Shown here in pieces: positions 1 through 64,000 of a stretch of 64,000 nt of DNA. Under the pieces are notes generated by a model. That model did not search any database. It saw only the letters and a program-made list of their open reading frames with translations, and was not told the DNA's origin. The position numbers and the translations under genes were made by a program. Source of the stretch: Neolewinella aurantiaca (GTDB lineage: Bacteria > Bacteroidota > Bacteroidia > Chitinophagales > Saprospiraceae); contig NZ_VOXD01000001.1 in assembly GCF_008014675.1 (NCBI RefSeq), positions 124,001-188,000 of the forward strand, in the 5' to 3' direction. Each line of letters begins with the position of its first letter. Within the stretch, counting starts at the first letter, position 1.

Positions 1-369
1 TTGATGTCTGGGACGTATACAAATTACCGGGTGGCGAAGTTCAATAAAAAAGGAGTGAGCGGAATGTTTTCCCTGGTTCGGTAGCCTTCTTCGAAAACCA
101 GCTGGCACCTCTTTCGGGGCTCCGGATTTACCTTCAGCGTAATGCTCATGCCGTCTTCTGAAAAGATGAAATCTTCAGCTCTCAGGATGTGCACGGGCCC
201 TAAGGGGCCGATGCCGTGCGAACGCTTAGCGGGATTCGTGAGGGCGGAATTCGTGTGAGTGGTGGTTTTTTAACAGGTCGTTCAACTGAGCTGTTTTTTA
301 CCAAACCCTGCATCCTGCGTGCGCGCCGAATGGCTTTTTTGGCGAGAACGCAGGATGCAAAGAAGGTTT
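1..369. other. Non-coding left edge
   Basis: No gene is supported here. A minus-strand open frame ends at position 24 but has no ATG and only a possible GTG near 196, so it is not called. The right part holds two inverted copies of the dispersed motif (309-327 and 341-360) that could fold into a hairpin just downstream of the broken membrane-protein gene. Confidence 0.6.
309..327 (+). repeat. Dispersed motif, GCATCCTGCG variant
   Basis: TGCATCCTGCGTGCGCGCC, followed 13 bases later by an inverted partial copy at 341-360. The pair lies just 3' of the membrane-protein gene fragment that ends at 370. Confidence 0.75.
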
Positions 370-675
370 TCAGACAAGATGGTCGGCAATGGCCCGCTCC
401 TGCGGTTTCTGAAAGATCTTTTGAATGCGGGGTTGCAGGAACCAGATACCGACGGGCCAAAGAATGAATAAAATGAAAAGAGAGAGCCAGCGCCGGTGCC
501 CTTCTGCCCGCATCAGTAAGCTGGCTAAAACTCCGTAGACCACCAAGCGAGGGATAAACCATGTGCCCAGGATTAGCATCACCGAAAACCAGTAACTGGT
601 CTGGTTTGGAACGGTACTTGCGCCACCGAGAGACTCACTTGCCTTGATCGGAGGCACATCCATTGCAAAGACCAA
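370..675 (-). pseudogene. C-terminal half of a split membrane-protein gene
   Basis: This 101-codon frame encodes two or three membrane spans and ends in a motif, WPVGIWFLQPR, that matches LFPLGIWWLQPR at the end of the intact 210-residue protein at 10827-11459. The frame opens with TTG, not ATG, and reads back in frame through CAA CTG into the edge of the palindromic element at 687. If the element is removed it continues the frame left at 852-898, and the rebuilt protein is about 208 residues, like the paralogue. I infer that this is the 3' part of a gene broken by insertion. It might still be translated alone from TTG. No function is known for the family; it is a polytopic inner-membrane protein. 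Confidence 0.7.
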
Positions 676-686
676 CAGTTGCCATA

Positions 687-851
687 TATACCGGAACCAA
701 AGTGGTTTGGGACTTTATCGCTTGTTATCGCGGCGTCTGGCGGCGTTGCTAAAAACCTTACCTAGCTCAGGCTAGGCGCGGCTTTCAGCGCCTAACCAGC
801 CACCACGCTAACGGCGCGCTAATTGTCCCAAACCACTTCGTTTCCGGTATA
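687..851. mobile_element. 165-bp palindromic miniature element
   Basis: The ends are inverted repeats: TATACCGGAA, two variable bases, then AAGTGGTTTGGGAC on each side (687-713 and 825-851). The interior is also roughly palindromic, with CTGGCGGCGTTGC facing GCGCCTAACCAGC. It has no coding capacity. It sits inside a membrane-protein gene; removing it with one TATA copy restores the reading frame, which points to insertion with duplication of TA or TATA. Related elements occur at 3602, 13774 and 26707. Confidence 0.8.
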
Positions 852-898
852 ATAAGAGCAAGTGTCGCTGTAGCGATCAGCCATGAGATCCAAAACAG

Positions 899-1159
899 TC
901 ACTTTAGCCAGGCTTTGGGTTCAATGAGATGCAATAAGTACCGGCCAAGTGTAACTGCCCACAACTGGAAGATCACGAGGCCAGTTCCCAGGCCAGCAAA
1001 TACCAATACCGTAGCAACATCTTCTCCATAGCTTGGCTCACTTCCTGCGACAAGCAAGACGACAATGATACAGACAATGCCCAGTAGGAATGACAGAATG
1101 GGTAAACCTGCAGTAATGAAAAAAAATTTCCAGGCACGGAACGTCAGTAATCGTTTCAT
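899..1159 (-). pseudogene. N-terminal half of the split membrane-protein gene
   Basis: 86 codons from ATG at 1159 with two strong membrane spans, then TGA at 899-901. Past the TGA the same frame encodes a third hydrophobic span (LFWISWLIATATLALII) up to the palindromic element. Spacing and pattern follow the paralogue at 10827-11459, where WLK-stop-LFWIS aligns with GLKILLLLI. The gene therefore has two lesions, a premature TGA and the inserted element. A longer start at 1198 is possible but would overlap ribBA, and MKRLLTFRAW is the more natural N-terminus. It follows ribBA by about 26 bases and was probably the last gene of that transcript. Confidence 0.7.
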
Positions 1160-1184
1160 CGCATGAAGGTAACCAGATCCAATT

Positions 1185-2363
1185 CTACATCCCCACAAAC
1201 TCTACCACCTCAAGGCCGTAGCCTTCCAGCCCAATGCGGTTACGCGGGCTGTTGCTGAGGATGCGAAGCTTGGATACCTTAAGGTCGCGCAGAATCTGCG
1301 CACCGATCCCGAAATCCCGTTGGTCCATACTGGCGGGCTGAGAGAGCTTGGCGGCCTGGCCGTCCTGCATCCGGCTTTTCAAGAGCCGGAGACCGGCAAT
1401 GATCTCGCTGCCATCCTGATGAGGGCGCATGAAAAGCAGAATACCACTACCGGCTTCGCTGATTTTCTCCAGCGGGCCGTGCAGCCCGGTACTGTAACCA
1501 GACAGGAGGCTGTGCAGCAAATCGCGGCTGCTGGTACTGCTGTGTACGCGGGTAAGTACGGGCTCGTCCTGCAGCCACTCACCGTGGGTGAGGGCCAGGT
1601 GAACGTCGTTGTTGGTTGTTTGGCGGTAAGCGTAGAGCTTGAATGGCCCGTAGCGGGTTTCGAGGTCCATGCTGAATTCGCACTCAACGAGCCGCTCCGT
1701 TTGCAGGCGGTAGGCGACGAGGTCTTCGATGCTGATGATTTTCAGGTCGTGCTCTTTGGCCAGTTCGATGAGGTAAGGCAGGCGGGCCATTTCTCCGTCG
1801 GGCTTGAGGATTTCGACGATTACTCCGGCGGGGTAGAGGTTGGCCATCCGGGCGAGGTCTACAGCCGCTTCGGTGTGTCCGGTTCTGCGCAGAACGCCAC
1901 CTTTGACGGCGCGCAGCGGAAAGACGTGCCCGGGGCGGGTAAAGTCAGTCGGCTTGGCGGAGTGCTCGGTCATCCGGCGGATGCAGGTAGCACGATCGTA
2001 AGCGGATATACCAGTGGTACACCCGTGACCAATCAGATCGATGGTGACGCTGAAGGCCGTTTCGTGAACGTCTGTATTGGCTTCTACCATTTTGGTGAGG
2101 CCAAGGCGGTCGGCCTTTTCTTCTTCGATGGGCGTACAGATGAGCCCACGGCCGTAGGTGGCCATGAAGTTGATCAGTTCGGGCGTAACGCGCTCGGCGG
2201 CACAAACGAAGTCGCCTTCGTTTTCCCTGTCTTCGTCGTCTACAACGATGACAATTTTTCCCGCCCGAATGTCGGCTACGGCTTCTTCGATAGTGTTGAG
2301 TTGCAGCCGTTGGTTAGTCGGTGCGGAGGTGTCGTCAGTGACGTTGAGATGGTTGCCAGACAT
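1185..2363 (-). CDS. ribBA: DHBP synthase with degenerate GTP cyclohydrolase II domain (RibBA-like)
   Basis: 392 residues. Residues 20-225 form a complete 3,4-dihydroxy-2-butanone 4-phosphate synthase domain: [10 protein letters not shown] acid cluster, ICTP, the HVFPLRA segment and [13 protein letters not shown]. It makes the four-carbon unit of riboflavin from ribulose 5-phosphate. Residues 226-392 have the cyclohydrolase II fold pattern ([32 protein letters not shown]), but the zinc cysteines expected in CLTGDVFGSLRCDCG are replaced by [17 protein letters not shown], and the EGRGIGL loop is absent. I infer that only the synthase half is active, as reported for some RibBA homologues (RibBX type). 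The start overlaps the end of the upstream glycosyltransferase gene by 29 bases, so the two are probably co-transcribed. The later pathway gene ribH is at 50167. Confidence 0.93.
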
Positions 2364-3537
2364 TGGATTTGATTCCGGTTAGGTAACGCCAGAAACCGAC
2401 TAAGAGAGCGGCGTTCATGGCAATAAAATAGCTTGTGAAACGGCCAGGGCGAAAATGGACGTTGAGCAGTGTCAGGGCCTGATCTAATCCGACGAGCAGT
2501 AAGATCATTCCCAACAAAACAAGCAACAGCAACCCGGGCCAATAGTTGTTTTCGGGGCCTAAAGTTACCACAAAGAGGACCCACGCCATCAACCCAATCA
2601 GGAGAAGGAAGGGAGTCCACCACCGCAGGATTTTATGGCTGAAGATGGCAAAGGCCAGCGGATTTTTCCAGAATGGCCACCATAGTTTGCGGAAACGTAC
2701 GAGGTTTTGCCAGTTGCCACTGCTGATGCGCACCTTGCGGCGAAACTCGTCCTGAATCGATTGCCCTACGGCTTCTTCCACCACCGCCCGGGGGCTGCTG
2801 AGGCCGAGAAAGCCTTGCTCGTAAGCGGCCATGCAGAGAAAAAAATCATCGACCAGAAAGTTCTCCGGTACAGGGGTATATGCCCGGGCGCGCACGGCCC
2901 AGCAGCCGCCAAAGGGGCCAACCATTGCGCCCCAGCGCCGGCCTTCGGCCCGCTTTATTTCAACTTCGCGGTGGATGTACGATTCTTCGGCCTGCCCGAT
3001 GCCTTCCTCCGTTCCTCCGGTCTGGACCATGGTTGCATCAACGACGCCGATGCGGGCGTCGTTCAACATAGGACGAACCAGTTCGCTGATGGTATCGGGG
3101 CGCAGGATCACCGATGCATCGGTAATGATGAAGATGGTTTCCGGATGCTGGTTGGAGGCGGCAAGCTGATTGATGATGCCCGGTTTGCCCTGGCGGGTAG
3201 TGAACAAGGAGGGGCAAAAGCGGGCGTCGGCGTCGGCCTGCTCGGTCAGCATTTGGTTGGTGGCATCGGTACTGCAGTCGCTGCCGATGAAGAAGTTTAA
3301 CTCGCCGGGGTAATCCTGAGCTGCGAGGCTGGCGAGCTTTTGCGGAAGTACCGTCTCTTCGTTGTGGGCCGCCATCAGAACGGCCACTGCGGGCCAGGAG
3401 CTGTGCCCGTTATCCGTTTTTTGCACCTGCGGCCCCGCCCCCGGTGCCGTACCCGATGACCCCGAAACCACCCACAGCGGATAGATCACGTAGGTATGGA
3501 GTACGCCGAGTACACATAGGAGAAGGATGATGAGCAT
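2335..3537 (-). CDS. Membrane-anchored family 2 glycosyltransferase
   Basis: 400 residues from ATG at 3537. One N-terminal membrane span is followed by a GT2 domain ([21 protein letters not shown], an ITDAS motif in the DxD position, then [22 protein letters not shown], which resembles the Q/RxxRW acceptor-binding segment), and then three C-terminal spans. This is the layout of processive or membrane-linked synthases that build surface polysaccharide on the inner face of the membrane. A TACCTTTG promoter box lies only 16 bases upstream of this start, which argues against the in-frame ATG at 3615. The 3' end overlaps ribBA. Substrate unknown. Confidence 0.88.
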
Positions 3538-3553
3538 AATCAATGACACGGAG

Positions 3554-3561
3554 CAAAGGTA
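3554..3561 (-). promoter_or_regulatory. Bacteroidota -7 box for the glycosyltransferase-ribBA unit
   Basis: TACCTTTG read on the minus strand, 16 bases before the start codon; it fits the TAnnTTTG consensus of the Bacteroidota primary sigma factor. The implied transcript start leaves a leader of about 10 bases. Confidence 0.55.
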
Positions 3562-3601
3562 AGTGCCGCAGATGTACCAGTACAATCGGTACGGTAAGGA
3601 A

Positions 3602-3634
3602 TATACCTGAACCACTTCGTTTCAGGTATAATAA
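3602..3634. repeat. Short derivative of the TATACC palindromic element
   Basis: TATACCTGAA facing TTTCAGGTATA around CCACTTCG. Bases 3611-3634 match the right end of the element at 687-851 (833-856) with one difference, including the flanking ATAATAA. Probably a collapsed or solo end. Confidence 0.6.
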
Positions 3635-3694
3635 CTGTGTTGACCGGTTTTTTTGGGAAAGGGCCGCCGTTGCGGCTTATTCAGGGGAATCCAC

Positions 3695-4426
3695 TCACTG
3701 TAGCGTCATCCAGACAAATGCAGCGAGGGCGGCTCCCCCCAGTGGGGCCACGATCGGAATCCAGGCGTAAGACCAGTTGCTGCTCCCTTTGCCGGGAATG
3801 GGAAGGATAGCATGGGCGATACGAGGCCCCAGGTCTCTTGCCGGGTTGATGGCGTAGCCGGTGGTTCCCCCCAGACTCAGGCCTACGGCCAAAACGACGA
3901 GCGCCACAGGCAGAGCGTCGAGCGAGCCGAGCTTTCCCTCCGGTGTGCCGAAGTTGGGAGCTGTCAGGTAAAGAACCGCAATGAGAAAGGCGAAGGTTCC
4001 GAGAAACTCGGACATGAAATTAGAGGGCGTATCCTTAATAGCTGGCCCTGTGGCAAAAGTGCCGAGAATCGTAGCCTGGTCTTCCTCGGCCCGGTAGTGC
4101 GGCCGGTAATGCATCCAAGCCAGGGTGGCGCCCAGGATACCGCCCAGCAACTGGGCAATGATGTAGCCCGGTATAAGAGCGGGATCGAACTTCCCGGTGA
4201 TTGTCAACGCGAGCGTAACCGCCGGATTGAGGTGCGCGCCCGATGCGGGCGCGGCCACGAAAACACCAATGAAAACGGCCATCGCCCAGCCGAAGGATAT
4301 TACGATCCAACCACTCGATTTGCCGTAGGTCCCTTTCAGGGAGGTGTTGGCGTTAACGCCACAACCAAACAACAACAGGAGGGTGGTGCCCACAAATTCG
4401 GCGATGTAAGCGGTAAGTTCTTGCAT
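3695..4426 (-). CDS. Aquaglyceroporin (MIP family, GlpF-like)
   Basis: 243 residues with six predicted membrane spans and both pore motifs: HLNPAVT (NPA at 67-69) and AINPARDLGPR (NPA at 194-196). The Asp after the second NPAR is the usual mark of glycerol-conducting members rather than pure water channels. It would let glycerol and similar small polyols across the inner membrane. No glycerol kinase or dehydrogenase lies next to it. A TACCTTAG promoter box is 25 bases upstream. Length and motifs are normal for the family; exact substrate is inferred. Confidence 0.92.
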   Translation of the reverse strand: MQELTAYIAEFVGTTLLLLFGCGVNANTSLKGTYGKSSGWIVISFGWAMAVFIGVFVAAPASGAHLNPAVTLALTITGKFDPALIPGYIIAQLLGGILGATLAWMHYRPHYRAEEDQATILGTFATGPAIKDTPSNFMSEFLGTFAFLIAVLYLTAPNFGTPEGKLGSLDALPVALVVLAVGLSLGGTTGYAINPARDLGPRIAHAILPIPGKGSSNWSYAWIPIVAPLGGAALAAFVWMTLQ

Positions 4427-4451
4427 GATCTTTTCTTAAACAGGTGCGGTG

Positions 4452-4459
4452 CTAAGGTA
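4452..4459 (-). promoter_or_regulatory. -7 box of the aquaporin gene
   Basis: TACCTTAG on the minus strand, about 25 bases ahead of the start codon, matching TAnnTTnG. Confidence 0.45.
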
Positions 4460-4472
4460 GACTTATTTTTTA

Positions 4473-4859
4473 TTGCCGCTTTGTACGAGCTTACGTCATG
4501 AAATTCTGGCTGCTGCCGATAAAGAAGAGCCCCCGCTGATCATCAAAAAGAAAGGTCGGCCCAAAAAGTCAAAGGGGCGCAACTTAATGGACCGATTGGT
4601 ACTGTATGAGGATTACGTGCTCAATTTTACGATGAAGGAAAACGTCCCGCCCTCTAACAACTTAGCCGAGCGAGACATTCGTCTGTGGAAAACCAAGCTC
4701 AAAGTGAGTGGCTGCTTACCTACGATCGACGGGGCCAAACGATATGCTCGTATCAAAGGCTTTTGTTCGACAGTCCGAAAGCATGCCTTGTCTGTTTATG
4801 AGCAACTTCTCGCCGCCATGGATGGGCGTAGCTTCCTCTTCGAAGGTCTGACTACTTAA
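4473..4859 (+). pseudogene. IS66 family transposase, C-terminal remnant
   Basis: About 120 residues matching the end of the IS66 DDE transposase: VPPSNNLAERDIRLWKTKLK, which carries the third catalytic acidic residue, then SGCLPTIDGAKRYARIKGFCSTVRK. IS66 transposases are usually 450-530 residues, so three quarters are missing, including the first two catalytic acids. The frame only opens with a TTG a few codons before recognisable sequence. No left end, orfA/orfB partners or intact inverted repeats are visible. It is a dead remnant between the aquaporin promoter and a candidate RNA gene. Confidence 0.88.
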
Positions 4860-4980
4860 ACAGTTACTCCGCTTTTTTTTCGCTTCGGGCGAAGGATTTC
4901 TTTCTTCAGGTTGTCTGATTAAAAGAGGCATCAACGCAGGCGAAGACATTTTAACACCTTTTAACGTTGTTCCGTCTCCC

Positions 4981-5143
4981 GAAAGTGAGTGACTTTCTGA
5001 TTGTACTACGTCTTAAAACTGTATCCGGAGGAGAAATCAAATGTTATCCCCCGGAAAACAAGATATGTTTTTCATGATATGAATATGGGTTTTAGGTGTT
5101 TTTCTAGGAGGGTCCGGACTTAAGTCCGGACCTTCTGTTTTTT
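4981..5143 (+). ncRNA. Candidate structured RNA, copy A
   Basis: Not a known family to me. In order: hairpin GAAAGT/ACTTTC (4981-4997), a box ACTACGTCTTAAAA (5005-5018), a second hairpin CCGG-A-GG/CC-C-CCGG (5025-5054), ACAAGATAT (5058-5066), a 40-base block starting TTTTTCATGATATGAATA, and a 15-bp hairpin followed by a T run (5103-5143), which is an intrinsic terminator. A second copy at 24461-24811 has the same parts in the same order; the block is almost identical and the hairpins differ in sequence but stay paired. No promoter is obvious for this copy, so its 5' end is uncertain. No open frame explains the conservation. Confidence 0.55.
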
Positions 5144-5209
5144 GGTGAGGTGTGGTTTCACGAGACTGCTGTTGCATTTTTGATTTACCTTACCGGAAAC
5201 TGCCTTACC

Positions 5210-6037
5210 ATGTCTCTCCGAGTACCCGCCATTATCATTTTGCTTCTGTCCTTTTTTCAGTGCGCCTCCGATTCGGGAGCGACCGGCCATGAGGCGGGTG
5301 GTAACCCGACTTTCGAGTCCTTTGACGGTCAGCAGATCTCGTACCGGGACGGCGGAGACGGCCCGGCAGTGATGCTTCTCCACGGTTTCATCAACGATGG
5401 TTCCAGTTGGCTGCAGACCCAACTTTATGGCCAGTTGGTAAACAGTGGCTACCGGGTAATTATCCCTGATATGCGGGGCAACGGCTTTTCGGCGAAGCCG
5501 CACACCGACGAAGCCTACGCCAACGACGCGGAAGTAAAAGACCTGATGATACTCGCCGATGAACTCGAACTTGATTCCTACATCGCTATTGGCTACTCGC
5601 GGGGCTCGATCGTTTTGGCAAAACTCCTGACGGAAGATAAGCGGATATCCCGCGCCGTACTTGGAGGAATGGGCGTCGATTTTACCGATCCGGACTGGCC
5701 CCGGCGCAAACAATTTGCCGCAGCTTTTGCCGGAGAAACCACCCCCGAAACCGAAGGTGCCGTCGAATACGCAAAATCAGTCAATGCCGACCTCAAAGCA
5801 CTGCACCTGCTCCAGAAGCACCAGCCGGTCACTTCTTTGGATCAACTGCGAAGCATCGATGTACCGGTATTGGTGGCTGTGGGGAGTTCGGATAAGGACA
5901 ATGGTGACCCCGGAGCGTTGGAGCGGCTGTTTCGCCACGGTAAACTGGCCATGATGCCCGGAGACCACAACAATACCTACAAAACTCCGGTGTTCGCCGC
6001 AGCGGTGATGGCTTTCGTAAAGGCCGGATCCAACTGA
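5210..6037 (+). CDS. Exported alpha/beta hydrolase
   Basis: 275 residues from ATG at 5210. A hydrophobic leader ends at Cys18, so it may be a lipoprotein, although the lipobox (SFFQC) is poor. The body is an alpha/beta hydrolase: oxyanion segment LLHGF, DMRGNGFS after strand 4, nucleophile elbow GYSRGS with Ser130, a late Asp in GSSDKDNGD, and the His in PGDHNN. That is a complete catalytic triad. The substrate cannot be told; esters, lactones or epoxides are all possible. It faces the gene at 6054 tail to tail with a 16-base gap. Confidence 0.85.
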   Translation: MSLRVPAIIILLLSFFQCASDSGATGHEAGGNPTFESFDGQQISYRDGGDGPAVMLLHGFINDGSSWLQTQLYGQLVNSGYRVIIPDMRGNGFSAKPHTDEAYANDAEVKDLMILADELELDSYIAIGYSRGSIVLAKLLTEDKRISRAVLGGMGVDFTDPDWPRRKQFAAAFAGETTPETEGAVEYAKSVNADLKALHLLQKHQPVTSLDQLRSIDVPVLVAVGSSDKDNGDPGALERLFRHGKLAMMPGDHNNTYKTPVFAAAVMAFVKAGSN

Positions 6038-6053
6038 TCGACTCTGTTCGCCC

Positions 6054-6590
6054 TTAGCGGTTCTTGACCACAGAGATTTCCAGAATGTAATCGCCAGAAC
6101 TCAATCCCTGGGCGCCGACGACGCCGATGGTGACGGGGTAGGGCCGGTTCACGGCCCGGAGCTCCACCTCCCGGACGTAGCTTTTGCGCGTCCGGCCAAG
6201 AACGTTGCGCGTCATCCTGAAATCGGCTTCGCAGCTTACGCAACTGTACAGTTCCGGCGGTAACGCACCTCCGCCGCCGGAGTAAGCGTAAAGGCTCAGG
6301 TCGGTGTTTATATCCTTCGGTGTAAGCCGGATGACCATCGTGGAGTACTTAGGGATTTCGGTTCGGTAAAAAACGTTGTTGCCCGAAAAGTGATCAACGC
6401 GCGGCTCTACGAAGCAGGCGTTTTGGGAACTCCAGGCCCAGTTGAGCGACGTAAGCGGGGCTCCGATTTCGAGCTGGCCCTCCCAGGCGAGCGATTTCCC
6501 CTGCTGGGCTTCGAGCAGAATGGGAGTCGCAATTTGAGCACCAACGGTACTACTTAAAAAAGCCAGGATGAAAAAAGTTAGAAAACGCAT
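6054..6590 (-). CDS. Small secreted beta-sandwich protein (PPC-like)
   Basis: 178 residues with a clear signal peptide (MRFLTFFILAFLSSTVGAQ). The mature part is rich in beta strands; the stretch YRTEIPKYSTMVIRLTPKD followed by LSLYAYSGGGG and the closing GDYILEISV resemble pre-peptidase C-terminal (PPC) domains, which often decorate secreted proteins. Two cysteines in SCVSC could form a disulfide. No catalytic motif is visible. A TAACTTTG box lies about 26 bases upstream. The PPC assignment is from strand pattern only. Confidence 0.75.
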   Translation of the reverse strand: MRFLTFFILAFLSSTVGAQIATPILLEAQQGKSLAWEGQLEIGAPLTSLNWAWSSQNACFVEPRVDHFSGNNVFYRTEIPKYSTMVIRLTPKDINTDLSLYAYSGGGGALPPELYSCVSCEADFRMTRNVLGRTRKSYVREVELRAVNRPYPVTIGVVGAQGLSSGDYILEISVVKNR

Positions 6591-6615
6591 AAGGGAATGA
6601 CGGGTTAGTGCAAAG

Positions 6616-6623
6616 CAAAGTTA
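6616..6623 (-). promoter_or_regulatory. -7 box for the secreted PPC-like gene
   Basis: TAACTTTG on the minus strand followed by CTTTGC, a good match to TAnnTTTG, about 26 bases before the ATG. Confidence 0.5.
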
Positions 6624-6682
6624 AGGGTTGCTACTCCGCCGTACCTCCATGAAAACCGGGAGGTTTGCCCCACAAACATAAA

Positions 6683-6709
6683 AGCCCCGCAACCAAAGGT
6701 TGCGGGGCT
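6683..6709 (-). terminator. Intrinsic terminator after trxA
   Basis: A perfect 12-bp stem AGCCCCGCAACC/GGTTGCGGGGCT with an AAA loop. On the minus strand it is followed by TTTT, and it lies 33 bases past the trxA stop. The plus strand also ends in a short T run, so it may work both ways. Confidence 0.85.
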
Positions 6710-6741
6710 CATTTTGTAAGTTTTACAACAGGTGGCTGGGC

Positions 6742-7068
6742 TTACGCCGCTACCAGCTGAGCTTCGAGTTTGTCTACCAGCGTTTGCTTGCTTGGTGCGC
6801 CGACGATAGTGTCTACTACCTCGCCACCCTTCATGATCAGGAGGGTCGGGATAGAGCGGATGCCATACTTCTGGCTGAGTTCTGGGTTGTCATCAACATC
6901 GACTTTGCCGATTTGAGCTTTGCCTTCGTAAGCAGTATGAAGTTCCTCAATGACGGGGCCGATAGCGCGGCAGGGGCCACACCATTGTGCCCAGAAGTCA
7001 ACGAGCGTTACGCCTTCATTATCGAGGACAGTTTCTTTGAAGTTGGAGTCAGTTAACTGAAGAGCCAT
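6742..7068 (-). CDS. trxA: Thioredoxin
   Basis: 108 residues from ATG at 7068 (MALQLTDSNF); the upstream in-frame ATG would add an unlikely leader. It contains the redox site WCGPC (Cys30 and Cys33), DFWAQ before it, the cis-proline loop IRSIPTLLIM and the usual GAPSKQTL end. It is a cytosolic protein-disulfide reductase, kept reduced by thioredoxin reductase. It is a single gene with its own terminator. Length and all core motifs are standard. Confidence 0.97.
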   Translation of the reverse strand: MALQLTDSNFKETVLDNEGVTLVDFWAQWCGPCRAIGPVIEELHTAYEGKAQIGKVDVDDNPELSQKYGIRSIPTLLIMKGGEVVDTIVGAPSKQTLVDKLEAQLVAA

Positions 7069-7163
7069 TATTAATTGGTATTTAGTTTTGTGTAAATCAC
7101 ACATTATTAACAACAACCTTCTTTAGGGATGGTTGAATCTTCTCATCCAAACGAATCGTTCAA

Positions 7164-8279
7164 TTGCCTGCATCCGACGCCACTCCGCCCCAAAGCTCCC
7201 GTTTTCTTCGCCTTTGGCCCGTAGGGCTGCTGGCGATTTTATTGCTTTTGCGTTGGCTTTTGCCCGCGGCAGCCATCGAAAAAGTGTACAGCCGTGGCGT
7301 CTTCGTCGGGGTCCGGAACGTTTGGGACTATACGCTGCCACAGTTGCCGGTACCTCTGTTTTACGTCTTTTGGCTGGGTGTTTTGGTGTGGATTGTCCGT
7401 ACCGGGGTCCTTTTTTGGCGCGCACGCAGGATGCAGGGGGGGGTGAAAAAGCAGTGGAAGCAGTTCGGTCTCCGGCTGCTGAATTCTGTTGCGTTGCTGG
7501 TGTCGGTTTTCCTTCTGGCCTGGGGGTTCAACTACGGCAGGGTAGAGGTGAACGACAAAATAGGCTTCGAAATGTACCAGCCCATCCTCGATGAATTGCG
7601 GCAGCGCGTTTACACCGAAGCGGCCGGGCTGGCCGATTGGCGGCAACGCATCACCTCCGACACGACCGCTCTTGGCCCGGAGCATTTCATCGAGCCGGAA
7701 GACGCGGTGAGGCACCTGGTCCGCCGGGCACTCACCTATCATGGGTACCCCGACCCGGGCCGGCCCCGTCTGCGTCAGCTTCGCCCCAGGGGCATCCTGC
7801 TGAAATGGAGCACCGCTGGCGTTTACTGGCCCTGGGCGGGCGAGGGCAACATAGACGCAGGCCTGCATCCGCTGCAGAAATATCCCGTCGGCGCTCACGA
7901 ACTGGCCCACGCGTATGGCTTTGGTGACGAAGGAACATGCACCTTCTGGGCCTGGCTCGCAGGGCAGGAAACCAAAGACCCGGTTGCCGCCTATGCATTC
8001 AAACTGGACTACTGGCGGCGCATTGCGGGGAAACTCCGGCAGCAGGAACCGCAGGCTTACTGGGAGTGGCGCGCTGCAAACCTCGACGCCGGCGTTCGGA
8101 ACGACCTGCAGGCCATCTACGACAACTCCGAACTATACAAAGACATCGCGCCCGTCATCCGGGATGCTGCCTACGATACCTACCTGAAAGCCCAGGGCAT
8201 CCACGAAGGATTGCTCAATTACGGCAAGGTCATTCAAATGGTGGAAGGCTACCGGAAATGGGAGAGAACTGGTCTTTAA
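7164..8279 (+). CDS. DUF3810 family membrane metalloprotease-like protein
   Basis: 371 residues. Three N-terminal membrane spans are followed by a soluble domain with HELAHAYGFGDE, an HExxH zinc-protease motif whose later Glu fits the gluzincin pattern. This is the arrangement of DUF3810, a family common in Bacteroidota; no substrate is established. The only start in reach is TTG at 7164; the first ATG would remove two membrane spans. A copy of the dispersed motif (7417-7435) lies inside the gene and encodes RARRMQ in the cytosolic loop after the second span. Family call firm, activity inferred. Confidence 0.85.
   Translation: MPASDATPPQSSRFLRLWPVGLLAILLLLRWLLPAAAIEKVYSRGVFVGVRNVWDYTLPQLPVPLFYVFWLGVLVWIVRTGVLFWRARRMQGGVKKQWKQFGLRLLNSVALLVSVFLLAWGFNYGRVEVNDKIGFEMYQPILDELRQRVYTEAAGLADWRQRITSDTTALGPEHFIEPEDAVRHLVRRALTYHGYPDPGRPRLRQLRPRGILLKWSTAGVYWPWAGEGNIDAGLHPLQKYPVGAHELAHAYGFGDEGTCTFWAWLAGQETKDPVAAYAFKLDYWRRIAGKLRQQEPQAYWEWRAANLDAGVRNDLQAIYDNSELYKDIAPVIRDAAYDTYLKAQGIHEGLLNYGKVIQMVEGYRKWERTGL
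7417..7435 (-). repeat. Dispersed motif inside the DUF3810 gene
   Basis: GGCGCGCACGCAGGATGCA, the GCATCC variant read on the coding strand; it encodes RARRMQ between membrane spans. Confidence 0.75.
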
Positions 8280-8390
8280 CTGTGCCTCTCAACCATCCCA
8301 CAGTTGTCGCGGCTTCAGCCGCTGACTCGTTGATGCAGGGCTTTCGATCAACGGTCTCCTGCCAGAGAGAAGCCGTGCCTTCAACCGTTC

Positions 8391-8410
8391 TTTGCACCGG
8401 CGGCCGCGCC
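8391..8410 (+). repeat. Dispersed motif (extended form)
   Basis: TTTGCACCGGCGGCCGCGCC. It belongs to a 38-base block (8375-8412) that recurs at 10791-10828 with three differences. Confidence 0.8.
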
Positions 8411-8440
8411 CTGAATGGTTAAAGGCTTAATATTCAATAA

Positions 8441-8548
8441 TGTGCATCGGGCGCAAACCAGATCGTCGCTCAACCCCCTCCCGGCCTCCCCACACCGCTG
8501 CGCTGGGGAGGAGCAATCGCGAAGATCTGGTTTGCGCCCATGTGCATC
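8441..8548. mobile_element. 92-bp MITE with 8-bp target duplication
   Basis: The 8-base direct repeat TGTGCATC (8441-8448 and 8541-8548) flanks inverted ends GGGCGCAAACCAGATC and GATCTGGTTTGCGCCC, with a CCTCCCC/GGGGAGG interior. No coding capacity. The perfect duplication suggests a fairly recent insertion by a transposase not encoded here. Confidence 0.72.
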
Positions 8549-8635
8549 CGAGCCAGTACATTAAGCCACGCTTACTATGGCGATGTAACAAAAAAATTGT
8601 GCTGAAAAAAGGGGAAGAGGTGGGCTGGAAATTCT

Positions 8636-8643
8636 TAACTTTG
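8636..8643 (+). promoter_or_regulatory. -7 box of the M48 peptidase gene
   Basis: TAACTTTG, 39 bases before the ATG; matches TAnnTTTG. Confidence 0.45.
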
Positions 8644-8682
8644 AGCTGAACCTACACCGTTTCATATTAACACCTGATAATA

Positions 8683-10680
8683 ATGCGTTTTACCCTATTT
8701 TTAGTTTACAGCTGCCTTTGTTGTGGCCTGTTCGCTCAGTCTAAAGTTGATTTTGGCAGGGTTGATGACAACCAACTGAACGATCGCCTGAAGGTTTCGG
8801 CCGAAGAACTTACCCAGTACATTCTCGACGATATTCCTGCGGAATACATGGACCAGATGACCGATAGGGCTGCGTACCGTTTTGCGGACCAAATGGCCAG
8901 GTCTTCCATCGATGTTCTCTCCGGCGGGCGGGTGTATAATGGCTGGGATGAAATGGACGAGTATGTCAATGGTGTACTACAGAGGGTGATTCCGGAAGAG
9001 CTTCGGGCCAAGAAGTTCGTCCGGGCTTACGTCATCAAAGATGGTTCGCCGAACGCGTTCATGATGCCATCCGGTATTTTCTGTATCAACATCGGGATGA
9101 TCGCCGAGATTGAATCGGAGGCGAATCTGGCCGGGATCATCGGCCACGAATTGGCACATTACGAGCTGCGCCACGGACTTGAGCGTTACGTGAAATCTGA
9201 AAATGATGAATTCAAGGGCGGTATCCTCTTCAACAGCCGTAAAGCAATCAGCGCTTTTTCGGTCGACAACGAACTCGATGCCGACTCCCAGGCTGCCGAG
9301 CACCTGCGCCGCGCGGGGTATGGCCTGAACGGGCTGGCGGAGACTTTTGCGGTGTTTAAACGCCAGGAAGACCGGGCACTTCTCACGATGGAGGATGTTT
9401 GGGAGATCAAGGAAACAACCCACCCGAGCTCGGGCCGGCGTATTGAGCGCATCCACGAAATGATGGCTGCAGAAGAAGAATCTGCTGCGGCAGATCCTGG
9501 CTCTTCTGCCGTTTTCGAAAAGCTTCGGGAAGAAGCCCGTGCTGAAGTACTGAAATATCTTCTGGCCGGTTTCAACTATCAAAGTTGCCTGGAAAAAGCT
9601 TTCCGCTTTCACTTATTCGAGCCCAACAATCCTACTTATGTTTATTACGCCATGGAAGCTATCCGCAGGAGCTGCTACCTGGACGTGACGATGTGGAACA
9701 AAAAGTTCCTGGCTCACAACTACTTCGACGTAGTGGAGACAAAGAGCGGAGGGCACAAAAAAGTAAAGATCGAAGGAAACTTTTTCGACCGGTTCCGGCC
9801 GGGGATTCTGTCGATGGATTCCAACAGTTACAGCCAGGTGATGGCGAAATTCTACTGGGATAGCCCAAAATTCACGACCAACGAAGAAGCGTATCAGTTT
9901 TTCTATAAAGTTGGTAAAGCGCTGAAAGAGCCCGAGTGTACGCTGTCTAACGCTCTGAGCCTGTCTTTCAATCCTGAACTAAGGAATAAGTTTTTGGAGG
10001 AATATCTTGCCTTTGAAGACATCAGGTACCGGAATTTCGCCGAAGCCTTGTTGAATGATGGAATATACGAAGCGCTTCCGAAAAGAAAGCTGACGATTTT
10101 CCACAGGCTGATGCCTGTTATCAAGCACGGAGTAGATGACATTGCCGTTTGGCACGAAGGAGACGAACAACCTTTACGGTCGGCTATGGAAAAGGCCGCC
10201 ACGTCTTTTGAAGACCGGGATTTCCTTTATTTGCCCGAGCTCAAGAAAACGAACATCAACGATTACCTCACTTTTTCTGAATTAGAGGGCTTTTCCTTCC
10301 AGCCGCTATTGGCGCGGGGAGAAAAGACTGAACTCCACATTCTTGACCCTGCCTTCTGGGAAGTGATGAAACGTTACGGGACCAACCGGATGGAATTCGT
10401 CAACTGTATTTATAACGACAAGGCTAAAGGTGCTTTCACGCTCGAGGTGTACAAACAGGTAAGTGATTATACCATCGATGATGTTTTGAATCGTGACGAT
10501 GAAAAAGGGCGTTACGTGAAGATGTATATGTCTGGCCTTCAAATCCTTGAAGATGGTCCGCTGAAGCTTCGTGCTTACGATGGTACCGACCGCATGGGAG
10601 CTAGAGGCAGAGGCTACGATCTGTTAGCGGAGGTACTGACAGAGAAACTGAAGTCGCTGGATAAGTCTTTGACTGACTGA
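8683..10680 (+). CDS. Secreted M48 family metalloprotease with large C-terminal domain
   Basis: 665 residues. A signal peptide (about 1-19) is followed by an M48 (Ste24/BepA-like) peptidase core: NAFMMPSGIFCINIGMI, zinc site HELAHYE (His155, Glu156, His159) and NELDAD with the third ligand Glu197. Residues 280-665 are a separate domain with no motif I recognise; it keeps a helical first part and a mixed second part. M48 proteins of this kind act in the periplasm on misassembled envelope proteins, but they are usually 250-500 residues, so the extra domain is the unusual part. Single gene with its own promoter box. Confidence 0.88.
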   Translation: MRFTLFLVYSCLCCGLFAQSKVDFGRVDDNQLNDRLKVSAEELTQYILDDIPAEYMDQMTDRAAYRFADQMARSSIDVLSGGRVYNGWDEMDEYVNGVLQRVIPEELRAKKFVRAYVIKDGSPNAFMMPSGIFCINIGMIAEIESEANLAGIIGHELAHYELRHGLERYVKSENDEFKGGILFNSRKAISAFSVDNELDADSQAAEHLRRAGYGLNGLAETFAVFKRQEDRALLTMEDVWEIKETTHPSSGRRIERIHEMMAAEEESAAADPGSSAVFEKLREEARAEVLKYLLAGFNYQSCLEKAFRFHLFEPNNPTYVYYAMEAIRRSCYLDVTMWNKKFLAHNYFDVVETKSGGHKKVKIEGNFFDRFRPGILSMDSNSYSQVMAKFYWDSPKFTTNEEAYQFFYKVGKALKEPECTLSNALSLSFNPELRNKFLEEYLAFEDIRYRNFAEALLNDGIYEALPKRKLTIFHRLMPVIKHGVDDIAVWHEGDEQPLRSAMEKAATSFEDRDFLYLPELKKTNINDYLTFSELEGFSFQPLLARGEKTELHILDPAFWEVMKRYGTNRMEFVNCIYNDKAKGAFTLEVYKQVSDYTIDDVLNRDDEKGRYVKMYMSGLQILEDGPLKLRAYDGTDRMGARGRGYDLLAEVLTEKLKSLDKSLTD

Positions 10681-10806
10681 TCGCCCCGATCTTTTCTGCC
10701 GGTTTGGATATCTGTTTAAAGTAACCTCTGCAGCCCCGATGAACCCGGTGATGTAAAGGAGGTTCCGGCCTTACCGTACGGAGAACAATTGTGCCTTCAA
10801 ACGTTC

Positions 10807-10826
10807 CTTGCACCAGCGGCCGCGCC
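10807..10826 (+). repeat. Dispersed motif (extended form)
   Basis: CTTGCACCAGCGGCCGCGCC, immediately beyond the stop codon of the membrane-protein gene 10827-11459; part of the 38-base block shared with 8375-8412. Confidence 0.8.
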
Positions 10827-11459
10827 CTATATCCCGAAGTGGTCCGTTATTCCGGTGTTTTTTGCCGGGATCGCCCTGATGACACGAGGCTGCAACCACC
10901 AGATACCAAGAGGAAAAAGCAGGATCATTACCGAAGCGAGCAGCCATCTCATAAAACCGGGCTTTTTTTCGAGCCCGGCGGTAAGAGCTACTGCGGCCGC
11001 TAATGGAGCAAGTACCAACCCGCTGAGAATGAGTGCCAGTAACTGGTCGGGGGTAATGACTGTGCGCACAGAACGAAGCAGTTCGCGCGCGTTGCCGGTC
11101 GATGCGATGTTCGCCGCCCTTAATATATTATCAATGCTGATGATGAGAAGAAAGCTGCACTGGATGATGTTGACGCCAGCAATGAGGAGTAGCAGGATCT
11201 TCAGGCCCTGCCTGTTGGATGCTTTTCGGATAACAGCAAATTGCCAACTGGCAATTGCCAGTAGCGAGAGGGAAACCAGCAACGGCACTGCTTCATCGTA
11301 AGGAACTGACCGAGGTGAAAAAGTGATGAACGAAAACTGGTCCATAAACATCAGGAAGATGAGCAGGTAAGCCGGAGTGGCCAGGCAAAAGAGGACGGCA
11401 GCCGGTATTCTGGTGAAAAAAGACACGAGGTGGATTTTAGTTAGGATGGAAAAATACAC
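10827..11459 (-). CDS. Polytopic membrane protein, intact paralogue of the split gene
   Basis: 210 residues with five predicted membrane spans. The end, LFPLGIWWLQPRVIRAI, matches the end of the broken gene at 370-1159, and the whole length and span pattern agree with that gene once repaired. I do not recognise the family, and nothing in the sequence points to an activity. The gene stands alone between the M48 gene and the helicase. The dispersed motif abuts its stop codon, as it nearly does for the broken paralogue. Confidence 0.75.
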   Translation of the reverse strand: MYFSILTKIHLVSFFTRIPAAVLFCLATPAYLLIFLMFMDQFSFITFSPRSVPYDEAVPLLVSLSLLAIASWQFAVIRKASNRQGLKILLLLIAGVNIIQCSFLLIISIDNILRAANIASTGNARELLRSVRTVITPDQLLALILSGLVLAPLAAAVALTAGLEKKPGFMRWLLASVMILLFPLGIWWLQPRVIRAIPAKNTGITDHFGI

Positions 11460-11571
11460 ATAACCGTAGCCTGCCAGGTAGGAATCTTAAGCCAATAGCC
11501 GAGGATTGTTGAGGTCCGTTTCTTGTAATGTGAGGCTGCTTCCACAGTCTTGTTGTGCATTTGATAGAACA

Positions 11572-11704
11572 CCCGATTCAGGGTGTATCACGAGATGCAC
11601 TACTATCACGAACTTTCCGCTTGTCACGTCTCCCCTCTCCCGAGGAGAGGGGCCGGGGGAGAGGGGGATCCGTGCATCTCGTGATATACACCCCGATTCA
11701 GGGT
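11572..11704. mobile_element. Hairpin element flanked by 13-bp direct repeats
   Basis: CCCGATTCAGGGT occurs at 11572-11584 and 11692-11704. Inside are inverted ends GTGTATCACGAGATGCAC (11583-11600) and GTGCATCTCGTGATATACAC (11672-11691), and a core CTCCCCTCTCC/GGAGAGGGG. No coding capacity. It looks like a miniature inserted sequence, though a 13-base duplication is longer than usual. Confidence 0.55.
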
Positions 11705-11730
11705 AAAGCTGATACATAAATAAAAAAGCG

Positions 11731-11738
11731 TACCTTTG
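11731..11738 (+). promoter_or_regulatory. -7 box of the DEAD-box helicase gene
   Basis: TACCTTTG followed by CA, a strong match to TAnnTTTG. The -33 region is A-rich and unclear. Confidence 0.55.
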
Positions 11739-11903
11739 CACCCTCAAACAGGGCATCTCCCGGTTTACAAGGTCTGATTCCGCTCATCGATGAATCCGTT
11801 GTGGTAAACCAATTCGCCCGCTAATCAAGGTTTCGATACGCCTCCGTGTGACTATAATGGAGATCGCCGGCGTTCAATCACGGGACCACAAAACAAGGAC
11901 GAA

Positions 11904-13589
11904 TTGGAAACTTATCAGGACAGCGCCCTGCGCGATGACGTCAAAAAAGCCGTTGCAGAACTCGGCTTCATCAAACCCACCCCCGTACAGGCAGCCGCCA
12001 TTCCGGTAATCATGGAATCAGATCGCGACCTCGTTGCGCTCGCCCGCACCGGTACCGGTAAAACTGCAGGCTTCGGCCTCCCCGTCGTTAACGACATCGA
12101 CACCGACATCAATGCCGTCCAGGCGCTGATTCTGTGTCCTACCCGCGAACTTTGCCTTCAGATCGCCAAGGACCTCGCTGCTTTCAGCCGGTTCCGCAAG
12201 GGTGTGAACGTTGTGGCGGTTTACGGTGGTGCACCGATTACGCACCAGATCAAAGACATCAAGGCCGGCGCTCAGATTGTCGTTGGAACCCCCGGTCGTA
12301 CGCTGGACCTCATCAACCGCAAGAAACTTAAGGTCGGGCAACTGAAGCGCGTTGTTCTCGACGAGGCCGATGAGATGCTGAACATGGGTTTCCAGGAAGA
12401 ACTCAATTCCATCCTGGGAGCAACCCCCGAAGAAAAGCAAACCCTGCTTTTCAGTGCAACCATGCCAAAGGAAGCCAAAAAGATTTCTCAGGACTACATG
12501 ACCGACCCTGCCGAAATCAGCGTTGGTCACTCCGATGCGGGTAATTCGAACATCGTTCACCAGTACTACAAAGTACGCGCCTCCGACCGTTTCTCGTTAC
12601 TGCGTCTGCTCATCGAGCTGGACCCCGATATGTACGCCGTAATCTTTTGCCGCACCCGCCGCGAGGTGAACGGTGTTGCCGAAGACCTTCGCTTTGCCGG
12701 CCACGCCGCTGATGCCCTGCACGGTGACATGAGCCAGGCCCAGCGCGACGACGTGATGCGCCGCTTCCGTAAAGGACGCATCAAACTGCTCGTTGCCACC
12801 GACGTGGCTGCCCGCGGTCTCGATGTATCCGATCTCACCCACGTGATCAACTACAACCTGCCTGATGCCCCGGAAGTGTACGTTCACCGCTCAGGCCGTA
12901 CCGGCCGTGCCGGTAAGGAAGGTACCGCCCTCAGCATCGTAACCGGTAAAGAAGTGCGGAAGGTTCGTGACATCGAGCGTTACTCTAAGATCAAGTTCGA
13001 GATCAAGGAAGTGCCTAAGCAGGATGATGTGTACAAGATTCGGGCACTGCGTTTTGCCGACAAAGTCAAAAATGCCAAGCTGGACGATAAAGTGGCCGCA
13101 TTCCTGCCCGAAGTCATTGAAACCTTCGACGGTATGGAGCGCGAAGAACTGATTCAGAAAATCCTCGGCTACGGCCTCGGTAACCTGAGCAAGCAGCTCA
13201 GTGGCCAGAAGCCAATCCGGGAAGCTAAAGATGATGATCGGCCCGATAAGAAAGGACGCAACATCGACTATACCACCATCACGATGGCTGCCGGACGGAA
13301 TAAAGGCTACAACGTGCCTCAGATCATCGGGATGATCAACCGCATGGTTCCGGGTAAGAAAATTGCCTTCGGAAAGATCGATATCCAGAATAATATGACC
13401 TACGTTGGCGTAGACAGCAAAGAGGCCAAAAAGGTCGTTGCCGCTATGGAAGGTGCTGTAGACAAGGGCACCGAACTGAACGTTCGTATGTTTGAGGGCG
13501 GAACCAAAGTTGACGGTCCGCGCGACTTCGCGCCCCGTAAACGTAAACCCTTCAAACCAGGAGGTTTCAAAAAGAAGAAGAAATGGTAG
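11904..13589 (+). CDS. DEAD-box RNA helicase (CsdA/DbpA type)
   Basis: 561 residues from TTG. All helicase motifs are present: Q motif (GFIKPTPVQ), ARTGTGKT (motif I), PTRELCLQI, GTPGR, DEAD in VLDEADEML, SAT, then ATDVAARGLDV and HRSGRTGRAG in the second RecA domain. Residues 455-530 form a DbpA-type RNA-binding domain (RNKGYNVPQIIGMINRM), and the C-terminus is a basic Gly/Lys tail ending FKKKKKW. Such proteins unwind structured RNA in ribosome assembly or mRNA turnover. The nearest ATG upstream is out of frame, so TTG is the best start. Confidence 0.94.
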   Translation: METYQDSALRDDVKKAVAELGFIKPTPVQAAAIPVIMESDRDLVALARTGTGKTAGFGLPVVNDIDTDINAVQALILCPTRELCLQIAKDLAAFSRFRKGVNVVAVYGGAPITHQIKDIKAGAQIVVGTPGRTLDLINRKKLKVGQLKRVVLDEADEMLNMGFQEELNSILGATPEEKQTLLFSATMPKEAKKISQDYMTDPAEISVGHSDAGNSNIVHQYYKVRASDRFSLLRLLIELDPDMYAVIFCRTRREVNGVAEDLRFAGHAADALHGDMSQAQRDDVMRRFRKGRIKLLVATDVAARGLDVSDLTHVINYNLPDAPEVYVHRSGRTGRAGKEGTALSIVTGKEVRKVRDIERYSKIKFEIKEVPKQDDVYKIRALRFADKVKNAKLDDKVAAFLPEVIETFDGMEREELIQKILGYGLGNLSKQLSGQKPIREAKDDDRPDKKGRNIDYTTITMAAGRNKGYNVPQIIGMINRMVPGKKIAFGKIDIQNNMTYVGVDSKEAKKVVAAMEGAVDKGTELNVRMFEGGTKVDGPRDFAPRKRKPFKPGGFKKKKKW

Positions 13590-13608
13590 TAAGCCGCCAG
13601 CGGCACTT

Positions 13609-13626
13609 CTGGCTGGTCCACTAGCG
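13609..13626. repeat. Solo end of the CTGGCTGG-CCACTAG palindromic element
   Basis: CTGGCTGGTCCACTAGCG matches the right end of the 174-bp element at 26707-26880 with one internal difference. It lies 20 bases after the helicase stop; no partner end is nearby. Confidence 0.5.
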
Positions 13627-13773
13627 TTTTCCTGAAGCAGAAACCTGTTTTCAGCAAATTATACCGGAGGGTAAGTCGCTTGATTGTGGCTTACCCTTCG
13701 TCTTTACGGCGAAGGGAGCTTTCAGGCCGTTTGGAGAGGTGGCTGACTTGAATCCTCACGGAAGAAAAAGAGC

Positions 13774-13852
13774 TATACCTAAGCCGGAGTGGTTTGGGAC
13801 AATTAGCGCGATAGCGAGTGAAAAAGTCCCAAACCATTCTGACTTAGGTATA
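13774..13852. mobile_element. 79-bp TATACC palindromic element
   Basis: Ends TATACCTAAG and CTTAGGTATA, then TGGTTTGGGAC/GTCCCAAACCA, and the AATTAGCGCG segment also seen in the element at 687-851. Short member of the same family. Its right end overlaps the last three codons of trpF and provides the TAA stop. Confidence 0.72.
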
Positions 13853-14503
13853 TTTAACCGTTTTGAGGAAATAACGAAGCAGGGTAGGGTTCTTCAGTCC
13901 CGGCGACTCTTCAAAACCACTGTTCAGATCTACGCCGAGCATTTGGACGTGATCCAGGGCCTTTATCTGTTCTGCATCTTCGGGGCCGATACCGCCCGAC
14001 AGAAGGAACGGGACGAGGCCGTTGTATTCATTCAGTTTCGACCAGTCCCATTTTGCGCCGGTTCCCCCTTTTTCGGTATGGCCTCCGGTGTCGAAAATGA
14101 ACAGCGGGCAACTGTCCGCGTATGCGTTGGTGTCCTGAAAGTTAAAGTCAGGGGTGATAGGGAAAGCTTTGATGAGCCGGGCTTTGCGCAGCGTGCTGAC
14201 CGACCAGAGCAGCTTCAGTTCCCGGCAGTATCCGGGGCTTTCGTCGCCGTGCAACTGAACGTAATCGAGCTTATAATCGTGGACTACATTCAGAATGTAG
14301 TCCAGCTCGGCGTTGACAAAAACGCCGACTTTTTTGGTTTCGCCGAAAAGATTTTCGTTAGCGGAAATCCACTCTGATAGTTCCGTTTTGCCGACAAAGC
14401 GCTTTGATTTGTTGTAGAAGATAAAGCCAACGAGGTCGACCCCGAGGGCCAGTACCTCACGGATGTTTTCGGGATCGCGCATGCCGCAAACTTTTACTTT
14501 CAT
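13844..14503 (-). CDS. trpF: Phosphoribosylanthranilate isomerase
   Basis: 219 residues, a single TIM barrel for the third step of tryptophan synthesis (phosphoribosylanthranilate to CdRP). It shows the start KVCGMRDPENI with the catalytic Cys, FIFYNKSKRFV, VQLHGDE, FIFDTGGHTEKGGTGAKWDW with the catalytic Asp, and LSGGIGPEDAEQI. The C-terminal Tyr-Thr and the TAA stop come from the end of a palindromic element. It lies 124 bases after trpC on the same strand. Confidence 0.95.
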   Translation of the reverse strand: MKVKVCGMRDPENIREVLALGVDLVGFIFYNKSKRFVGKTELSEWISANENLFGETKKVGVFVNAELDYILNVVHDYKLDYVQLHGDESPGYCRELKLLWSVSTLRKARLIKAFPITPDFNFQDTNAYADSCPLFIFDTGGHTEKGGTGAKWDWSKLNEYNGLVPFLLSGGIGPEDAEQIKALDHVQMLGVDLNSGFEESPGLKNPTLLRYFLKTVKYT

Positions 14504-14627
14504 GGTGGCTTTTGTTATTTGATGTCAGAAAATGACAACGAAGACCAGGTTGTAATGGTTGGCCAGTTGGTGTACCCGGCGGGACTTTACGGTCTGTTTG
14601 ACGCCGGTTGGCAGAAAAGAAAAGCTA

Positions 14628-15443
14628 CTACGCAATCGCATTGTCGTACAATCCTTCAATCTCCCGCACTTTAGCGATGAAATCGGCGCAGGCCTGTCCT
14701 GGGTTTTCCTGGCGCATGAAATAGGTTCCGATCAGGAATCCGTCGAAGCCTTCATAGCGGAGTTTAACGATCGTTTGCGGGTCTTCGATGCCGCTTTCGC
14801 TGATTTTGGGCAGCCCGGGAGGCAGCATCTTGCCCAAGCGAAGACTGTTTTCGATGCTCACCGAAAAGTCTTTGAGGTTACGGTTGTTGATCCCGACGAT
14901 GTTTACTTCGGGGCTGATTTTGGCCACTTCTTCTTCGTTGTGCACTTCGCACAAAACTTCCAGGCCGAGTTCGTTTGCTTCGGCGGCAAGGTCGTCGAGG
15001 TGGCCGGCAGTCAGGGATGCCGCAATGAGGAGGACGGCGTCGGCACCCATTGCGCGGGCTTCGTGCAGCTGGTAAGAGTCGAGGATGAAGTCTTTGCGGA
15101 TTACAGGAAGCTTGACGCTGCGACGAACAACGTCAATGTCGTTCGAACGGGCACCAAAGAAGTGAACGTCGGTCAGGCAGGAAATACCCGCCGCTCCGGC
15201 ATCCTGGTAGCCTTTGCTTACCAGTGCCGGGTCGGCATCAATGTTGATATTATCCTGGCTTGGTGATTTGCGCTTAAACTCCGAGATGATGCCGTAGTCC
15301 TTACTCGTACGGATGGATTCCACGAGGCTGTGGCGCTCTAAACGGTAGCCGTAGCTGTCGATAAGCCGTTCTACCGGGGTTTGTTCCTTGCGGCGGGCGA
15401 TTTCGAGCAGTTTATGATCGTTGATACGGTCCAGAATAGTCAT
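14628..15443 (-). CDS. trpC: Indole-3-glycerol phosphate synthase
   Basis: 271 residues. The TIM barrel carries EFKRKSPS (catalytic Lys and Glu region), CLTDVHFFGA, VIRKDFI, GADAVLLIAA, EVHNEEEV, GINNRNLKDFSV and SESGIEDPQTI, all typical of TrpC. It closes the pyrrole ring of indole-glycerol phosphate, the fourth tryptophan step. It is a stand-alone enzyme, not fused to TrpF as in enteric bacteria. It lies between trpD and trpF, and the three genes probably share a transcript. Confidence 0.96.
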   Translation of the reverse strand: MTILDRINDHKLLEIARRKEQTPVERLIDSYGYRLERHSLVESIRTSKDYGIISEFKRKSPSQDNINIDADPALVSKGYQDAGAAGISCLTDVHFFGARSNDIDVVRRSVKLPVIRKDFILDSYQLHEARAMGADAVLLIAASLTAGHLDDLAAEANELGLEVLCEVHNEEEVAKISPEVNIVGINNRNLKDFSVSIENSLRLGKMLPPGLPKISESGIEDPQTIVKLRYEGFDGFLIGTYFMRQENPGQACADFIAKVREIEGLYDNAIA

Positions 15444-15550
15444 CGGTAATATTGGTAAATTAAAAGATATAAGGTCGGGGCGCTAACGCGGGTGCAGAGG
15501 AAAGGTTGGGCGGCAGTAGCCTGCCGGACGGAAAGATCGGGGCGTTGGTA

Positions 15551-16540
15551 TCAAGCAACCAACCGCTGCAAAACACCCAGCGCTTTGCCCGCATCGATGC
15601 TTTCAGCAGCTTCTGCGACGCAGTCCTGCAAGCTGGTTTCTGGCTTGATGGTATGAATGGCCAGCCCGGCATTGGCGCAAACTACGTTGCGTTGGGCTGG
15701 GGTGGCTTTCCCCTCCAGCACGGAAAGGAAGATCGCCTTGCCTTCTTCCGCCGTTTCTCCGCCGTGCAAAGACTCGGGAGTGAGTTGGTCCAACCCGAAA
15801 TCGGCAGGGTGGAGGAGACGTTGCCGCTCGCGGCTGCGAACCGACGCTGCTCCGGTCAGGCTGATTTCGTCGTAACCATCCAGCGCATGCACGATGTTGT
15901 ACTCGCGGGAGAGCTCGTCTTGTAAAATGTAGTCGTAAATCCGGGAGACTTCCCGGTTGTAGGTGCCGAATAGTTGATAACGTGGCCTGGCCGGGTTCAA
16001 CAGTGGGCCGAGCAGATTGAAGAAGCTTCGTACTTTGAGGGACTTCCGTACCGGGGCAACGTTCTTCATCGCCGGGTGGAACAAGGGAGCATGGAAGAAG
16101 CAGATCCCAGCCTTATCCAGGCTTTTCATGAGTACATTCTCATCGTTCGTGAACTCGTACCCGAGTGCAAGCAGAACATCACTGCTTCCTACACTGGAGC
16201 TTACCCCGTAACTACCGTGCTTGGTAACTTTATAACCAGCACCGGCAACGACCATGCTCGATAGCGTACTAATGTTGAAGGTGTTCTTGCCGTCGCCGCC
16301 CGTCCCGACGATGTCTATCGTCTCCTGGCCGCGCAGGTCGATCGGTTTGGCGAGTTCCAGCATTGCATCCCGGAATCCCTGGATTTCGGACAAGACTGCC
16401 GGGCGCATGTTGATGGCAGAAACAACCGCAGCAATTTCCATATCTCCGGCTTTCCCGTTGCCGATGCGCGACAAGGTTTCGTATGCAGATTGGCGGCTCA
16501 GGGGCTCGCGGGCGTAGAGTTGGTTCAGTAAAGTTTTCAT
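15551..16540 (-). CDS. trpD: Anthranilate phosphoribosyltransferase
   Basis: 329 residues from ATG at 16540. It has the phosphoribosyl pyrophosphate loop GTGGDGKNTFNIST, KHGSYGVSSSVGSSDVL (usually KHGNRSVSS), HPAMKNVAPVRKSL and the conserved LLGPLLNPARP. It joins anthranilate and PRPP in the second tryptophan step. The box TATCTTCG ends 7 bases before this ATG, which supports the start and suggests a near-leaderless mRNA for trpD-trpC-trpF. trpE, trpG, trpA and trpB are not in the window. Confidence 0.95.
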   Translation of the reverse strand: MKTLLNQLYAREPLSRQSAYETLSRIGNGKAGDMEIAAVVSAINMRPAVLSEIQGFRDAMLELAKPIDLRGQETIDIVGTGGDGKNTFNISTLSSMVVAGAGYKVTKHGSYGVSSSVGSSDVLLALGYEFTNDENVLMKSLDKAGICFFHAPLFHPAMKNVAPVRKSLKVRSFFNLLGPLLNPARPRYQLFGTYNREVSRIYDYILQDELSREYNIVHALDGYDEISLTGAASVRSRERQRLLHPADFGLDQLTPESLHGGETAEEGKAIFLSVLEGKATPAQRNVVCANAGLAIHTIKPETSLQDCVAEAAESIDAGKALGVLQRLVA

Positions 16541-16547
16541 CTGAGGG

Positions 16548-16555
16548 CGAAGATA
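16548..16555 (-). promoter_or_regulatory. -7 box of the trpDCF unit
   Basis: TATCTTCG on the minus strand, 7 bases from the trpD ATG. Transcription would start at or next to the start codon. Confidence 0.45.
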
Positions 16556-16582
16556 GGGTAGACGCACTTATCCTTAACCCGC

Positions 16583-16601
16583 TTTGCACCTGCGGCCGCG
16601 C
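16583..16601 (+). repeat. Dispersed motif at the 5' edge of the XRE gene
   Basis: TTTGCACCTGCGGCCGCGC, followed by ATAA and then the TTG that opens the XRE frame. Confidence 0.8.
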
Positions 16602-16605
16602 ATAA

Positions 16606-16923
16606 TTGGTCCGGATACAGCGTAAGCTATCCCAGTCGGACCTCGCTCGCCGTGCTGAGGTCCATCAAAAAAATATCTCTAAATACGAGAACGACGGTGT
16701 TGTTCCTTCTGCCATTACGCTCAAAGCTATCGCCGACGCGTTGAACGTTTCGGCAGACTACCTGCTTGGTAGTGATCGGGAAGATGTGATCCAGGATAAA
16801 GAACTACTTTCCTTTCTGCGGGAAGTGGACAAGATGCCCGAAGAGATGCGGAAGGCGATTATGGTGGTTCTGGATGCTTGTGTGCGGGACGCTAAAACAA
16901 GGAAAGCTTATGCAGCCGCGTAG
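16606..16923 (+). CDS. XRE family regulator, probably N-terminally shortened
   Basis: 105 residues. A Cro/C1-type helix-turn-helix is clear (LSQSDLARRAEVHQKNISKYENDGVVPSAITLKAIADALNV in pieces, ending SADYLLG), with a short helical tail. The frame opens at TTG directly after an in-frame TAA, and the first helix that normally precedes LSQ is missing about ten residues. A dispersed-motif copy ends only three bases upstream. I infer that the original 5' end was lost; it could still be translated from TTG. Its 3' end abuts a divergent-content gene on the other strand. Confidence 0.7.
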   Translation: MVRIQRKLSQSDLARRAEVHQKNISKYENDGVVPSAITLKAIADALNVSADYLLGSDREDVIQDKELLSFLREVDKMPEEMRKAIMVVLDACVRDAKTRKAYAAA

Positions 16924-17361
16924 TCACTTTTTCACAACATGATACTTCTGTTTCTCACAGCTATAGATAAGGTAACACCATGTTGCATCAGTACCAGCAA
17001 AGTGTAATTTTCTTCCTTTTCGGCTTACGTCGAAGTCTTTGACTAGTATATAAAGCTCTCCATTACTATCAACTTGTATTGGAGATATCACGGTCGAAGT
17101 GAATGATTTTCCCTTTTTAGTTCTTGATTTAGCTTCATCTTCGCTGATCGTGAGCACGTATACCCCATTTAGGCTGCCTTTGTATGAGGTATGGTAGCTC
17201 TTCTTAAAAACATAAAAAGTATCAATACCAGGCAAATAGTTTTCAAAATCAGCTATATGTGCTTTTAGAGATTCGGTATAAACATCCGTAACGATGAGAG
17301 TATCCTGACCGCATAAAAACGACGATAAGGCAAACAAAGCAACAGTAAACAATTCTTTCAT
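16924..17361 (-). CDS. Secreted protein next to the RHS tip, possible immunity protein
   Basis: 145 residues with a signal peptide (MKELFTVALFALSSFLCGQ). The mature part is a strand-rich single domain with one Trp-Cys pair near the end (ATWCYLIYSCEKQ). I do not recognise the family. It starts 7 bases after the RHS tip gene on the same strand, exactly where cognate immunity genes usually lie. An exported immunity protein would fit a toxin that acts in the periplasm, but this is an inference from position only. Confidence 0.6.
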   Translation of the reverse strand: MKELFTVALFALSSFLCGQDTLIVTDVYTESLKAHIADFENYLPGIDTFYVFKKSYHTSYKGSLNGVYVLTISEDEAKSRTKKGKSFTSTVISPIQVDSNGELYILVKDFDVSRKGRKLHFAGTDATWCYLIYSCEKQKYHVVKK

Positions 17362-17368
17362 CTTTTCC

Positions 17369-18211
17369 CTATTTGAACTTCCTTATCGGAAGAGTAGCCT
17401 GGACTCCTTGATTATTATATATATAAACTCTTCCACCCCCCTTTCCGAAAACGTACCGCACTTGATTTCCCGCGTTACTAACATCTCTTCTAGAAGGGGG
17501 CTGACGATACGGTGTTATAGTAGTTGTTCCTGTTGTTGAACCACTACCCATTCCGTCAGAAGGTGTAGAACTACTACTTGTTCCGCTTGGATGAGAATGG
17601 AATCTAGTCTTGTCTCCGGGAGTATAACCATCAAAAGTAGCTCCTTCCTGAGGAGTGGTAACCGGTCCAGGTTCTCCTGGAACGACACTACCATCTGGCA
17701 TCACACTCCCTCCGTACTCACGATTATTCTCCGGTGACGTACCGCCATTTCCATTATCACCACTTACGGCATCAACCATTGCACCACGAGTAGCTTCACC
17801 TCCTTCAACTTCAGTTATATCATTATAAATATCGCTACCCTCAAAGGCAGCAGCATTACCAGAGTTGGCTTTGACAAATTTCTTAATTTCTTTTGCCCTT
17901 GCCTTACTTAATCCAGCACCCGGCACTCCGTTGAAGTCAGATGTCTGGGTATTTACGACATATACTTTGCCGTCATCTTTACCATCACTTCCTACCTTAC
18001 CATCGCTTCCTAGCACTTTCCCATTTTCATCTTTTATAATTCCACTTACACTTCTCCCATCAGGATCAATAAAGCTTATTGGGTTGCCTAGAACATAATT
18101 GTACGGGCTATAAGGGGCATAACTGCTAGCCAGTGGGTCTATTGAAGTCCATCTCGCCACTGCCGGATCGTAATATCTAGCACCATAGTCATACAGCCCG
18201 ATGTCCTCCAT
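17369..18211 (-). CDS. Orphan RHS C-terminal module with JAB-like toxin tip
   Basis: The first 55 residues are the end of an RHS core (GLYDYGARYYDP, RWTSIDPLA, YNYVLGNPISFIDPDGR). The same frame continues upstream without a start and encodes YRFNGKEL, also core sequence, so the large N-terminal shell is missing. After DPDGR comes a variable tip of about 220 residues; its centre has TRFHSHPSGT with Asp further on in SD, the HxH...D pattern of JAB/MPN metalloprotease-like toxin domains. RHS proteins are usually over 1,000 residues. The module starts within a few bases of the stop of the barrel-protein gene, suggesting that recombination dropped a spare tip here. Confidence 0.75.
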   Translation of the reverse strand: MEDIGLYDYGARYYDPAVARWTSIDPLASSYAPYSPYNYVLGNPISFIDPDGRSVSGIIKDENGKVLGSDGKVGSDGKDDGKVYVVNTQTSDFNGVPGAGLSKARAKEIKKFVKANSGNAAAFEGSDIYNDITEVEGGEATRGAMVDAVSGDNGNGGTSPENNREYGGSVMPDGSVVPGEPGPVTTPQEGATFDGYTPGDKTRFHSHPSGTSSSSTPSDGMGSGSTTGTTTITPYRQPPSRRDVSNAGNQVRYVFGKGGGRVYIYNNQGVQATLPIRKFK

Positions 18212-18258
18212 CAGCTCCTTCCCATTAAACCGATAGCAATATTCCCCCTCCCACCAAA

Positions 18259-19896
18259 TTAGAACTTAGCCGATATTCCAACCAGCAGGTTCAGTCCAAT
18301 GGTTGGGTACTGCACGAACCGCTCGCGGTTGTTGCCCAAGAGGTTGTTTACCCGCAGCCACGCACTGAAGTTTTCACTGAAACCATATTCACCGTTCAGG
18401 TTTAAGTCAACGAGTGCAGAGAGTGTCTGTGCCTCTCCGGCTGCATCTTGGTACGGAAGACCGTTTTCGATGAAGAGGTCTGCTCCGAGGGTGACGTTTT
18501 GCTTTTCCAATTTGTACGCGGCACCACCGTTGAGGCTGAAGCTAGGCAGGTGCCATGCCTTCTCCTGATTGTCGAGGCTGTAAAATCGTTGCGCGATGGA
18601 TGCGTTGACCTGCAGGTTTTCCATTGGCTCCATCGTGCCGGAGGCCTGGAGGGTGAAGATGCTTCCGTCGTCGTAAGTAACCATAAACTGAGGGATGGCC
18701 TGGGTGCGGTCAAGCTGAAAGGTAGCCAGGTTGTCCAGGTTTTTGTAACTGGCTTCAGCCCGGTAGGATATTCCGGAAAAAGTACCTTCAACTCCACCGT
18801 AAAAACGGGTGTACTCTGAAGTGCGTACGCGCAACCGGGGGCGAACCCAGGGGTTGTAATCACTCAGGCTCCGCAGCGTGTTTTTCTGCAGACTTCCCTC
18901 AGCTCCGACGAAGGCGGAGAGCAGGCCGTCGATAATGGGAGCGTTCAGGCTAATGTCCGGGAAAACGTCGAAATCATCGTCCTGGCTGGTCAGGTTCACC
19001 CCTATCTTCAGGCGGTAACGCCCGGCAATTGCTGTTGTATAGCTTGGGCTCAGGTAGATGTTGTTTAGCTTCTGGTTGCTGGTGTCTTTATAGGTTGTAA
19101 AATCTGCCCGGAGCTTAATATCCAGTGGCTGCTTATCGGAGATCCACTTTGTAGCCTGTACGTTGAGGTCGATATTAGATTCACGTACTGCCGGGTCACC
19201 ATCCATCAGGTAGAGAGAGACGCCTGCTTTGTAGTCAAAATCGGCAGCCGTCCGTACACCATTGAAGATGTTGGCGTTGATGTCGACAATATTAAAACGC
19301 TGGCGAACCTGGTCGTCCGTAAAGCTTGGTGTAGAGTCCGTTTCGATTTCGGGGAAGTTGTATCCATAGTAATACCGGCTCTGCGAAGTGAAATCAGCTC
19401 CGCCGCTTACAGCGAAGCCCTGATCGAACAGATAAGTACCGCCTACGCCGAATTTGGTGTCGCTCGATTTCTGGTTTTCTACTTTACCGTTATTGTTGAA
19501 ACTGTGATGATTGGCGTAGATGCCCAGTTCGGCGTTGTCTACGGTGCTGAGATCGTAGCTTAGGTCACCGTAAAGTGCGCCGGGGAGGCCGACGCCAATA
19601 CCGATGTAACCATTTTTGCCAGGCTCGGCTTTGTCGCGGGAAACACCACGCGGACGGATAACCGGCGCGGGGTAATCAATCGCAATCGGGCGGTCAACCA
19701 CGTAGTACTGCTGCTGACGGCGGCTGGTGTCGGCCGCTGGCTTTACGCCTACTACGCGGACGCGGTTAGCGTCAGACAGGCGGGCCTCGAAATTAGAAAC
19801 AACCGTTACCTCATTATCGTCGAGATCAGTTTGAGCAAAAAAGGTAGTGGTGGCGGTTAAGAACAGTCCGCAAAGAAGAAGGTATTTGGAAAACAT
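18259..19896 (-). CDS. Outer-membrane beta-barrel protein (TonB-receptor-like, no plug)
   Basis: 545 residues. Signal peptide to about residue 21, a short Pro-rich segment, then alternating strands from about residue 95 to a C-terminal Phe (NLLVGISAKF), as expected for an outer-membrane barrel. Strand content and the NNLLGNNRERF closing motif resemble TonB-dependent receptors, but there is no plug domain or carboxypeptidase-like domain. It follows the large TPR gene by 95 bases on the same strand, so the two probably form a unit in the envelope. Function unknown. Confidence 0.8.
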   Translation of the reverse strand: MFSKYLLLCGLFLTATTTFFAQTDLDDNEVTVVSNFEARLSDANRVRVVGVKPAADTSRRQQQYYVVDRPIAIDYPAPVIRPRGVSRDKAEPGKNGYIGIGVGLPGALYGDLSYDLSTVDNAELGIYANHHSFNNNGKVENQKSSDTKFGVGGTYLFDQGFAVSGGADFTSQSRYYYGYNFPEIETDSTPSFTDDQVRQRFNIVDINANIFNGVRTAADFDYKAGVSLYLMDGDPAVRESNIDLNVQATKWISDKQPLDIKLRADFTTYKDTSNQKLNNIYLSPSYTTAIAGRYRLKIGVNLTSQDDDFDVFPDISLNAPIIDGLLSAFVGAEGSLQKNTLRSLSDYNPWVRPRLRVRTSEYTRFYGGVEGTFSGISYRAEASYKNLDNLATFQLDRTQAIPQFMVTYDDGSIFTLQASGTMEPMENLQVNASIAQRFYSLDNQEKAWHLPSFSLNGGAAYKLEKQNVTLGADLFIENGLPYQDAAGEAQTLSALVDLNLNGEYGFSENFSAWLRVNNLLGNNRERFVQYPTIGLNLLVGISAKF

Positions 19897-19991
19897 AAGT
19901 TTGGATAATCTTAAAAGTTAGAAACTAGGGAGCGAAAAACCAGGAAGACAAAATCAGGGGCTGAGTTTTTATTCCTACGGTTCAGTCAGTT

Positions 19992-22900
19992 CTACTTCCC
20001 TCCTCCATTGTCAATTTCAAAACGGTTAGGATCGACCGGGGTGTTGTTGATCCGGCTGCTGGCAGCGATCAGGTTTCGGACTACGGTCAGTCGCTGTTGT
20101 GCTTCGGCAACTATTGTGGCATCGCCGTTATAGTTCTCCAGTAGTGCTTCCAGGGCGGCTTCCGAGTTGTAGAGGTTGTCTCCTCCCTGATCTTTCAGGG
20201 CGTCGGATAGCACAAGCACTGTCTTCGCAACCCAGTAGGGATAACCGGAACTTTCGCGGTTAGCCTCCAGGGCAAGATCTACCGCTTTAGTCAGTTCGTT
20301 GTTGAGGTAAGCAATATTGGCACGCAGATAGCGGGCTTCGGCGGTACGCTCGTCGTCGGAGTTTTCGATAACCTGATTGAGGGCGGGCAGTGCCGTCCGG
20401 TAATCGCGGCGGTCGTAGGCGATTTTTGCGATGTAAAAGTTGGCGATCAGACGCTGGGTAGCGGAGGCACCACTGTTGTTGGCCACCTTGGCGGCATAGT
20501 CCTCCACACTACGCTGATCGTTTAACTGGTATGCAGACTGCATAGCTCCTACCTGGGCGTCGATCCGGATGTCTTCCGAAGGAGCGGCACCTTCAAGGGC
20601 CTGGAAGAGGCGGAACGATCGGTTGTAATCCTTTACGTGGCGGTAGGCGATGAGGCTGCCTTTGTTCAGGGCTGGCAGGTAGTAGCCGCTGGGACCGGAG
20701 GTTGCAACTTTTTCAAAATCGGCCAGGGCTTCGCTGTACCGTTGCGCAGCAACGTAACTGTCGCCGCGGAAATAAGTGGCGGCAAGCGCATTCGGGGTGT
20801 TGGGGTACTGACGAAGGTAGTCGGTCAGGGCCGATACTGCTCTGTCATAGTTACCATTCTCGTACTGAGAGCGGGCCGCCTGGAAAGTGATCGCCTCGCG
20901 ACCATCGGCGTTAACTTCCTGCCCGGGAAGGGTTTCGAAGAACTCGAAGAACAGGTCTGGGCGGCCCATCTTGTCGACGTAGATTTCACGAAGGTTCTCT
21001 TTGGCCCGCTCCGACTCTTCAGCGGTAGGGTTGTTGCTAAAGACCTGTTTGTAGTAGTTTATCGCAGCTTCCTGGTTGCCGAGGTTGAAGCTGATCAGGC
21101 CCAGGTTCAGTAAGCTCTGGTTCACGAGGGGAGAGCTCTGTTTGTAATTACTCACAATGCTCCGCAAAGGCGCCAGGGCTTCCTGAGGACGGTTGAGTTG
21201 CTGATATGCTTCAGCTAACTCGAAAAGCGCATCGTCGGCGTATTCACTGTTGGGGTACTGGCTCACCAACTGCTCGAGGTTGAGCACTTTATTGGCCGTA
21301 CGGCCTCTCAGGCCTTCGATGACTGCTTTTTGGTAAAGCGCGTAAACAAAACCAGAGCTCTGGCGCTGAACAGCATTGTCGTAGTAGCGAGCTGCCTGAT
21401 CGTACTGGTTACGGCTAAAGTGCGCGTCTCCGGCCCGCAGTACAGCATCGCCGAGTACACGTTCACGCACGTCGGCGTCGGTGATGTAAGGGAGGTTACG
21501 CTCAATGCCTTCCACGGCTGCCTTAAAGTAATCCAGTGAAGCAGCAGGGTTTTTCTGTTTGAGGTAGTTGTAGCCCTGCAGGTAGTTGCCGGTGTAGAGG
21601 CTGCTCTGCGGGGGAAGGTCCTGAATGCCACGGGCGAGGGTCAGGAACTGGTTGGTAAGGTTGATCGAAGTAGGGTAGTCTTCCTGGCGGTTGGCGAGGT
21701 CGGCCAGCCAGTACAGGGCCTGGGCCCGTAAAACCGGGCTCACCGGGCGCTGAAGACTTTTTTCGAAAAGGGTCTTTGCACCTGCGTCATCGCCGTTATT
21801 GAGTAGTTCCAGACCACGACTGAAGGCTGCCCGTTGGTAAGATTCCTCGAGCCGGGGGCTGCGGTTGGGTAAGCGTTCCAGCAGTGCCAGCGTACGCTCG
21901 TAATCTTCGGTGGTGGCGAACACGTCGCCGAGTAACTCCTGGCCCTGCAGGTAGTACTGGCTGCTGGGATCGATGCTCTGGATCGCCGTTATGGCATCCG
22001 CCGGGTAGTTGAGTTCGTAGCTCAGTTTAGCGTAGTTGAAAAGGGCTTCCTGCTGGATCGCCGGGTCGAAATTGAGACGCGAAGCAGTACCAAACGCCAG
22101 GCGGGCCGCGTCACCGTTGCGCCGGTTCAGCTCCACGTTGCCAAGGTAGTAGCTGGCCGATTGCCCCACCAGACTGTTCTGAGCCGCAAGCTCGCGGAAA
22201 GTCTTTCCGGCAGCCTCGAAATCGTTGAGTTTGTACTGCGTAAAACCGAGTTGGTAGAGTTGCTCCTCTTCCAGTTTGCGATTGTTGCGGGCAAATTCTT
22301 CGAGCAGAGGACGCGCACGTGCGTAATCTCCTTTTTCAAAATAAGCCTGGCCAAGCAGCTGGCTCATTTCTTTGCTGTTTTTGATGCGTGGGTTCGAGCC
22401 CAGAATCGGTGCAGCGTAGGCGATCAACTCATCGAAGCGGCGCTGCGCAAAGAAGATCTGCGTGAGGTAGTAAGGAATGTAATCGTCGTACTTAGGTGAT
22501 TTTTCCGCAATCTTGAACTGGCCCACGGCAGCATCGTAGTTACCTTCAAAGAAGTAAATTATACCGAGGTAGTAGTTGGTGGGGTAGTAGAATTCACCCT
22601 GGTTGCTTTTGCTGAACTGAAAGTAGCGCTTAGCGGCGGGGAACTTTTTGTTCACAAAGTTGACGTACCCGAGCCGGAAATTCAACTCCGCCCGTTGCTC
22701 GGTGGTGAGCAGTTCGGCGGGTACCCGGTTGTAGTAGTCGAGCGCTTTATCGAGCTGGTTGTCGTTGAAATAGTAGTTGGCAATTTCCAGCAGTGCCTCG
22801 TTCGCAACGGGGTCGGGCTGGTAGCGCCGCACAAAATCAAGGATGAGTTTCTCGCCCTCCACTTTACCGAGACGAACTGCAATTTTGGCCTGCATCAGTT

Positions 22901-23150
22901 CGGCTTTCTGGCGCAGTAGCAGTGCCTCCGGCTGTTGCAGGGGTAAAACCATTTCAATCACTTCGCCGTACTCGCGCTGGGCCTTGGCCAGGAGGTTGTC
23001 CTGAAAATCAGCTTCCGCCTTCTTATACGTGCGCCAGGCATCGGTATATATGGTGGTGGCCTGACCGCTTACCTGAGCGACAAAACCAATAAGAAAAAGA
23101 GCGGACAAAAGGAGCGGAAGCCGGCGTGCCGGTTGGAAAATCTTATGCAT
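19992..23150 (-). CDS. Large secreted tetratricopeptide-repeat protein
   Basis: 1,052 residues from ATG at 23150 (MHKIFQPARR), which gives a clean signal peptide; the ATG further upstream would bury it. The rest is built almost wholly of TPR-like helical pairs (for example AELNFRLGYVNFVNKKFPAAKRYF and DDALFELAEAYQQLNRPQEAL in parts). Such proteins are scaffolds in the periplasm or on the outer membrane. The neighbour downstream is a barrel protein, so a barrel-accessory role is plausible. A partial copy of the dispersed motif (21775-21794) falls inside it. Confidence 0.85.
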   Translation of the reverse strand: MHKIFQPARRLPLLLSALFLIGFVAQVSGQATTIYTDAWRTYKKAEADFQDNLLAKAQREYGEVIEMVLPLQQPEALLLRQKAELMQAKIAVRLGKVEGEKLILDFVRRYQPDPVANEALLEIANYYFNDNQLDKALDYYNRVPAELLTTEQRAELNFRLGYVNFVNKKFPAAKRYFQFSKSNQGEFYYPTNYYLGIIYFFEGNYDAAVGQFKIAEKSPKYDDYIPYYLTQIFFAQRRFDELIAYAAPILGSNPRIKNSKEMSQLLGQAYFEKGDYARARPLLEEFARNNRKLEEEQLYQLGFTQYKLNDFEAAGKTFRELAAQNSLVGQSASYYLGNVELNRRNGDAARLAFGTASRLNFDPAIQQEALFNYAKLSYELNYPADAITAIQSIDPSSQYYLQGQELLGDVFATTEDYERTLALLERLPNRSPRLEESYQRAAFSRGLELLNNGDDAGAKTLFEKSLQRPVSPVLRAQALYWLADLANRQEDYPTSINLTNQFLTLARGIQDLPPQSSLYTGNYLQGYNYLKQKNPAASLDYFKAAVEGIERNLPYITDADVRERVLGDAVLRAGDAHFSRNQYDQAARYYDNAVQRQSSGFVYALYQKAVIEGLRGRTANKVLNLEQLVSQYPNSEYADDALFELAEAYQQLNRPQEALAPLRSIVSNYKQSSPLVNQSLLNLGLISFNLGNQEAAINYYKQVFSNNPTAEESERAKENLREIYVDKMGRPDLFFEFFETLPGQEVNADGREAITFQAARSQYENGNYDRAVSALTDYLRQYPNTPNALAATYFRGDSYVAAQRYSEALADFEKVATSGPSGYYLPALNKGSLIAYRHVKDYNRSFRLFQALEGAAPSEDIRIDAQVGAMQSAYQLNDQRSVEDYAAKVANNSGASATQRLIANFYIAKIAYDRRDYRTALPALNQVIENSDDERTAEARYLRANIAYLNNELTKAVDLALEANRESSGYPYWVAKTVLVLSDALKDQGGDNLYNSEAALEALLENYNGDATIVAEAQQRLTVVRNLIAASSRINNTPVDPNRFEIDNGGGK

Positions 23151-23381
23151 GGTGGGTATTCGAATAAAAAAATCAGGCAAGTCGCTTTTCAAAAGTCGAC
23201 TTTCCGGAGGCAAGATAACGGTTGATCCGCTAACGACCAGAATGGGTTGGTTTAGTACACACCCTGTCCTCAATCGTTAAAATTGAGGCAAATGTTCAGT
23301 TTTTTATCGAAATGAGTGAACTGTGTATCGACAATAGATGTATATACATTGAATTTAACGAACGAGAGTTCATCATTTTGA

Positions 23382-23399
23382 GGCGCGGACGCAGGTGCA
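23382..23399 (-). repeat. Dispersed motif upstream of the YceI gene
   Basis: GGCGCGGACGCAGGTGCA, about 105 bases before the yceI-like start, in the gap between divergent genes. Confidence 0.78.
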
Positions 23400-23504
23400 G
23401 CGCGTGTTTTCCGGGGAGGCCGTTAGCGGCCTTAATCTTCGGTTGTACCGTCCATCGGGTCATAGCTGCCTCAGTTCATTTCAACGATCAAAATTATTTA
23501 AACC

Positions 23505-24080
23505 ATGATCAAAGCATTTCTTCTTTTCAGTACCCTGATTTTCGCTACCGCTGTAACGCTGAACGTAGCCGTCGACACCTCTGCAAGTCAGGTAACCTGG
23601 AAGGGGTACAAAGTAACCGGTAGCCACGAGGGCACAGTTTCGCTTAAAGAGGGAAGCCTCGATTTTACCGACGGTGTTCTTACCGGAGGGGCTTTCACCA
23701 TCGATATGGCTTCGCTCAAAGCCACCGATATCACCGGAGAATCCGCCGCCAATCTGGAGGGCCACCTCAAAAGCGATGATTTCTTCGGTACCGAGAGCTT
23801 TCCCGTTGCCTCCTTCACGATTACTAAGGTAGTAAGCCGCGGTAGCGTTGGCGATTACCGCGTAACCGGAGACCTGACCATCAAGGGAACCACCAAGACG
23901 ATTCGCTTCAACACCAAGGTGACCGAAGAAATGGGCAAATACACCGCAAAAGCAGACCTGACCATCGATCGTACCGATTTCGGGGTACGCTACGGCTCAG
24001 GTTCTTTCATCGACAACCTTGGTGATAAGACGATCTACGACGAATTCGAACTCGGCATCGTACTGGTGACCAAAAAGTAA
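23505..24080 (+). CDS. YceI-like periplasmic protein
   Basis: 191 residues with a signal peptide. The body is the YceI lipocalin-like barrel: VDTSASQVTWKGYKVTGSHEG, GAFTIDMASLKATD, HLKSDDFFGTESFPVASFTIT, GDLTIKGTTKTI and a final FELGIVL. YceI proteins bind polyisoprenoids or similar lipids; a catalytic role is not known. Single gene, followed by a strong hairpin at 24184. Confidence 0.93.
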   Translation: MIKAFLLFSTLIFATAVTLNVAVDTSASQVTWKGYKVTGSHEGTVSLKEGSLDFTDGVLTGGAFTIDMASLKATDITGESAANLEGHLKSDDFFGTESFPVASFTITKVVSRGSVGDYRVTGDLTIKGTTKTIRFNTKVTEEMGKYTAKADLTIDRTDFGVRYGSGSFIDNLGDKTIYDEFELGIVLVTKK

Positions 24081-24446
24081 GAATTTCTTAACCGCTTACG
24101 TTTGGCTTATCCAGTAATCTGATTGCTTTCCCCGAAGGGCGGTCAGAATGATTAGCCTTCTGTTCCAGCGCTTAAGACTATATCGACCGCGTCCGGATAA
24201 CCACACAGGGTTGTCCGGACGCGGTCGTTATACATTAGCGGGGATCAAATGAGAGGTTAAATACCTGAATCCAGAACAACTTTTATTTTCGTACGTTAAC
24301 TGGAACATAAAACAGGCTACTCGCCGATAACCTTATCGGTACTTGTTACTACACAAATCAATGAAATCACTGATTTGAATATTCACGGGAGTGTCTGTTT
24401 TCGTCTTTTTGGTGGATAGGTCTTTTACAATTTCCAACCAAATTGC
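24081..24446. other. Non-coding stretch after the YceI gene
   Basis: No gene seen. It contains the terminator at 24184-24227 and then AT-rich sequence leading to the promoter of the candidate RNA. Confidence 0.6.
24184..24227 (+). terminator. Strong hairpin after the YceI gene
   Basis: CGACCGCGTCCGGA pairs perfectly with TCCGGACGCGGTCG, extended by ACC/GGT near the loop. It is about 100 bases past the stop; no long T run follows, so it may act as a terminator or as an mRNA 3' end stabiliser. Confidence 0.6.
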
Positions 24447-24454
24447 TACTTTTG
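24447..24454 (+). promoter_or_regulatory. Promoter of the candidate RNA, copy B
   Basis: TACTTTTG fits TAnnTTTG, in an AT-rich setting with no start codon for a gene downstream. Transcript start expected near 24461. Confidence 0.45.
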
Positions 24455-24460
24455 CAGTTC

Positions 24461-24811
24461 CTTAGCAAACGTTAATCTCGGGACGCGAAAGGATGTTGCA
24501 AAAACTAAATGTGTAACTCGCTCGTTAACTGATTGTAACGTGCTTGTTAATTTATAGTTTGCGCGTCATAAATCGGGCTCAGGAAGTAAGATTCCGCTCA
24601 CATTTATGAACAAACAGTCGCTCTTCGCGACTTTTAATGTTACTAAATTGAATTACTTACGTCTGAAAAATGTCTATTAGTGGAAAAGTTTTTTTGATGA
24701 AAACTTTCTATCACTCTAAGGGACAAGACATTAGGTTTTTCATGATATGAATATGGGTTTTAGGTGTTTTTCTAGGAGGGTTCGGACTAAGTCCGGATCC
24801 TCTTTTTTTTG
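24461..24811 (+). ncRNA. Candidate structured RNA, copy B
   Basis: About 350 bases between a promoter box and a terminator, with no convincing open frame. The 3' part repeats copy A in order: hairpin AGTCGC/GCGACT (24616-24632), ACTTACGTCTGAAAA (24655-24669), a long hairpin AGTGGAAAAGTTTT/AAAACTTTCTATCACT (24679-24715), ACAAGACAT (24723-24731), the shared 40-base block (24734-24774) and a 13-bp terminator stem with a T8 run. Against copy A the block is nearly identical, while stems change on both sides or to G-U pairs. The 5' part (24461-24600) is unique to this copy and holds a 17-base near-repeat. It is none of tmRNA, RNase P RNA, SRP RNA or an evident 6S RNA. Confidence 0.55.
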
Positions 24812-24901
24812 GTACATTAGTAATGAACAATGAAGCATCGCCGGGTTACTGGCGCGAAATGCATAACAATACGCGAGCAACCCGGCGGTTCTTCGTTTTC
24901 T

Positions 24902-25978
24902 TTAACCGAGTACGTCGACGCAGTTGAGGTCTTCAAAAGCCTGCTTCAGGCGGGCGGAGAAAGACAACTCAGCTTTACGAACCCAGTTGCGGGGGTCGTA
25001 ATTCTTCTTGTTCGGCTTGTCGTCGCCTTCGGGATTGCCGATCTGGGCTTGCAGGTAATCCTTCTTTTCGGCTTCGAACTTGCGTACACCGTCCCAGTAA
25101 GCCCACTGCAGGTCAGTATCGATATTCATCTTAATGGCGCCGTAATCGATGGCTTCGCGGATTTCCTCCTGGCTGGAACCTGATCCGCCGTGGAAGACAA
25201 AATTGATGGGGTTATCGGTTTCGATAGCAAGTTTCTCCTTCAGGTACTCCTGGCTGTTTTTCAGGATTTTCGGGGTGAGCTCAACGTTGCCGGGCTTGTA
25301 CACGCCGTGAACGTTACCGAAAGCGGCGGCGATGGTAAAGCGGTCGCTGATTTTGCTGAGTGCCTGGTAGCTCTCAAACACTTCTTCGGGCTGGGTGTAG
25401 AGCTTGCTGCTGTCTACGCCGGTATTGTCTACTCCGTCTTCTTCTCCGCCGGTAACACCGAGTTCGATTTCGATGGTCATGCCGATTTTCGCCATGCGCT
25501 CAAAGTACTTGCTGCTGATCTCGAGGTTTTCTTCCAGGGGCTCTTCGCTGAGGTCAAGCATGTGGCTGGAGTAGAGAGGGAAGCCACGCTTAGCGTAGAA
25601 CTTCTCGCCTGCGTCGAGCAGTCCGTCGATCCAGGGGAGGAGTTTTTTGGCACAGTGATCGGTATGAAGTACAACCGGAACACCGTAAGCTTCGGCCATT
25701 GTGTGAACGTGCATTGCACCGGAGAGGCCGCCGGCGATGGCTGCTTTCTGTCCGTCGTTGCTCATGCCTTTTCCGGCAAAGAAGGCGGCACCACCGTTGC
25801 TGAACTGAATGATAACCGGGCTGTTCAGGGCCTTTGCGGTTTCCAGTACGGCGTTTACGGTACTGCTGCTGGTACAGTTTACGGCGGGAATGGCGAATTT
25901 GTTTTCGTTGGCGTAACGGAAGAGTTCCGTCACTTCGTCGCCGTGCAGTACTCCGGCGCGGAAAGTTTTCTTAGACAT
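24902..25978 (-). CDS. fbaA: Class II fructose-bisphosphate aldolase
   Basis: 358 residues, the length of the E. coli FbaA type. It has FAIPAVNCTSSSTVNAVLE, PVVLHTDHCAKKLLPW with the metal ligand and catalytic Asp, the GGEEDGVDNTG loop, AAFGNVHGVYKPGN, FVFHGGSGSSQEEI and INIDTDLQWAYW-like ending (MNIDTDLQWAYWDG). It splits or forms fructose 1,6-bisphosphate in glycolysis and gluconeogenesis and needs a divalent metal. Single gene with its own promoter box. Confidence 0.97.
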   Translation of the reverse strand: MSKKTFRAGVLHGDEVTELFRYANENKFAIPAVNCTSSSTVNAVLETAKALNSPVIIQFSNGGAAFFAGKGMSNDGQKAAIAGGLSGAMHVHTMAEAYGVPVVLHTDHCAKKLLPWIDGLLDAGEKFYAKRGFPLYSSHMLDLSEEPLEENLEISSKYFERMAKIGMTIEIELGVTGGEEDGVDNTGVDSSKLYTQPEEVFESYQALSKISDRFTIAAAFGNVHGVYKPGNVELTPKILKNSQEYLKEKLAIETDNPINFVFHGGSGSSQEEIREAIDYGAIKMNIDTDLQWAYWDGVRKFEAEKKDYLQAQIGNPEGDDKPNKKNYDPRNWVRKAELSFSARLKQAFEDLNCVDVLG

Positions 25979-26005
25979 GGTTTGGATATTTTGAAGTTTC
26001 GGGGG

Positions 26006-26013
26006 CGAAGATA
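26006..26013 (-). promoter_or_regulatory. -7 box of the aldolase gene
   Basis: TATCTTCG on the minus strand, 27 bases before the ATG. Confidence 0.45.
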
Positions 26014-26151
26014 CACTTTTCCGGGGCGTTGGCCAGCGAGCTGAAATCGGCAGGATATACGGCGTGTGAGCAGGCAGAAAAGTGCCGTTGAGCTATGGTG
26101 GATGATGTGTTATTGGAGCCGGAAACCCGTTTGGCCCGTACATTCTCTGGT

Positions 26152-26172
26152 GGCGGGCACGCAGGTGCAAAG
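26152..26172 (-). repeat. Dispersed motif between aldolase and DUF1330-like genes
   Basis: GGCGGGCACGCAGGTGCAAAG, 30 bases downstream of the stop of the gene at 26202-26615. Confidence 0.75.
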
Positions 26173-26201
26173 AGGGGATTAAGGAGCACCGCAGACCTGC
26201 A

Positions 26202-26615
26202 TTAGCTTTCTGTACCAGGAACGATAGGCAGCAGCCGCGAGTCGGCAAGTGCTGCCGTGCGGTAGGAGAGCGTTTTCAGGTAGCCCTCATTTTGGGCAAA
26301 TTGCAGAAAAACTTCTTTGGAGGGGTGGCGAACCAGCAGGGCCAGGTCCCACACCTCTTCCTCCGGCCCGATCAGGAAGTGGTCCGCCTGCCCGGAAAAG
26401 ATGACTTCGGAGCCAACAGCTTCGAGAAAAGGCTTCGTTGCCTCAGTGTATTTCTGGTAAGCTTCGCGGCCGGACATAGGAATGGGTGGCTCCTTGCCCG
26501 CGGGGAAGACTGCCGTGTCGCGAAACCGAAGAAGATTAAGCATTACGACGGGGCCGGAGGTATTCCCTCCGAAGAAGCGTGCACCGGCCTGTTGGGTTAC
26601 GTCGAGATAGCTCAT
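26202..26615 (-). CDS. DUF1330-like small protein
   Basis: 137 residues, no signal peptide. The start of the domain, GPVVMLNLLRFRDTA, then GREAYQKYTEATKPFLEAVGSEVIFSG and WDLALLVRHPSKEVFLQF, fits the dimeric alpha/beta-barrel fold of DUF1330 and related ABM-type proteins. Members are small cytosolic proteins of unproven function. The last residues (LPIVPGTES) are polar and variable. It is flanked by repeats on both sides and has no operon partner. Confidence 0.75.
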   Translation of the reverse strand: MSYLDVTQQAGARFFGGNTSGPVVMLNLLRFRDTAVFPAGKEPPIPMSGREAYQKYTEATKPFLEAVGSEVIFSGQADHFLIGPEEEVWDLALLVRHPSKEVFLQFAQNEGYLKTLSYRTAALADSRLLPIVPGTES

Positions 26616-26706
26616 ACAGAAACTGGGTTTTAATGAAGCTGGAAGGTACGGTGTGAACGTATATCGTTCTCAGACGAACGATGACCAACCAGACTGGACG
26701 AGTTAC

Positions 26707-26880
26707 ATACTAGTGGACAAGCCAGCAAATATCGTTACCATCTAGCTTGGTCTTTTGCGCGCTGGCGTCGTTACCAAAACACTTCCGTAGCGACGGCTAT
26801 GCAAGTGTTTTGTCGCCTAGCCAGCACACAAAATACCTGCGCTACATGGCACGATATTTACTGGCTGGCCCACTAGCATA
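26707..26880. mobile_element. 174-bp palindromic miniature element
   Basis: Almost the whole element is an imperfect palindrome: CTAGTGGACAAGCCAGCAAA on the left faces TTTACTGGCTGGCCCACTAG on the right, followed inward by ATATCGT and ACGATAT and by CTGGCGTCGTTACCAAAACA and TGTTTTGTCGCCTAGCCAG. The inner part resembles that of the element at 687-851 although the ends differ. No coding capacity. A solo end is at 13609. Confidence 0.75.
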
Positions 26881-27141
26881 TTGAGCATTGTAAACCGGTG
26901 AGGTTTCGAGCGGAGGTGTGTCCCCTCAGGCCGGCGCGTAGGGATGTTTTGAGGTTGTTCCCTTAACAACCAAATGGTTGCTGTCAATTCTTACGAGCGG
27001 GAGCGAGAATTATCGTCTCCCCTCTCCGCTGAGCCGGAGGCGAAGCTTGCTGGAGAGGGGCTGAGGTTCCGGGCGGAGCGAGCTAGCATATTTTCAGGTT
27101 CAACCTCCCACCAGGGCTTCAACCTGAGCGCTTAACCAGCC

Positions 27142-27161
27142 TTTGCACCTGCGGCCGCGCC
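27142..27161 (+). repeat. Dispersed motif downstream of the CPBP gene
   Basis: TTTGCACCTGCGGCCGCGCC, a full consensus copy 24 bases beyond the stop of the gene at 27185. Confidence 0.82.
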
Positions 27162-27184
27162 CGGAAATTAGTGTTTTGCCTGCA

Positions 27185-28108
27185 TTATTGGTGGTTGGTG
27201 CCTGCCAGAACCTCTTGGTGTCCGTACCTGCTATTGGCCCACCAGCCGATGTAGGAAACCACGATCAGGCTCCCAACGCCCAACCACCATGGGGGCGTCT
27301 CGGAAAGTGCTGCGTCGGGGTTGAAATCTCCGGAAACGTACGCGACAACCACCTGAATACCGTTGAACAGCAGGTGTAAACCAACAGGAACCCATAGAGA
27401 ACGTGACCAGTAATAGGCGTACCCCAGCAAGACACCCAGCAATAATCGGGGGGCAAAGCCCGCAAATTCGAGGTGCATTGCACTGAAGAGAATCGCCGCG
27501 AGCCAGATTGCCGCGTGCGGGCTACCGAACCAGGGTTGGAGAATCCGCCTTTGAACCACGCCCCGCAGCAAAAGTTCCTCTCCTACGGCGGGCGTCACGG
27601 CGACGGTTATAAAAGTGAGGATGAATTCGGGGACGGCCGGCATGTCGAGAATTCCCTTGAGCAACAAATCCGTATTGTCTTCGTTACGCTGCATCCACTC
27701 GGGGAGGGGAACCTGCAGATTTAAATATGCCAGCCAGCCGACAAAAGGCAATGCGCAAACGAAGAAAAATGTGGTGACCGCTACGGAGGTTTTGGGGGGC
27801 GAAGTTGCCAGCCCTGCGGCTGGCCACCATTGTTTCCTGTACACAAAAATAAGGGCCAAAACAGCGGTGCCGGCAAAGGGCAGTAAATTACTAAGCAACA
27901 GATAGAAACGCAGCCATTGACGGCCGGTTCCGGTAGCTGTCTGACCGGCTATATCTGCCAGGTTGATCAACCCTGCAGAGCTCAGGCCGGAACCCACAAT
28001 TGCCACCAGCAAAGCCAGTATAAGGAAGGCACCAAGCATGGCCAGAAAGAGCCGGGCCGGTCTTTCCGGAACGGTGATTGTTCTATAATAGGAGGGGAGT
28101 GGTTTCAT
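27185..28108 (-). CDS. CPBP family intramembrane metalloprotease
   Basis: 307 residues with about eight membrane spans. The CPBP (CAAX protease/bacteriocin-processing, Abi) signature is complete: VGEELLLRGVVQRRI with the Glu pair and Arg, FSAMHLEFAGF with the first His, and GLHLLFNGIQ with the second His and Asn. These enzymes cut within or near the membrane; bacterial substrates are mostly unknown. The N-terminal 30 residues are cytosolic. Single gene. Confidence 0.9.
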   Translation of the reverse strand: MKPLPSYYRTITVPERPARLFLAMLGAFLILALLVAIVGSGLSSAGLINLADIAGQTATGTGRQWLRFYLLLSNLLPFAGTAVLALIFVYRKQWWPAAGLATSPPKTSVAVTTFFFVCALPFVGWLAYLNLQVPLPEWMQRNEDNTDLLLKGILDMPAVPEFILTFITVAVTPAVGEELLLRGVVQRRILQPWFGSPHAAIWLAAILFSAMHLEFAGFAPRLLLGVLLGYAYYWSRSLWVPVGLHLLFNGIQVVVAYVSGDFNPDAALSETPPWWLGVGSLIVVSYIGWWANSRYGHQEVLAGTNHQ

Positions 28109-28344
28109 AAATGAAGACTAAAGATGTATTTTGCGGTCAATTACTGGGCTAAAATGAATTTTTACCCATTTTTATTTTTATCAATCGTAGCGCAAACAGC
28201 GCAAGATTCACTTTCGTACTCAGGTCCTAAACTAGCTAAGCTTTCACCACTAAAAAGTTCTGGTAACACCTAAATATACACACAACCCGTTCGACCCTGG
28301 TTCGAATGTTGATTTTGCTTTGTTTCTACACAGTGTTATTGTTA

Positions 28345-31300
28345 ATGTCATTTCTATATAAGGTTTTAACCTTTCTACTAATTCTAACCAGTTGCAGCAA
28401 TTTGGCTCACGCTCAGTGTACTGATGCAAACACTGGTTCGATGACCTACGATGGTTTTGATTTTGCGGATCGGCCCAGCACTTACTATGCGGAAGGAGAT
28501 TCCGTTGAGCTGTGTTTCTCGCTTGATAATCAATTTCAGACGCCCGATGCGGAATGGGTTCATGCCGTTCTTATCGCATCGGTTGGTCCAGGCTTCAAGT
28601 TCGGCTCTGTCGTCCCTTCCGGCCCGCCGCCAACTGCCTGTCGCCCTGCGGGAAACTGGGCTTTTTACGATACGTGGTCGCGGTGTATGACGAACTGCCC
28701 TACCACATCTACTTTCTATAATGGTTATGCTTTCGATAGTTCGGAGGGTACCGGTGAAAGTTGTGGAGACCCGGGTGTACTCGATGGAGATCCCGGTAAT
28801 AACTATGGTGACGGACCCGGGAACTGTGGTCTGGTCTTCTGCTGGAAAGTCGAAGTTGTCGACGCGGGTGGGGTGCCTGCAGCCGATGCGTATTCCGTAC
28901 AGGTACGGGTACTTGCTGATGGCGTTTCCGGTGGGTACTCAGGTGGCCAGGGTGGGTTTTGTCGTTCACCCTGTACAGACCTGCCCGACATTTGTTTCCC
29001 CGAAATCGGGGAGGTAGACACCAGAGTACTTAACGAACCATGCCCGGGTGAAAACTTCAACCTCGAAGCATTCTTCCCCGGCGGCGGCAATTTTAACGGC
29101 CTCGATGTTATTTGGCAGGATGCCGTTTCTGGCTCTGTGGTTGCTATGGGCCAGTTCGCCAGCCTTCCGGAGGGTAATTATACCGTGTCCGTATCCCGCC
29201 CGGGGTGTGCTTCACAAGCAGTGGATGTTGTTCTCGACCTGACGATTCCCGTACTGGAATACATGGGCCCCCCGGACGGAGAGTTCTTCTGTCACGGAGA
29301 ACCCATTGACATGAGTATTACGGTAACCAACGCAACGGTAAACTCCATCATCTGGACGCTGGACGGTACTCCGGTGAGCAATGGTAATTCATATTCCATA
29401 GCAGAAGCGACCGCAGCCGATGGTGGCGAATACAGTATCAACGTAAATTACGGAGATGGTTGTGACACTGCTTTCGTACTTGACCTGTTCGTTGGGGATA
29501 ACGTTCTGCTGGACATCACACCCTACGATACTGCTTACTGTGAGTTCGATATCATAACCTTCACCGCTGCACAGACCAACGGGATGCCCATCCCCAACGA
29601 CTGGACGATGACCTGGGATGGCGGAGTAGGAAGTGGACCCACCTATACATTTTCAGCCTTCGGAAACGGACCTCAGATTGCAGTACTGGAGGTAATTGAC
29701 GGTGATGGCTGTGTTTTTCAGTTCGATCATCCGTATACAGTTAACGCACTCCCCGAGGTTTCCATCGATCCCGTAGAACAGAGTATCTGCTCGGGGCAGA
29801 CCGCAACGGTTGTCGCGACGCCAATTTCCGGAACGCCTCCTTTCAGCTATGTCTGGGGGCCGGAGAACATCGTCACGGGAGATACTTATACCGTCGAGCC
29901 TCCCTACACCTTACAGATGGTTGACTTCGATGTATCCATCACCGATGCCAACGGATGTATCAATTACAGTGAATTGGGCTCCGTATTTCTGAGCGCTCCG
30001 CCGGTTCGCCCGAGCCTGAGCTGTATACCTGTTTGTGTCAGCGAAATACGCTTTAACTGGACCCAATCGGGGGCAAGCTTCTTCCAACTATACGCCAGGA
30101 TCAATTTCGGCCCCGAAATGCTCATCGAGGATAATTACACCGATCTGGAGTATCTTTTCACCGGTCTGAATCCCGGGGATATGGTGGAATTACGTGTCGT
30201 CCCCTTCGCCGGGGACGCAGTAAACAACTGTGAGGGGCCGGACCGGTCCAGGTCATGTGATACACCTCTGTTTTCCACACCAGGTTTTGTGGTCGATTTT
30301 CCCGACCCTGTTTGTACCGAAGATGGTGGCAGCTCTATCGAACTCGGGATTTCCGCTGGCGAAGAAGGTACTTTTGTCATGAATTCAGTCTCTTTAGGCC
30401 TTACGGACAGCCTGGCGGACGCAGATGGTTCCACTACTATTCTGATTCCTGGCCTGCCGGCGGGAACCAACTCTCAGGTTCATACGGTTGATATCGCCTA
30501 CGAAGGCGTTGGTGGCCGCTGTCCTTCTGATACAACCATCCAGATTACTGCGGTTCGTGCTCCGGAAGCTGAATTTTCGCTGGATGCTATTTCGGTCTGT
30601 GGTAATTCTGCTGATTTTACAGCGACCCTCACCACGCCAGCTACCGTTACGGATGTGTACGACCTTCAGCTGGAAAACCCGGCCGTTGGGAGCGTAGCCT
30701 CCGGTGGCCTCGGCACCTGGGATATCACCATCGACTCGGTGGGTACTCATACCCTGGTGCTGACTACCCAAAATGCTTTGGACGCAGCCTGTGTCGATAC
30801 CTTCAGGGCCCAGGTTACCCTCGTTGCACCATTGCCCGCCCCCGTCATTCAGTGTGGTTCTGTAGGGCTGGACTTCGTAACGTTCATCTGGAACGACACG
30901 GGCCACGACAGTTACACGGTCAATGAGATTGATATTCCTGCCGGAGGTGTGGTTACCCGCAACGGAAACTCAGTATCGGTTACCAACCTCAGTGTTGATG
31001 ATGTCGTGATGATTTCCGTAACGGGAGTATCGGCCGGCTGTCCGGATGTAGTTTCCGAAATTGCGTCCTGTGTGGCTGAATCTTGTCCGGATATCACCCT
31101 TTCGATTGATGATCCGGGAACTTTCTGCGAAAGCGTAGATCAGGACATCGACTTCACCGTTACGGCTCAGGGCAGTGACGGATCGGGAATTCTGAGCTGG
31201 CAAATCGACGGTGCTCCGTTCTCGGGCACATTCAATCCTTCGGTCTTAGGGGCTGGCAGCTATACCATAGATGCGCTGCTCGACGAAGGCTGTGATTTCC

Positions 31301-34300
31301 GTGCATCTATTCAACTGGTGATCAATCCGGTACCGTCCTCTGCTTTTGACTTGCCCGACGGTCCGATTTGTATCAATACGGAAGTTTTGGGCGCGGTCGC
31401 AGGTGCAGCGCAAGCCGGTTTCACGTACGAATTCTCGGCGCCAGGTGCAGTCACTTCACCCGGAGCAGATGATGCCTCTATGAACTTCAGTTGGACAACT
31501 CCGGGACGGAAATACGTCTCTCTCACCGTCACTTCAGACGAGGGCTGTATCGGTGAAACCTTTACTGACAGCATCGACGTAGCTACTCCGTTAATAACTC
31601 CCGTAGTACAGTGTGACACTGTAGATATGGAATTCGTTGTCTTCTCCTGGCCCAACCAGATGGATGCAGATAGTTTTGCCATTTCAATTGATGGAGGACC
31701 TGTCTTCTTCCAGGATTCCACCACCCTGTACGTTGGTGGTCTTGGCGTCGGACAGACTGTCGGCATCAGCGTACAAGCCATTGGCGAAGGGCCTTGTGCC
31801 CTGCCCGCTGCGGGCACGGGAAGTTGTACCACGGTGTCCTGTCCTTCACTCACGATTACTCCTCCTGCCGATACCACATTTTGTTCTATGGACGGACCGC
31901 TTCAATACCCGCTTACTGCCATCATAACCGGGGACAACGGAGCCGGAATGGTTACGTTTTCCGGCGGCCCTGGTGTGATTCAGGTAGGAAACGACTACTT
32001 TTTTGATATCGACTCTGCTGGTGTCGGGGAGCATTTAATTACGGTAGACTTCGAAGAAGGGATGTGCATGGGGTCAGAGACTTTTACCTATACCGTAACC
32101 CAAACCCCTACGAGTGATTTCACCGTAAACGGTTCTACCTCCGGAGTAATAGACGTTTGTGTTGGTGAGTCCTTTAGTGTCGAATACACCGGAAACATGA
32201 CCGCTCAGGACAGTGCCACTTTCTGCTGGACATACACGCCTGATGACCAACTGCCAACCCCAATCGACACTTTCGGTTTCGAATCGCACAATTGTATGTA
32301 CCAAATGGCAGGAACCTACAGGATCTGCCTTGAGGTGAAACTAGACAGTTGTACCAGCGAGATGACCTGTTTCGATATCGTTTGCAGCGCACCGCCGGAG
32401 GCACCGGTAGTAGACTGTTCTCCGGTTGATCTGAATTCGATTCTCTTCACCTGGAACGCAGTAGCTAATGCATCGGGTTACCTCCTGACCTTCGATGATG
32501 GCTCGACGACGACAACTACCGACCTTGAGTACACTGCAACCGGTCTGCAGCCCGGAGAATCCTTCGGCTTGGAAGTGGTTGCTATTTCAAGTAACCAGTG
32601 TGGAGACAGCCCGTCATCAGGACGGATGGAATGTAGTTCTGAACCTTGTCCGTCGCTTACTGCGGATCTCTCCTCCGTACCGGAACAAATCTGTATTCTC
32701 GATGGTGACGAGACCATCGCTCTTACTGACATAGTGGTTACCGGAGGCCTTGGTACGGGTAACTTTACCTTCAACGGTGCCGGAGTTGTCAATGATACCT
32801 TTTATGCCGCTACGGTGCCTTATAACGAAGCGGGGACGACTTATACCATTTCGATGATGTACGGGGAGGCAGGCCCTTGTCCGCTGGACACGACTTTCGA
32901 TATCACGGTCTTCCGCCGTCCGATGGCTTTCTTCACCGATCCCGGAGCACAGTGTCTGGGTGATACAACATTGGTACGGGTTGGTAGTACCAACTTCGTC
33001 GCCAACAACGATGTGAGGACCAACTTTGCCGATGGTACGATAATTCCCGACGGAGACCCCGACGATACAGAGTATCTGATTGTATTCCCTACTGCGGGTA
33101 CCAGAACGATTACCGCCACCGTAATCAGCAATATCAGCGGTTGCCCCAGCGAGGAGGTGACGCTTGATATCGAAGTCATTGCACCGCTACCTGCGCCTGC
33201 TTTGGTTTGTGGCACGGCGACGCTTGAAACGGTAGAAGTTACCTGGGCCGACATCCCCGGTGCTACCGGTTACGTGGTAACAACCAGCAACGAACAGAGT
33301 GAAACCCTGCCGGCCGGTTCTACCTCCTATACTGCTGTCAACCTCCTGCCGTCTACGGATGTAACCTTTACCGTTAATGCATTAGGCGATGCACCGTGTG
33401 GTGATGGCCCGGTACAAACTTTGATTTGCCGGACAATGGATTGCCCCGGAGGAGTAGTCCAGTCCGATACACCCGCCGGCAGTCAGTGTCTTGACGGAAC
33501 GGAATCGGCGATCCTGCTGGAAGCCAGCCTTACTTCGGGTGATCCGTTCAACGGAACCGTCGCTTGGTCAGGAACAGGAGTTGTCGACAACGGCGATGGC
33601 ACCTTCAGCTTTGATCCCACAGGGCTCGCTGCCGGAGACTACACCGCAACCGTCAACTACGACGGACCGGCCAATTGTGACTCCGAAGCCAGTGTTGTCC
33701 TCACCCTTTTCGATGTACCCGTAATCGGTTTTAACGCGATGCCCGCACAACTGTGCGAGGGCGAAGAGTTCAATATCTTCTTCACGGGGACCGCCGAAAC
33801 GGGCGATGAATTTGTCTGGGATTTCGACGGTGCAGTGGTGAACGACCTTAACGATGAAAGTTACCTTGTACGCTGGGATACTCCCGGCCTTCATATGGTT
33901 TCCCTGACGGTAAACGGTAACTGTTCTGCCTCCGCAGACTTCGAAATAGACATCACACCTACCCTGGAAGCTCCGCTGGTGAACTGTACCCGCCAGGACC
34001 TGGACGGCGTGCTCTTTACCTGGGCCGATGTGCCGGCAGCCTCTGAAGGCTACCGCGTGAGTGTGAACGGAGGCCCCTACGGTTCGGTGCAGGACTCTAC
34101 CAGTTTCTACGTAGGAGATCTTGACTTCGGTGAAAACGTCACGATTAATGTAATCTCGGTACGGAGCGGAACCAACTGTGACCAGAGTGCACCCAGCACA
34201 GCGGTAGACTGTGCCGCACGTGAATGTCCGGACGTAACCTTTGCACCCGCTGCATCGCAAACGGTATTCTGCGACGATGAAACGGAACCCGTAATACTTA

Positions 34301-36084
34301 GCGCCAACCTGGCCGGCGACGACGGAACCGGAGACCTTGAATGGACCGGAAACGGTGTTGTCAATAATAACGGAGAGTTCTCCTTTGATCCGGTCATGGC
34401 CGGTGTGGGAACCCATACACTAACCGTCACTTACGTTCAGGAAGCCCTTTGTTCTTACTCCGAAACCATGGAAATGACGGTAAACGCCACCCCTGCTGTT
34501 GCGATCACTCAGGGAGCCAACATTACCTGTACCGGAACCATGGTTACCTTCAGCCTCGATGGTACACGCGATCCGGAAACTGAATATAGTTTCGAATTTG
34601 GCAACGCAACAGTAAGCGATCTCGGTAATGAGAACTACGAAGTTTCTTACTCCGCAGGAGGAACGTACACCGTTACCCTTACTGCAGAACGCAACGGATG
34701 TATGAACACGGCGACCACGACAATTGCGGTCGAAGAGGAAGTGTCGGCTGGTACTCCGGTCAGCGGAGCCCTCGATATCTGCGCCGGTACAAGTGAATTG
34801 ATAGACCTGTCTTCCAGAGTAGTTAACGCAACAGAAGGCGGTACCTGGTCGACTACCTCCGGTGGCGTACCTAACGGCAACCTCAACGCAACGACCGGTA
34901 GCCTCAACCCCGGCGGTTTGGCTGCAGGTTCGTACACCTTCGCCTACACGGTAGACGGTGGAAGCTGCCCCGAAGACGTCGCCGAAGTAACCGTTAACCT
35001 GCTCGCTGCACCAATTGCTGATGCCGGGCCGGGGCAACGTCTCACCTGTAACATGGGGATGGTCAGCCTCGACGGATCCAACTCAGAATCCGGCGACGGA
35101 TACACTTACCTCTGGACCAGCGAAGACCCCAATGTCATAATCACCGATGCCGACCAGCAAATGATCGACGTTGGTCAACCCGGCGTTTACCAACTGCGTG
35201 TAACCAATGCCATTGGTTGTTCTGCGGTAAGTGAAGTAACCGTGACCGCAGAAACCGAGGCTCCGGTTATGGAGCTGGAGGTAAGTAACATTACCTGTTT
35301 TGCGTCCGACAACGGTGCCATCAGTGTGACGAATGTCAGCGGCGGACGACCTCCTTACACTTACCGACTCAACGGTGAAGACCGTGGGCAGTCCACTCTT
35401 TTTGCCAACCTGGAACCCGGTTCGCACGACGTGCAGATTACGGATGCGAACGGCTGTTTCAGTAACGTCATCCTTGACCTGACACAGCCCGACGAGCTCA
35501 CGGTCCGGCTTCAGTTCCCGGGTGACAGTACCTCAACCACCGCAGGAACAGAGATCTTTATCACGGCTAGCGTAAACGGTGGCAACTCGCTGGATACTTT
35601 GATCTGGCAGCCCGACAGTGTAACCGTTGGTGACGGACAGAATGGTATCCGCTTCATCGCCAACGAGACCCAGATGATTTCCGTAACGGTAGTGGACGAA
35701 CTGGGCTGTACGGCGACGGACCAGATGATGCTGCTCGTGCGCCGTGATCGTCCGGTTTACTTCCCGACGGCCTTTAGCCCGAACGGTGACAACATCAACG
35801 ACATCTTCTTCATCGGTGGCGATCTGGATCAGATCGACTACATCAGTAACTTCCTCATTTTCGATCGTTGGGGCGAAGCCGTTTACACCGGCCCGCAAAA
35901 CCGAACCGACGGAATGGGAGGAACGGTCGGAGAAGGCTTCCTGCCCAACGACCCAGCCTTCGGCTGGGATGGTACATTGAATGGCAAGACGATGAACCCT
36001 CAGGTTCTGGTGTATACCGCAACGGTTCACTTCTCCGACGGAGAGGTAATCGTGTACAAGGGAGATTTCGTGCTGATGCGCTAA
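28345..36084 (+). CDS. Giant modular surface protein with type-B T9SS sorting domain
   Basis: 2,579 residues from ATG at 28345 (MSFLYKVLTF, a normal signal peptide ending AHAQ); an ATG at 28306 adds a needless leader. The middle repeats a unit about 250-275 residues long six times, starting near nucleotides 30004, 30829, 31585, 32392, 33182 and 33958. Each unit opens with an FN3-like domain (APxPxVxC...FxW); five of the six then have a C-x4-CP linker, and Ig/PKD-like domains follow. Later come an Ig/PKD domain, an SprB-type repeat (NITCFASDNGAISVTNVSGG) near 35280, and the gliding-associated C-terminal domain (FPTAFSPNGDNINDIFF) used for type IX secretion. It is likely an adhesin or matrix protein. 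A dispersed-motif copy lies inside at 31390. Confidence 0.92.
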   Translation: MSFLYKVLTFLLILTSCSNLAHAQCTDANTGSMTYDGFDFADRPSTYYAEGDSVELCFSLDNQFQTPDAEWVHAVLIASVGPGFKFGSVVPSGPPPTACRPAGNWAFYDTWSRCMTNCPTTSTFYNGYAFDSSEGTGESCGDPGVLDGDPGNNYGDGPGNCGLVFCWKVEVVDAGGVPAADAYSVQVRVLADGVSGGYSGGQGGFCRSPCTDLPDICFPEIGEVDTRVLNEPCPGENFNLEAFFPGGGNFNGLDVIWQDAVSGSVVAMGQFASLPEGNYTVSVSRPGCASQAVDVVLDLTIPVLEYMGPPDGEFFCHGEPIDMSITVTNATVNSIIWTLDGTPVSNGNSYSIAEATAADGGEYSINVNYGDGCDTAFVLDLFVGDNVLLDITPYDTAYCEFDIITFTAAQTNGMPIPNDWTMTWDGGVGSGPTYTFSAFGNGPQIAVLEVIDGDGCVFQFDHPYTVNALPEVSIDPVEQSICSGQTATVVATPISGTPPFSYVWGPENIVTGDTYTVEPPYTLQMVDFDVSITDANGCINYSELGSVFLSAPPVRPSLSCIPVCVSEIRFNWTQSGASFFQLYARINFGPEMLIEDNYTDLEYLFTGLNPGDMVELRVVPFAGDAVNNCEGPDRSRSCDTPLFSTPGFVVDFPDPVCTEDGGSSIELGISAGEEGTFVMNSVSLGLTDSLADADGSTTILIPGLPAGTNSQVHTVDIAYEGVGGRCPSDTTIQITAVRAPEAEFSLDAISVCGNSADFTATLTTPATVTDVYDLQLENPAVGSVASGGLGTWDITIDSVGTHTLVLTTQNALDAACVDTFRAQVTLVAPLPAPVIQCGSVGLDFVTFIWNDTGHDSYTVNEIDIPAGGVVTRNGNSVSVTNLSVDDVVMISVTGVSAGCPDVVSEIASCVAESCPDITLSIDDPGTFCESVDQDIDFTVTAQGSDGSGILSWQIDGAPFSGTFNPSVLGAGSYTIDALLDEGCDFRASIQLVINPVPSSAFDLPDGPICINTEVLGAVAGAAQAGFTYEFSAPGAVTSPGADDASMNFSWTTPGRKYVSLTVTSDEGCIGETFTDSIDVATPLITPVVQCDTVDMEFVVFSWPNQMDADSFAISIDGGPVFFQDSTTLYVGGLGVGQTVGISVQAIGEGPCALPAAGTGSCTTVSCPSLTITPPADTTFCSMDGPLQYPLTAIITGDNGAGMVTFSGGPGVIQVGNDYFFDIDSAGVGEHLITVDFEEGMCMGSETFTYTVTQTPTSDFTVNGSTSGVIDVCVGESFSVEYTGNMTAQDSATFCWTYTPDDQLPTPIDTFGFESHNCMYQMAGTYRICLEVKLDSCTSEMTCFDIVCSAPPEAPVVDCSPVDLNSILFTWNAVANASGYLLTFDDGSTTTTTDLEYTATGLQPGESFGLEVVAISSNQCGDSPSSGRMECSSEPCPSLTADLSSVPEQICILDGDETIALTDIVVTGGLGTGNFTFNGAGVVNDTFYAATVPYNEAGTTYTISMMYGEAGPCPLDTTFDITVFRRPMAFFTDPGAQCLGDTTLVRVGSTNFVANNDVRTNFADGTIIPDGDPDDTEYLIVFPTAGTRTITATVISNISGCPSEEVTLDIEVIAPLPAPALVCGTATLETVEVTWADIPGATGYVVTTSNEQSETLPAGSTSYTAVNLLPSTDVTFTVNALGDAPCGDGPVQTLICRTMDCPGGVVQSDTPAGSQCLDGTESAILLEASLTSGDPFNGTVAWSGTGVVDNGDGTFSFDPTGLAAGDYTATVNYDGPANCDSEASVVLTLFDVPVIGFNAMPAQLCEGEEFNIFFTGTAETGDEFVWDFDGAVVNDLNDESYLVRWDTPGLHMVSLTVNGNCSASADFEIDITPTLEAPLVNCTRQDLDGVLFTWADVPAASEGYRVSVNGGPYGSVQDSTSFYVGDLDFGENVTINVISVRSGTNCDQSAPSTAVDCAARECPDVTFAPAASQTVFCDDETEPVILSANLAGDDGTGDLEWTGNGVVNNNGEFSFDPVMAGVGTHTLTVTYVQEALCSYSETMEMTVNATPAVAITQGANITCTGTMVTFSLDGTRDPETEYSFEFGNATVSDLGNENYEVSYSAGGTYTVTLTAERNGCMNTATTTIAVEEEVSAGTPVSGALDICAGTSELIDLSSRVVNATEGGTWSTTSGGVPNGNLNATTGSLNPGGLAAGSYTFAYTVDGGSCPEDVAEVTVNLLAAPIADAGPGQRLTCNMGMVSLDGSNSESGDGYTYLWTSEDPNVIITDADQQMIDVGQPGVYQLRVTNAIGCSAVSEVTVTAETEAPVMELEVSNITCFASDNGAISVTNVSGGRPPYTYRLNGEDRGQSTLFANLEPGSHDVQITDANGCFSNVILDLTQPDELTVRLQFPGDSTSTTAGTEIFITASVNGGNSLDTLIWQPDSVTVGDGQNGIRFIANETQMISVTVVDELGCTATDQMMLLVRRDRPVYFPTAFSPNGDNINDIFFIGGDLDQIDYISNFLIFDRWGEAVYTGPQNRTDGMGGTVGEGFLPNDPAFGWDGTLNGKTMNPQVLVYTATVHFSDGEVIVYKGDFVLMR
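31390..31407 (-). repeat. Dispersed motif inside the giant protein gene
   Basis: GGCGCGGTCGCAGGTGCA, encoding GAVAGA within a PKD/Ig-like domain. Confidence 0.65.
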
Positions 36085-36190
36085 ATCGCTCAGGAAAAGG
36101 GAGAATATACCGATTCCACGACGTGTACCGCCGGTTTCCGTAAAGGAAACCGGCGGTTCGCTTTACCAGACGGCCTTTCCAACCTTCCCG

Positions 36191-36207
36191 GCACCTGCGT
36201 GCGCGCC
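36191..36207 (+). repeat. Dispersed motif upstream of the glycosyltransferase fusion
   Basis: GCACCTGCGTGCGCGCC, intergenic, about 100 bases before the next gene. Confidence 0.75.
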
Positions 36208-36294
36208 TCCGGGACCTGCACCGGATAAATATCCGGAACCGGTAGTACAGGGGGCAAACAGACCGAAGCAACGGCGATTATTTGATGGTTTGAC

Positions 36295-36302
36295 TACCTT
36301 CG
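36295..36302 (+). promoter_or_regulatory. -7 box of the glycosyltransferase fusion
   Basis: TACCTTCG, then five bases, then ATG. The transcript would start at or next to the start codon. Confidence 0.5.
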
Positions 36303-36307
36303 TCCCT

Positions 36308-38266
36308 ATGGACTTATCCATCGTCATTGTAAACTACAACGTGCGCTACTTTTTGGAGCAGGCACTACTCAGCGTGGAGCGGGCCATCGTTGGCCTGGAG
36401 ACTGAAGTCTGGGTTGTAGACAACAATTCTGCCGACGCATCGGTGGAGATGGTCCGGGAACGCTTCCCCTGGGTACGGGTAATTGCGAACAAGCACAATC
36501 CCGGCTTCAGTATCGCTAATAACCAGGCCATCCGGAAGGCAACCGGGAAGTACGTTTTGTTGCTGAATCCCGATACGGTGGTGGAAGAAGACACCTTCCG
36601 GCGCTGCTATGATTTTATGGAAGAACACCCTGACGGCGGTGGTCTCGGGGTTCGGATGATCGACGGAAGGGGGCGTTTTTTGCCCGAAAGTAAACGTGGC
36701 CTGCCGACGCCCTGGGTAGCTTTCACCAAAGCATTCGGGCTGGCCCGCTTGTTCCCGAAATCCAAACGTTTCGGGCATTACCATCTCAGGTACCTTGCTG
36801 AAAATGAGATACATGAGATAGAAATACTGTCGGGTGCATTCATGTGGATGCGGCGCAAAGCATTGGACGAAGTCGGGCTGCTCGACGAAGACTATTTCAT
36901 GTACGGTGAAGACATCGACCTTTCTTACCGCCTGCTTAAAGGCGGCTATAAAAACTATTACCTGCCCACCACCAACATCATCCACTATAAGGGCGAAAGC
37001 ACGAAGCGGGGCAGCCTTAACTACGTCCGGGTTTTCTATCAGGCCATGATCATTTTTGCGCGCAAGCATTTTGCGGGCGCAGACGCAGGTGCGATGATCG
37101 GTTTGATGCGACTCGGTATTTACCTCAGGGCGGTCCTCACCGTAGTGGCTAATATATGGCGGGCACTGAAATTCCCCTTACTGGATGGCGTGGGCATTTA
37201 TCTGGGCCTCTTACTCTTGAAGTCACTCTGGTCGGAGTACCATTTCGATGACCTCAACTACTTTCCGGAGCACATCAACTACCTCCACTTCCCGGCTTAC
37301 ACTTTACTCTGGACCGGCAGCATTTTTCTGGGTGGTGGCTACGATAAACCCTTCGATTTCGGTCGCCTGCTCAGGAGCCTTGGCATCGGGACCCTATTGC
37401 TCTTCGCCGTATACGGGCTACTGCCCGAAGACCTCCGCCCAAGCCGCGCCTTATTGCTCCTCGGGGCCGCCTGGGCGGCGACCTGGACGTGTCTGGTCCG
37501 GGTGGGGGCTCACCTGCTTCAGCACGGCCATCTCAGGGTTGCGAGCGAATCAGATCAGCGCCTGCTCATCATCGGTAGTCAGGAAGAGACCGAACGAACG
37601 CTTAGCCTGTTGCAGCGGGCTGGAGTGCGGCGCAACTACCTCGGAAGAATCGCACCCGGAACCGTAGCTGGTGGGCAGGTCGCCGAAACCAACCACGTTG
37701 GGCGTACCGACCAACTCGAAGAACTGGCGAGTATATACCGCGCCGATGAGATAATCTTTTGTTCGGCCGATCTGAGCATGGAGTCCATTCAGCGGTGGAT
37801 GAGCCGGCTTGGTCCAACGCTCGAATACCGGATTCTCCCCGAAGCCAGTAGCAGTATCATCGGTAGTCATCGTTCTGATCAGAGAGGCACCCTTTACACC
37901 ATCAACGCAAACCTCCGGATCGATGAGGCCAGCAACCGACGGGCAAAATGGCTTTTCGATAAGGGAACCTCTCTGCTGATGATTGTTCTCTTTCCTGTTC
38001 TCATCTGGTTGGTCAAAAATAAAGGTGCATTTGCAGGGAACTGTTTCCGGGTACTTACGGGAGGCAGAAGTTGGGTCGGCTACGCACTTCCTGACCCGAA
38101 ACTGGACGCCCTGCCCGTGCTGAGGCCGGCTGTTTTCTCTCCGGCTACGGGCACGGGAGTTACCGATCCGGCTACACTGCATCAGGTCAACTTTCTCTAC
38201 GCGCGGGATTACTCGGTCGGCGAAGACTGGAGGTTGCTCCTGCACGGAATATTTAAGGGGGATTAG
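36308..38266 (+). CDS. GT2 glycosyltransferase fused to a degenerate sugar-phosphate transferase
   Basis: 652 residues from ATG at 36308. Residues 1-240 are a rhamnosyltransferase-like GT2 domain (SIVIVNYNVRYFLEQAL, VVDNNSADAS, NPGFSIANNQAI, LLLNPDTVV, SGAFMWMRR, FMYGEDIDLSYRL). Residues 260-420 hold about five membrane spans, then a Rossmann-like domain (LLIIGSQEETERTL) as in WbaP/WcaJ-type polyprenyl-phosphate sugar transferases. The last part begins like their catalytic domain (KWLFDKGTSLLMIVLFPVLIW) but is short and lacks the KFRSM motif and acidic catalytic residues. I infer an active GT2 with a scaffold-like C-terminal half in surface polysaccharide synthesis. A motif copy encodes GADAGA near residue 260. 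Confidence 0.85.
   Translation: MDLSIVIVNYNVRYFLEQALLSVERAIVGLETEVWVVDNNSADASVEMVRERFPWVRVIANKHNPGFSIANNQAIRKATGKYVLLLNPDTVVEEDTFRRCYDFMEEHPDGGGLGVRMIDGRGRFLPESKRGLPTPWVAFTKAFGLARLFPKSKRFGHYHLRYLAENEIHEIEILSGAFMWMRRKALDEVGLLDEDYFMYGEDIDLSYRLLKGGYKNYYLPTTNIIHYKGESTKRGSLNYVRVFYQAMIIFARKHFAGADAGAMIGLMRLGIYLRAVLTVVANIWRALKFPLLDGVGIYLGLLLLKSLWSEYHFDDLNYFPEHINYLHFPAYTLLWTGSIFLGGGYDKPFDFGRLLRSLGIGTLLLFAVYGLLPEDLRPSRALLLLGAAWAATWTCLVRVGAHLLQHGHLRVASESDQRLLIIGSQEETERTLSLLQRAGVRRNYLGRIAPGTVAGGQVAETNHVGRTDQLEELASIYRADEIIFCSADLSMESIQRWMSRLGPTLEYRILPEASSSIIGSHRSDQRGTLYTINANLRIDEASNRRAKWLFDKGTSLLMIVLFPVLIWLVKNKGAFAGNCFRVLTGGRSWVGYALPDPKLDALPVLRPAVFSPATGTGVTDPATLHQVNFLYARDYSVGEDWRLLLHGIFKGD
37075..37092 (-). 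repeat. Dispersed motif inside the glycosyltransferase fusion
   Basis: GGGCGCAGACGCAGGTGC, encoding AGADAGA at the boundary between the GT2 and membrane parts. Confidence 0.65.
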
Positions 38267-38409
38267 AGTGTAGTAATCTGCCATTCACCACCCTAAAGCC
38301 ACCGTTCCCTAAGCCTGTCCTGTTCTTAACATTTCTTTGGGCAATTTTTAGGCATCTTATGGAGCTAAATAGACAACCGATTTACCCCAGTATTCAAATT
38401 CCCAAAAGC

Positions 38410-40074
38410 ATGTCACGATTTTTTCTCACACTGAGCTTCAGTTTACTCTGTTTAGTGCTGTCTGCTCAGGGCAACTGCGTCAGAGGTAATTGCCTCGACG
38501 GAAACGGCAAAATGGTATTTCCTGACGGAGCATCCTACGACGGAGATTTTCGCAGAGGCAAGTTCCAGGGTACCGGTGTCATGAAGTACCCCGGTGGAGC
38601 GATGTACGTTGGCAGTTGGCACAAATCAGTGCAGGAGGGCCGTGGCCGGATGACCGAAGCGGATGGTACCAGCTACATTGGTGGCTTTCATGACGGTAAG
38701 CGTCATGGCGAAGGTGTGATCACTTTCGCGAACCGTAACCAGATGAAGGCCGAGTTTGCATTCGATAAGGTAAAGGGTGAAGTGACATTTACTTTTGCCA
38801 ACGGTGATTATTACAAGGGCGAAATGAACGGCACGACCATCGAAGGTTATGGCACTATGAATTACGTTAGTGGGGATGTTTACACCGGAGAATGGAAAAA
38901 CAACCAGCGCAACGGCGAAGGAACAATGGCTTTTGAAGACGGGACCACACTGAAAGGACAGTGGGAGGGCGACAACTACCACGCCGACTGGAGCCGGCTC
39001 GGTTTCCAGGGAGATCGTGCCAACGCCACCGATTGCAACGGCGGGTGCCCGGAAGGCGTAGGAAAATACCGCTATCCGAACGGTACCGTTTTTTACGGGA
39101 ACGTAGAGTCGGGGATGCCTACCGGTACCGGAACCGTAGTGTACACCAACGGAAATACGTATCACGGTAACTTCAGTGGCCACCAGCCCGAAGGGCTGGG
39201 TATCATGTACTACGCCGACGGCGAAATGCACGGCGGAATCTGGAGAAGCGGCGGGCTGTACCGCAAGATATTTACCGCTATGGGCCGTCCGGCGCAGAAC
39301 ATTCAGCCGGATTTCGATCCGGAGGTGAAAGTATGGGCAGTAGTGGTAGGGGCAGCCCGCTACACGCATATGCGGACCCTGCTGTACACCGACGACGATG
39401 CCTACCAGCTTGCCGGCTTCCTGCGCAGTATCGAGGGTGGGGCACTGCCCGACGAACAGGTCCGGGTCCTGATCGATGAAAACGCGACGCACCGCAACAT
39501 CATTATGGCTATGCGCGAAGTTTACCAGCGCGCCGACGAAAACGACGTGATCCTGTTCTATTTCAGTGGCCACGGTCTTGAGGGATCGTTCCTCCCCGTA
39601 GATTACGACGGCTACGTCAATAAACTCGAGCACTACCAGCTTAAGGATGCGCTGCTGGCCAGCCGTGCCCGCCATAAACTGGTTATTGCCGATGCTTGCC
39701 ACAGTGGCAGCCTGGCGGGAAGAAACGGAGATGCACAAAATGCCAAAAGTGGTGGCGGAACCGACGCTACACTCAATGCTTACTATTCTGCTCTGAACAA
39801 CGCTCAGGCATCTACGGCACTTCTACTGTCAAGTAAAGGAAAAGAGATCAGCCTCGAAGACGGGGGCTTGCGTAGTGGCATCTTCAGCCACTTCCTCATC
39901 CGGGGGATGAAGGGCGAAGCAGATTCCAACGGAGACAAACTGGTTTCTATTCAGGAACTATTCTCTTACGTGCACCGCGAGGTGCGCCAGTATACGGGGA
40001 ACATCCAGACACCAACCCTGACGGGTAACTACGATGAGCTGATGCCTGTTTCCGTTATCCGCGGGCGGAGATAA
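38410..40074 (+). CDS. Secreted MORN-repeat caspase-like protease
   Basis: 554 residues from ATG at 38410, giving a clean signal peptide (MSRFFLTLSF...SAQ). Residues 25-290 carry about ten MORN repeats (GxGxMxYxxGxxYxGxW pattern, for example YPGGAMYVGSW and YVSGDVYTGEW), split by a short Cys-rich insert (ATDCNGGCPEGVG). Residues 310-540 form a C14 caspase-like domain with VWAVVVGAARY, the His in FSGHGLEG (His388) and the Cys in DACHSGS (Cys430). Both catalytic residues are present. Bacterial caspase homologues are usually cytosolic; a signal peptide plus MORN repeats suggests one that works in the envelope or outside the cell. Single gene. Confidence 0.9.
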   Translation: MSRFFLTLSFSLLCLVLSAQGNCVRGNCLDGNGKMVFPDGASYDGDFRRGKFQGTGVMKYPGGAMYVGSWHKSVQEGRGRMTEADGTSYIGGFHDGKRHGEGVITFANRNQMKAEFAFDKVKGEVTFTFANGDYYKGEMNGTTIEGYGTMNYVSGDVYTGEWKNNQRNGEGTMAFEDGTTLKGQWEGDNYHADWSRLGFQGDRANATDCNGGCPEGVGKYRYPNGTVFYGNVESGMPTGTGTVVYTNGNTYHGNFSGHQPEGLGIMYYADGEMHGGIWRSGGLYRKIFTAMGRPAQNIQPDFDPEVKVWAVVVGAARYTHMRTLLYTDDDAYQLAGFLRSIEGGALPDEQVRVLIDENATHRNIIMAMREVYQRADENDVILFYFSGHGLEGSFLPVDYDGYVNKLEHYQLKDALLASRARHKLVIADACHSGSLAGRNGDAQNAKSGGGTDATLNAYYSALNNAQASTALLLSSKGKEISLEDGGLRSGIFSHFLIRGMKGEADSNGDKLVSIQELFSYVHREVRQYTGNIQTPTLTGNYDELMPVSVIRGRR

Positions 40075-40146
40075 GTCTTTCCCGGCTTGCTCCAGACAGG
40101 AGGCTTCGAGGGAGGGGGGGAGGAATTGCCAGGTCCTTCAGACTGT

Positions 40147-41115
40147 TTAGTCGACCAGGTAATATTCCACAACTCTCGGTGAAAAGCGGAGGCCTTTAAT
40201 TACTTCGGGTTGCTGTTCTACGGAGATAGGGACGCTGTTTGCGCTTTCTCCTGCGGTGAGTCCGGTAAGGTCTGCTACCAATCTGAAATCGTCGGCCGTA
40301 ACGGTGCCGTATGCACTCTGGGGCAAACTGATAATCAGGTCCACCGTTTTAGGGCTGTATTCGTACTTTTTCCCTTCCGGGCCGTTTTCCAGGGTTACGG
40401 GCACGGTGATGGTTTCCTGAATGAAAGCTTCAATTTCAAGGCTATAGCTTACTTCGGTTCGTGAAAGGGTGATTCCTTCGGGCGGGGATTCCAGCCTGAC
40501 CACCCGTGCTTCGGTTTTGTTTTGTTCCGTAAAGGTCAGCGCCTCGGTGGGCCATTCGGAGATTTCCTCCAGGGCATCCGTGGCTCCGCTGACGGTAATA
40601 CTGTCGGGGCGGATATCCGGCGGGCTGATGGCCAGGTGACCTTCCGCAAAAGTTACTTTGATTCGGCTGACGACAGGAACACGCTTTCCTTCTTTGGGGG
40701 TGGTAAGAACAGGAACGGACTCAAACCCGGGGAGGGCGATGGAGACTTCGTTGCTCGACAATTTTCGGCTCAGCTCCCGTTCCAACGATGTACCGGTAAG
40801 GCGTTTATTTTCTTTATTCTGGACGTTTACTTCCAGTACCAGATTGTCGCGGCGTAGTGTTTCCCAAAGCAGGTTCCAGCCGCTACCGGAAATCGTGGCA
40901 TCGAGGAGGTCGGGCATCCGGCCAACAAGAACACGCTCGGGATCTACGAGGTAGCTGACGGGGACCTGCCGATTGATTGTATAGTCGCGTGAAAGATTCA
41001 GGATGAGCCAGAAAACGAAGGCTGCACCAATGCAGATGGCCAACACCTTACGGTCGGTGTCGGCCATCTCCTTGAGTGGGTTCTTACTTAGCAGTGTCCG
41101 GAGGATAGATCGCAT
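40147..41115 (-). CDS. YbbR-like domain protein
   Basis: 322 residues: one N-terminal membrane anchor (VLAICIGAAFVFWLILNLS), then four or so YbbR-type beta repeats outside the membrane. Segments such as PVSYLVDPERVLVGRMP, PPDIRPDSITVSGATDALEEI and PVTLENGPEGKKYEYSPKTVDLIISLP fit. In Firmicutes YbbR/CdaR controls the c-di-AMP cyclase; in Bacteroidota the role is less clear. The start overlaps the end of yajC by 32 bases, so the DUF1573-yajC-ybbR order is one operon, as in many Bacteroidota. Confidence 0.85.
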   Translation of the reverse strand: MRSILRTLLSKNPLKEMADTDRKVLAICIGAAFVFWLILNLSRDYTINRQVPVSYLVDPERVLVGRMPDLLDATISGSGWNLLWETLRRDNLVLEVNVQNKENKRLTGTSLERELSRKLSSNEVSIALPGFESVPVLTTPKEGKRVPVVSRIKVTFAEGHLAISPPDIRPDSITVSGATDALEEISEWPTEALTFTEQNKTEARVVRLESPPEGITLSRTEVSYSLEIEAFIQETITVPVTLENGPEGKKYEYSPKTVDLIISLPQSAYGTVTADDFRLVADLTGLTAGESANSVPISVEQQPEVIKGLRFSPRVVEYYLVD

Positions 41116-41398
41116 CGGTTAGTTCCTTGGAAATAGCATTCTTGGTACACCGAATGTAGGTCTTATTTCCGACGTTGAGGGTAACAATAGCATCTTCGAT
41201 CTTATCGATACGGCCCAGGATTCCGCTGGCGGTTACTACTTCCTTGCCTTTTTGCAGACTATCGAGGAAGTCTTTCTGTTCTTTGGCTTTGCGGCGCTGC
41301 GGAATGACCATGAAGACGACGATCACACCAAGCATAAGGAACATTGGCAGGAGACCACCGAGGGTGTCGGTGACGGATTGCAGAAAAAGAGAAGTCAT
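41084..41398 (-). CDS. yajC: Preprotein translocase accessory subunit YajC
   Basis: 104 residues: one membrane span near the N-terminus (LPMFLMLGVIVVFMVIPQRRKAKE) followed by the small conserved domain LQKGKEVVTASGILGRIDKIEDAIVTLNVGNKTYIRCTKNAI (read in parts). YajC joins the SecDF complex in the inner membrane. It sits 5 bases after the DUF1573 lipoprotein gene and overlaps ybbR. Length and motifs are standard. Confidence 0.95.
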   Translation of the reverse strand: MTSLFLQSVTDTLGGLLPMFLMLGVIVVFMVIPQRRKAKEQKDFLDSLQKGKEVVTASGILGRIDKIEDAIVTLNVGNKTYIRCTKNAISKELTDAIYPPDTAK

Positions 41399-41403
41399 AT
41401 TGA

Positions 41404-41898
41404 TTATTCGTTAATTACTTTGCCGTCCACATAAATAGTGGTCATAGCAGGGTAAGTATTGGCAATGATGGTGACCGGCTTACGCTGGTGGCCGTATTTG
41501 TTTTTAGTGTCGAAAGCAATACTGATTATTCCGGATTCGCCGGGAGCGAGTGGGGCTTCCGGGTAGCTCGGTACAGTACAGCCGCAGGTAGAGCGTGCCT
41601 TGGTGATCAGGAGGGGAACCGAGCCCGTATTGGTAAATGGAAAATCGTGCTTTACGACTGTACCACTTTTGACTTCTCCGAATTTGAACTCGGTCTCTTC
41701 GAATTGAAGTTTGGCAATGTTGCTGGTATCCACGTCTTCGGCTCCTACGTCGACGGGGTTGCGTATGATCGATGCAACGGGGCCCAGCTCTTTTGACTCA
41801 GAATCGTTTTCTGGCGAGGACGCAGGTGCAGTCTCACAACCAAGGAGCAGGGTGAGGGCAAAGACGGGGAAGAGCCGGAGGGCAGATGATAGCAACAT
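41404..41898 (-). CDS. DUF1573 lipoprotein
   Basis: 164 residues. A lipoprotein signal (LTLLLGCETAPASS, Cys about 21) precedes a single DUF1573 domain: FKFGEVKSGTVVKHDFPFTNTGSVPLLI, STCGCTVPSYPEAPLAPGESG and VTIIANTYP, the usual Ig-like fold with the paired Cys. Function unproven; it leads the operon with yajC and ybbR. A dispersed-motif copy falls just after the lipid-attachment Cys and encodes TAPASSP. TACCTTTG promoter box 27 bases upstream. Confidence 0.9.
   Translation of the reverse strand: MLLSSALRLFPVFALTLLLGCETAPASSPENDSESKELGPVASIIRNPVDVGAEDVDTSNIAKLQFEETEFKFGEVKSGTVVKHDFPFTNTGSVPLLITKARSTCGCTVPSYPEAPLAPGESGIISIAFDTKNKYGHQRKPVTIIANTYPAMTTIYVDGKVINE
41813..41830 (-). repeat. Dispersed motif inside the DUF1573 gene
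   Basis: GGCGAGGACGCAGGTGCA on the plus strand; the coding strand reads it as TAPASSP in the linker after the lipid anchor. Confidence 0.65.
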
Positions 41899-41924
41899 TT
41901 ACTTAGGTTGGTTCAGAAGCGGGG

Positions 41925-41932
41925 CAAAGGTA
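41925..41932 (-). promoter_or_regulatory. -7 box of the DUF1573-yajC-ybbR operon
   Basis: TACCTTTG followed by CC on the minus strand, 27 bases from the ATG; close to consensus. Confidence 0.55.
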
Positions 41933-42059
41933 GTAAACGGTACGCGTTACTTTTAGGTTTCGGTCTTCAGGAATCCGGACAATTGCCCGCGCTTGCTCCG
42001 AGGAAGACCGGGATGGAATTCTCTCTTTGGGTTGTTGATCCGGGATACCCGACATTTAC

Positions 42060-42067
42060 TACCTTGC
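42060..42067 (+). promoter_or_regulatory. -7 box of aroK
   Basis: TACCTTGC, six bases before the aroK ATG; implies a leaderless or nearly leaderless transcript. Confidence 0.4.
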
Positions 42068-42073
42068 GGCCCA

Positions 42074-42586
42074 ATGAAAACCATCTACCTGACGGGCTTT
42101 ATGGGTTCCGGAAAATCTCATACGGGTAAGCTGCTTGCCGAGCGCCTGGGCTTGCCTTTCATCGATCTTGACGCTGTCATCGAAACCACTGCTGGTAAGA
42201 CGATTAGTGAGATCTTCGCGGAAGAGGGAGAATCTGCTTTCAGGGAACTGGAAACAAGTTCTTTGCGCGCAACCGCAAACGATCCTCCGGGAGTTGTATC
42301 TACCGGTGGCGGCGCCCCGTGTTTCAACGACAATATGGATTGGATGAACCGCCACGGCGTTACCGTTTTTCTGGATCCGCCCGTCGGAGTGCTGTTACAG
42401 CGCCTGGAAACCGGCCGCGATCACCGGCCGTTACTTCAGCCGGCACAGGAATTGGGGGCTTTCATCACCCGGAAACTGGCTTCCCGGAGACCTCAGTACG
42501 AAAAAGCACAGATTCAACTGTCGCTTGCAGACCCAAACGCAGAGGTAGAACGTTTGCTTGTACGTCTGCTCGGGAACGAAGGGTAG
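42074..42586 (+). CDS. aroK: Shikimate kinase
   Basis: 170 residues from ATG at 42074, the normal length. P-loop GFMGSGKSHTGK, then FIDLDAVIE, the shikimate-binding Arg in FRELE, STGGGAP, and the lid RLETGRDHRPLL. It phosphorylates shikimate with ATP, the fifth step of the chorismate pathway that feeds tryptophan synthesis. In-frame ATGs further upstream are ruled out by the promoter box 6 bases ahead and by family length. Single gene. Confidence 0.95.
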   Translation: MKTIYLTGFMGSGKSHTGKLLAERLGLPFIDLDAVIETTAGKTISEIFAEEGESAFRELETSSLRATANDPPGVVSTGGGAPCFNDNMDWMNRHGVTVFLDPPVGVLLQRLETGRDHRPLLQPAQELGAFITRKLASRRPQYEKAQIQLSLADPNAEVERLLVRLLGNEG

Positions 42587-42699
42587 GGGAGTTCGCCCCA
42601 TAAACCCTGCCTTGCTCCTGCGTCAGCGCCCGGATGGCATTGCCGGGCTCCGATCTCTCATCAGCGGGCCGCGTCTTTTAACCCTGATATACCAACCAA

Positions 42700-44097
42700 A
42701 TGAATAAGCTTCTCTTTCTTGTTGCCTTCCTCGTATTTTCTTTGCCGGCTTTTGCCCAAAAGACCACTGAAACCGGCATGTATCTGGTTACCTTCAAAAA
42801 CAAAAAAGGTACGACCTATGACGTCTCTCGTCCCGAAGAATTTCTGAGCGAACGGGCCCTGCTCCGCAGGGCTGCCCATGGTGCTGAAATCACGGAGGTG
42901 GACCTCCCGCTCAGCCCGGATCACCTCGCTGAAGTAGCAGAGACCGGTGCTACGCTCTGGTTGCAGAGCAAGTGGATGAACGGTGTGGTGGTTGCTGCTG
43001 CCGGTCCGCAGGTAAAAGAGCTCAATAAGCTTAATTTTGTGGACGAGGTAGAGCTTGTAGCGCCCGTTCAGTACAGCCGCGCATCTACGCTTCCGGTTGT
43101 TCCTAACCTCGACCGGCCGGAACCGCGTGTAGATCCGGTACCCGTTAGTTCCCGCTTTTACGGCTATGGCTGGGATAACCTCACGGGTATGAAAGGTGAT
43201 AGCCTTCACAGCTGGGGCTTCCGGGGGAAAGGCGTTTTGGTTGCGGTCTTCGACGGCGGCTTCCCCAGCGTCAACTACAAAGATTTTCTTGGGTACCGGG
43301 AGGAGGCCGAAGTGCCGGCCAATTATGATATCGTGGAGCAGGACAGCACTGCCCTGGACGGATCAACGCACGGTGCGACCGTGCTGAGTACTATGGCCGC
43401 CAACCATCCTTTTTTTTTCATCGGCACTGCTCCCGAAGCGAAGTACGTACTCTTCAAAACCGAAAACGGTAAAGGCGAACACCGGCTGGAAGAGATCAAT
43501 TACGCCGTTGCGCTCGAACTTGCCGATAGCATCGGCGTCGATGTGGTGAACAGTTCGCTTGGTTATACGACCTTCAGCTCTAAATCGATGAACTACAAAT
43601 ACAGCGATCTCGACGGGAAAACGAGTCCGGCCAGCCGTGCGATCACTACAGCGTTTGAGCGGGGGATGATCATCGTTACCAGTGCCGGAAACTCCGGATC
43701 GGACCCGTGGAAATACATCGGCACCCCGGCCGATAGCCCCGAGGCATTCTCCATTGGGGCGCTCAACAGCGATGGCAGCAGGGCGTACTTCAGCAGCTAC
43801 GGGCCTACGGCCGATGGCCGTATAAAACCCGACGTCAGCGCCCTGGGCGTAGACGTAGCTGCGGTGGCCTCTAATGGTCGCGGACTCACTTCGGCCAACG
43901 GAACGAGTCTTGCTTCTCCGCTGGTGGCGGGCCTGATGGCCTGCCTGCGGCAGGCCGTGCCCGACGCTACCAATCAGGAAATACTGGATGCCGTGCGGGC
44001 GACCGCAAGCCAGGCCGATGCACCAGATAACGAACGGGGGTGGGGGCAGCCAGACTTTGCCGCTGCCTACCGTCTGCTGATGAGCAAGCGCCCGTAA
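42700..44097 (+). CDS. Secreted subtilisin-like serine protease (S8)
   Basis: 465 residues with a signal peptide ending AFAQ. An N-terminal propeptide-like region (to about 150) is followed by an S8 domain: catalytic Asp185 in VAVFDGGF, His224 in GSTHGATVLS, the oxyanion Asn in TSAGNSG, and Ser403 in NGTSLASP. The Asp motif is DGG instead of the common DTG/DSG, which is tolerated in several S8 groups. No type IX sorting domain is seen, so it may remain in the periplasm. Single gene, followed by a perfect palindrome. Confidence 0.93.
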   Translation: MNKLLFLVAFLVFSLPAFAQKTTETGMYLVTFKNKKGTTYDVSRPEEFLSERALLRRAAHGAEITEVDLPLSPDHLAEVAETGATLWLQSKWMNGVVVAAAGPQVKELNKLNFVDEVELVAPVQYSRASTLPVVPNLDRPEPRVDPVPVSSRFYGYGWDNLTGMKGDSLHSWGFRGKGVLVAVFDGGFPSVNYKDFLGYREEAEVPANYDIVEQDSTALDGSTHGATVLSTMAANHPFFFIGTAPEAKYVLFKTENGKGEHRLEEINYAVALELADSIGVDVVNSSLGYTTFSSKSMNYKYSDLDGKTSPASRAITTAFERGMIIVTSAGNSGSDPWKYIGTPADSPEAFSIGALNSDGSRAYFSSYGPTADGRIKPDVSALGVDVAAVASNGRGLTSANGTSLASPLVAGLMACLRQAVPDATNQEILDAVRATASQADAPDNERGWGQPDFAAAYRLLMSKRP

Positions 44098-44135
44098 TGA
44101 TTTTCCCCCGCGGGTGGTTTATCTTGTGTGTAGGA

Positions 44136-44175
44136 ACACCTTTTGCATATAAACATGTTTATATGCAAAAGGTGT
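44136..44175. repeat. Perfect 40-bp palindrome
   Basis: ACACCTTTTGCATATAAACA followed by its exact complement; the flanks GTAGGA and CTCTAC extend it imperfectly. It lies between the subtilase and miaA. No T run follows, so it is not a standard terminator; it could be a miniature element or a protein-binding site. Confidence 0.8.
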
Positions 44176-44233
44176 CTCTACCCGAAATAACTCACCCCGG
44201 AAAAATCCCCAAACACCCTAAAATTTCGAACCT

Positions 44234-45127
44234 CTGAAAACCCTGATCGTACTTGGCGGACCTACTGCTTCCGGAAAAACCAGTCTTGCAATTCAGTTGG
44301 CGCAGCATTACGACACTGAAGTTATCAGTGGCGACAGCCGGCAGTTTTACGAAGAGATGGAAATCGGTAACGCCCGGCCGGATAAGGAAGAGCTCAGCGC
44401 TGCAAAACACCACTTCGTTGCTGACCGCAGCATCGCCAATCCGCTTTCCGCCGGAGGTTTCGAGCGGGAAGGGCTTGAATGCCTGAACAGCATTTTTGCC
44501 CGCAACGACTACGCCGTCCTTACGGGCGGCAGCGGGCTTTATCTACGGGCACTTTGCGAAGGACTCGACAAATTTCCCGACGTATCGGAGGCGGCGCGGA
44601 CGCAGGTGCAGGAACTGGTTGAACAAGAAGGTCTCTCTGGTCTTCAGGCTGAGCTTGAGCGACTGGACCCTGAGTACTACGCGAAAGTCGACCGGCAAAA
44701 CGCCAGGCGGCTGGAGCGTGCATTGCAGGTGTGTTACTCGGCAAACCGGCCTTACTCTTCCTATCTGGGCAAGCGCAGCAAGCGCGATTTTCGCTGTGTT
44801 TATCTGCGCCTTCATCCGGAGCGGCCGCTGCTTTACGAACGGATCAACCAGCGGGTGGACCTCATGCTGGAGGCAGGACTAGAGAAAGAAGCCCGGGAAT
44901 TGTTCCGTTTTCGTCACCTGCCGGTGCTGCAGACCGTTGGTTATCAGGAATGGTGGCCGTATTTCGAGGGAACTTATGACCGGGATCGTGCCGTTGAACT
45001 AATTAAACAAAACAGCCGGCGGTACGCCAAGCGTCAGGTTACTTGGTTTGGCCGGGGCGATGTCTACCGGGCGGTGGCCGGGCTGGAGGAGGCGGTTGGC
45101 GTTGTGGCGGGATTGAATTCTCACTAG
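44234..45127 (+). CDS. miaA: tRNA dimethylallyltransferase
   Basis: 297 residues if begun at CTG 44234. The P-loop GGPTASGKTSLA, then EVISGDSRQFYEEMEIGNARP, the tRNA-contact region KHHFV, GGSGLYLRALCEG and QTVGYQEWWPYFEG are all typical of MiaA, which adds a dimethylallyl group to A37 of tRNAs reading U. No ATG, GTG or TTG exists between the in-frame stop at 44219 and the P-loop; the first TTG (44297) would delete the P-loop. CTG is the only reasonable start and gives MKTLIVLGGP, the usual N-terminus. A motif copy encodes AARTQVQ at about residue 122. Confidence 0.9.
   Translation: MKTLIVLGGPTASGKTSLAIQLAQHYDTEVISGDSRQFYEEMEIGNARPDKEELSAAKHHFVADRSIANPLSAGGFEREGLECLNSIFARNDYAVLTGGSGLYLRALCEGLDKFPDVSEAARTQVQELVEQEGLSGLQAELERLDPEYYAKVDRQNARRLERALQVCYSANRPYSSYLGKRSKRDFRCVYLRLHPERPLLYERINQRVDLMLEAGLEKEARELFRFRHLPVLQTVGYQEWWPYFEGTYDRDRAVELIKQNSRRYAKRQVTWFGRGDVYRAVAGLEEAVGVVAGLNSH
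44593..44610 (-). repeat. Dispersed motif inside miaA
   Basis: GGCGCGGACGCAGGTGCA, read as AARTQVQ. The same heptapeptide arises in pxpA from another copy. Confidence 0.78.
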
Positions 45128-45130
45128 TTT

Positions 45131-45180
45131 TTGTCGATTTGTCGACTTATCGACAAGTCGATAAACCGACAAGTCGATAT
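45131..45180. repeat. Nested GTCGA palindromes
   Basis: TTGTCGA, CGACTTATCGACAAGTCG and a further CCGACAAGTCGATAT form overlapping palindromes just after the miaA stop. They could be a fold-back in RNA or binding sites. No gene. Confidence 0.55.
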
Positions 45181-45285
45181 ATCCGAGTTGACGTTCAATC
45201 AGCCCCAAATACAGCCCACCACTTTCCATTCAACTTCTTCATCGTTTAACGGTTGAAACTCAATAAACCCTAATCTAAACCCTTA

Positions 45286-45963
45286 ATGCGCCAATTCTCC
45301 ATCACAGACATTCACGGCCACCTGAAAACCTTTGAGGCCCTTCTGCAACGACTTGACTTTTCCGTCCATGACCAGCTGTTTCTCCTCGGAGACTTCATTG
45401 ACCGGGGGCCGGACAGTAAGGGCGTTATCGACTACGTGGAGGAATTAAGGGCCACCGGCCACCAGGTTCATTGCCTGCGTGGCAACCACGAGCAAATGGC
45501 ACTGGATGCAGTATACGGCAACGATAGTTGGCGGATGTGGCTGAACAACGGCGGAAAGGAAGCTTGTAGCAGCTTCGGTACGCACGGTGAATGGTTCGTA
45601 CCTGAACCCTACCGCCAATGGATGGACGAACTGCCTTATCACCTTAGTACCCAGGGGTACCTCTTCGTTCACGCAGGCCTCGACACGCGTGTGGATGATC
45701 CGCTGGCGGATACACACAGCCTTATATGGTCCCGGTGGTGGTACGAACCGCAGGACAAGGAATGGTTAGATGGACGCATTCTCGTACACGGGCATACTCC
45801 TGTAAGCCGGGCGGAGATTGAACAAAGCATCCTTGACCTGGAAAGCGTTCCGGTGATCAATATTGATAACGGCTGCTTCGCCCCGGCCTCCCGTGGCATG
45901 CATCACTTGTGTGCGCTGGAGTTGAAAACGCACGCACTCACCTTCCAGGAGAACATAGGATAA
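45286..45963 (+). CDS. Serine/threonine-type metallophosphatase
   Basis: 225 residues, cytosolic. Calcineurin-like metal-binding motifs occur in order: SITDIHGHL (GDxHG position), LLGDFIDRGPDS, LRGNHEQM, then VHAGLD and LVHGHTPV, with INIDNGC at the end. This is the layout of PrpA/PrpB-type bacterial phosphatases that use two metal ions. Targets unknown. A single gene with about 160 repeat-rich bases upstream. Confidence 0.93.
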   Translation: MRQFSITDIHGHLKTFEALLQRLDFSVHDQLFLLGDFIDRGPDSKGVIDYVEELRATGHQVHCLRGNHEQMALDAVYGNDSWRMWLNNGGKEACSSFGTHGEWFVPEPYRQWMDELPYHLSTQGYLFVHAGLDTRVDDPLADTHSLIWSRWWYEPQDKEWLDGRILVHGHTPVSRAEIEQSILDLESVPVINIDNGCFAPASRGMHHLCALELKTHALTFQENIG

Positions 45964-46013
45964 CGGGGTTGTAACCGTGTTTCCCGTAGGTGTAAACGGC
46001 CTTCAAACGGATT

Positions 46014-46034
46014 TTTGCACCTGCGTTTTGCGCC
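46014..46034 (+). repeat. Dispersed motif upstream of the mnmA promoter
   Basis: TTTGCACCTGCG, then TTTTGCGCC; the spacer is longer than in other copies. It lies 39 bases before the mnmA -7 box. Confidence 0.65.
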
Positions 46035-46072
46035 CGATAAACGAATTGCAACTACCTGCTTAGAATAATCGT

Positions 46073-46080
46073 TACCTTTG
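46073..46080 (+). promoter_or_regulatory. -7 box of mnmA
   Basis: TACCTTTG followed by CG, a close match to TAnnTTTG. The transcript would start near 46086 and contain the THI-box-like leader. Confidence 0.55.
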
Positions 46081-46084
46081 CGCG

Positions 46085-46177
46085 GTTTTTGGGGTATGGC
46101 ATCCCGCTGAGATGCTTCCTTTACCCAAGGCCAAATGAATATACTTTAGGCCAGGCCCTTGAACCTGAGCGTAAAAC
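46085..46177 (+). promoter_or_regulatory. THI-box-like (TPP riboswitch-like) leader of mnmA
   Basis: The leader carries, in the right order, pieces seen in TPP riboswitches: GGGGT (46091-46095), CTGAGAT (46107-46113), TACCC (46122-46126), TTGAACCTGA (46159-46168) and GCGTA (46169-46173). GTTTT at 46085 and AAAAC at 46173 can pair as a closing P1 helix. What is missing is the P5 hairpin normally found between CCTGA and GCGTAGGGA, and the AGGGA that closes P4; an extra hairpin GGCC...GGCC lies after TACCC instead. CTGAGAT also falls within a possible stem (GCATC/GATGC). So this is either a decayed or variant TPP aptamer or a strong coincidence. Confidence 0.35.
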
Positions 46178-46184
46178 ATTGAAT

Positions 46185-47294
46185 ATGAGCAAGCACGGAC
46201 GTGTACTCGTCGCCATGAGTGGCGGCATCGATTCTACCGTTACAGCCATGATCCTGCATGAGCAGGGCTATGAAGTTGTAGGGATTACTATGAAAACCTG
46301 GGATTACGCCAATAGCGGAGGCTCTAAAAAAGAGACTGGTTGCTGTAGCCTCGATTCCATCAACGATGCCCGTAAGGTGGCTGTCGATATGGGTTTTCCT
46401 CACTTTATCATTGATATCCGTGATGAATTCGGTGACCACGTAATCGACAACTTTGTCGACGAATATATGGCCGGCCGGACGCCAAACCCCTGCGTTCTGT
46501 GCAATACTCACATCAAATGGTCGGCGCTGCTGAAGCGCGCCGATGCTATGGATTGCGAGTTTATCGCTACGGGCCACTATGCGCAGCTAAACCAAACGGA
46601 TGCCGGCCGCTGGCATGTCCGTAAATCCGCAGATGCAAACAAGGACCAGAGCTACGTACTCTGGGGGCTGAGCCAGGAATGCATGGCGCGCAGCCGCTTT
46701 CCGCTTGGCCATATGACCAAGCCCGAAGTTCGGCAGCTCGCCTACGATTGGGGCCACGAAGAACTGAGCAAAAAAGCAGAATCCTTCGAAATCTGTTTCG
46801 TCCCCGACAACGACTACCGCGGTTTCCTGAAGCGGCGTTTGCCGGAGCTGGAAGCGCAGGTTGCGGGCGGAGACTTCGTCTCCGTCGACGGAAAAAAGCT
46901 CGGTAAGCACGCGGGATATCCGTTTTACACCATCGGTCAGCGCAAGGGGCTTGGCATTGCTTTCGGAGAGCCGATGTACGTAACCAAAATTGACGCAGCG
47001 ACCAATCAGGTCACCCTTGGCCGCGTAGACGACCTCATCCGCAACGGGATGATGATCGGCGGAGCAACCCTGCAGAAGTACGACAAACTCCCCGACGCCG
47101 GGCTGGAACTCATCACTAAGGTTCGGTACAAAGACAGCGGGACCATGAGCCTCGTTGAGCAAATCGGCGACACCGCCGACCGCTTTGCGGTCGATTTTTA
47201 CGCCGATGTGCGCGGTGTCGCACCTGGCCAGAGCGCCGTTTTCTACGAAGGCGACGACGTTGTCGGCGGAGGACTGATCCACGCCTCGAGGTAA
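46185..47294 (+). CDS. mnmA: tRNA-specific 2-thiouridylase
   Basis: 369 residues from ATG at 46185 (MSKHGRVLVAMSGG). PP-loop SGGIDS (12-17), TMKTWDY, the catalytic Cys in NPCVLCN, FIATGHYAQ, KDQSYVLWGL, the second catalytic Cys in FEICFVPDN and the C-terminal TIGQRKGLGI domain are all present. It activates U34 of tRNA for Glu, Gln and Lys with ATP and replaces oxygen by sulfur from a relay starting at a cysteine desulfurase. Upstream in-frame ATGs lie within the folded leader and give no family-like sequence. Possible link to thiamine level through the leader is an inference. Confidence 0.97.
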   Translation: MSKHGRVLVAMSGGIDSTVTAMILHEQGYEVVGITMKTWDYANSGGSKKETGCCSLDSINDARKVAVDMGFPHFIIDIRDEFGDHVIDNFVDEYMAGRTPNPCVLCNTHIKWSALLKRADAMDCEFIATGHYAQLNQTDAGRWHVRKSADANKDQSYVLWGLSQECMARSRFPLGHMTKPEVRQLAYDWGHEELSKKAESFEICFVPDNDYRGFLKRRLPELEAQVAGGDFVSVDGKKLGKHAGYPFYTIGQRKGLGIAFGEPMYVTKIDAATNQVTLGRVDDLIRNGMMIGGATLQKYDKLPDAGLELITKVRYKDSGTMSLVEQIGDTADRFAVDFYADVRGVAPGQSAVFYEGDDVVGGGLIHASR

Positions 47295-47352
47295 AAGTCG
47301 GAGTGCAGCATTCTGATCACACATTTGGTTATCCCCAACAATGTGATTTTTT

Positions 47353-47380
47353 TCTGCACTCTGCACTCTGCACTCTGCAC
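47353..47380 (+). repeat. Heptamer tandem repeat, TCTGCAC x4
   Basis: Four perfect copies of TCTGCAC end 14 bases before the TfoX-like start codon. A 7-base unit can slip and so change promoter spacing or leader length. An inverted GGAGTGCAG lies about 50 bases earlier. Confidence 0.8.
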
Positions 47381-47394
47381 TCCAAGTATCCACC

Positions 47395-47763
47395 ATGCCC
47401 TACGACCCTCTGCTTGCCGCACGTATCTCTAATCTCCTTACGGTAAAGGCTCCTCATTTTACAGAAAAGCCGATGATGGGAGGGAGGATATTCATGCTCC
47501 ACGGTAAGTTGCTTTGCGCGCTTCTGCGGGAAAAACATACCGGCGAAGACCTGCTGATGGCCAGGGTAGGAGAGGAGGCATATGCAACGGAAATAGAGAA
47601 AGAATTTACGCAGGAGACGAACTTTACCGGCCGTCCTGTACGTGGGTATATTTTCGTAGTTGGCGAAGGGATGACGGACGATAGCGCCTTAGGCTATTGG
47701 CTGGACCTCTGTATAGCGTTCAATCCTCAGGCGAAGGCCAGTAAAAAGAAGAAAAAGAACTGA
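47395..47763 (+). CDS. TfoX N-terminal-domain-like protein
   Basis: 122 residues. The core KPMMGGRIFMLHGKLLCALL, then LMARVGEEAYATEIEKE and TGRPVRGYIFVV, fits the TfoX/Sxy N-terminal domain, a small fold first known from competence regulators in gammaproteobacteria; elsewhere the role is unknown. The C-terminus is a Lys-rich tail (KASKKKKKN). There is no TfoX C-terminal domain. It is preceded by the TCTGCAC repeats. Confidence 0.8.
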   Translation: MPYDPLLAARISNLLTVKAPHFTEKPMMGGRIFMLHGKLLCALLREKHTGEDLLMARVGEEAYATEIEKEFTQETNFTGRPVRGYIFVVGEGMTDDSALGYWLDLCIAFNPQAKASKKKKKN

Positions 47764-47785
47764 GACTTCATTGTGGGTGATCCGC

Positions 47786-48376
47786 TTATTTAAAGGCCGG
47801 CTCCCTGAAGGTGATATTAATCCTCCCGTGCTTGTACTCAGGGTTTCGGGGCAGGCTGTGAACGTACCGTGACTGACAGTAGGCTCCCATTACCAATAAG
47901 CTTCCGTTGGCGAGGTCAAGGCTGTAGCCATCCTCTTCGTCTGATTTGGACTTGAAACTGAACTCCCGCACTGCGCCAAGACTGATAGATGGCAAGATAG
48001 TATTGACTCCGGAGGTCTCCTGATCGCTGTGATAGGGCGCAAAGTAACTGCCATCTGGGTAATAGAGGCACATGGCTACTTCAAAGGTCTTGTCCAGGTG
48101 TTGCTCAACTTTCGTTCTCAGCCGGGCCAGCGGGCCGGACCATACGTGGGATTTCCCATGAACAGTTTCGGGGTAACTGTTTTGCCGGATGAGTTCTTCG
48201 GTGAGGAAAAGAATTTTATAGCTATCGGTTTCAATCAGGTTGTCACCCGCTTTTATGATCAGCCTGGCCTGACTCAGTCTGTACTGATCAATCAGGGTAG
48301 CATACAGTTCTTCGCTCTCTTCTGTACTCAGGAAGTTACTAAGATAATCGACCGTGCAATCCAGTGGTAGTTTCAT
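47786..48376 (-). CDS. AlkB-type 2-oxoglutarate/Fe(II) dioxygenase
   Basis: 196 residues. Iron ligands HxD in FAPYHSDQE (His116, Asp118) and His173 in YVHSLPR; 2-oxoglutarate-binding Arg in HGRINITFR; substrate-side YYPDGSYF and ISLGAVREF. These motifs match AlkB homologues that remove methyl or etheno groups from DNA and RNA bases by oxidation. Length suits the ALKBH2/3-like bacterial group. No ada or alkA genes nearby. It is convergent with the TfoX-like gene. Confidence 0.92.
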   Translation of the reverse strand: MKLPLDCTVDYLSNFLSTEESEELYATLIDQYRLSQARLIIKAGDNLIETDSYKILFLTEELIRQNSYPETVHGKSHVWSGPLARLRTKVEQHLDKTFEVAMCLYYPDGSYFAPYHSDQETSGVNTILPSISLGAVREFSFKSKSDEEDGYSLDLANGSLLVMGAYCQSRYVHSLPRNPEYKHGRINITFREPAFK

Positions 48377-48423
48377 GGAGAGTGTGTTTTACCAGGCTGT
48401 TATTATTGTCGACGAATGCAGAC

Positions 48424-49173
48424 TCACTGCAATTTTTTCCTGATACGGGATTTCGGAGCTGAATTCAGTATTTCCCGCACGGCTTCTGCCCGTTCGACGG
48501 CACCTTCGTGATCGCCGTGGATACAGATGGTTTGTACTTCCAGCGGGTAGGATTTACCATCGGTAGCGACGACATGGCCTTTCAACATATTTTGCACCTG
48601 CGTGCGCGCCGCCTCTTCACTTTCCAGAACGGCTCCGGGTTGGTTGCGCGGGCGCAGGTGCAGGGTGGGTTCATAGGCACGGTCGGCAAAGCCCTCGGCC
48701 CAGAACTCCAGGCCTTCAGCTTCCGCGAATTCCCGCAAATACCCTTTCGGCGGACCGTAAATGATCGGTATCTCCAGCTCCGCCGCGACAATCGCGATGG
48801 ATTGCGCCGCTGCGGGGGATTCGTTGGCGTAATGATAGAGCGCTCCGTGGGGCTTCAGGTGATTTAGTTCTTCACCAAGGCTTTCCACCATCGATTTCAG
48901 CGCCCCGACCTGGTACAAAAGTTGCGCGTAAAGCACTTCGTCTTCCACCTCAAGCCGCTTGCGGCCAAAATTTTCCCGATCCGCAAAAGAAGGGTGGGCA
49001 CCGACGGCTACGCCGTGCTCCACGGCCAGTTCAATGGTCTTGAGGATGGTGTAGGCATCTCCGCCGTGGAAGCCGCAGGCGATGTTGCAACTGTCGAGCA
49101 GAGGCATCAATTCCTGGTCGTTGCCTACCGTGTTTTTGTACCAGCTTTCGCCGAGGTCTGCATTGAGGTTCAT
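48424..49173 (-). CDS. pxpA: 5-oxoprolinase subunit A (LamB/YcsF family)
   Basis: 249 residues. NLNADLGES, SCNIACGFHGGDA, GAHPSFADRENFGR, LKPHGALYH and ICIHGDHEGAVERA are diagnostic. PxpA works with PxpB and PxpC to open 5-oxoproline with ATP; neither partner gene is in the window, so the set is split in this genome. Two dispersed-motif copies in opposite orientations lie 35 bases apart inside the gene and encode LHLRPRN and AARTQVQ, a stretch that is variable in the family. Confidence 0.93.
   Translation of the reverse strand: MNLNADLGESWYKNTVGNDQELMPLLDSCNIACGFHGGDAYTILKTIELAVEHGVAVGAHPSFADRENFGRKRLEVEDEVLYAQLLYQVGALKSMVESLGEELNHLKPHGALYHYANESPAAAQSIAIVAAELEIPIIYGPPKGYLREFAEAEGLEFWAEGFADRAYEPTLHLRPRNQPGAVLESEEAARTQVQNMLKGHVVATDGKSYPLEVQTICIHGDHEGAVERAEAVREILNSAPKSRIRKKLQ
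48591..48610 (+). repeat. Dispersed motif inside pxpA (first)
   Basis: TTTGCACCTGCGTGCGCGCC, a full consensus copy; the coding strand gives AARTQVQ. Confidence 0.82.
48646..48662 (-). repeat. Dispersed motif inside pxpA (second)
   Basis: GCGCGGGCGCAGGTGCA, inverted relative to the first copy; encodes LHLRPR. Confidence 0.65.
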
Positions 49174-49209
49174 ATTTCAGTATTCAACAGTCAGCGGAGC
49201 AATTGGGGG

Positions 49210-49842
49210 CTATTCGAAGAGTCCGTGCAATTTCCCCTGTACTTTTTCAACTACCATGCCGAGGTCTTCGGGCTTGTTGGCAAAATCAAGGTTGTCCACA
49301 TCGATGATCAGGATGTTTCCCTCGGTATAGGTTGATATCCAGGACTCGTAGCGGTTGTTGAGTTTCTTGAGGTAATCGAGGCTCATGCTGCCTTCGTAGT
49401 CACGACCGCGATTTTCGATGTGTGCCACCAGTGTTCCGATACCGGCACGGAGGTAAATAAGCAGATCAGGAGGGCTGATGCGCTTCGTCATTTTCTCGAA
49501 AAGCTCGGTATAATTGTTGAAATCACGCGTGGTCATCAGGCCCATATCGTGAAGGTTGGGCGCGAAAATGTAGGCATCTTCGTAGATGGTACGGTCCTGA
49601 ATAACGGTCCGTTCGCCTTCCTGGATTCCGAGGATCTGGCCGTACCGGTTGTGCAAAAAGTAAACCTGAAGATTGAAACTCCAGCGTTTCATATCATCAT
49701 AAAAGTCAGATAGATAGGGGTTGTCGTCGGCGCTTTCGTAGTGGACGTCCCAGTCGAAATGCTGGCCGAGTTTACTGCACAGGGTTGTTTTTCCGGCGCC
49801 GATGTTTCCGGCGATTGCTACGTGCTTGATCTTTTTAGACAT
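49210..49842 (-). CDS. Deoxynucleoside kinase
   Basis: 210 residues from ATG at 49842. P-loop AGNIGAGKTTL, YESADDNPYLSDFY, the FNLQVYFLHNRY helix, the DRT motif in VIQDRTIYEDAYIF, and a lid with RGRDYE match the dCK/dGK family of deoxynucleoside kinases, which salvage nucleosides by ATP-dependent phosphorylation. The TACCTTTG box 41 bases upstream supports this start; an in-frame extension upstream looks non-coding. Substrate preference cannot be read from sequence. Confidence 0.93.
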   Translation of the reverse strand: MSKKIKHVAIAGNIGAGKTTLCSKLGQHFDWDVHYESADDNPYLSDFYDDMKRWSFNLQVYFLHNRYGQILGIQEGERTVIQDRTIYEDAYIFAPNLHDMGLMTTRDFNNYTELFEKMTKRISPPDLLIYLRAGIGTLVAHIENRGRDYEGSMSLDYLKKLNNRYESWISTYTEGNILIIDVDNLDFANKPEDLGMVVEKVQGKLHGLFE

Positions 49843-49882
49843 GGAAGGGATGTGATTCCGGGTGGGTTGTATTGAAGTCCGC

Positions 49883-49890
49883 CAAAGGTA
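49883..49890 (-). promoter_or_regulatory. -7 box of the deoxynucleoside kinase gene
   Basis: TACCTTTG followed by GC on the minus strand, 41 bases before the ATG. Confidence 0.5.
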
Positions 49891-50106
49891 GTAAATACCG
49901 ACGTTCGTAGACCCGAATCTTTTACCTTTGGGGAAATTCAATTGCTGATGTACTCGCTGAAATTGTCCGCTTTGGCCGTATGGAGCAAAGCCTGACTCGT
50001 GAAGCCAGAGGTGTAAAGACCGCAAAACGTGCTGGTAAGGGAATAAGAAATACAGCAACAAAGTAAATGTCTCGTTTGTATTGTTTCTCGGAATAAGGAG
50101 ACTCGG

Positions 50107-50114
50107 TAAGTTTG
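50107..50114 (+). promoter_or_regulatory. -7 box of ribH
   Basis: TAAGTTTG followed by CC, about 53 bases before the ribH ATG. Confidence 0.45.
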
Positions 50115-50166
50115 CCCACCGATCTCTGTTTCCAGCCTTCAATTTCTAACCATCTAACTTCTATCC

Positions 50167-50688
50167 ATGGCTTCCGCCCTAAAGAACCTGAGCACTTACG
50201 ACGATTCCAATATCCCCGATGCAACCGAGTTAAGCTTCGGCATCGTTGTTGCCGATTGGAACCGGGACATCACCCATGCGCTCTACGAAGCGTGCATGGA
50301 AACACTGCTGAAACACGGCGCGAAGGAAGAGAATATTTCTGTTGCTCAGGTGCCGGGGGCATTTGAGCTCCCCGCTGGCGCACGTATTCTTGCCGGCCGC
50401 GAGAAACTCGACGCGGTGATCTGTTTAGGGTGTGTAATCAAGGGCGAAACCCAGCACGACGAGTACATCAACAATGCCGTTGCGCAGGGGCTGATGAACC
50501 TCAGCATCTCTACCGGCCGGCCGTTCATCTTCGGTCTGCTGACGCCGAACACCCACGAGCAGGCAGTAGATCGTGCGGGCGGCAAGCACGGGAACAAAGG
50601 GGTAGAAGCAGCGGTTACAGCACTGCGCATGGCTGCGCTTCGTAAAGAAAAACCGGAGGGTAAAAAATCGATTGGATTCGGGAATTAG
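50167..50688 (+). CDS. ribH: 6,7-dimethyl-8-ribityllumazine synthase
   Basis: 173 residues. FGIVVADWNRDIT, VPGAFELPAGARIL, CLGCVIKGETQHDEYI with the catalytic His, and FGLLTPNTHEQAVDRAGG are diagnostic. It condenses the DHBP made by the ribBA product with the ribityl-pyrimidine, the step before riboflavin itself, usually as a large shell or pentamer. It is followed by dgkA after 26 bases. Length and motifs are normal. Confidence 0.97.
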   Translation: MASALKNLSTYDDSNIPDATELSFGIVVADWNRDITHALYEACMETLLKHGAKEENISVAQVPGAFELPAGARILAGREKLDAVICLGCVIKGETQHDEYINNAVAQGLMNLSISTGRPFIFGLLTPNTHEQAVDRAGGKHGNKGVEAAVTALRMAALRKEKPEGKKSIGFGN

Positions 50689-50714
50689 ACCTCCGTACAA
50701 AAGCTCACTATCTG

Positions 50715-51074
50715 TTGATTAATTTTATTGTTTCCCGTTTAAAAGCCTTCAAATACGCCTGGGATGGCCTGGTTGACCTGCTCCTGTACCAGGAGCCTGT
50801 ACTGGTCCACCTCGCGGCCATCGTCGTAGCGCTTGGCACGGCCTGGTTTCTGGATTTCCCGACCTGGAAATGGGTGGCTATCGTTTTCTGCATCGGCTTC
50901 ACGCTCACCACCGAAGCTTTGAATACAGCGGTAGAGTACGTTGTTGATCTGGTCTCGCCGGAGTACCACGTACTCGCCGGAAAAGCCAAGGATATTGCAG
51001 CGGCGGGTGTGATGCTCTCCGCCATGACTTCAGCGATTATTTTCGGGATACTGATCTATGATTCGCTGGCTTAA
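50715..51074 (+). CDS. dgkA: Diacylglycerol/undecaprenol kinase (DgkA family)
   Basis: 119 residues starting at TTG 50715. Three membrane spans and the signature EALNTAVEYVVDLVSPEYHVLAGKAKDIAAAGV in pieces (EALNTAVE, KAKDIAAAGV) place it in the prokaryotic DagK family. It phosphorylates diacylglycerol or undecaprenol in the inner membrane. The next ATG would remove most of the protein, so TTG is used. Probably co-transcribed with ribH (gap 26 bases). Confidence 0.92.
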   Translation: MINFIVSRLKAFKYAWDGLVDLLLYQEPVLVHLAAIVVALGTAWFLDFPTWKWVAIVFCIGFTLTTEALNTAVEYVVDLVSPEYHVLAGKAKDIAAAGVMLSAMTSAIIFGILIYDSLA

Positions 51075-51144
51075 CGGCAGGCAGTAATCGCCTGCCTTGC
51101 TTGTTACCAAAGCGCAGCCGTAAGAGCCCCATCGTTGCAATCCG

Positions 51145-51152
51145 TACCTTCG
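51145..51152 (+). promoter_or_regulatory. -7 box of the radical SAM gene
   Basis: TACCTTCG, five C bases, then GTG, the same geometry as at 36295. Suggests a leaderless message and supports the GTG start. Confidence 0.45.
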
Positions 51153-51157
51153 CCCCC

Positions 51158-53395
51158 GTGCCGAAACTTCTTCTCATAACGCCTCCTTTCACGCAGCTGA
51201 ATACCCCGTATCCGGCAACGGCCTACCTGATGGGTTTTCTCAAAAAGAAAGGAATCCCTGCCGACCAGATGGACCTCGGCATCGAGGTCATTCTCGAACT
51301 GTTCACGCCGGACAGGCTGAGCGAAATGTTTGAGATGGCGCGGCCGCAGGTGCAGGGTGGGGACGTGACGGCCAACGTTGCCCGCATCTTCGCGTTACGC
51401 GAAGAGTATTTGGCAACCATCAGCAGTGTGATCGCTTTCCTGCAGGGAAAGCAACCTACACTCGCCCGGCAGATCGCCAGCGAGAATTTTTTGCCGCAGG
51501 CAAAACGCTTCGATCAACTCGCTGAACTCGACCTCGCCTTCGGAGCAATGGGGCACCAGGACAAAGCCAAACACCTCGCTACGCTTTACCTCGAAGACCT
51601 GTCCGATTTTATCGTTGAGTGCATCGACCCTGATTTCGGTTTCAGCCGCTACGCCGAGCGCCTGGGGCGCTCCGCCAATAACTTCGATGAACTCCACGCT
51701 AAACTACAGGAGCCTCCAACCTATATCGATACCATCACGCTTGAGCTGCTGGACAAAAAACTTGCGAAGAGTTTCCCCCAGGCGGCAGCTAAATCAAATA
51801 TCGCCAATCGCCAATCGCCAATTGCATATCCTTTAGCCTGCTTCAGCGTCCCTTTCCCCGGCAACCTGTATTCAGCTTTCCGCTGTGCGCAGCACATCAA
51901 GTCTAATTACCCCGGGGTGAAAACGGCGATGGGCGGCGGATTCCCGAATACCGAACTCCGCTCGGTAAGTGACATAAGGGTTTTTGGCTATTTTGATTAC
52001 ATCACCCTCGACGACGGAGAGTTGCCCCTCGAACTGCTCATCAACCATCTCTCTGCACCTGCTGCCGAGCCCGTTAAGCCACTATTTAAACGGACCTTTC
52101 ACCTCGAAAACGGCGAGGTTATTTACAATGACTTTGCCCTGCAACGCGATTACCGCCAGAGCGAAGTCGGGACACCCGACTATAAGGGGCTTCCGCTTGA
52201 CCGTTACGTCTCGGTCATCGAGATCACCAACCCGATGCACAGCCTGTGGAGCGATGGCCGGTGGAACAAACTCACCATGGCCCACGGCTGCTACTGGGGG
52301 AAATGTACCTTCTGCGACGTGAGCCTCGACTATATCGGCAACTACCAACCCGTACAATCAACGATGCTGGTAGACAGAATGGAAGAACTCATAGACCAGA
52401 CCGGAGAGACAGGTTTCCATTTCGTCGATGAAGCAGCGCCACCGGCCCTCATGCGCGACCTGGCCCTGGAAATAATCCGCAGGAAACTGCGGGTGACCTG
52501 GTGGACGAATATCCGCTTCGAAAAAAGCTTTACGCCCGATCTTTGCCGCCTCCTTCAGGCCAGCGGATGTATTGCTGTTTCCGGAGGGTTGGAAGTCGCT
52601 TCGGACCGCCTGCTCGACCTCATCAAAAAAGGCGTAACCGTTACCCAGGTTGCGCGCGTAACCGGCGCGTTCACCGATGCAGGAATAATGGTGCACAGCT
52701 ACCTGATGTACGGCTATCCAACCCAAACGGTTCAGGAAACGGTCGACAGCCTGGAGATGGTGCGGCAACTCTTTCAGGCGGGAGTGATTCAATCCGGGTT
52801 CTGGCACCAGTTTGCGCTCACCGCGCATAGTCCCGTTGGCCTCGACCCCGACAGTTACAACATCATACCACACTACAACGAAATTACCTTTGCCAACAAC
52901 GACGTCCAGTTTACGGATGCTACGGGCATCGATCACGAGCAGTTCAGTTACGGACTGAAAAAGTCACTGCTCAATTACATGCACGGCCTGTGCTTCGATT
53001 ATCCGCTTTCCGAGTGGTTTGAATTTCCGATTCCGCAGACCAACATCGCGCCTGATTTTATCGCCGATTGCCTTGATTACGAGCACGATCAACTGAGTCG
53101 TTCCAACGCCCGTATCGTATGGCTGGGCGGAGAGCCGAGTTGCCTGACGCTGGAAGACGGAGTACTGGAACTCAGCCTGTTCGACCGTCGTGATGCAGAC
53201 CACCTGCTACTTCCGCTGGAGATCGGTAAGTGGCTCTACGACAAACTGATAGACTTGGGGGATGCCGAAGAGGAGCCTTTGTCGTTGGAACGTTTCAGGT
53301 TCAGTTTTGAAACGGTAACGGGCGAATCGTTCGAAGAATTCTGGTACACCGAAGAGATGGAAATGGTGAGGGCCTACGGCCTGCTGGTCGTTTAA
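51158..53395 (+). CDS. B12-binding-domain radical SAM protein
   Basis: 745 residues from GTG at 51158 (MPKLLLITPPFTQLNTPYPAT). The N-terminal part is a cobalamin-binding-like Rossmann domain with inserts; MGGGFPNTE and FDYITLDDGELPL close it. The radical SAM core carries GCYWGKCTFCD (Cys378, 383, 386), that is CX4CX2C rather than CX3CX2C, then HFVDEAAPP and VSGGLEVASDRLLDLIKKG. A DxH cobalamin motif is not obvious. Likely a methyl- or radical-transferring enzyme of unknown substrate. A motif copy encodes ARPQVQ, and a 7-base repeat lies in the loop SNIANRQSPIAYP. Confidence 0.85.
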   Translation: MPKLLLITPPFTQLNTPYPATAYLMGFLKKKGIPADQMDLGIEVILELFTPDRLSEMFEMARPQVQGGDVTANVARIFALREEYLATISSVIAFLQGKQPTLARQIASENFLPQAKRFDQLAELDLAFGAMGHQDKAKHLATLYLEDLSDFIVECIDPDFGFSRYAERLGRSANNFDELHAKLQEPPTYIDTITLELLDKKLAKSFPQAAAKSNIANRQSPIAYPLACFSVPFPGNLYSAFRCAQHIKSNYPGVKTAMGGGFPNTELRSVSDIRVFGYFDYITLDDGELPLELLINHLSAPAAEPVKPLFKRTFHLENGEVIYNDFALQRDYRQSEVGTPDYKGLPLDRYVSVIEITNPMHSLWSDGRWNKLTMAHGCYWGKCTFCDVSLDYIGNYQPVQSTMLVDRMEELIDQTGETGFHFVDEAAPPALMRDLALEIIRRKLRVTWWTNIRFEKSFTPDLCRLLQASGCIAVSGGLEVASDRLLDLIKKGVTVTQVARVTGAFTDAGIMVHSYLMYGYPTQTVQETVDSLEMVRQLFQAGVIQSGFWHQFALTAHSPVGLDPDSYNIIPHYNEITFANNDVQFTDATGIDHEQFSYGLKKSLLNYMHGLCFDYPLSEWFEFPIPQTNIAPDFIADCLDYEHDQLSRSNARIVWLGGEPSCLTLEDGVLELSLFDRRDADHLLLPLEIGKWLYDKLIDLGDAEEEPLSLERFRFSFETVTGESFEEFWYTEEMEMVRAYGLLVV
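51337..51354 (-). repeat. Dispersed motif inside the radical SAM gene
   Basis: GGCGCGGCCGCAGGTGCA, encoding ARPQVQ. Confidence 0.78.
51800..51820 (+). repeat. In-gene heptamer repeat, ATCGCCA x3
   Basis: Three perfect ATCGCCA units inside the radical SAM gene. Loss or gain of one would shift the frame. Confidence 0.75.
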
Positions 53396-53622
53396 CCATG
53401 TTACCGAATGCTGGACGGCAAATTATGTGTTGTTCCTAACCATTCGGCTAATCCTCTTTTAACGTCCAATCTTAGGGCTGGCAAGGCTGGAAAACCGGAG
53501 TTGATTTGTAGCTAAACAAGGATTTCTTGTACCTGGTACAGCGCCAATCCTAACCTGCACGTGGTGGAGTTCAGCGCCTGGTAGCGCTGCCAATACATCC
53601 GCTTCCGTAACTTTACCGTTAA
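53396..53622. other. Gap before the ABC exporter genes
   Basis: No supported gene. A minus-strand open frame runs through it but extends into the permease gene and has no recognisable features. Confidence 0.5.
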
Positions 53623-54582
53623 GTGAAACATTACTTTCAGCTTCAAAAAACGATAATTGACCGCCATCTGGTTGCCTGGGGCGTTCGGCCGTGGCTTGGT
53701 TATGTATTGGGCATAGGTCTTTTTCTCGGTCTTTGCTTGCTGGCGTACTCACGCACCGGTTTTGCGGGTTACGGTATACTGGCAGTGGGGGGCTGGTTGC
53801 TTGGTTGGCTTAGCGGGCGGGAACGAAACGATTTCCTCGCCATCACTTTCGACCGGGCTGCGTACCGGAAAATCCGGCTGCTGGAAAACAGCATAGTCTG
53901 CCTTCCGTTTTTGGTGGTTCTTTTAGCTAAAGGCGACTGGGCGCTGGCGCTGGTGCAGGGTGGGGTTGGGATAGCAATGAGCTCTCTGCGCTTAGCACCA
54001 ACTTCGGCTTTTACTATTCCTACACCTTTCGGTGCCTACCCATTCGAAGCCGCCGTAGGTTTCAGGCGGTTTTGGTGGTTGGTTGCCGTTGCTGTTTTTC
54101 TGCTCGTAATGGGCGTTCGGGCCGATAATATGCAACTGGCGATCTTCAGTTACGGCGGGCTGATGTTTTTGTATTTGATGTTCTATTCGGAACCAGAACC
54201 AGCCTTCTACGTCTGGATTCATGCGGATACACCGCAGCAGTTTCTAGTCCGTAAACTTGCCGTAGCCCTGGGCTACCAATTACTGTTGGCTATTCCGTTC
54301 CTGATCAGTATCGTTTTCTTCTTTCCGGAAGTTGGCTGGTCATTGCTGATTGGTCCCGTAATTGCGGGACTGAACCTGGCGTTGATCCTGTTCATCAAAT
54401 ACAGCGTCTTTCCGCACCCGCTCAACATCGTCGATTCGCTGGCATTGATGACCGGCCTGATTTTGTGGCCGTTCTTACTTTTTCTGTTGCCCTATTATTA
54501 TTTCCGCGCTTTGCCGGTTCTGGCGGTTCAGCTTCCCCGGTTAAATTCCCTGGACGATAACCGGCCCCCAAAAACTTCCTGA
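53623..54582 (+). CDS. ABC-2-like membrane subunit
   Basis: 319 residues with about eight predicted membrane spans and short loops. No sharp motif, but its TGA overlaps the ATG of an ABC ATPase gene, and ATPases of that type always pair with such a permease. The central stretch RADNMQLAIFSYGGLMFLYLMFYSE and the following strongly hydrophobic pairs fit an exporter subunit. The substrate is unknown. Confidence 0.78.
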   Translation: MKHYFQLQKTIIDRHLVAWGVRPWLGYVLGIGLFLGLCLLAYSRTGFAGYGILAVGGWLLGWLSGRERNDFLAITFDRAAYRKIRLLENSIVCLPFLVVLLAKGDWALALVQGGVGIAMSSLRLAPTSAFTIPTPFGAYPFEAAVGFRRFWWLVAVAVFLLVMGVRADNMQLAIFSYGGLMFLYLMFYSEPEPAFYVWIHADTPQQFLVRKLAVALGYQLLLAIPFLISIVFFFPEVGWSLLIGPVIAGLNLALILFIKYSVFPHPLNIVDSLALMTGLILWPFLLFLLPYYYFRALPVLAVQLPRLNSLDDNRPPKTS

Positions 54583-55265
54583 TGATGCTCGAACTGAAAA
54601 ACTTACGCAAAAGCTACGGACCTAAAGAAGTGCTGAAAGGCATTTCGGCTACTTTCAGCGCCGGTAAAGTCTACGGTATCGTCGGGGAGAATGGTGCAGG
54701 AAAGACCACTTTGTTCCGTTGCATCGCTGACCTGATTCCTTTTGAGGGAGAAATCCTCAAAGCGCCGGCAGACTTCAACCATCACCTCGGTTTTCTTCAG
54801 ACCAATAATCTGTTGCTCCCCATGATGACCGGCCGGGAGTACCTCCGGTTGCTGATTCGGGCCCGTCACCTGCCGGTAAGCGACCTCGACGACCGTAACA
54901 TATTTGACCTTCCTTTAGACGAATACGCCCGCAATTACTCCACCGGGATGCAGAAGAAACTCGCGCTCCTCGGTGTTCTGTTGCAAGGTAATAACTGCTT
55001 GATCCTCGACGAGCCCTTCAATGGTGTCGACATCCAGAGCAACATCATCATCGCCGAAATCATCCGGGAATTGCGCAGGTTGGGCAAAACGGTTCTGATC
55101 TCCTCCCACATCTATTCAACCCTGACCGACACCTGCGACGAGATTCATCTGCTGAGGGATGGTCTGTTCGTGAAGAGTGCCGGGCCGGAATCCTTCGCTG
55201 ATCTGGAAGGAGAGATGATTCGCGTCACGGTTGGGGATCGGGTGGAAAGACTCGGCCTGAGTTAG
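54582..55265 (+). CDS. ABC transporter ATP-binding protein
   Basis: 227 residues. Walker A GENGAGKTTL, Q loop (FLQTNNLL), signature NYSTGMQKKLAL (variant of LSGGQ), Walker B CLILDEPFNG and the switch His in SSHIYS. The short, single-domain form and the YSTGM signature are typical of ABC-2 exporters (drug, polysaccharide or Na+ type). It overlaps the permease stop by one base; a second ATG at 54585 is an alternative start. Its own stop overlaps the end of the DUF5686 gene on the other strand. Confidence 0.92.
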   Translation: MMLELKNLRKSYGPKEVLKGISATFSAGKVYGIVGENGAGKTTLFRCIADLIPFEGEILKAPADFNHHLGFLQTNNLLLPMMTGREYLRLLIRARHLPVSDLDDRNIFDLPLDEYARNYSTGMQKKLALLGVLLQGNNCLILDEPFNGVDIQSNIIIAEIIRELRRLGKTVLISSHIYSTLTDTCDEIHLLRDGLFVKSAGPESFADLEGEMIRVTVGDRVERLGLS

Positions 55266-57748
55266 AAACTCCAGTCTTTTTTCCAGAGATCAATCAGGTC
55301 GAAGCTGACCTTGAAGGAGGTATTGGCCCGCCCGTTGTTGTCGTCGCCAAGGACGGCGTAGGTGCCTACCCGCAGCCGGCGCCTTGCGCCGACCTTGAAC
55401 ACCCGCTCCAGCCCAACAAATACTTCCTGATAACGGAACTTCTCCGAAGGAAGGTAGAGAAACCCTCCTCCCGCAACGGTCTTGATCCGGGTTTTATTCA
55501 GCAACGGAATGTTGTTGATCAGGGCACCGTTGAAGTGGTGGATGTGATGAAACTCAAAGAAAAGATTGGAAGTATTCAGGGAGGTATCCAGCGCGTTGAA
55601 GGTATTGGTCGGGTCTGAGAGCAGTAAGGGGTCTGATTCCCGGAAGCGCTTAATGTCTACAAACCGCAGATCTTGTGTATTGATGAATTTACCGGCCTTG
55701 AGTTCGTAATTGGAGTTTCCCAGCACCCCGAAACGGAGGTTCTGGCTAACGGAGGCCTGCAGGTAATCGAAGTTGATGTCGCTGGAGAGCGGGCCTTGCC
55801 ACCCTTTGCGGTGCAAAAGGGTAAAGGTGGGCCACTTGCTGCCCAGGCGAATCTTACGGTCCGGTTCCCGCATATACTTCAGGCCGGGGGTGTAGGAAAG
55901 CGAGGTGGTGGTGATGAAGGCTTCATAAGCTTCGAAATCGAGCGGCTCTTCGTCGTCATCGATAATACCTCCGAAGAGATTGCTGGTCTTGAAACCTGTG
56001 ATTGGCCGGCGGGCACTGATCTCGGCATTGACACTGAAGATCATACCGTTGACCACCTCGATGCCGTGCCCGACCCGAAAGGCATCCTTAAGAATATAGT
56101 TCGATGCCTTAAGTTGGTTGAGGTACGCGTCGTTCTGGTTGATGGATTCGAAACTACGGCCGCCGCTCAGGGCAACCTCACCCAGGTTAAAGGCATCGTA
56201 CCGATGCCAGATGCTGAAGTCGCCGGTCAGGTTTTGGTTGAGAAAACCGTACCCCAGAGAACCGGAAGTACTGAGCACTTTACCGTTCTCGTATCGCCGG
56301 TTGTAGCTCACGTAAGGGTTGATCTCCCAGCCCCCAACTACTGAGTACCCAATCAGTTCAGGAATCGAGCCAACGTAGAGATGGCTCTTTTTTTCATTGT
56401 TCCGGAAGCCGACTCCGTCCCAGATCAATTCGAGGGGAGTAACCTTATTGTACCGGTCCTGAATGCTGTCCTGGTAGGCTTTACTGTTCACCACGGCCTC
56501 GATGCTGTCGCGGATGCGGACTATTTTGGCCTCTTTCTCCGTAAGCTGTACCGTACGTCCGGTTGCCCAGTAGGTACTGTCACGATCGTAAGCTTCGCGG
56601 GTGGTTACCGCTACCTCGTTGCCGAAAAACTTAGCGGGAAACTCGAAGTTGTGCTCATAGTCCGAGTAACGTAGCGTGGTGTTGCCCCGGAAGGTGGCAC
56701 GTTTACCCTGCTTGGCCACGTAGTCGAAGACTTGCTTCCCGACGGTCCACAGGCTGTCTTCGTGTTGGACGTATTCCTGCTTCAGCCGGAACTCATCGAA
56801 AAATTTGAGCGGGTATTTGCTGAACTCCAGATCAAGGCGATTGATGGTGTAAGTATCCTCGTTGATCCACAAGTAGCCCCGGCAGGTGGAGTTGCCGTTT
56901 TTGCGTGGAATCACTTTGATCTTATAGACGATCTGATCGCCTTCCAGATCAGTGCTTTCCAGCTTGAACTTATAAGAAAGAATACCGGTGCTGCTCAGCG
57001 GAGAGATGACGGGAGCATCGGAAATATTGGTGAGCTGCACCATGTTCCGGTAGAAGTTAAAATCCGTCTCGCCGAAGCGGGGTACAAATAAGCCCCGCGT
57101 ATTTCCGTACGCCTGGTACGCGGTCCGTTCCTCTTTGTAGTTGCGCGGTTGCTGGAAGTTAAGGGTAACCTCCATTTCCAGAAAGTTGAGACTGCCGAGC
57201 AATTCTGCCCGCTCTTTGGCTTCCTGTGCGAAAGGGTCCGGTGCATTCATCGGCTCTTCACCGGTTGCGGGGACCTCGTCGGTTTGTTTTCCTTTTTTAT
57301 GGCGCTCTACCTCCTCGACGGCTTTGACGTAAACTTTGGTCCGGTACGAATCGGCTGCCCGCAGGTGTTTCGCTTTTCGCTCCACCACCTTACGGATGAT
57401 GCCGTAAGCGGGGTCTTTCTTACCGGCCGAAACGGTGATTTCCTGAAGCTGGAGATCGGAAGAATTGAGTTTCACGTCCAGCGTGAGGGGTTCAAGGGTA
57501 AGGATGATATTCTCTTTGGTACTCGTATAACCCAGACTGGAGAAAATGAGACGATAATTGCCTTCGGTAGACAGGTTGAGGACGTAATTGCCTTCATCGT
57601 CGGTGGTGGTACCGGTGCCCAACTCCTGAACCAGGATGTTAGCGTAGGGTACAGGTTCGCCGAATTCGTTGGTTACTTTCCCCGCAACGGATTGCGCGGT
57701 AAGCAGGCCGGAGAACAGCAGGAAAAGGGAAAGGAGCTGTAGTTTCAT
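55262..57748 (-). CDS. DUF5686 outer-membrane protein with carboxypeptidase-like domain
   Basis: 828 residues. Signal peptide, then a carboxypeptidase-regulatory-like domain (VAGKVTNEFGEPVPYANILVQELGTGTTTDDEGNY in parts, residues 20-100), the helical start of DUF5686 (YGIIRKVVERKAKH) and a long strand-rich C-terminal half ending WSF, as expected for a barrel. DUF5686 proteins are abundant in Bacteroidota outer membranes; a specific function is not established. Single gene. Confidence 0.92.
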   Translation of the reverse strand: MKLQLLSLFLLFSGLLTAQSVAGKVTNEFGEPVPYANILVQELGTGTTTDDEGNYVLNLSTEGNYRLIFSSLGYTSTKENIILTLEPLTLDVKLNSSDLQLQEITVSAGKKDPAYGIIRKVVERKAKHLRAADSYRTKVYVKAVEEVERHKKGKQTDEVPATGEEPMNAPDPFAQEAKERAELLGSLNFLEMEVTLNFQQPRNYKEERTAYQAYGNTRGLFVPRFGETDFNFYRNMVQLTNISDAPVISPLSSTGILSYKFKLESTDLEGDQIVYKIKVIPRKNGNSTCRGYLWINEDTYTINRLDLEFSKYPLKFFDEFRLKQEYVQHEDSLWTVGKQVFDYVAKQGKRATFRGNTTLRYSDYEHNFEFPAKFFGNEVAVTTREAYDRDSTYWATGRTVQLTEKEAKIVRIRDSIEAVVNSKAYQDSIQDRYNKVTPLELIWDGVGFRNNEKKSHLYVGSIPELIGYSVVGGWEINPYVSYNRRYENGKVLSTSGSLGYGFLNQNLTGDFSIWHRYDAFNLGEVALSGGRSFESINQNDAYLNQLKASNYILKDAFRVGHGIEVVNGMIFSVNAEISARRPITGFKTSNLFGGIIDDDEEPLDFEAYEAFITTTSLSYTPGLKYMREPDRKIRLGSKWPTFTLLHRKGWQGPLSSDINFDYLQASVSQNLRFGVLGNSNYELKAGKFINTQDLRFVDIKRFRESDPLLLSDPTNTFNALDTSLNTSNLFFEFHHIHHFNGALINNIPLLNKTRIKTVAGGGFLYLPSEKFRYQEVFVGLERVFKVGARRRLRVGTYAVLGDDNNGRANTSFKVSFDLIDLWKKDWSF

Positions 57749-57969
57749 TGGGTGTCATGCCCGGAGGCGCGTTGTTGTAATCAGCCTAAAGACGTACCAA
57801 ATCCCCAAAGAGATGTCTTTACGGGACTACTTAACACGAATTTATTAGTGTCAATCGGGCAGGCATCGCCGAAAAACCAAGCTGCATTCTGCACCCTGAG
57901 TTCTGCCTTCTGTGCTCTGCTCTCTGAATTCTGCCCTTCGCTTTCTACCTCTCTGCTCCCTGTCCTCAG
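57749..57969. other. Low-complexity TCTGC-rich gap
   Basis: No gene. From about 57886 to 57960 the sequence is a decayed array of TCTGCNN units, like the intact TCTGCAC array at 47353. Confidence 0.5.
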
Positions 57970-58572
57970 CTAGTGCACCTGCGTGCGCGCCACGATACTT
58001 CTACCCAGGGTTACCTCATCGGCATATTCAAGTTCGCCGCCGAATGATACACCGCGGGCAATATTACTGACCGAAACGTCAATCCCGTTGAGTAACTTAT
58101 TGATGTAGAAGATGGTAGTGTCGCCCTCGATGGTGGGGCTGATGGCCATGATGATCTCCCGGCATTCTGGTTTCCGCGCACGCTCAACGAGCGTGTCGAT
58201 GTTGAGATCGGCTGGCCCGATGCCTTCAACGGGCTGGATGATACCACCCAGCACGTGATAGAGCCCCCGAAACTGACGGGTGTCCTCGATGGCCATCACG
58301 TCACGAATGCTTTCAACTACACAAATCATTGACTGGTCGCGGCGCTCATCCCGGCAAATAGAGCAAATGTGATCATCCGACAAATTGCCGCAGGTGGTGC
58401 AGTGCTGAATGTTTTCACGCATTGAGGCGATGGACCGCGCAAAATGAACGCTGTCTTCGGTAGGGCGCTGTACCAAATGAAGCACGAGCCGCAACGCTGT
58501 CTTTTTGCCGATTCCGGGCAGGGAGGCGAAGGAATTGACGGCTTCTTCGATTAATTTTGAGGAGAACTCCAT
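57970..58572 (-). CDS. recR: Recombination protein RecR
   Basis: 200 residues, normal length. Helix-hairpin-helix LPGIGKKTALRL, the zinc finger C-x2-C-x7-C-x2-C (CTTCGNLSDDHICSIC), the Toprim domain (VVESIRDVMAIE, HVLGGIIQPVEGIGP) and the RFARGVSFGG-like stretch are present. It acts with RecO in loading RecA on gaps. The last codons, ARTQVH and TAG, are a dispersed-motif copy, so the C-terminus and stop are made by the repeat. Confidence 0.96.
   Translation of the reverse strand: MEFSSKLIEEAVNSFASLPGIGKKTALRLVLHLVQRPTEDSVHFARSIASMRENIQHCTTCGNLSDDHICSICRDERRDQSMICVVESIRDVMAIEDTRQFRGLYHVLGGIIQPVEGIGPADLNIDTLVERARKPECREIIMAISPTIEGDTTIFYINKLLNGIDVSVSNIARGVSFGGELEYADEVTLGRSIVARTQVH
57974..57991 (+). 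repeat. Dispersed motif forming the recR 3' end
   Basis: TGCACCTGCGTGCGCGCC; on the coding strand it reads ARTQVH, just before the stop. Confidence 0.8.
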
Positions 58573-58673
58573 TGTAGTCTGTTGGTCTGTTAGTATTCCA
58601 GTCTTCAGTTGTTTCGGTAGAAGGTTTTGCGGGGAGAATAACCAACTACCTGACGGACTAACAGACTGATAAG

Positions 58674-58695
58674 GGCGCGCACGCAGGATGCAAAG
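58674..58695 (-). repeat. Dispersed motif upstream of the E2 gene
   Basis: GGCGCGCACGCAGGATGCAAAG, GCATCC variant, about 155 bases before the E2 start. Confidence 0.78.
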
Positions 58696-58851
58696 AACGC
58701 TAAAAGAGCTATGATTTGAACCGAATTAAGTTCATGGGGCTGTAAAACACAACAAACCATCACCTTCCCGGTTTGCAATACCCATAAATAAGTGGCAAAT
58801 TTGCCGACTCAAAAAGATCTTAAAAAGAAAGGAACCCAAAAGAGATACCAA

Positions 58852-60174
58852 ATGGCTGATATTATTCGGATGCCCCTGATGAGCGACACTATGGAAGAAG
58901 GCAATATTGTCGATTGGCTCGTTGCCGAGGGCGATAGTGTTGAAGTTGGCCAGACCCTGGCTGAAGTAGAAACTGATAAAGCTACTATGGAGCTGGATTC
59001 TTACTTCGAAGGTGTAGTCCTGCACATCGCTGTGAAAAGCGGTGCCGTACCCGTAGACGGAGTGATTGCCGTAATCGGAGAAGAAGGAGAAGACTGGAAA
59101 GCGGCTCTCGAAGCTGACGGCGGCGATGCTGCCCCTGCTAAATCAGAAGCTCCGAAGGAAGAAACTCCTGCCACTACCACGGACTACTCTCACCCGACCC
59201 CCACGGCCGATAACTCCAAGTCCGGAACGCCCGGCACTCCGGCTGCCCCCGCATCCGGTTCGGATGACCGCCTGAAGGCAAGTCCACTTGCTAAGGCGAT
59301 GGCTAAAGAAGCCGGCATCGATATCTCTACCATCACCGGTTCTGGTGAAGGTGGCCGGATCGTGAAGGCTGACGTCGAAAAAGCACAAGCTGCTCCGGCT
59401 CCGGCTCCCGCAGCAGCTGCTGCCCCCGCTGCACCTGCTCCCGAAGCAGCTCCTGCACCTAACGTTCCCGCTTTCGCATTCGGAGCAAGCGGAGAAAACT
59501 ACGTGGACACACCGGTAAGCCAGATGCGCAAAGCAGTTTCCCGCCTCGTCTCCAACTCTAAATTCACCGCACCTCACTTCTACGTGACGGTCGAGATCGC
59601 GATGGATAAAGTTTGGGAATTCCGCAAGCGGATTAACGAAGTAGCCCCGGTTAAAATCAGCTTCAACGACCTCGTCGTTAAGGCTTGTGCCGTAAACTTG
59701 CTGAAGCACCCCGTTATGAACTCCAGCTGGCAGGGCGATACCATCCGCGAAAACGGTGAGGTGCACATCTCCTGTGCTGTCGCAATCCCCGATGGCCTCA
59801 TGATGCCTGTGGTTCGCCACGCCAACATGAAGTCGCTCAGCCAGATCAACCTCGACGTGAAAGCGCTCGTAGGTAAGGCAAAGGCACGGAAGCTGAGCAA
59901 CGAAGAAATGACCGGGAGCACTTTCTCCATTTCTAACCTGGGAATGTTCGGCATCGAAGAATTTACCGCCATCCTCAACCCACCAAACGCGGCGATCCTC
60001 GCCGTTGGTGGCATCCAGGACAAAGCCGTTGTTCGTGACGGACAGGTAGTCCCCGGAAAAGTGATGAAGGTTACCATCAGCTGTGATCACCGCGTAGTAG
60101 ACGGCGCTTCTGCCGCCGCCTTCCTCAACGACGTGAAGGCCTGCCTCGAAGACCCGATCCGCCTCATGGTATAA
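58852..60174 (+). CDS. Pyruvate dehydrogenase E2 (dihydrolipoamide acetyltransferase)
   Basis: 440 residues from ATG at 58852 (MADIIRMPLMSDTMEEG). One lipoyl domain with the target Lys43 in ETDKATME, a Thr/Pro-rich linker, an E3/E1-binding domain (ASPLAKAMAKEAGIDISTITGSG), an Ala/Pro linker (residues 184-208) and the catalytic domain with the active-site His in DHRVVDG. The SDTMEEG start and Ala/Pro linkers favour the pyruvate enzyme over the oxoglutarate one. E1 and E3 genes are not next to it. A clear terminator follows. Confidence 0.94.
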   Translation: MADIIRMPLMSDTMEEGNIVDWLVAEGDSVEVGQTLAEVETDKATMELDSYFEGVVLHIAVKSGAVPVDGVIAVIGEEGEDWKAALEADGGDAAPAKSEAPKEETPATTTDYSHPTPTADNSKSGTPGTPAAPASGSDDRLKASPLAKAMAKEAGIDISTITGSGEGGRIVKADVEKAQAAPAPAPAAAAAPAAPAPEAAPAPNVPAFAFGASGENYVDTPVSQMRKAVSRLVSNSKFTAPHFYVTVEIAMDKVWEFRKRINEVAPVKISFNDLVVKACAVNLLKHPVMNSSWQGDTIRENGEVHISCAVAIPDGLMMPVVRHANMKSLSQINLDVKALVGKAKARKLSNEEMTGSTFSISNLGMFGIEEFTAILNPPNAAILAVGGIQDKAVVRDGQVVPGKVMKVTISCDHRVVDGASAAAFLNDVKACLEDPIRLMV

Positions 60175-60218
60175 ACCAGTAACCACAGCCCCGGGCTGCG
60201 GGTTATCGAAATTACAGA

Positions 60219-60259
60219 ACAGCGCCACCCGACCTCGTCGGGTGGCGCTGTCTTGTTTT
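60219..60259 (+). terminator. Intrinsic terminator after the E2 gene
   Basis: A 15-bp perfect stem ACAGCGCCACCCGAC/GTCGGGTGGCGCTGT with a CTC loop, followed by CTTGTTTT. Confidence 0.85.
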
Positions 60260-60398
60260 AGCAACCTGGTAAGAAGAGATAACCACAGCGGCCTCATGCA
60301 CTTTTACGGATCGGATTGATTTTTAGCCGAACTGGTTGTGCGTGCTGCCGAACAGCTGCTAACCATTTCCTATCTTGCCGCAAAACATACCCAATATC

Positions 60399-61136
60399 AT
60401 GCAAAAGCAACTTCTGACTCTTCTCCTTCTATTGATCGCCGGAGCAATGTCCGCCCAAATCACAGACCCCAAAGCCACCGAATTTTACGAGCCGGTACCG
60501 CCTAAAGTCCAGGCCGCTCCGGTTACAACGCCTGCCCCTTCCGATGCGATCGTTCTGCTGGGGAAAGGAGCAGACGCCAGCGAATGGACCAACGGCAAAG
60601 GTGGAGCAGTAGAATGGACCAAAGAAGGTGACGCCCTGGTCGTTAAGCCCGGTGCAGGAGCCATCCAGACCCGCCGTAAATTCGGTGACGTACAACTGCA
60701 CATTGAGTGGCGCAGCCCCAATGAACCCAATAAAGAAGGCCAGCAACGGGGTAACTCCGGTGTGTTTTTTCACGGGCGTTACGAGGTTCAGGTACTCGAG
60801 AGCAATGGAAGTGACACCTATACCAATGGCCAGGCCGGCTCGGTGTACAAAGAAAACCCACCCCTCGTCAACGCAACTTCGAAAATGGGAGACTGGAACA
60901 GCTACGACATTGTTTTCAGCTCTCCGGTTTTTAACGACGATGGTATGCTGATCCGCCCGGCTTACGTGACCGTATTCCATAACGGTGTATTGGTGCAGAA
61001 CCACTGGGAAATCAAGGGCACGACCGCTTACATTGGCCTGCACAAGTACACGGCGCACCCCGAAACCGGCAGTATCAGCCTTCAGGACCACGGTAACCTG
61101 GTGGCTTACCGTAATATTTGGGTCCGGGAGTTGTAG
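60399..61136 (+). CDS. Secreted DUF1080 protein (3-keto-disaccharide hydrolase-like)
   Basis: 245 residues from ATG at 60399 with a signal peptide (ending MSAQ). A single DUF1080 (concanavalin-like) domain: DVQLHIEWRSPNEP, GNSGVFFHGRYEVQVLESNGSDTY, GSVYKENPPLVNATSKMGDWNSYDIVF and ISLQDHGNLVAYRNIWVREL in parts. Characterised relatives hydrolyse 3-keto-glycosides or bind glycans. A TATCTTGC box 21 bases upstream could be its promoter. No oxidoreductase of the 3-keto pathway is adjacent. Confidence 0.92.
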   Translation: MQKQLLTLLLLLIAGAMSAQITDPKATEFYEPVPPKVQAAPVTTPAPSDAIVLLGKGADASEWTNGKGGAVEWTKEGDALVVKPGAGAIQTRRKFGDVQLHIEWRSPNEPNKEGQQRGNSGVFFHGRYEVQVLESNGSDTYTNGQAGSVYKENPPLVNATSKMGDWNSYDIVFSSPVFNDDGMLIRPAYVTVFHNGVLVQNHWEIKGTTAYIGLHKYTAHPETGSISLQDHGNLVAYRNIWVREL

Positions 61137-61192
61137 CAGGCACATCTTCCTGCCGGCCTTTCCACCTGTTTTGAGACTGAAATACTATCATT

Positions 61193-61993
61193 ATGATCAA
61201 ACACGTCTTCCACTGCTTGCTTATTGGCCTCGCGCTGACGGCCTGCAAGAACGACAAAGCGGTGAGCCCGGAGGAGTCTGCTGTTTCAACCGACCCTGCA
61301 CCTGCTGCCGAGCCCACTGACGCTATTACTACGTCCGGCAAAATTCGCTACACCTGGGTGGACCAGTTGAACGTAAGGGATTTACCAGGCACGAAAGGCA
61401 AGGTGGTGGCGCGCGTAACGTCCAAAGAACCGCTTACCCTGACCGGCGAGACGTCTCCCTCGGCAGAAACCATCGTTTTGCGCGGTGTCGCCTACAACGA
61501 ACCCTGGTACCGGATTACTACAGCCGACGGTAAGAACGGATGGGTCTTCGGCGGAGCCGTGAAGGAAAAAGGAGCGATGAAAGGGAATGCAGTTATCAGC
61601 AATGAAGAATTTGATTTTCCCGTTTTCGGACATTTCAAACTTGAAAACTGGGACCTCCTCTCTATGGATGATTCCAGTGAGGGTGACGCCGAGATCAAAT
61701 CGCGGAATTTTCGCGCTGAAGACGGGAGAATGCTGAAAATAGAAGAATTTGAAGCTGGCGAACATGGGTACTCCGTAACTCACAGCCTGAGCGATAAACA
61801 AGGTAACCTGCTGAAAGAACGGAATTTCTCTTTCTCAACCGAGCCCAATACCATTATTGAAGAAGTTGCCGATTATACGGACATACCCGCCAAGCGCTAT
61901 ATCCGCTCTCAGGAACTCGATAAACATTTCATGCAGCTGAACGAAAGACCATTGATGGTAAAGGGGGAGTGGCGGAGCGAGCGAATCGATTAG
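61193..61993 (+). CDS. SH3-domain lipoprotein
   Basis: 266 residues. Lipoprotein signal with Cys18 (LALTACKND). Residues 50-125 are a bacterial SH3 domain: WVDQLNVRDLPGTKGKVVARV and WYRITTADGKNGWVFGGAV. The rest (130-266) is a strand-rich domain I do not recognise, with a Glu/Asp-rich patch. Such proteins bind peptidoglycan or other wall parts in the envelope. It follows the DUF1080 gene by about 56 bases on the same strand. Confidence 0.85.
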   Translation: MIKHVFHCLLIGLALTACKNDKAVSPEESAVSTDPAPAAEPTDAITTSGKIRYTWVDQLNVRDLPGTKGKVVARVTSKEPLTLTGETSPSAETIVLRGVAYNEPWYRITTADGKNGWVFGGAVKEKGAMKGNAVISNEEFDFPVFGHFKLENWDLLSMDDSSEGDAEIKSRNFRAEDGRMLKIEEFEAGEHGYSVTHSLSDKQGNLLKERNFSFSTEPNTIIEEVADYTDIPAKRYIRSQELDKHFMQLNERPLMVKGEWRSERID

Positions 61994-62048
61994 TAATCCT
62001 GAATCGATCAACTCTCTTTCGTCAATCAAAGTGTTGACACAGAGAGGC

Positions 62049-63788
62049 TTACCAGCCGATGCTCTCTCCGCTTTCTTTGTAGCCGATCCGGTGCGCGACG
62101 GCCCGCAGGCTGTCGCCCCTCTGGTACTCGAACGGGCCGGTGTAAACCTGCCACTTCCCGGGCCGCTGGCCCGGAGGGGTGATCTGATAGGCTATTTGAG
62201 CCCCTTCGGTTTTGCTTTCGAGAACGAAACGCCCCATGCTGTCCCGTTTCAGTTGAGGCCGACCAGTGGTCGGCATTTCGGGCTGTCCGTTCCAGAAGCG
62301 GGAAACCATTTCACGTTCGTCTTCGGCGCCCAGATCGCCGACTTCATTCAGCCAGTTGTCCATGGCGGAGCGCAGCTCAGCCAGTTTAGTGGCGTACTGC
62401 GGATTACCAGCGAGGTTGTTCAGCTCGTGCGGATCAGCCTGGGTATCGAAGAGTTCTTCGGCGGGTTTCGATTTCCGAAACCACTGGGCCTGGGCATCAT
62501 TGAGCGTTCCTGCGTCACGCGCTTTGAGAAGTTCCTGCATAGAAGCCATTTGCTCGCGGAATTCGAGAGGGAGATAATAGCTCTGTTGGGGCATATAATT
62601 GCGGAGGTACTTGAAGCGCCGGTCACGGGCGGCACGGATGCGGTCGTAGTGCTCATCGGTCCGGTCTACGGCCGCAAATACGTATTTGCGGGCCGATGGA
62701 AGTTCGGGGCCGAGAAAGGCTTGTCCCTGCAGGTGGCTCGGCAGCGGGATGCCAGCCAGGTTAAGCATGGTTGGCGCCATATCAACGAAGCTTACGAGAC
62801 TGGAATCGATGCTGCCCGCCTGACGGTTGTCGGGGAAAGCAACGATGTGAGGGACGCGTAGTCCGCTGTCGTACATGAGCCGTTTCTGGCGGGGGAGAGG
62901 TCCTCCGTGATCGCTGAAGAAAAATATTATGGTGTTGTTCAGTAATCCGTCGTCTTCGAGTTGCTTGATGAGTACCCCCACCTGCTGATCCATAATTTCG
63001 ATGTTGGAGTACACCCTTCTGATATCAGTGCGGGTTGGTTCTGAGTCGATGAGATAGGGAGGTATGTGTAAATCTGCATCTGCCGGTATAGTTAGCGGCG
63101 GGCGTTCACCCGGAGGAAGTACGTCGCTCCGTTTGAATGTTGTTTCTACGGCTTCTTCGAAGCCGTTTTGAAATCGGAGCTTACTTCTGTGTGTTGTCCA
63201 AATCTGGCTCTCGTGGGTGATTTCGAGATCGAAGACTGCGTAGAAAGGTTGGTCCGGCCTGGTCCGGTGGCGCCAGTGCGCTTTAGGGCCAGACTCGTCC
63301 CAGGCCGTTTTGGGCGGATGGAACTGGTAGTCCGTCTTCTTGTTGTTGGAGGTAAAGTAACCGTTTTCGCGAAAGATTTGGGAAACGACTTTGACTTCTG
63401 GCGGAAGCAGGGCACCGTAAGGCTCCAGACCGATTTTGGCGAGAATTTCTTTGCTCCAGACGGTACGCATATGATGGGCTCCGGTACTGATGGGGTACAT
63501 ACCCGTGATTAGGGAGTGACGGCTCGGTGCGCAGACGCCGGCTACCGAAAAGGTATTGGGATAACGGATTCCGCGGGCCGCCAGGCGACTCAGGTTGGGC
63601 GTTCGTGCGGTACTGTCGCCGAACATAGGAAGCATCGGGCTGATGTCTTCGCAATTGATAACCAGGATATTGGGCGGTCCGGTGGTTTCGGCCATTGGCT
63701 GTGACGACTTAGGTGCGTCGTTGTTGCACGACGAACAGAACAGAAGCACCAAAAGGAGCGACAGCGAGGAGAAGATTAACCTTTTCAT
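62049..63788 (-). CDS. Exported sulfatase
   Basis: 579 residues from ATG at 63788 (MKRLIFSSLS), giving a lipoprotein-type leader with Cys21. The sulfatase core starts PNILVINCEDISPM with metal-binding acids; Cys86 in VCAPSRHSLITG sits in the C-x-P-S-R motif that is converted to formylglycine; FFFSDHGGPLPRQKR holds more ligands. The family profile is close to N-sulfoglucosamine sulfohydrolase-like (S1) enzymes; C-terminal residues 450-579 add a small strand-rich domain. It may desulfate marine or host glycans. No anaerobic maturase gene is adjacent. Confidence 0.92.
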   Translation of the reverse strand: MKRLIFSSLSLLLVLLFCSSCNNDAPKSSQPMAETTGPPNILVINCEDISPMLPMFGDSTARTPNLSRLAARGIRYPNTFSVAGVCAPSRHSLITGMYPISTGAHHMRTVWSKEILAKIGLEPYGALLPPEVKVVSQIFRENGYFTSNNKKTDYQFHPPKTAWDESGPKAHWRHRTRPDQPFYAVFDLEITHESQIWTTHRSKLRFQNGFEEAVETTFKRSDVLPPGERPPLTIPADADLHIPPYLIDSEPTRTDIRRVYSNIEIMDQQVGVLIKQLEDDGLLNNTIIFFFSDHGGPLPRQKRLMYDSGLRVPHIVAFPDNRQAGSIDSSLVSFVDMAPTMLNLAGIPLPSHLQGQAFLGPELPSARKYVFAAVDRTDEHYDRIRAARDRRFKYLRNYMPQQSYYLPLEFREQMASMQELLKARDAGTLNDAQAQWFRKSKPAEELFDTQADPHELNNLAGNPQYATKLAELRSAMDNWLNEVGDLGAEDEREMVSRFWNGQPEMPTTGRPQLKRDSMGRFVLESKTEGAQIAYQITPPGQRPGKWQVYTGPFEYQRGDSLRAVAHRIGYKESGESIGW

Positions 63789-63875
63789 TGGGGGAAGATA
63801 AGAGGATACCGAGAATTGTTTATAGCTCAGCATGCTATATTTTAAGCGAAGACCCTGGCCCGTCAACCCGCCCGG

Positions 63876-63892
63876 GCACCTGCGGCCGCGCC
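63876..63892 (+). repeat. Dispersed motif upstream of the sulfatase gene
   Basis: GCACCTGCGGCCGCGCC, 10 bases after the stop of the transporter fragment on the window edge. Confidence 0.75.
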
Positions 63893-63901
63893 TGCCGGAA
63901 T

Positions 63902-64000
63902 TCAGTAAGAACGGATAAGGACCACACCTGCGATAATCATTACGACACCAACGATCCGGGGCCAGCTTACCGGTGAGACAGGAATATCCAGCCAGCCGTA
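63902..64000 (-). CDS. C-terminus of a DMT (YdcZ-like) transporter, partial
   Basis: The last 32 codons only. The sequence GWLDIPVSPVSWPRIVGVVM and IIAGVVLIRSY looks like the final span of DMT-superfamily transporters of the YdcZ/DUF606 kind. The gene continues beyond the window. Confidence 0.5.
   Translation of the reverse strand, partial: YGWLDIPVSPVSWPRIVGVVMIIAGVVLIRSY

Follow-up and report, generated by a model that had tools for sequence, protein, structure and literature searches.

The window analysed here, a stretch of 64 kb from Neolewinella aurantiaca, carries on its forward strand two copies of a conserved element, copy A and copy B. The two are identical over a 37-base block (5068-5104 in copy A and 24736-24772 in copy B), as a sequence-only reading of this DNA had claimed for two paralogs with a near-invariant block. 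In each copy the block is followed by a terminator hairpin and a T run. The core of the block, GGGTTTTAGGTGTTT, occupies positions 5087-5101 in copy A, where the rho-independent terminator spans 5107-5143 (hairpin 5107-5136, T run 5138-5143). In copy B the core lies at 24755-24769 and the terminator at 24774-24810 (hairpin 24774-24804, T run 24803-24810). The 5' parts of the copies, unlike the block, are not alike. A piece of an IS66 transposase adjoins copy A, and an aldolase gene on the opposite strand comes after copy B.

Both blocks are preceded by a motif of the type recognized by extracytoplasmic function (ECF) sigma factors. In copy A (4989-5012, forward strand) the -35 element GTGAC (4989-4993) is separated by a 15-nt spacer, a fixed spacing of the family, from the -10 element CGTC (5009-5012). 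In copy B (24639-24663, forward strand) the elements are GTTAC (24639-24643) and CGTC (24660-24663) with a 16-nt spacer. Among 122 core matches, GTKAC and CGTC are spaced by 15 in 33 cases, by 16 in 31, by 23 in one and by 24 in two, and at none of the remaining spacings within 8-25; the count excluded matches too close to the locus end and those with identical 100-base surroundings, and in tandem arrays one promoter can serve several copies. The 'ACGTCT-n-AAAA' box, previously taken for a part of the RNA, is on the evidence of these spacings the -10 element of an ECF-type promoter together with the start region. The promoter pattern has 20 sites in the genome as against 10 for a control, so that about half are expected by chance.

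With a start placed about 6-9 nt past the -10 element and an end at the T run, the predicted small RNAs (sRNAs) extend over 5018-5143 (copy A) and 24670-24811 (copy B), both on the forward strand. RNA B is thus probably about 140 nt long, and the 5' end and the length of about 350 nt proposed earlier are probably wrong. The longer RNA was to start from the promoter TACTTTTG, but of 35 copies only 8 have the corresponding pattern TAnnTTTG within 450 bases upstream, and the distance varies among them. A 350-nt product was set aside because this promoter is not conserved across the family, and TACTTTTG may give rise to a second, longer RNA B.

The first hairpin of the sequence-only reading probably lies outside the RNA. 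In copy A (4981-4997) it overlaps the -35 element and in copy B (24616-24632) it ends six bases before it. Since both hairpins lie upstream of the likely start and the DNA compared does not correspond, the preserved pairing read from GAAAGT and AGTCGC is invalid. Changing stems with pairing kept are found in the terminator, where, in ten sequences, 8 of 12 pairs are changed on both sides and 99.2% of cells pair; covariation as high was reached in 0 of 500 shuffles. The second hairpin is predicted to fold in both A and B. It is not common to the whole family, because at locus L068, where six of six tandem units have a promoter, block and terminator, just about 35 nt separate the -10 element from the block. 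In 113 of 113 members pairing begins 0-14 nt 3' of GGGTTTTAGGTG, which places the core immediately 5' of the terminator. In the centroid fold the core is unpaired in copy A and in part paired in copy B. A small open reading frame across ATGAATATGGG was dropped on inspection by eye, the class II core having no ATG.

The RNA family is real and is bigger than was first claimed: homologs exist beyond the two copies, and the terminator covaries among them, as expected of a functional RNA. The N. aurantiaca genome has three copies of class I and one divergent copy of class II. Class II members share the core and have other promoters or lie directly behind hsp20 genes, so that one seed may serve in the response to several stresses. 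The family is present in 21 of 21 genomes of the genus and in 24 of all 60 genomes searched, and the exact 15-base core was found in 21 of 61 family genomes. The phylum-wide search was an exact 18-mer scan, and the loci were collected by an exact pattern, which is invariant among them by construction. Tandem arrays of two to six cores occur. No Rfam family exceeds its cut-off in the window, in agreement with the earlier statement that tmRNA, RNase P, SRP and 6S RNA are not matched. Compared with Rfam 15, the family gave no score above a gathering cut-off except for a neighboring tRNA in L256; twelve weak matches all fall under their cut-offs. Copies A and B are probably genes of an undescribed sRNA family of Lewinella-type bacteria, 'undescribed' meaning that no such family was found in searches of open-licence PMC papers.

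Only one of the genome's own ECF sigma genes (G000:C13:132116-132709) has a promoter motif of the family type upstream. Its orthologs carry GTNNC(Y)TT-CGTC in 19 of 26 cases, with spacings of 12-14 only, as against 0 of 29 other sigma genes of N. aurantiaca; the CTTT part is missing from the sigma-gene promoter of this genome and of G017. The presence of the sigma factor and that of the RNA are loosely linked (19/21 versus 25/40, p 0.018, among relatives that are not independent). More candidate promoters precede a PorP/SprF gene of type IX secretion and an OmpA-family gene. This sigma factor, whose own gene would be under the same promoter type, is the likely driver of the sRNAs, and seemingly a cell-envelope stress factor turns the family on.

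The core resembles a seed for antisense pairing, and its complement is indeed enriched at gene starts of RNA-bearing genomes, in line with the antisense surface suggested earlier. Of the 45 AACACCTAAAAYC sites in RNA-bearing genomes, 19 lie 0-80 nt 5' of an ATG, and of the 23 in RNA-less genomes none does (p 7e-5). In six RNA-bearing genomes, which we picked from 21 and which include those richest in sites, 23 of the 40 CACCTAAAAC-N2-12-ATG sites stand at gene starts, versus 4 of 40 in RNA-less genomes (p 6e-6). The raw count of this pattern is not above that of the reversed control, and position alone differs; a raw-count excess of 10-mer sites was rejected. At loci L247 and L278 two sites precede a single ATG. 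The csgF gene at L327 and the YdjC gene at L280 are among the predicted targets. The N termini of 25 of 40 targets are hydrophobic, compared with 123 of 316 background reading frames (p 0.004 by a crude measure; L336 and L345 were left out of the 13-mer targets and L184 was added). A Pfam scan of 17 target proteins, none of them from the 23 CACCTAAAAC gene-start sites, left 9 of the 17 without a match. N. aurantiaca itself has few 5' sites: one on contig C50, 20 nt before an ATG; one on C27, 49 nt before an ATG, which could be coding as the frame is open upstream; and one on C12 with two mismatches. The 13-mer antisense sites were rejected as genus-conserved targets, 24 of the 30 non-class-I sites examined being class II sRNAs or similar.

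We consider it probable that A and B are ECF-driven, trans-acting antisense sRNAs that block translation by pairing at start codons. Each copy would be transcribed from GTKAC-N15/16-CGTC and stop at its own terminator. The G/U-rich seed GGGUUUUAGGUGUUU, just 5' of the terminator, would pair with CACCUAAAAC-type sequences slightly upstream of start codons and thereby block translation of messages biased to exported proteins. The predicted targets suggest that the family likely shuts off messages that often encode such proteins. A wider proposal, to which we give a little less than even credence, is an independent sigma-E-like envelope-stress circuit in Bacteroidota, in which an exchangeable 3' seed-terminator cassette, placed on various promoters or hsp20 ends, silences exported-protein mRNAs at start codons.

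It is unlikely, though worth weighing, that the sRNAs are ECF-driven and the gene-start matches reflect the base composition of untranslated regions or a translation enhancer, the real targets being others. The two genus genomes sampled have no CACCTAAAAC-N2-12-ATG site, and the lack of raw-count excess fits this explanation; yet in the six RNA-bearing genomes a word matched for dinucleotides falls at gene starts in only 4 of 28 cases, versus 23 of 40 (p 3e-4), and the RNA-less relatives show the low proportion given above. Somewhat less probable is a protein sponge, a role for which CsrB-like RNAs, with their multiplied binding sites, are the precedent. The near-invariant block would titrate an RNA-binding protein, such as the single RRM_1 protein encoded by the genome, and the tandem arrays would add sites. 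Fifteen near-invariant bases usually exceed what pairing alone needs; enrichment of the complement at gene starts, however, is not predicted by sponging. Pairing and protein binding could coexist. We regard as very improbable a cis-acting leader or attenuator controlling the next gene: the terminator does follow the block immediately, and L053 and L109 contain tandem block-terminator units without promoters in between, but the aldolase gene is on the other strand, the downstream gene in L015 and L018 has its own promoter-like TATCTTTG (by eye), and tandem units may each have a promoter (L068; in part L105 and L062). A mobile or REP-like repeat devoid of RNA function can hardly be entertained, for despite the many, partly tandem copies and the transposase piece, promoter, block and terminator persist even as the stems covary, and the 5' parts differ.

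To our knowledge, few sRNAs of Bacteroidota outside Bacteroides and Flavobacterium have been characterized. For tests in cultured marine strains, possible at once, the reading of A and B as antisense sRNAs names a class of promoter, a candidate sigma factor, the seed and a set of predicted targets. If true, it would suggest that circuits of the sigma-E/MicA type have arisen on more than one occasion, the present one relying on a seed-terminator cassette that can be transferred. MicA and RybB are sigma-E-dependent sRNAs of enterobacteria, and RNAs of this type depend on Hfq. Their seed is at the 5' end, whereas the present one is near the 3' end, the likeness being one of description rather than sequence. 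The sigma-E-dependent sRNAs are described as acting on envelope messages (PMC1804206), and the order of ECF promoter (here a motif), sRNA and envelope messages (here predicted targets) is shared. The SM6 ECF promoters of Flavobacterium psychrophilum have a CGT box at -10, and their regulon is described as containing genes for type IX secretion, an ECF sigma factor with an anti-sigma factor and one putative RNA, Rfp11 (PMC9723704). The CGT at -10 and the presence of a type IX secretion gene and an ECF sigma gene behind candidate promoters of the type recur here; the portion of that report considered here gives no such sRNA family, Rfp11 being compared by description only. The closest parallel is with FopS and GibS, sRNAs of Bacteroides thetaiotaomicron (PMC11697453), from which the family is set apart by their published description, not by alignment. 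According to that description, FopS has a housekeeping (sigma-ABfr) promoter instead of GTKAC-N15/16-CGTC, its seed is at the 5' end instead of directly before the terminator, and it targets susC start regions (PMC11697453). Start-region sites occur here as well, with no SusC among the 17 Pfam-scanned targets. Shared with FopS/GibS are multicopy paralogous sRNAs in Bacteroidota, a conserved single-stranded stretch followed by a terminator, pairing beside start codons (here at predicted sites), and a genome with an RRM protein, RbpB binding FopS there and one RRM_1 protein being encoded here (PMC11697453).

The two predicted RNA genes of the window, copies A (predicted sRNA 5018-5143) and B (24670-24811), contain an identical block of 37 bases (5068-5104 and 24736-24772), each followed by hairpins that differ in sequence and still pair, and by a T run. 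As regards block and terminator, the sequence-only reading was right in describing two look-alike copies. It had also proposed that stems change with pairing kept, and for the terminator this holds: in ten aligned terminators, 8 of the 12 pairs are altered on both sides and 99.2% of cells pair, a result matched by none of 500 shuffles and by no slid version. Within the window no Rfam family scores up to its cut-off; a search of six related loci gave only a tRNA above cut-off. The C-terminal part of an IS66 transposase (4473-4859) lies directly upstream of copy A, and 28306-36084 encodes a 2592-aa protein whose domains are PKD, SprB repeat and the type IX secretion domain CHU_C.

A 173-base query is matched in 24 of the 60 genomes searched, including all 21 of the genus (that of N. 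aurantiaca counted). The N. aurantiaca genome has a third copy, C, on contig C21 (41059-41103) and a fourth, divergent one on C29. A scan of genome contigs for the exact 18-mer TATGGGTTTTAGGTGTTT found 91 stretches. Among the 80 listed, 54 are titled Saprospiraceae, Lewinella, Neolewinella, Lewinellaceae, Phaeodactylibacter or Flavilitoribacter, 3 Chitinophagales, 8 are unspecified (Bacteroidetes, Bacteroidota, Bacteroidia or 'bacterium') and 15 belong to other groups. These 15 are probably chance occurrences, because 12 are without a terminator and only 2 are flagged with one (1 is unscored). Invariance across an exact pattern is given by construction in loci retrieved with it; in the loci of the homology searches, 34 of the 35 copies detected allowing up to 2 mismatches retain GGGTTTTAGGTGTTT. 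The core, a 15-mer inside the block and directly before the terminator, occurs in tandem arrays: L068, from Flavilitoribacter nigricans, has six cores, L109 has four, and L053, L092, L105 and L078 have three each.

The 5' parts of the RNA have to be redrawn. The ACGTCT box, formerly read as an RNA element, is the -10 of a GTKAC-N15/16-CGTC promoter, and hairpin 1 overlaps the -35 in copy A and ends 6 bases before it in copy B, and therefore lies outside the likely RNA. ECF sigma promoters typically carry CGTC at -10. Within 300 bases upstream of 122 core matches, GTKAC and CGTC are separated by 15 bases in 33 cases and by 16 in 31, the only other spacings between 8 and 25 being 23 (1 case) and 24 (2 cases), where a single promoter can be scored for several copies of a tandem array. 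A clear terminator follows in 101 of the 122. All six units of the F. nigricans array have promoter, block and terminator; the spacing count covers five of them, one being excluded for its identical surroundings. RNA A is predicted to be about 126 nt long and RNA B about 142 nt, and in the centroid fold of A the core is single-stranded; in that of B part of it pairs. A CGT box also appears in the SM6 promoter class of Flavobacterium psychrophilum (PMC9723704).

A different RNA, (G)TTAATAGGGTTTTAGGTGTTTATT plus terminator, or one like it, occupies 24 of the 30 sites examined in the genus that are not of class I (RNAs like A and B), with one or two per genome where seen. An ORF judged Hsp20-like by eye ends 19-176 nt upstream of the class II core in 9 of 25 loci of the family sample, and all three such ORFs scanned have an HSP20 match. 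At L256, L259, L267, L275, L277, L285 and L293 the core-terminator cassette lies no more than about 105 nt behind Hsp20-like genes. One class II copy (L281) has an ECF-type promoter. The classes differ in their 5' ends and share core and terminator, which are therefore the common part.

Sigma-70 region 2 has 35 matches in the N. aurantiaca genome. The strict promoter stands in sense direction 5' of one of the 30 sigma loci examined there, an ECF sigma gene (C13:132116-132709), 54 nt before its ATG; downstream is a small ORF, and next to it what looks, by reading of the sequence, like an MscS channel. The sigma has orthologues in 44 of the 61 genomes of the family (45 matches), and sampling 30 of the 45 loci gave 26 usable 200-base upstream regions. 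GTNNC(Y)TT-CGTC is found in 19 of the 26 at spacings 12-14, in none at 4-11 or 15-23, and in none of the 260-base regions before 29 other N. aurantiaca sigma genes. The sigma-gene promoter of N. aurantiaca and of one other family genome (G017) keeps GTGAC and CGTC and lacks CTTT. The sigma factor is present in 19 of 21 genomes with the exact 15-mer versus 25 of 40 without (p 0.018, though relatedness makes the genomes non-independent).

Loosening the promoter pattern gives 20 sites in the N. aurantiaca genome, about half of which may be chance, since a control pattern gives 10; three (L510, L511, L521) appear ORF-internal. Copies A, B and C, the ECF sigma gene, an OmpA-family gene and a DUF4783 gene are among the 20. 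A further one, an ECF-type promoter at C24:64707-64731 (L520), lies directly 5' of a PorP/SprF type IX secretion gene. Another, without an ORF and with a strong terminator about 220-260 nt further (L518, C18:53046 on, about 1501-1760), perhaps marks a further, candidate ECF-driven sRNA without the seed, as the core is also called.

Possible targets were looked for with the core's complement. Genomes that have the 15-mer gave 45 AACACCTAAAAYC sites judged non-copies; 11 lie at most 15 nt before an ATG, 8 at 16-80 nt, 13 are ORF-internal and 13 other, an ORF being at least 60 aa, or 40 where the edge of the locus truncates it. Of 28 sites in genomes without the 15-mer, 23 were examined: 20 are ORF-internal, 3 other and none before an ATG (p 7e-5 versus genomes with it). 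CACCTAAAAC-N2-12-ATG has no raw excess: the 21 genomes with the RNA contain about 90 sites, as against about 100 of the reversed control, and both sampled genomes of the genus lack it. Its sites fall at gene starts in 23 of 40 cases in RNA-bearing genomes (40 of 48 sites from six hand-picked genomes of the 21, including the site-richest; from G021 only 1 of 6 sites is among the 40) versus 4 of 40 in RNA-less ones (17 genomes; p 6e-6). For a dinucleotide-matched control word, these six RNA-bearing genomes gave 4 of 28 (p 3e-4; 37 sites, 30 loci sampled, 28 classifiable).

Genes behind 13-mer sites include those of CsgF (L327), YdjC (L280), an ExsA_N protein (L338) and, in N. aurantiaca, a BlaR1-type M56 peptidase (C50), and a Gfo/Idh/MocA gene (L247) has two such sites. 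By a crude measure, a hydrophobic N terminus is present in 25 of 40 predicted targets and, among background ORFs, in 123 of 316 (p 0.004); 9 of 17 predicted target proteins gave no family in a Pfam scan. Antisense sites in N. aurantiaca lie on C50, 20 nt before this M56 peptidase gene, on C12, with two mismatches, and on C27, 49 nt before a secreted-protein gene (frame open upstream), the last a less certain target. An antisense match on C23 (4691-4706, L183) is accompanied, as judged by eye, by a TATATTTG promoter-like box and a terminator-like hairpin further downstream, and the stretch may encode a sponge RNA for the seed.

The best account, which these sequence comparisons make reasonably probable, is a predicted family of stress-induced, ECF-driven sRNAs that block translation by base-pairing at start regions. 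The ECF sigma would drive sRNA transcription under stress, and the sRNA would pair at the start regions of its target messages, whose translation would thereby be blocked. FopS of Bacteroides binds next to the susC start codon, and a change at position -6 lies within the critical window (PMC11697453). The translation block at start regions predicted here would resemble that of FopS, and the mode of working would likewise resemble that of the sigma-E-dependent enterobacterial sRNAs. The family is filed under neither, because it differs from FopS in promoter class and from MicA and RybB in the position of the seed.
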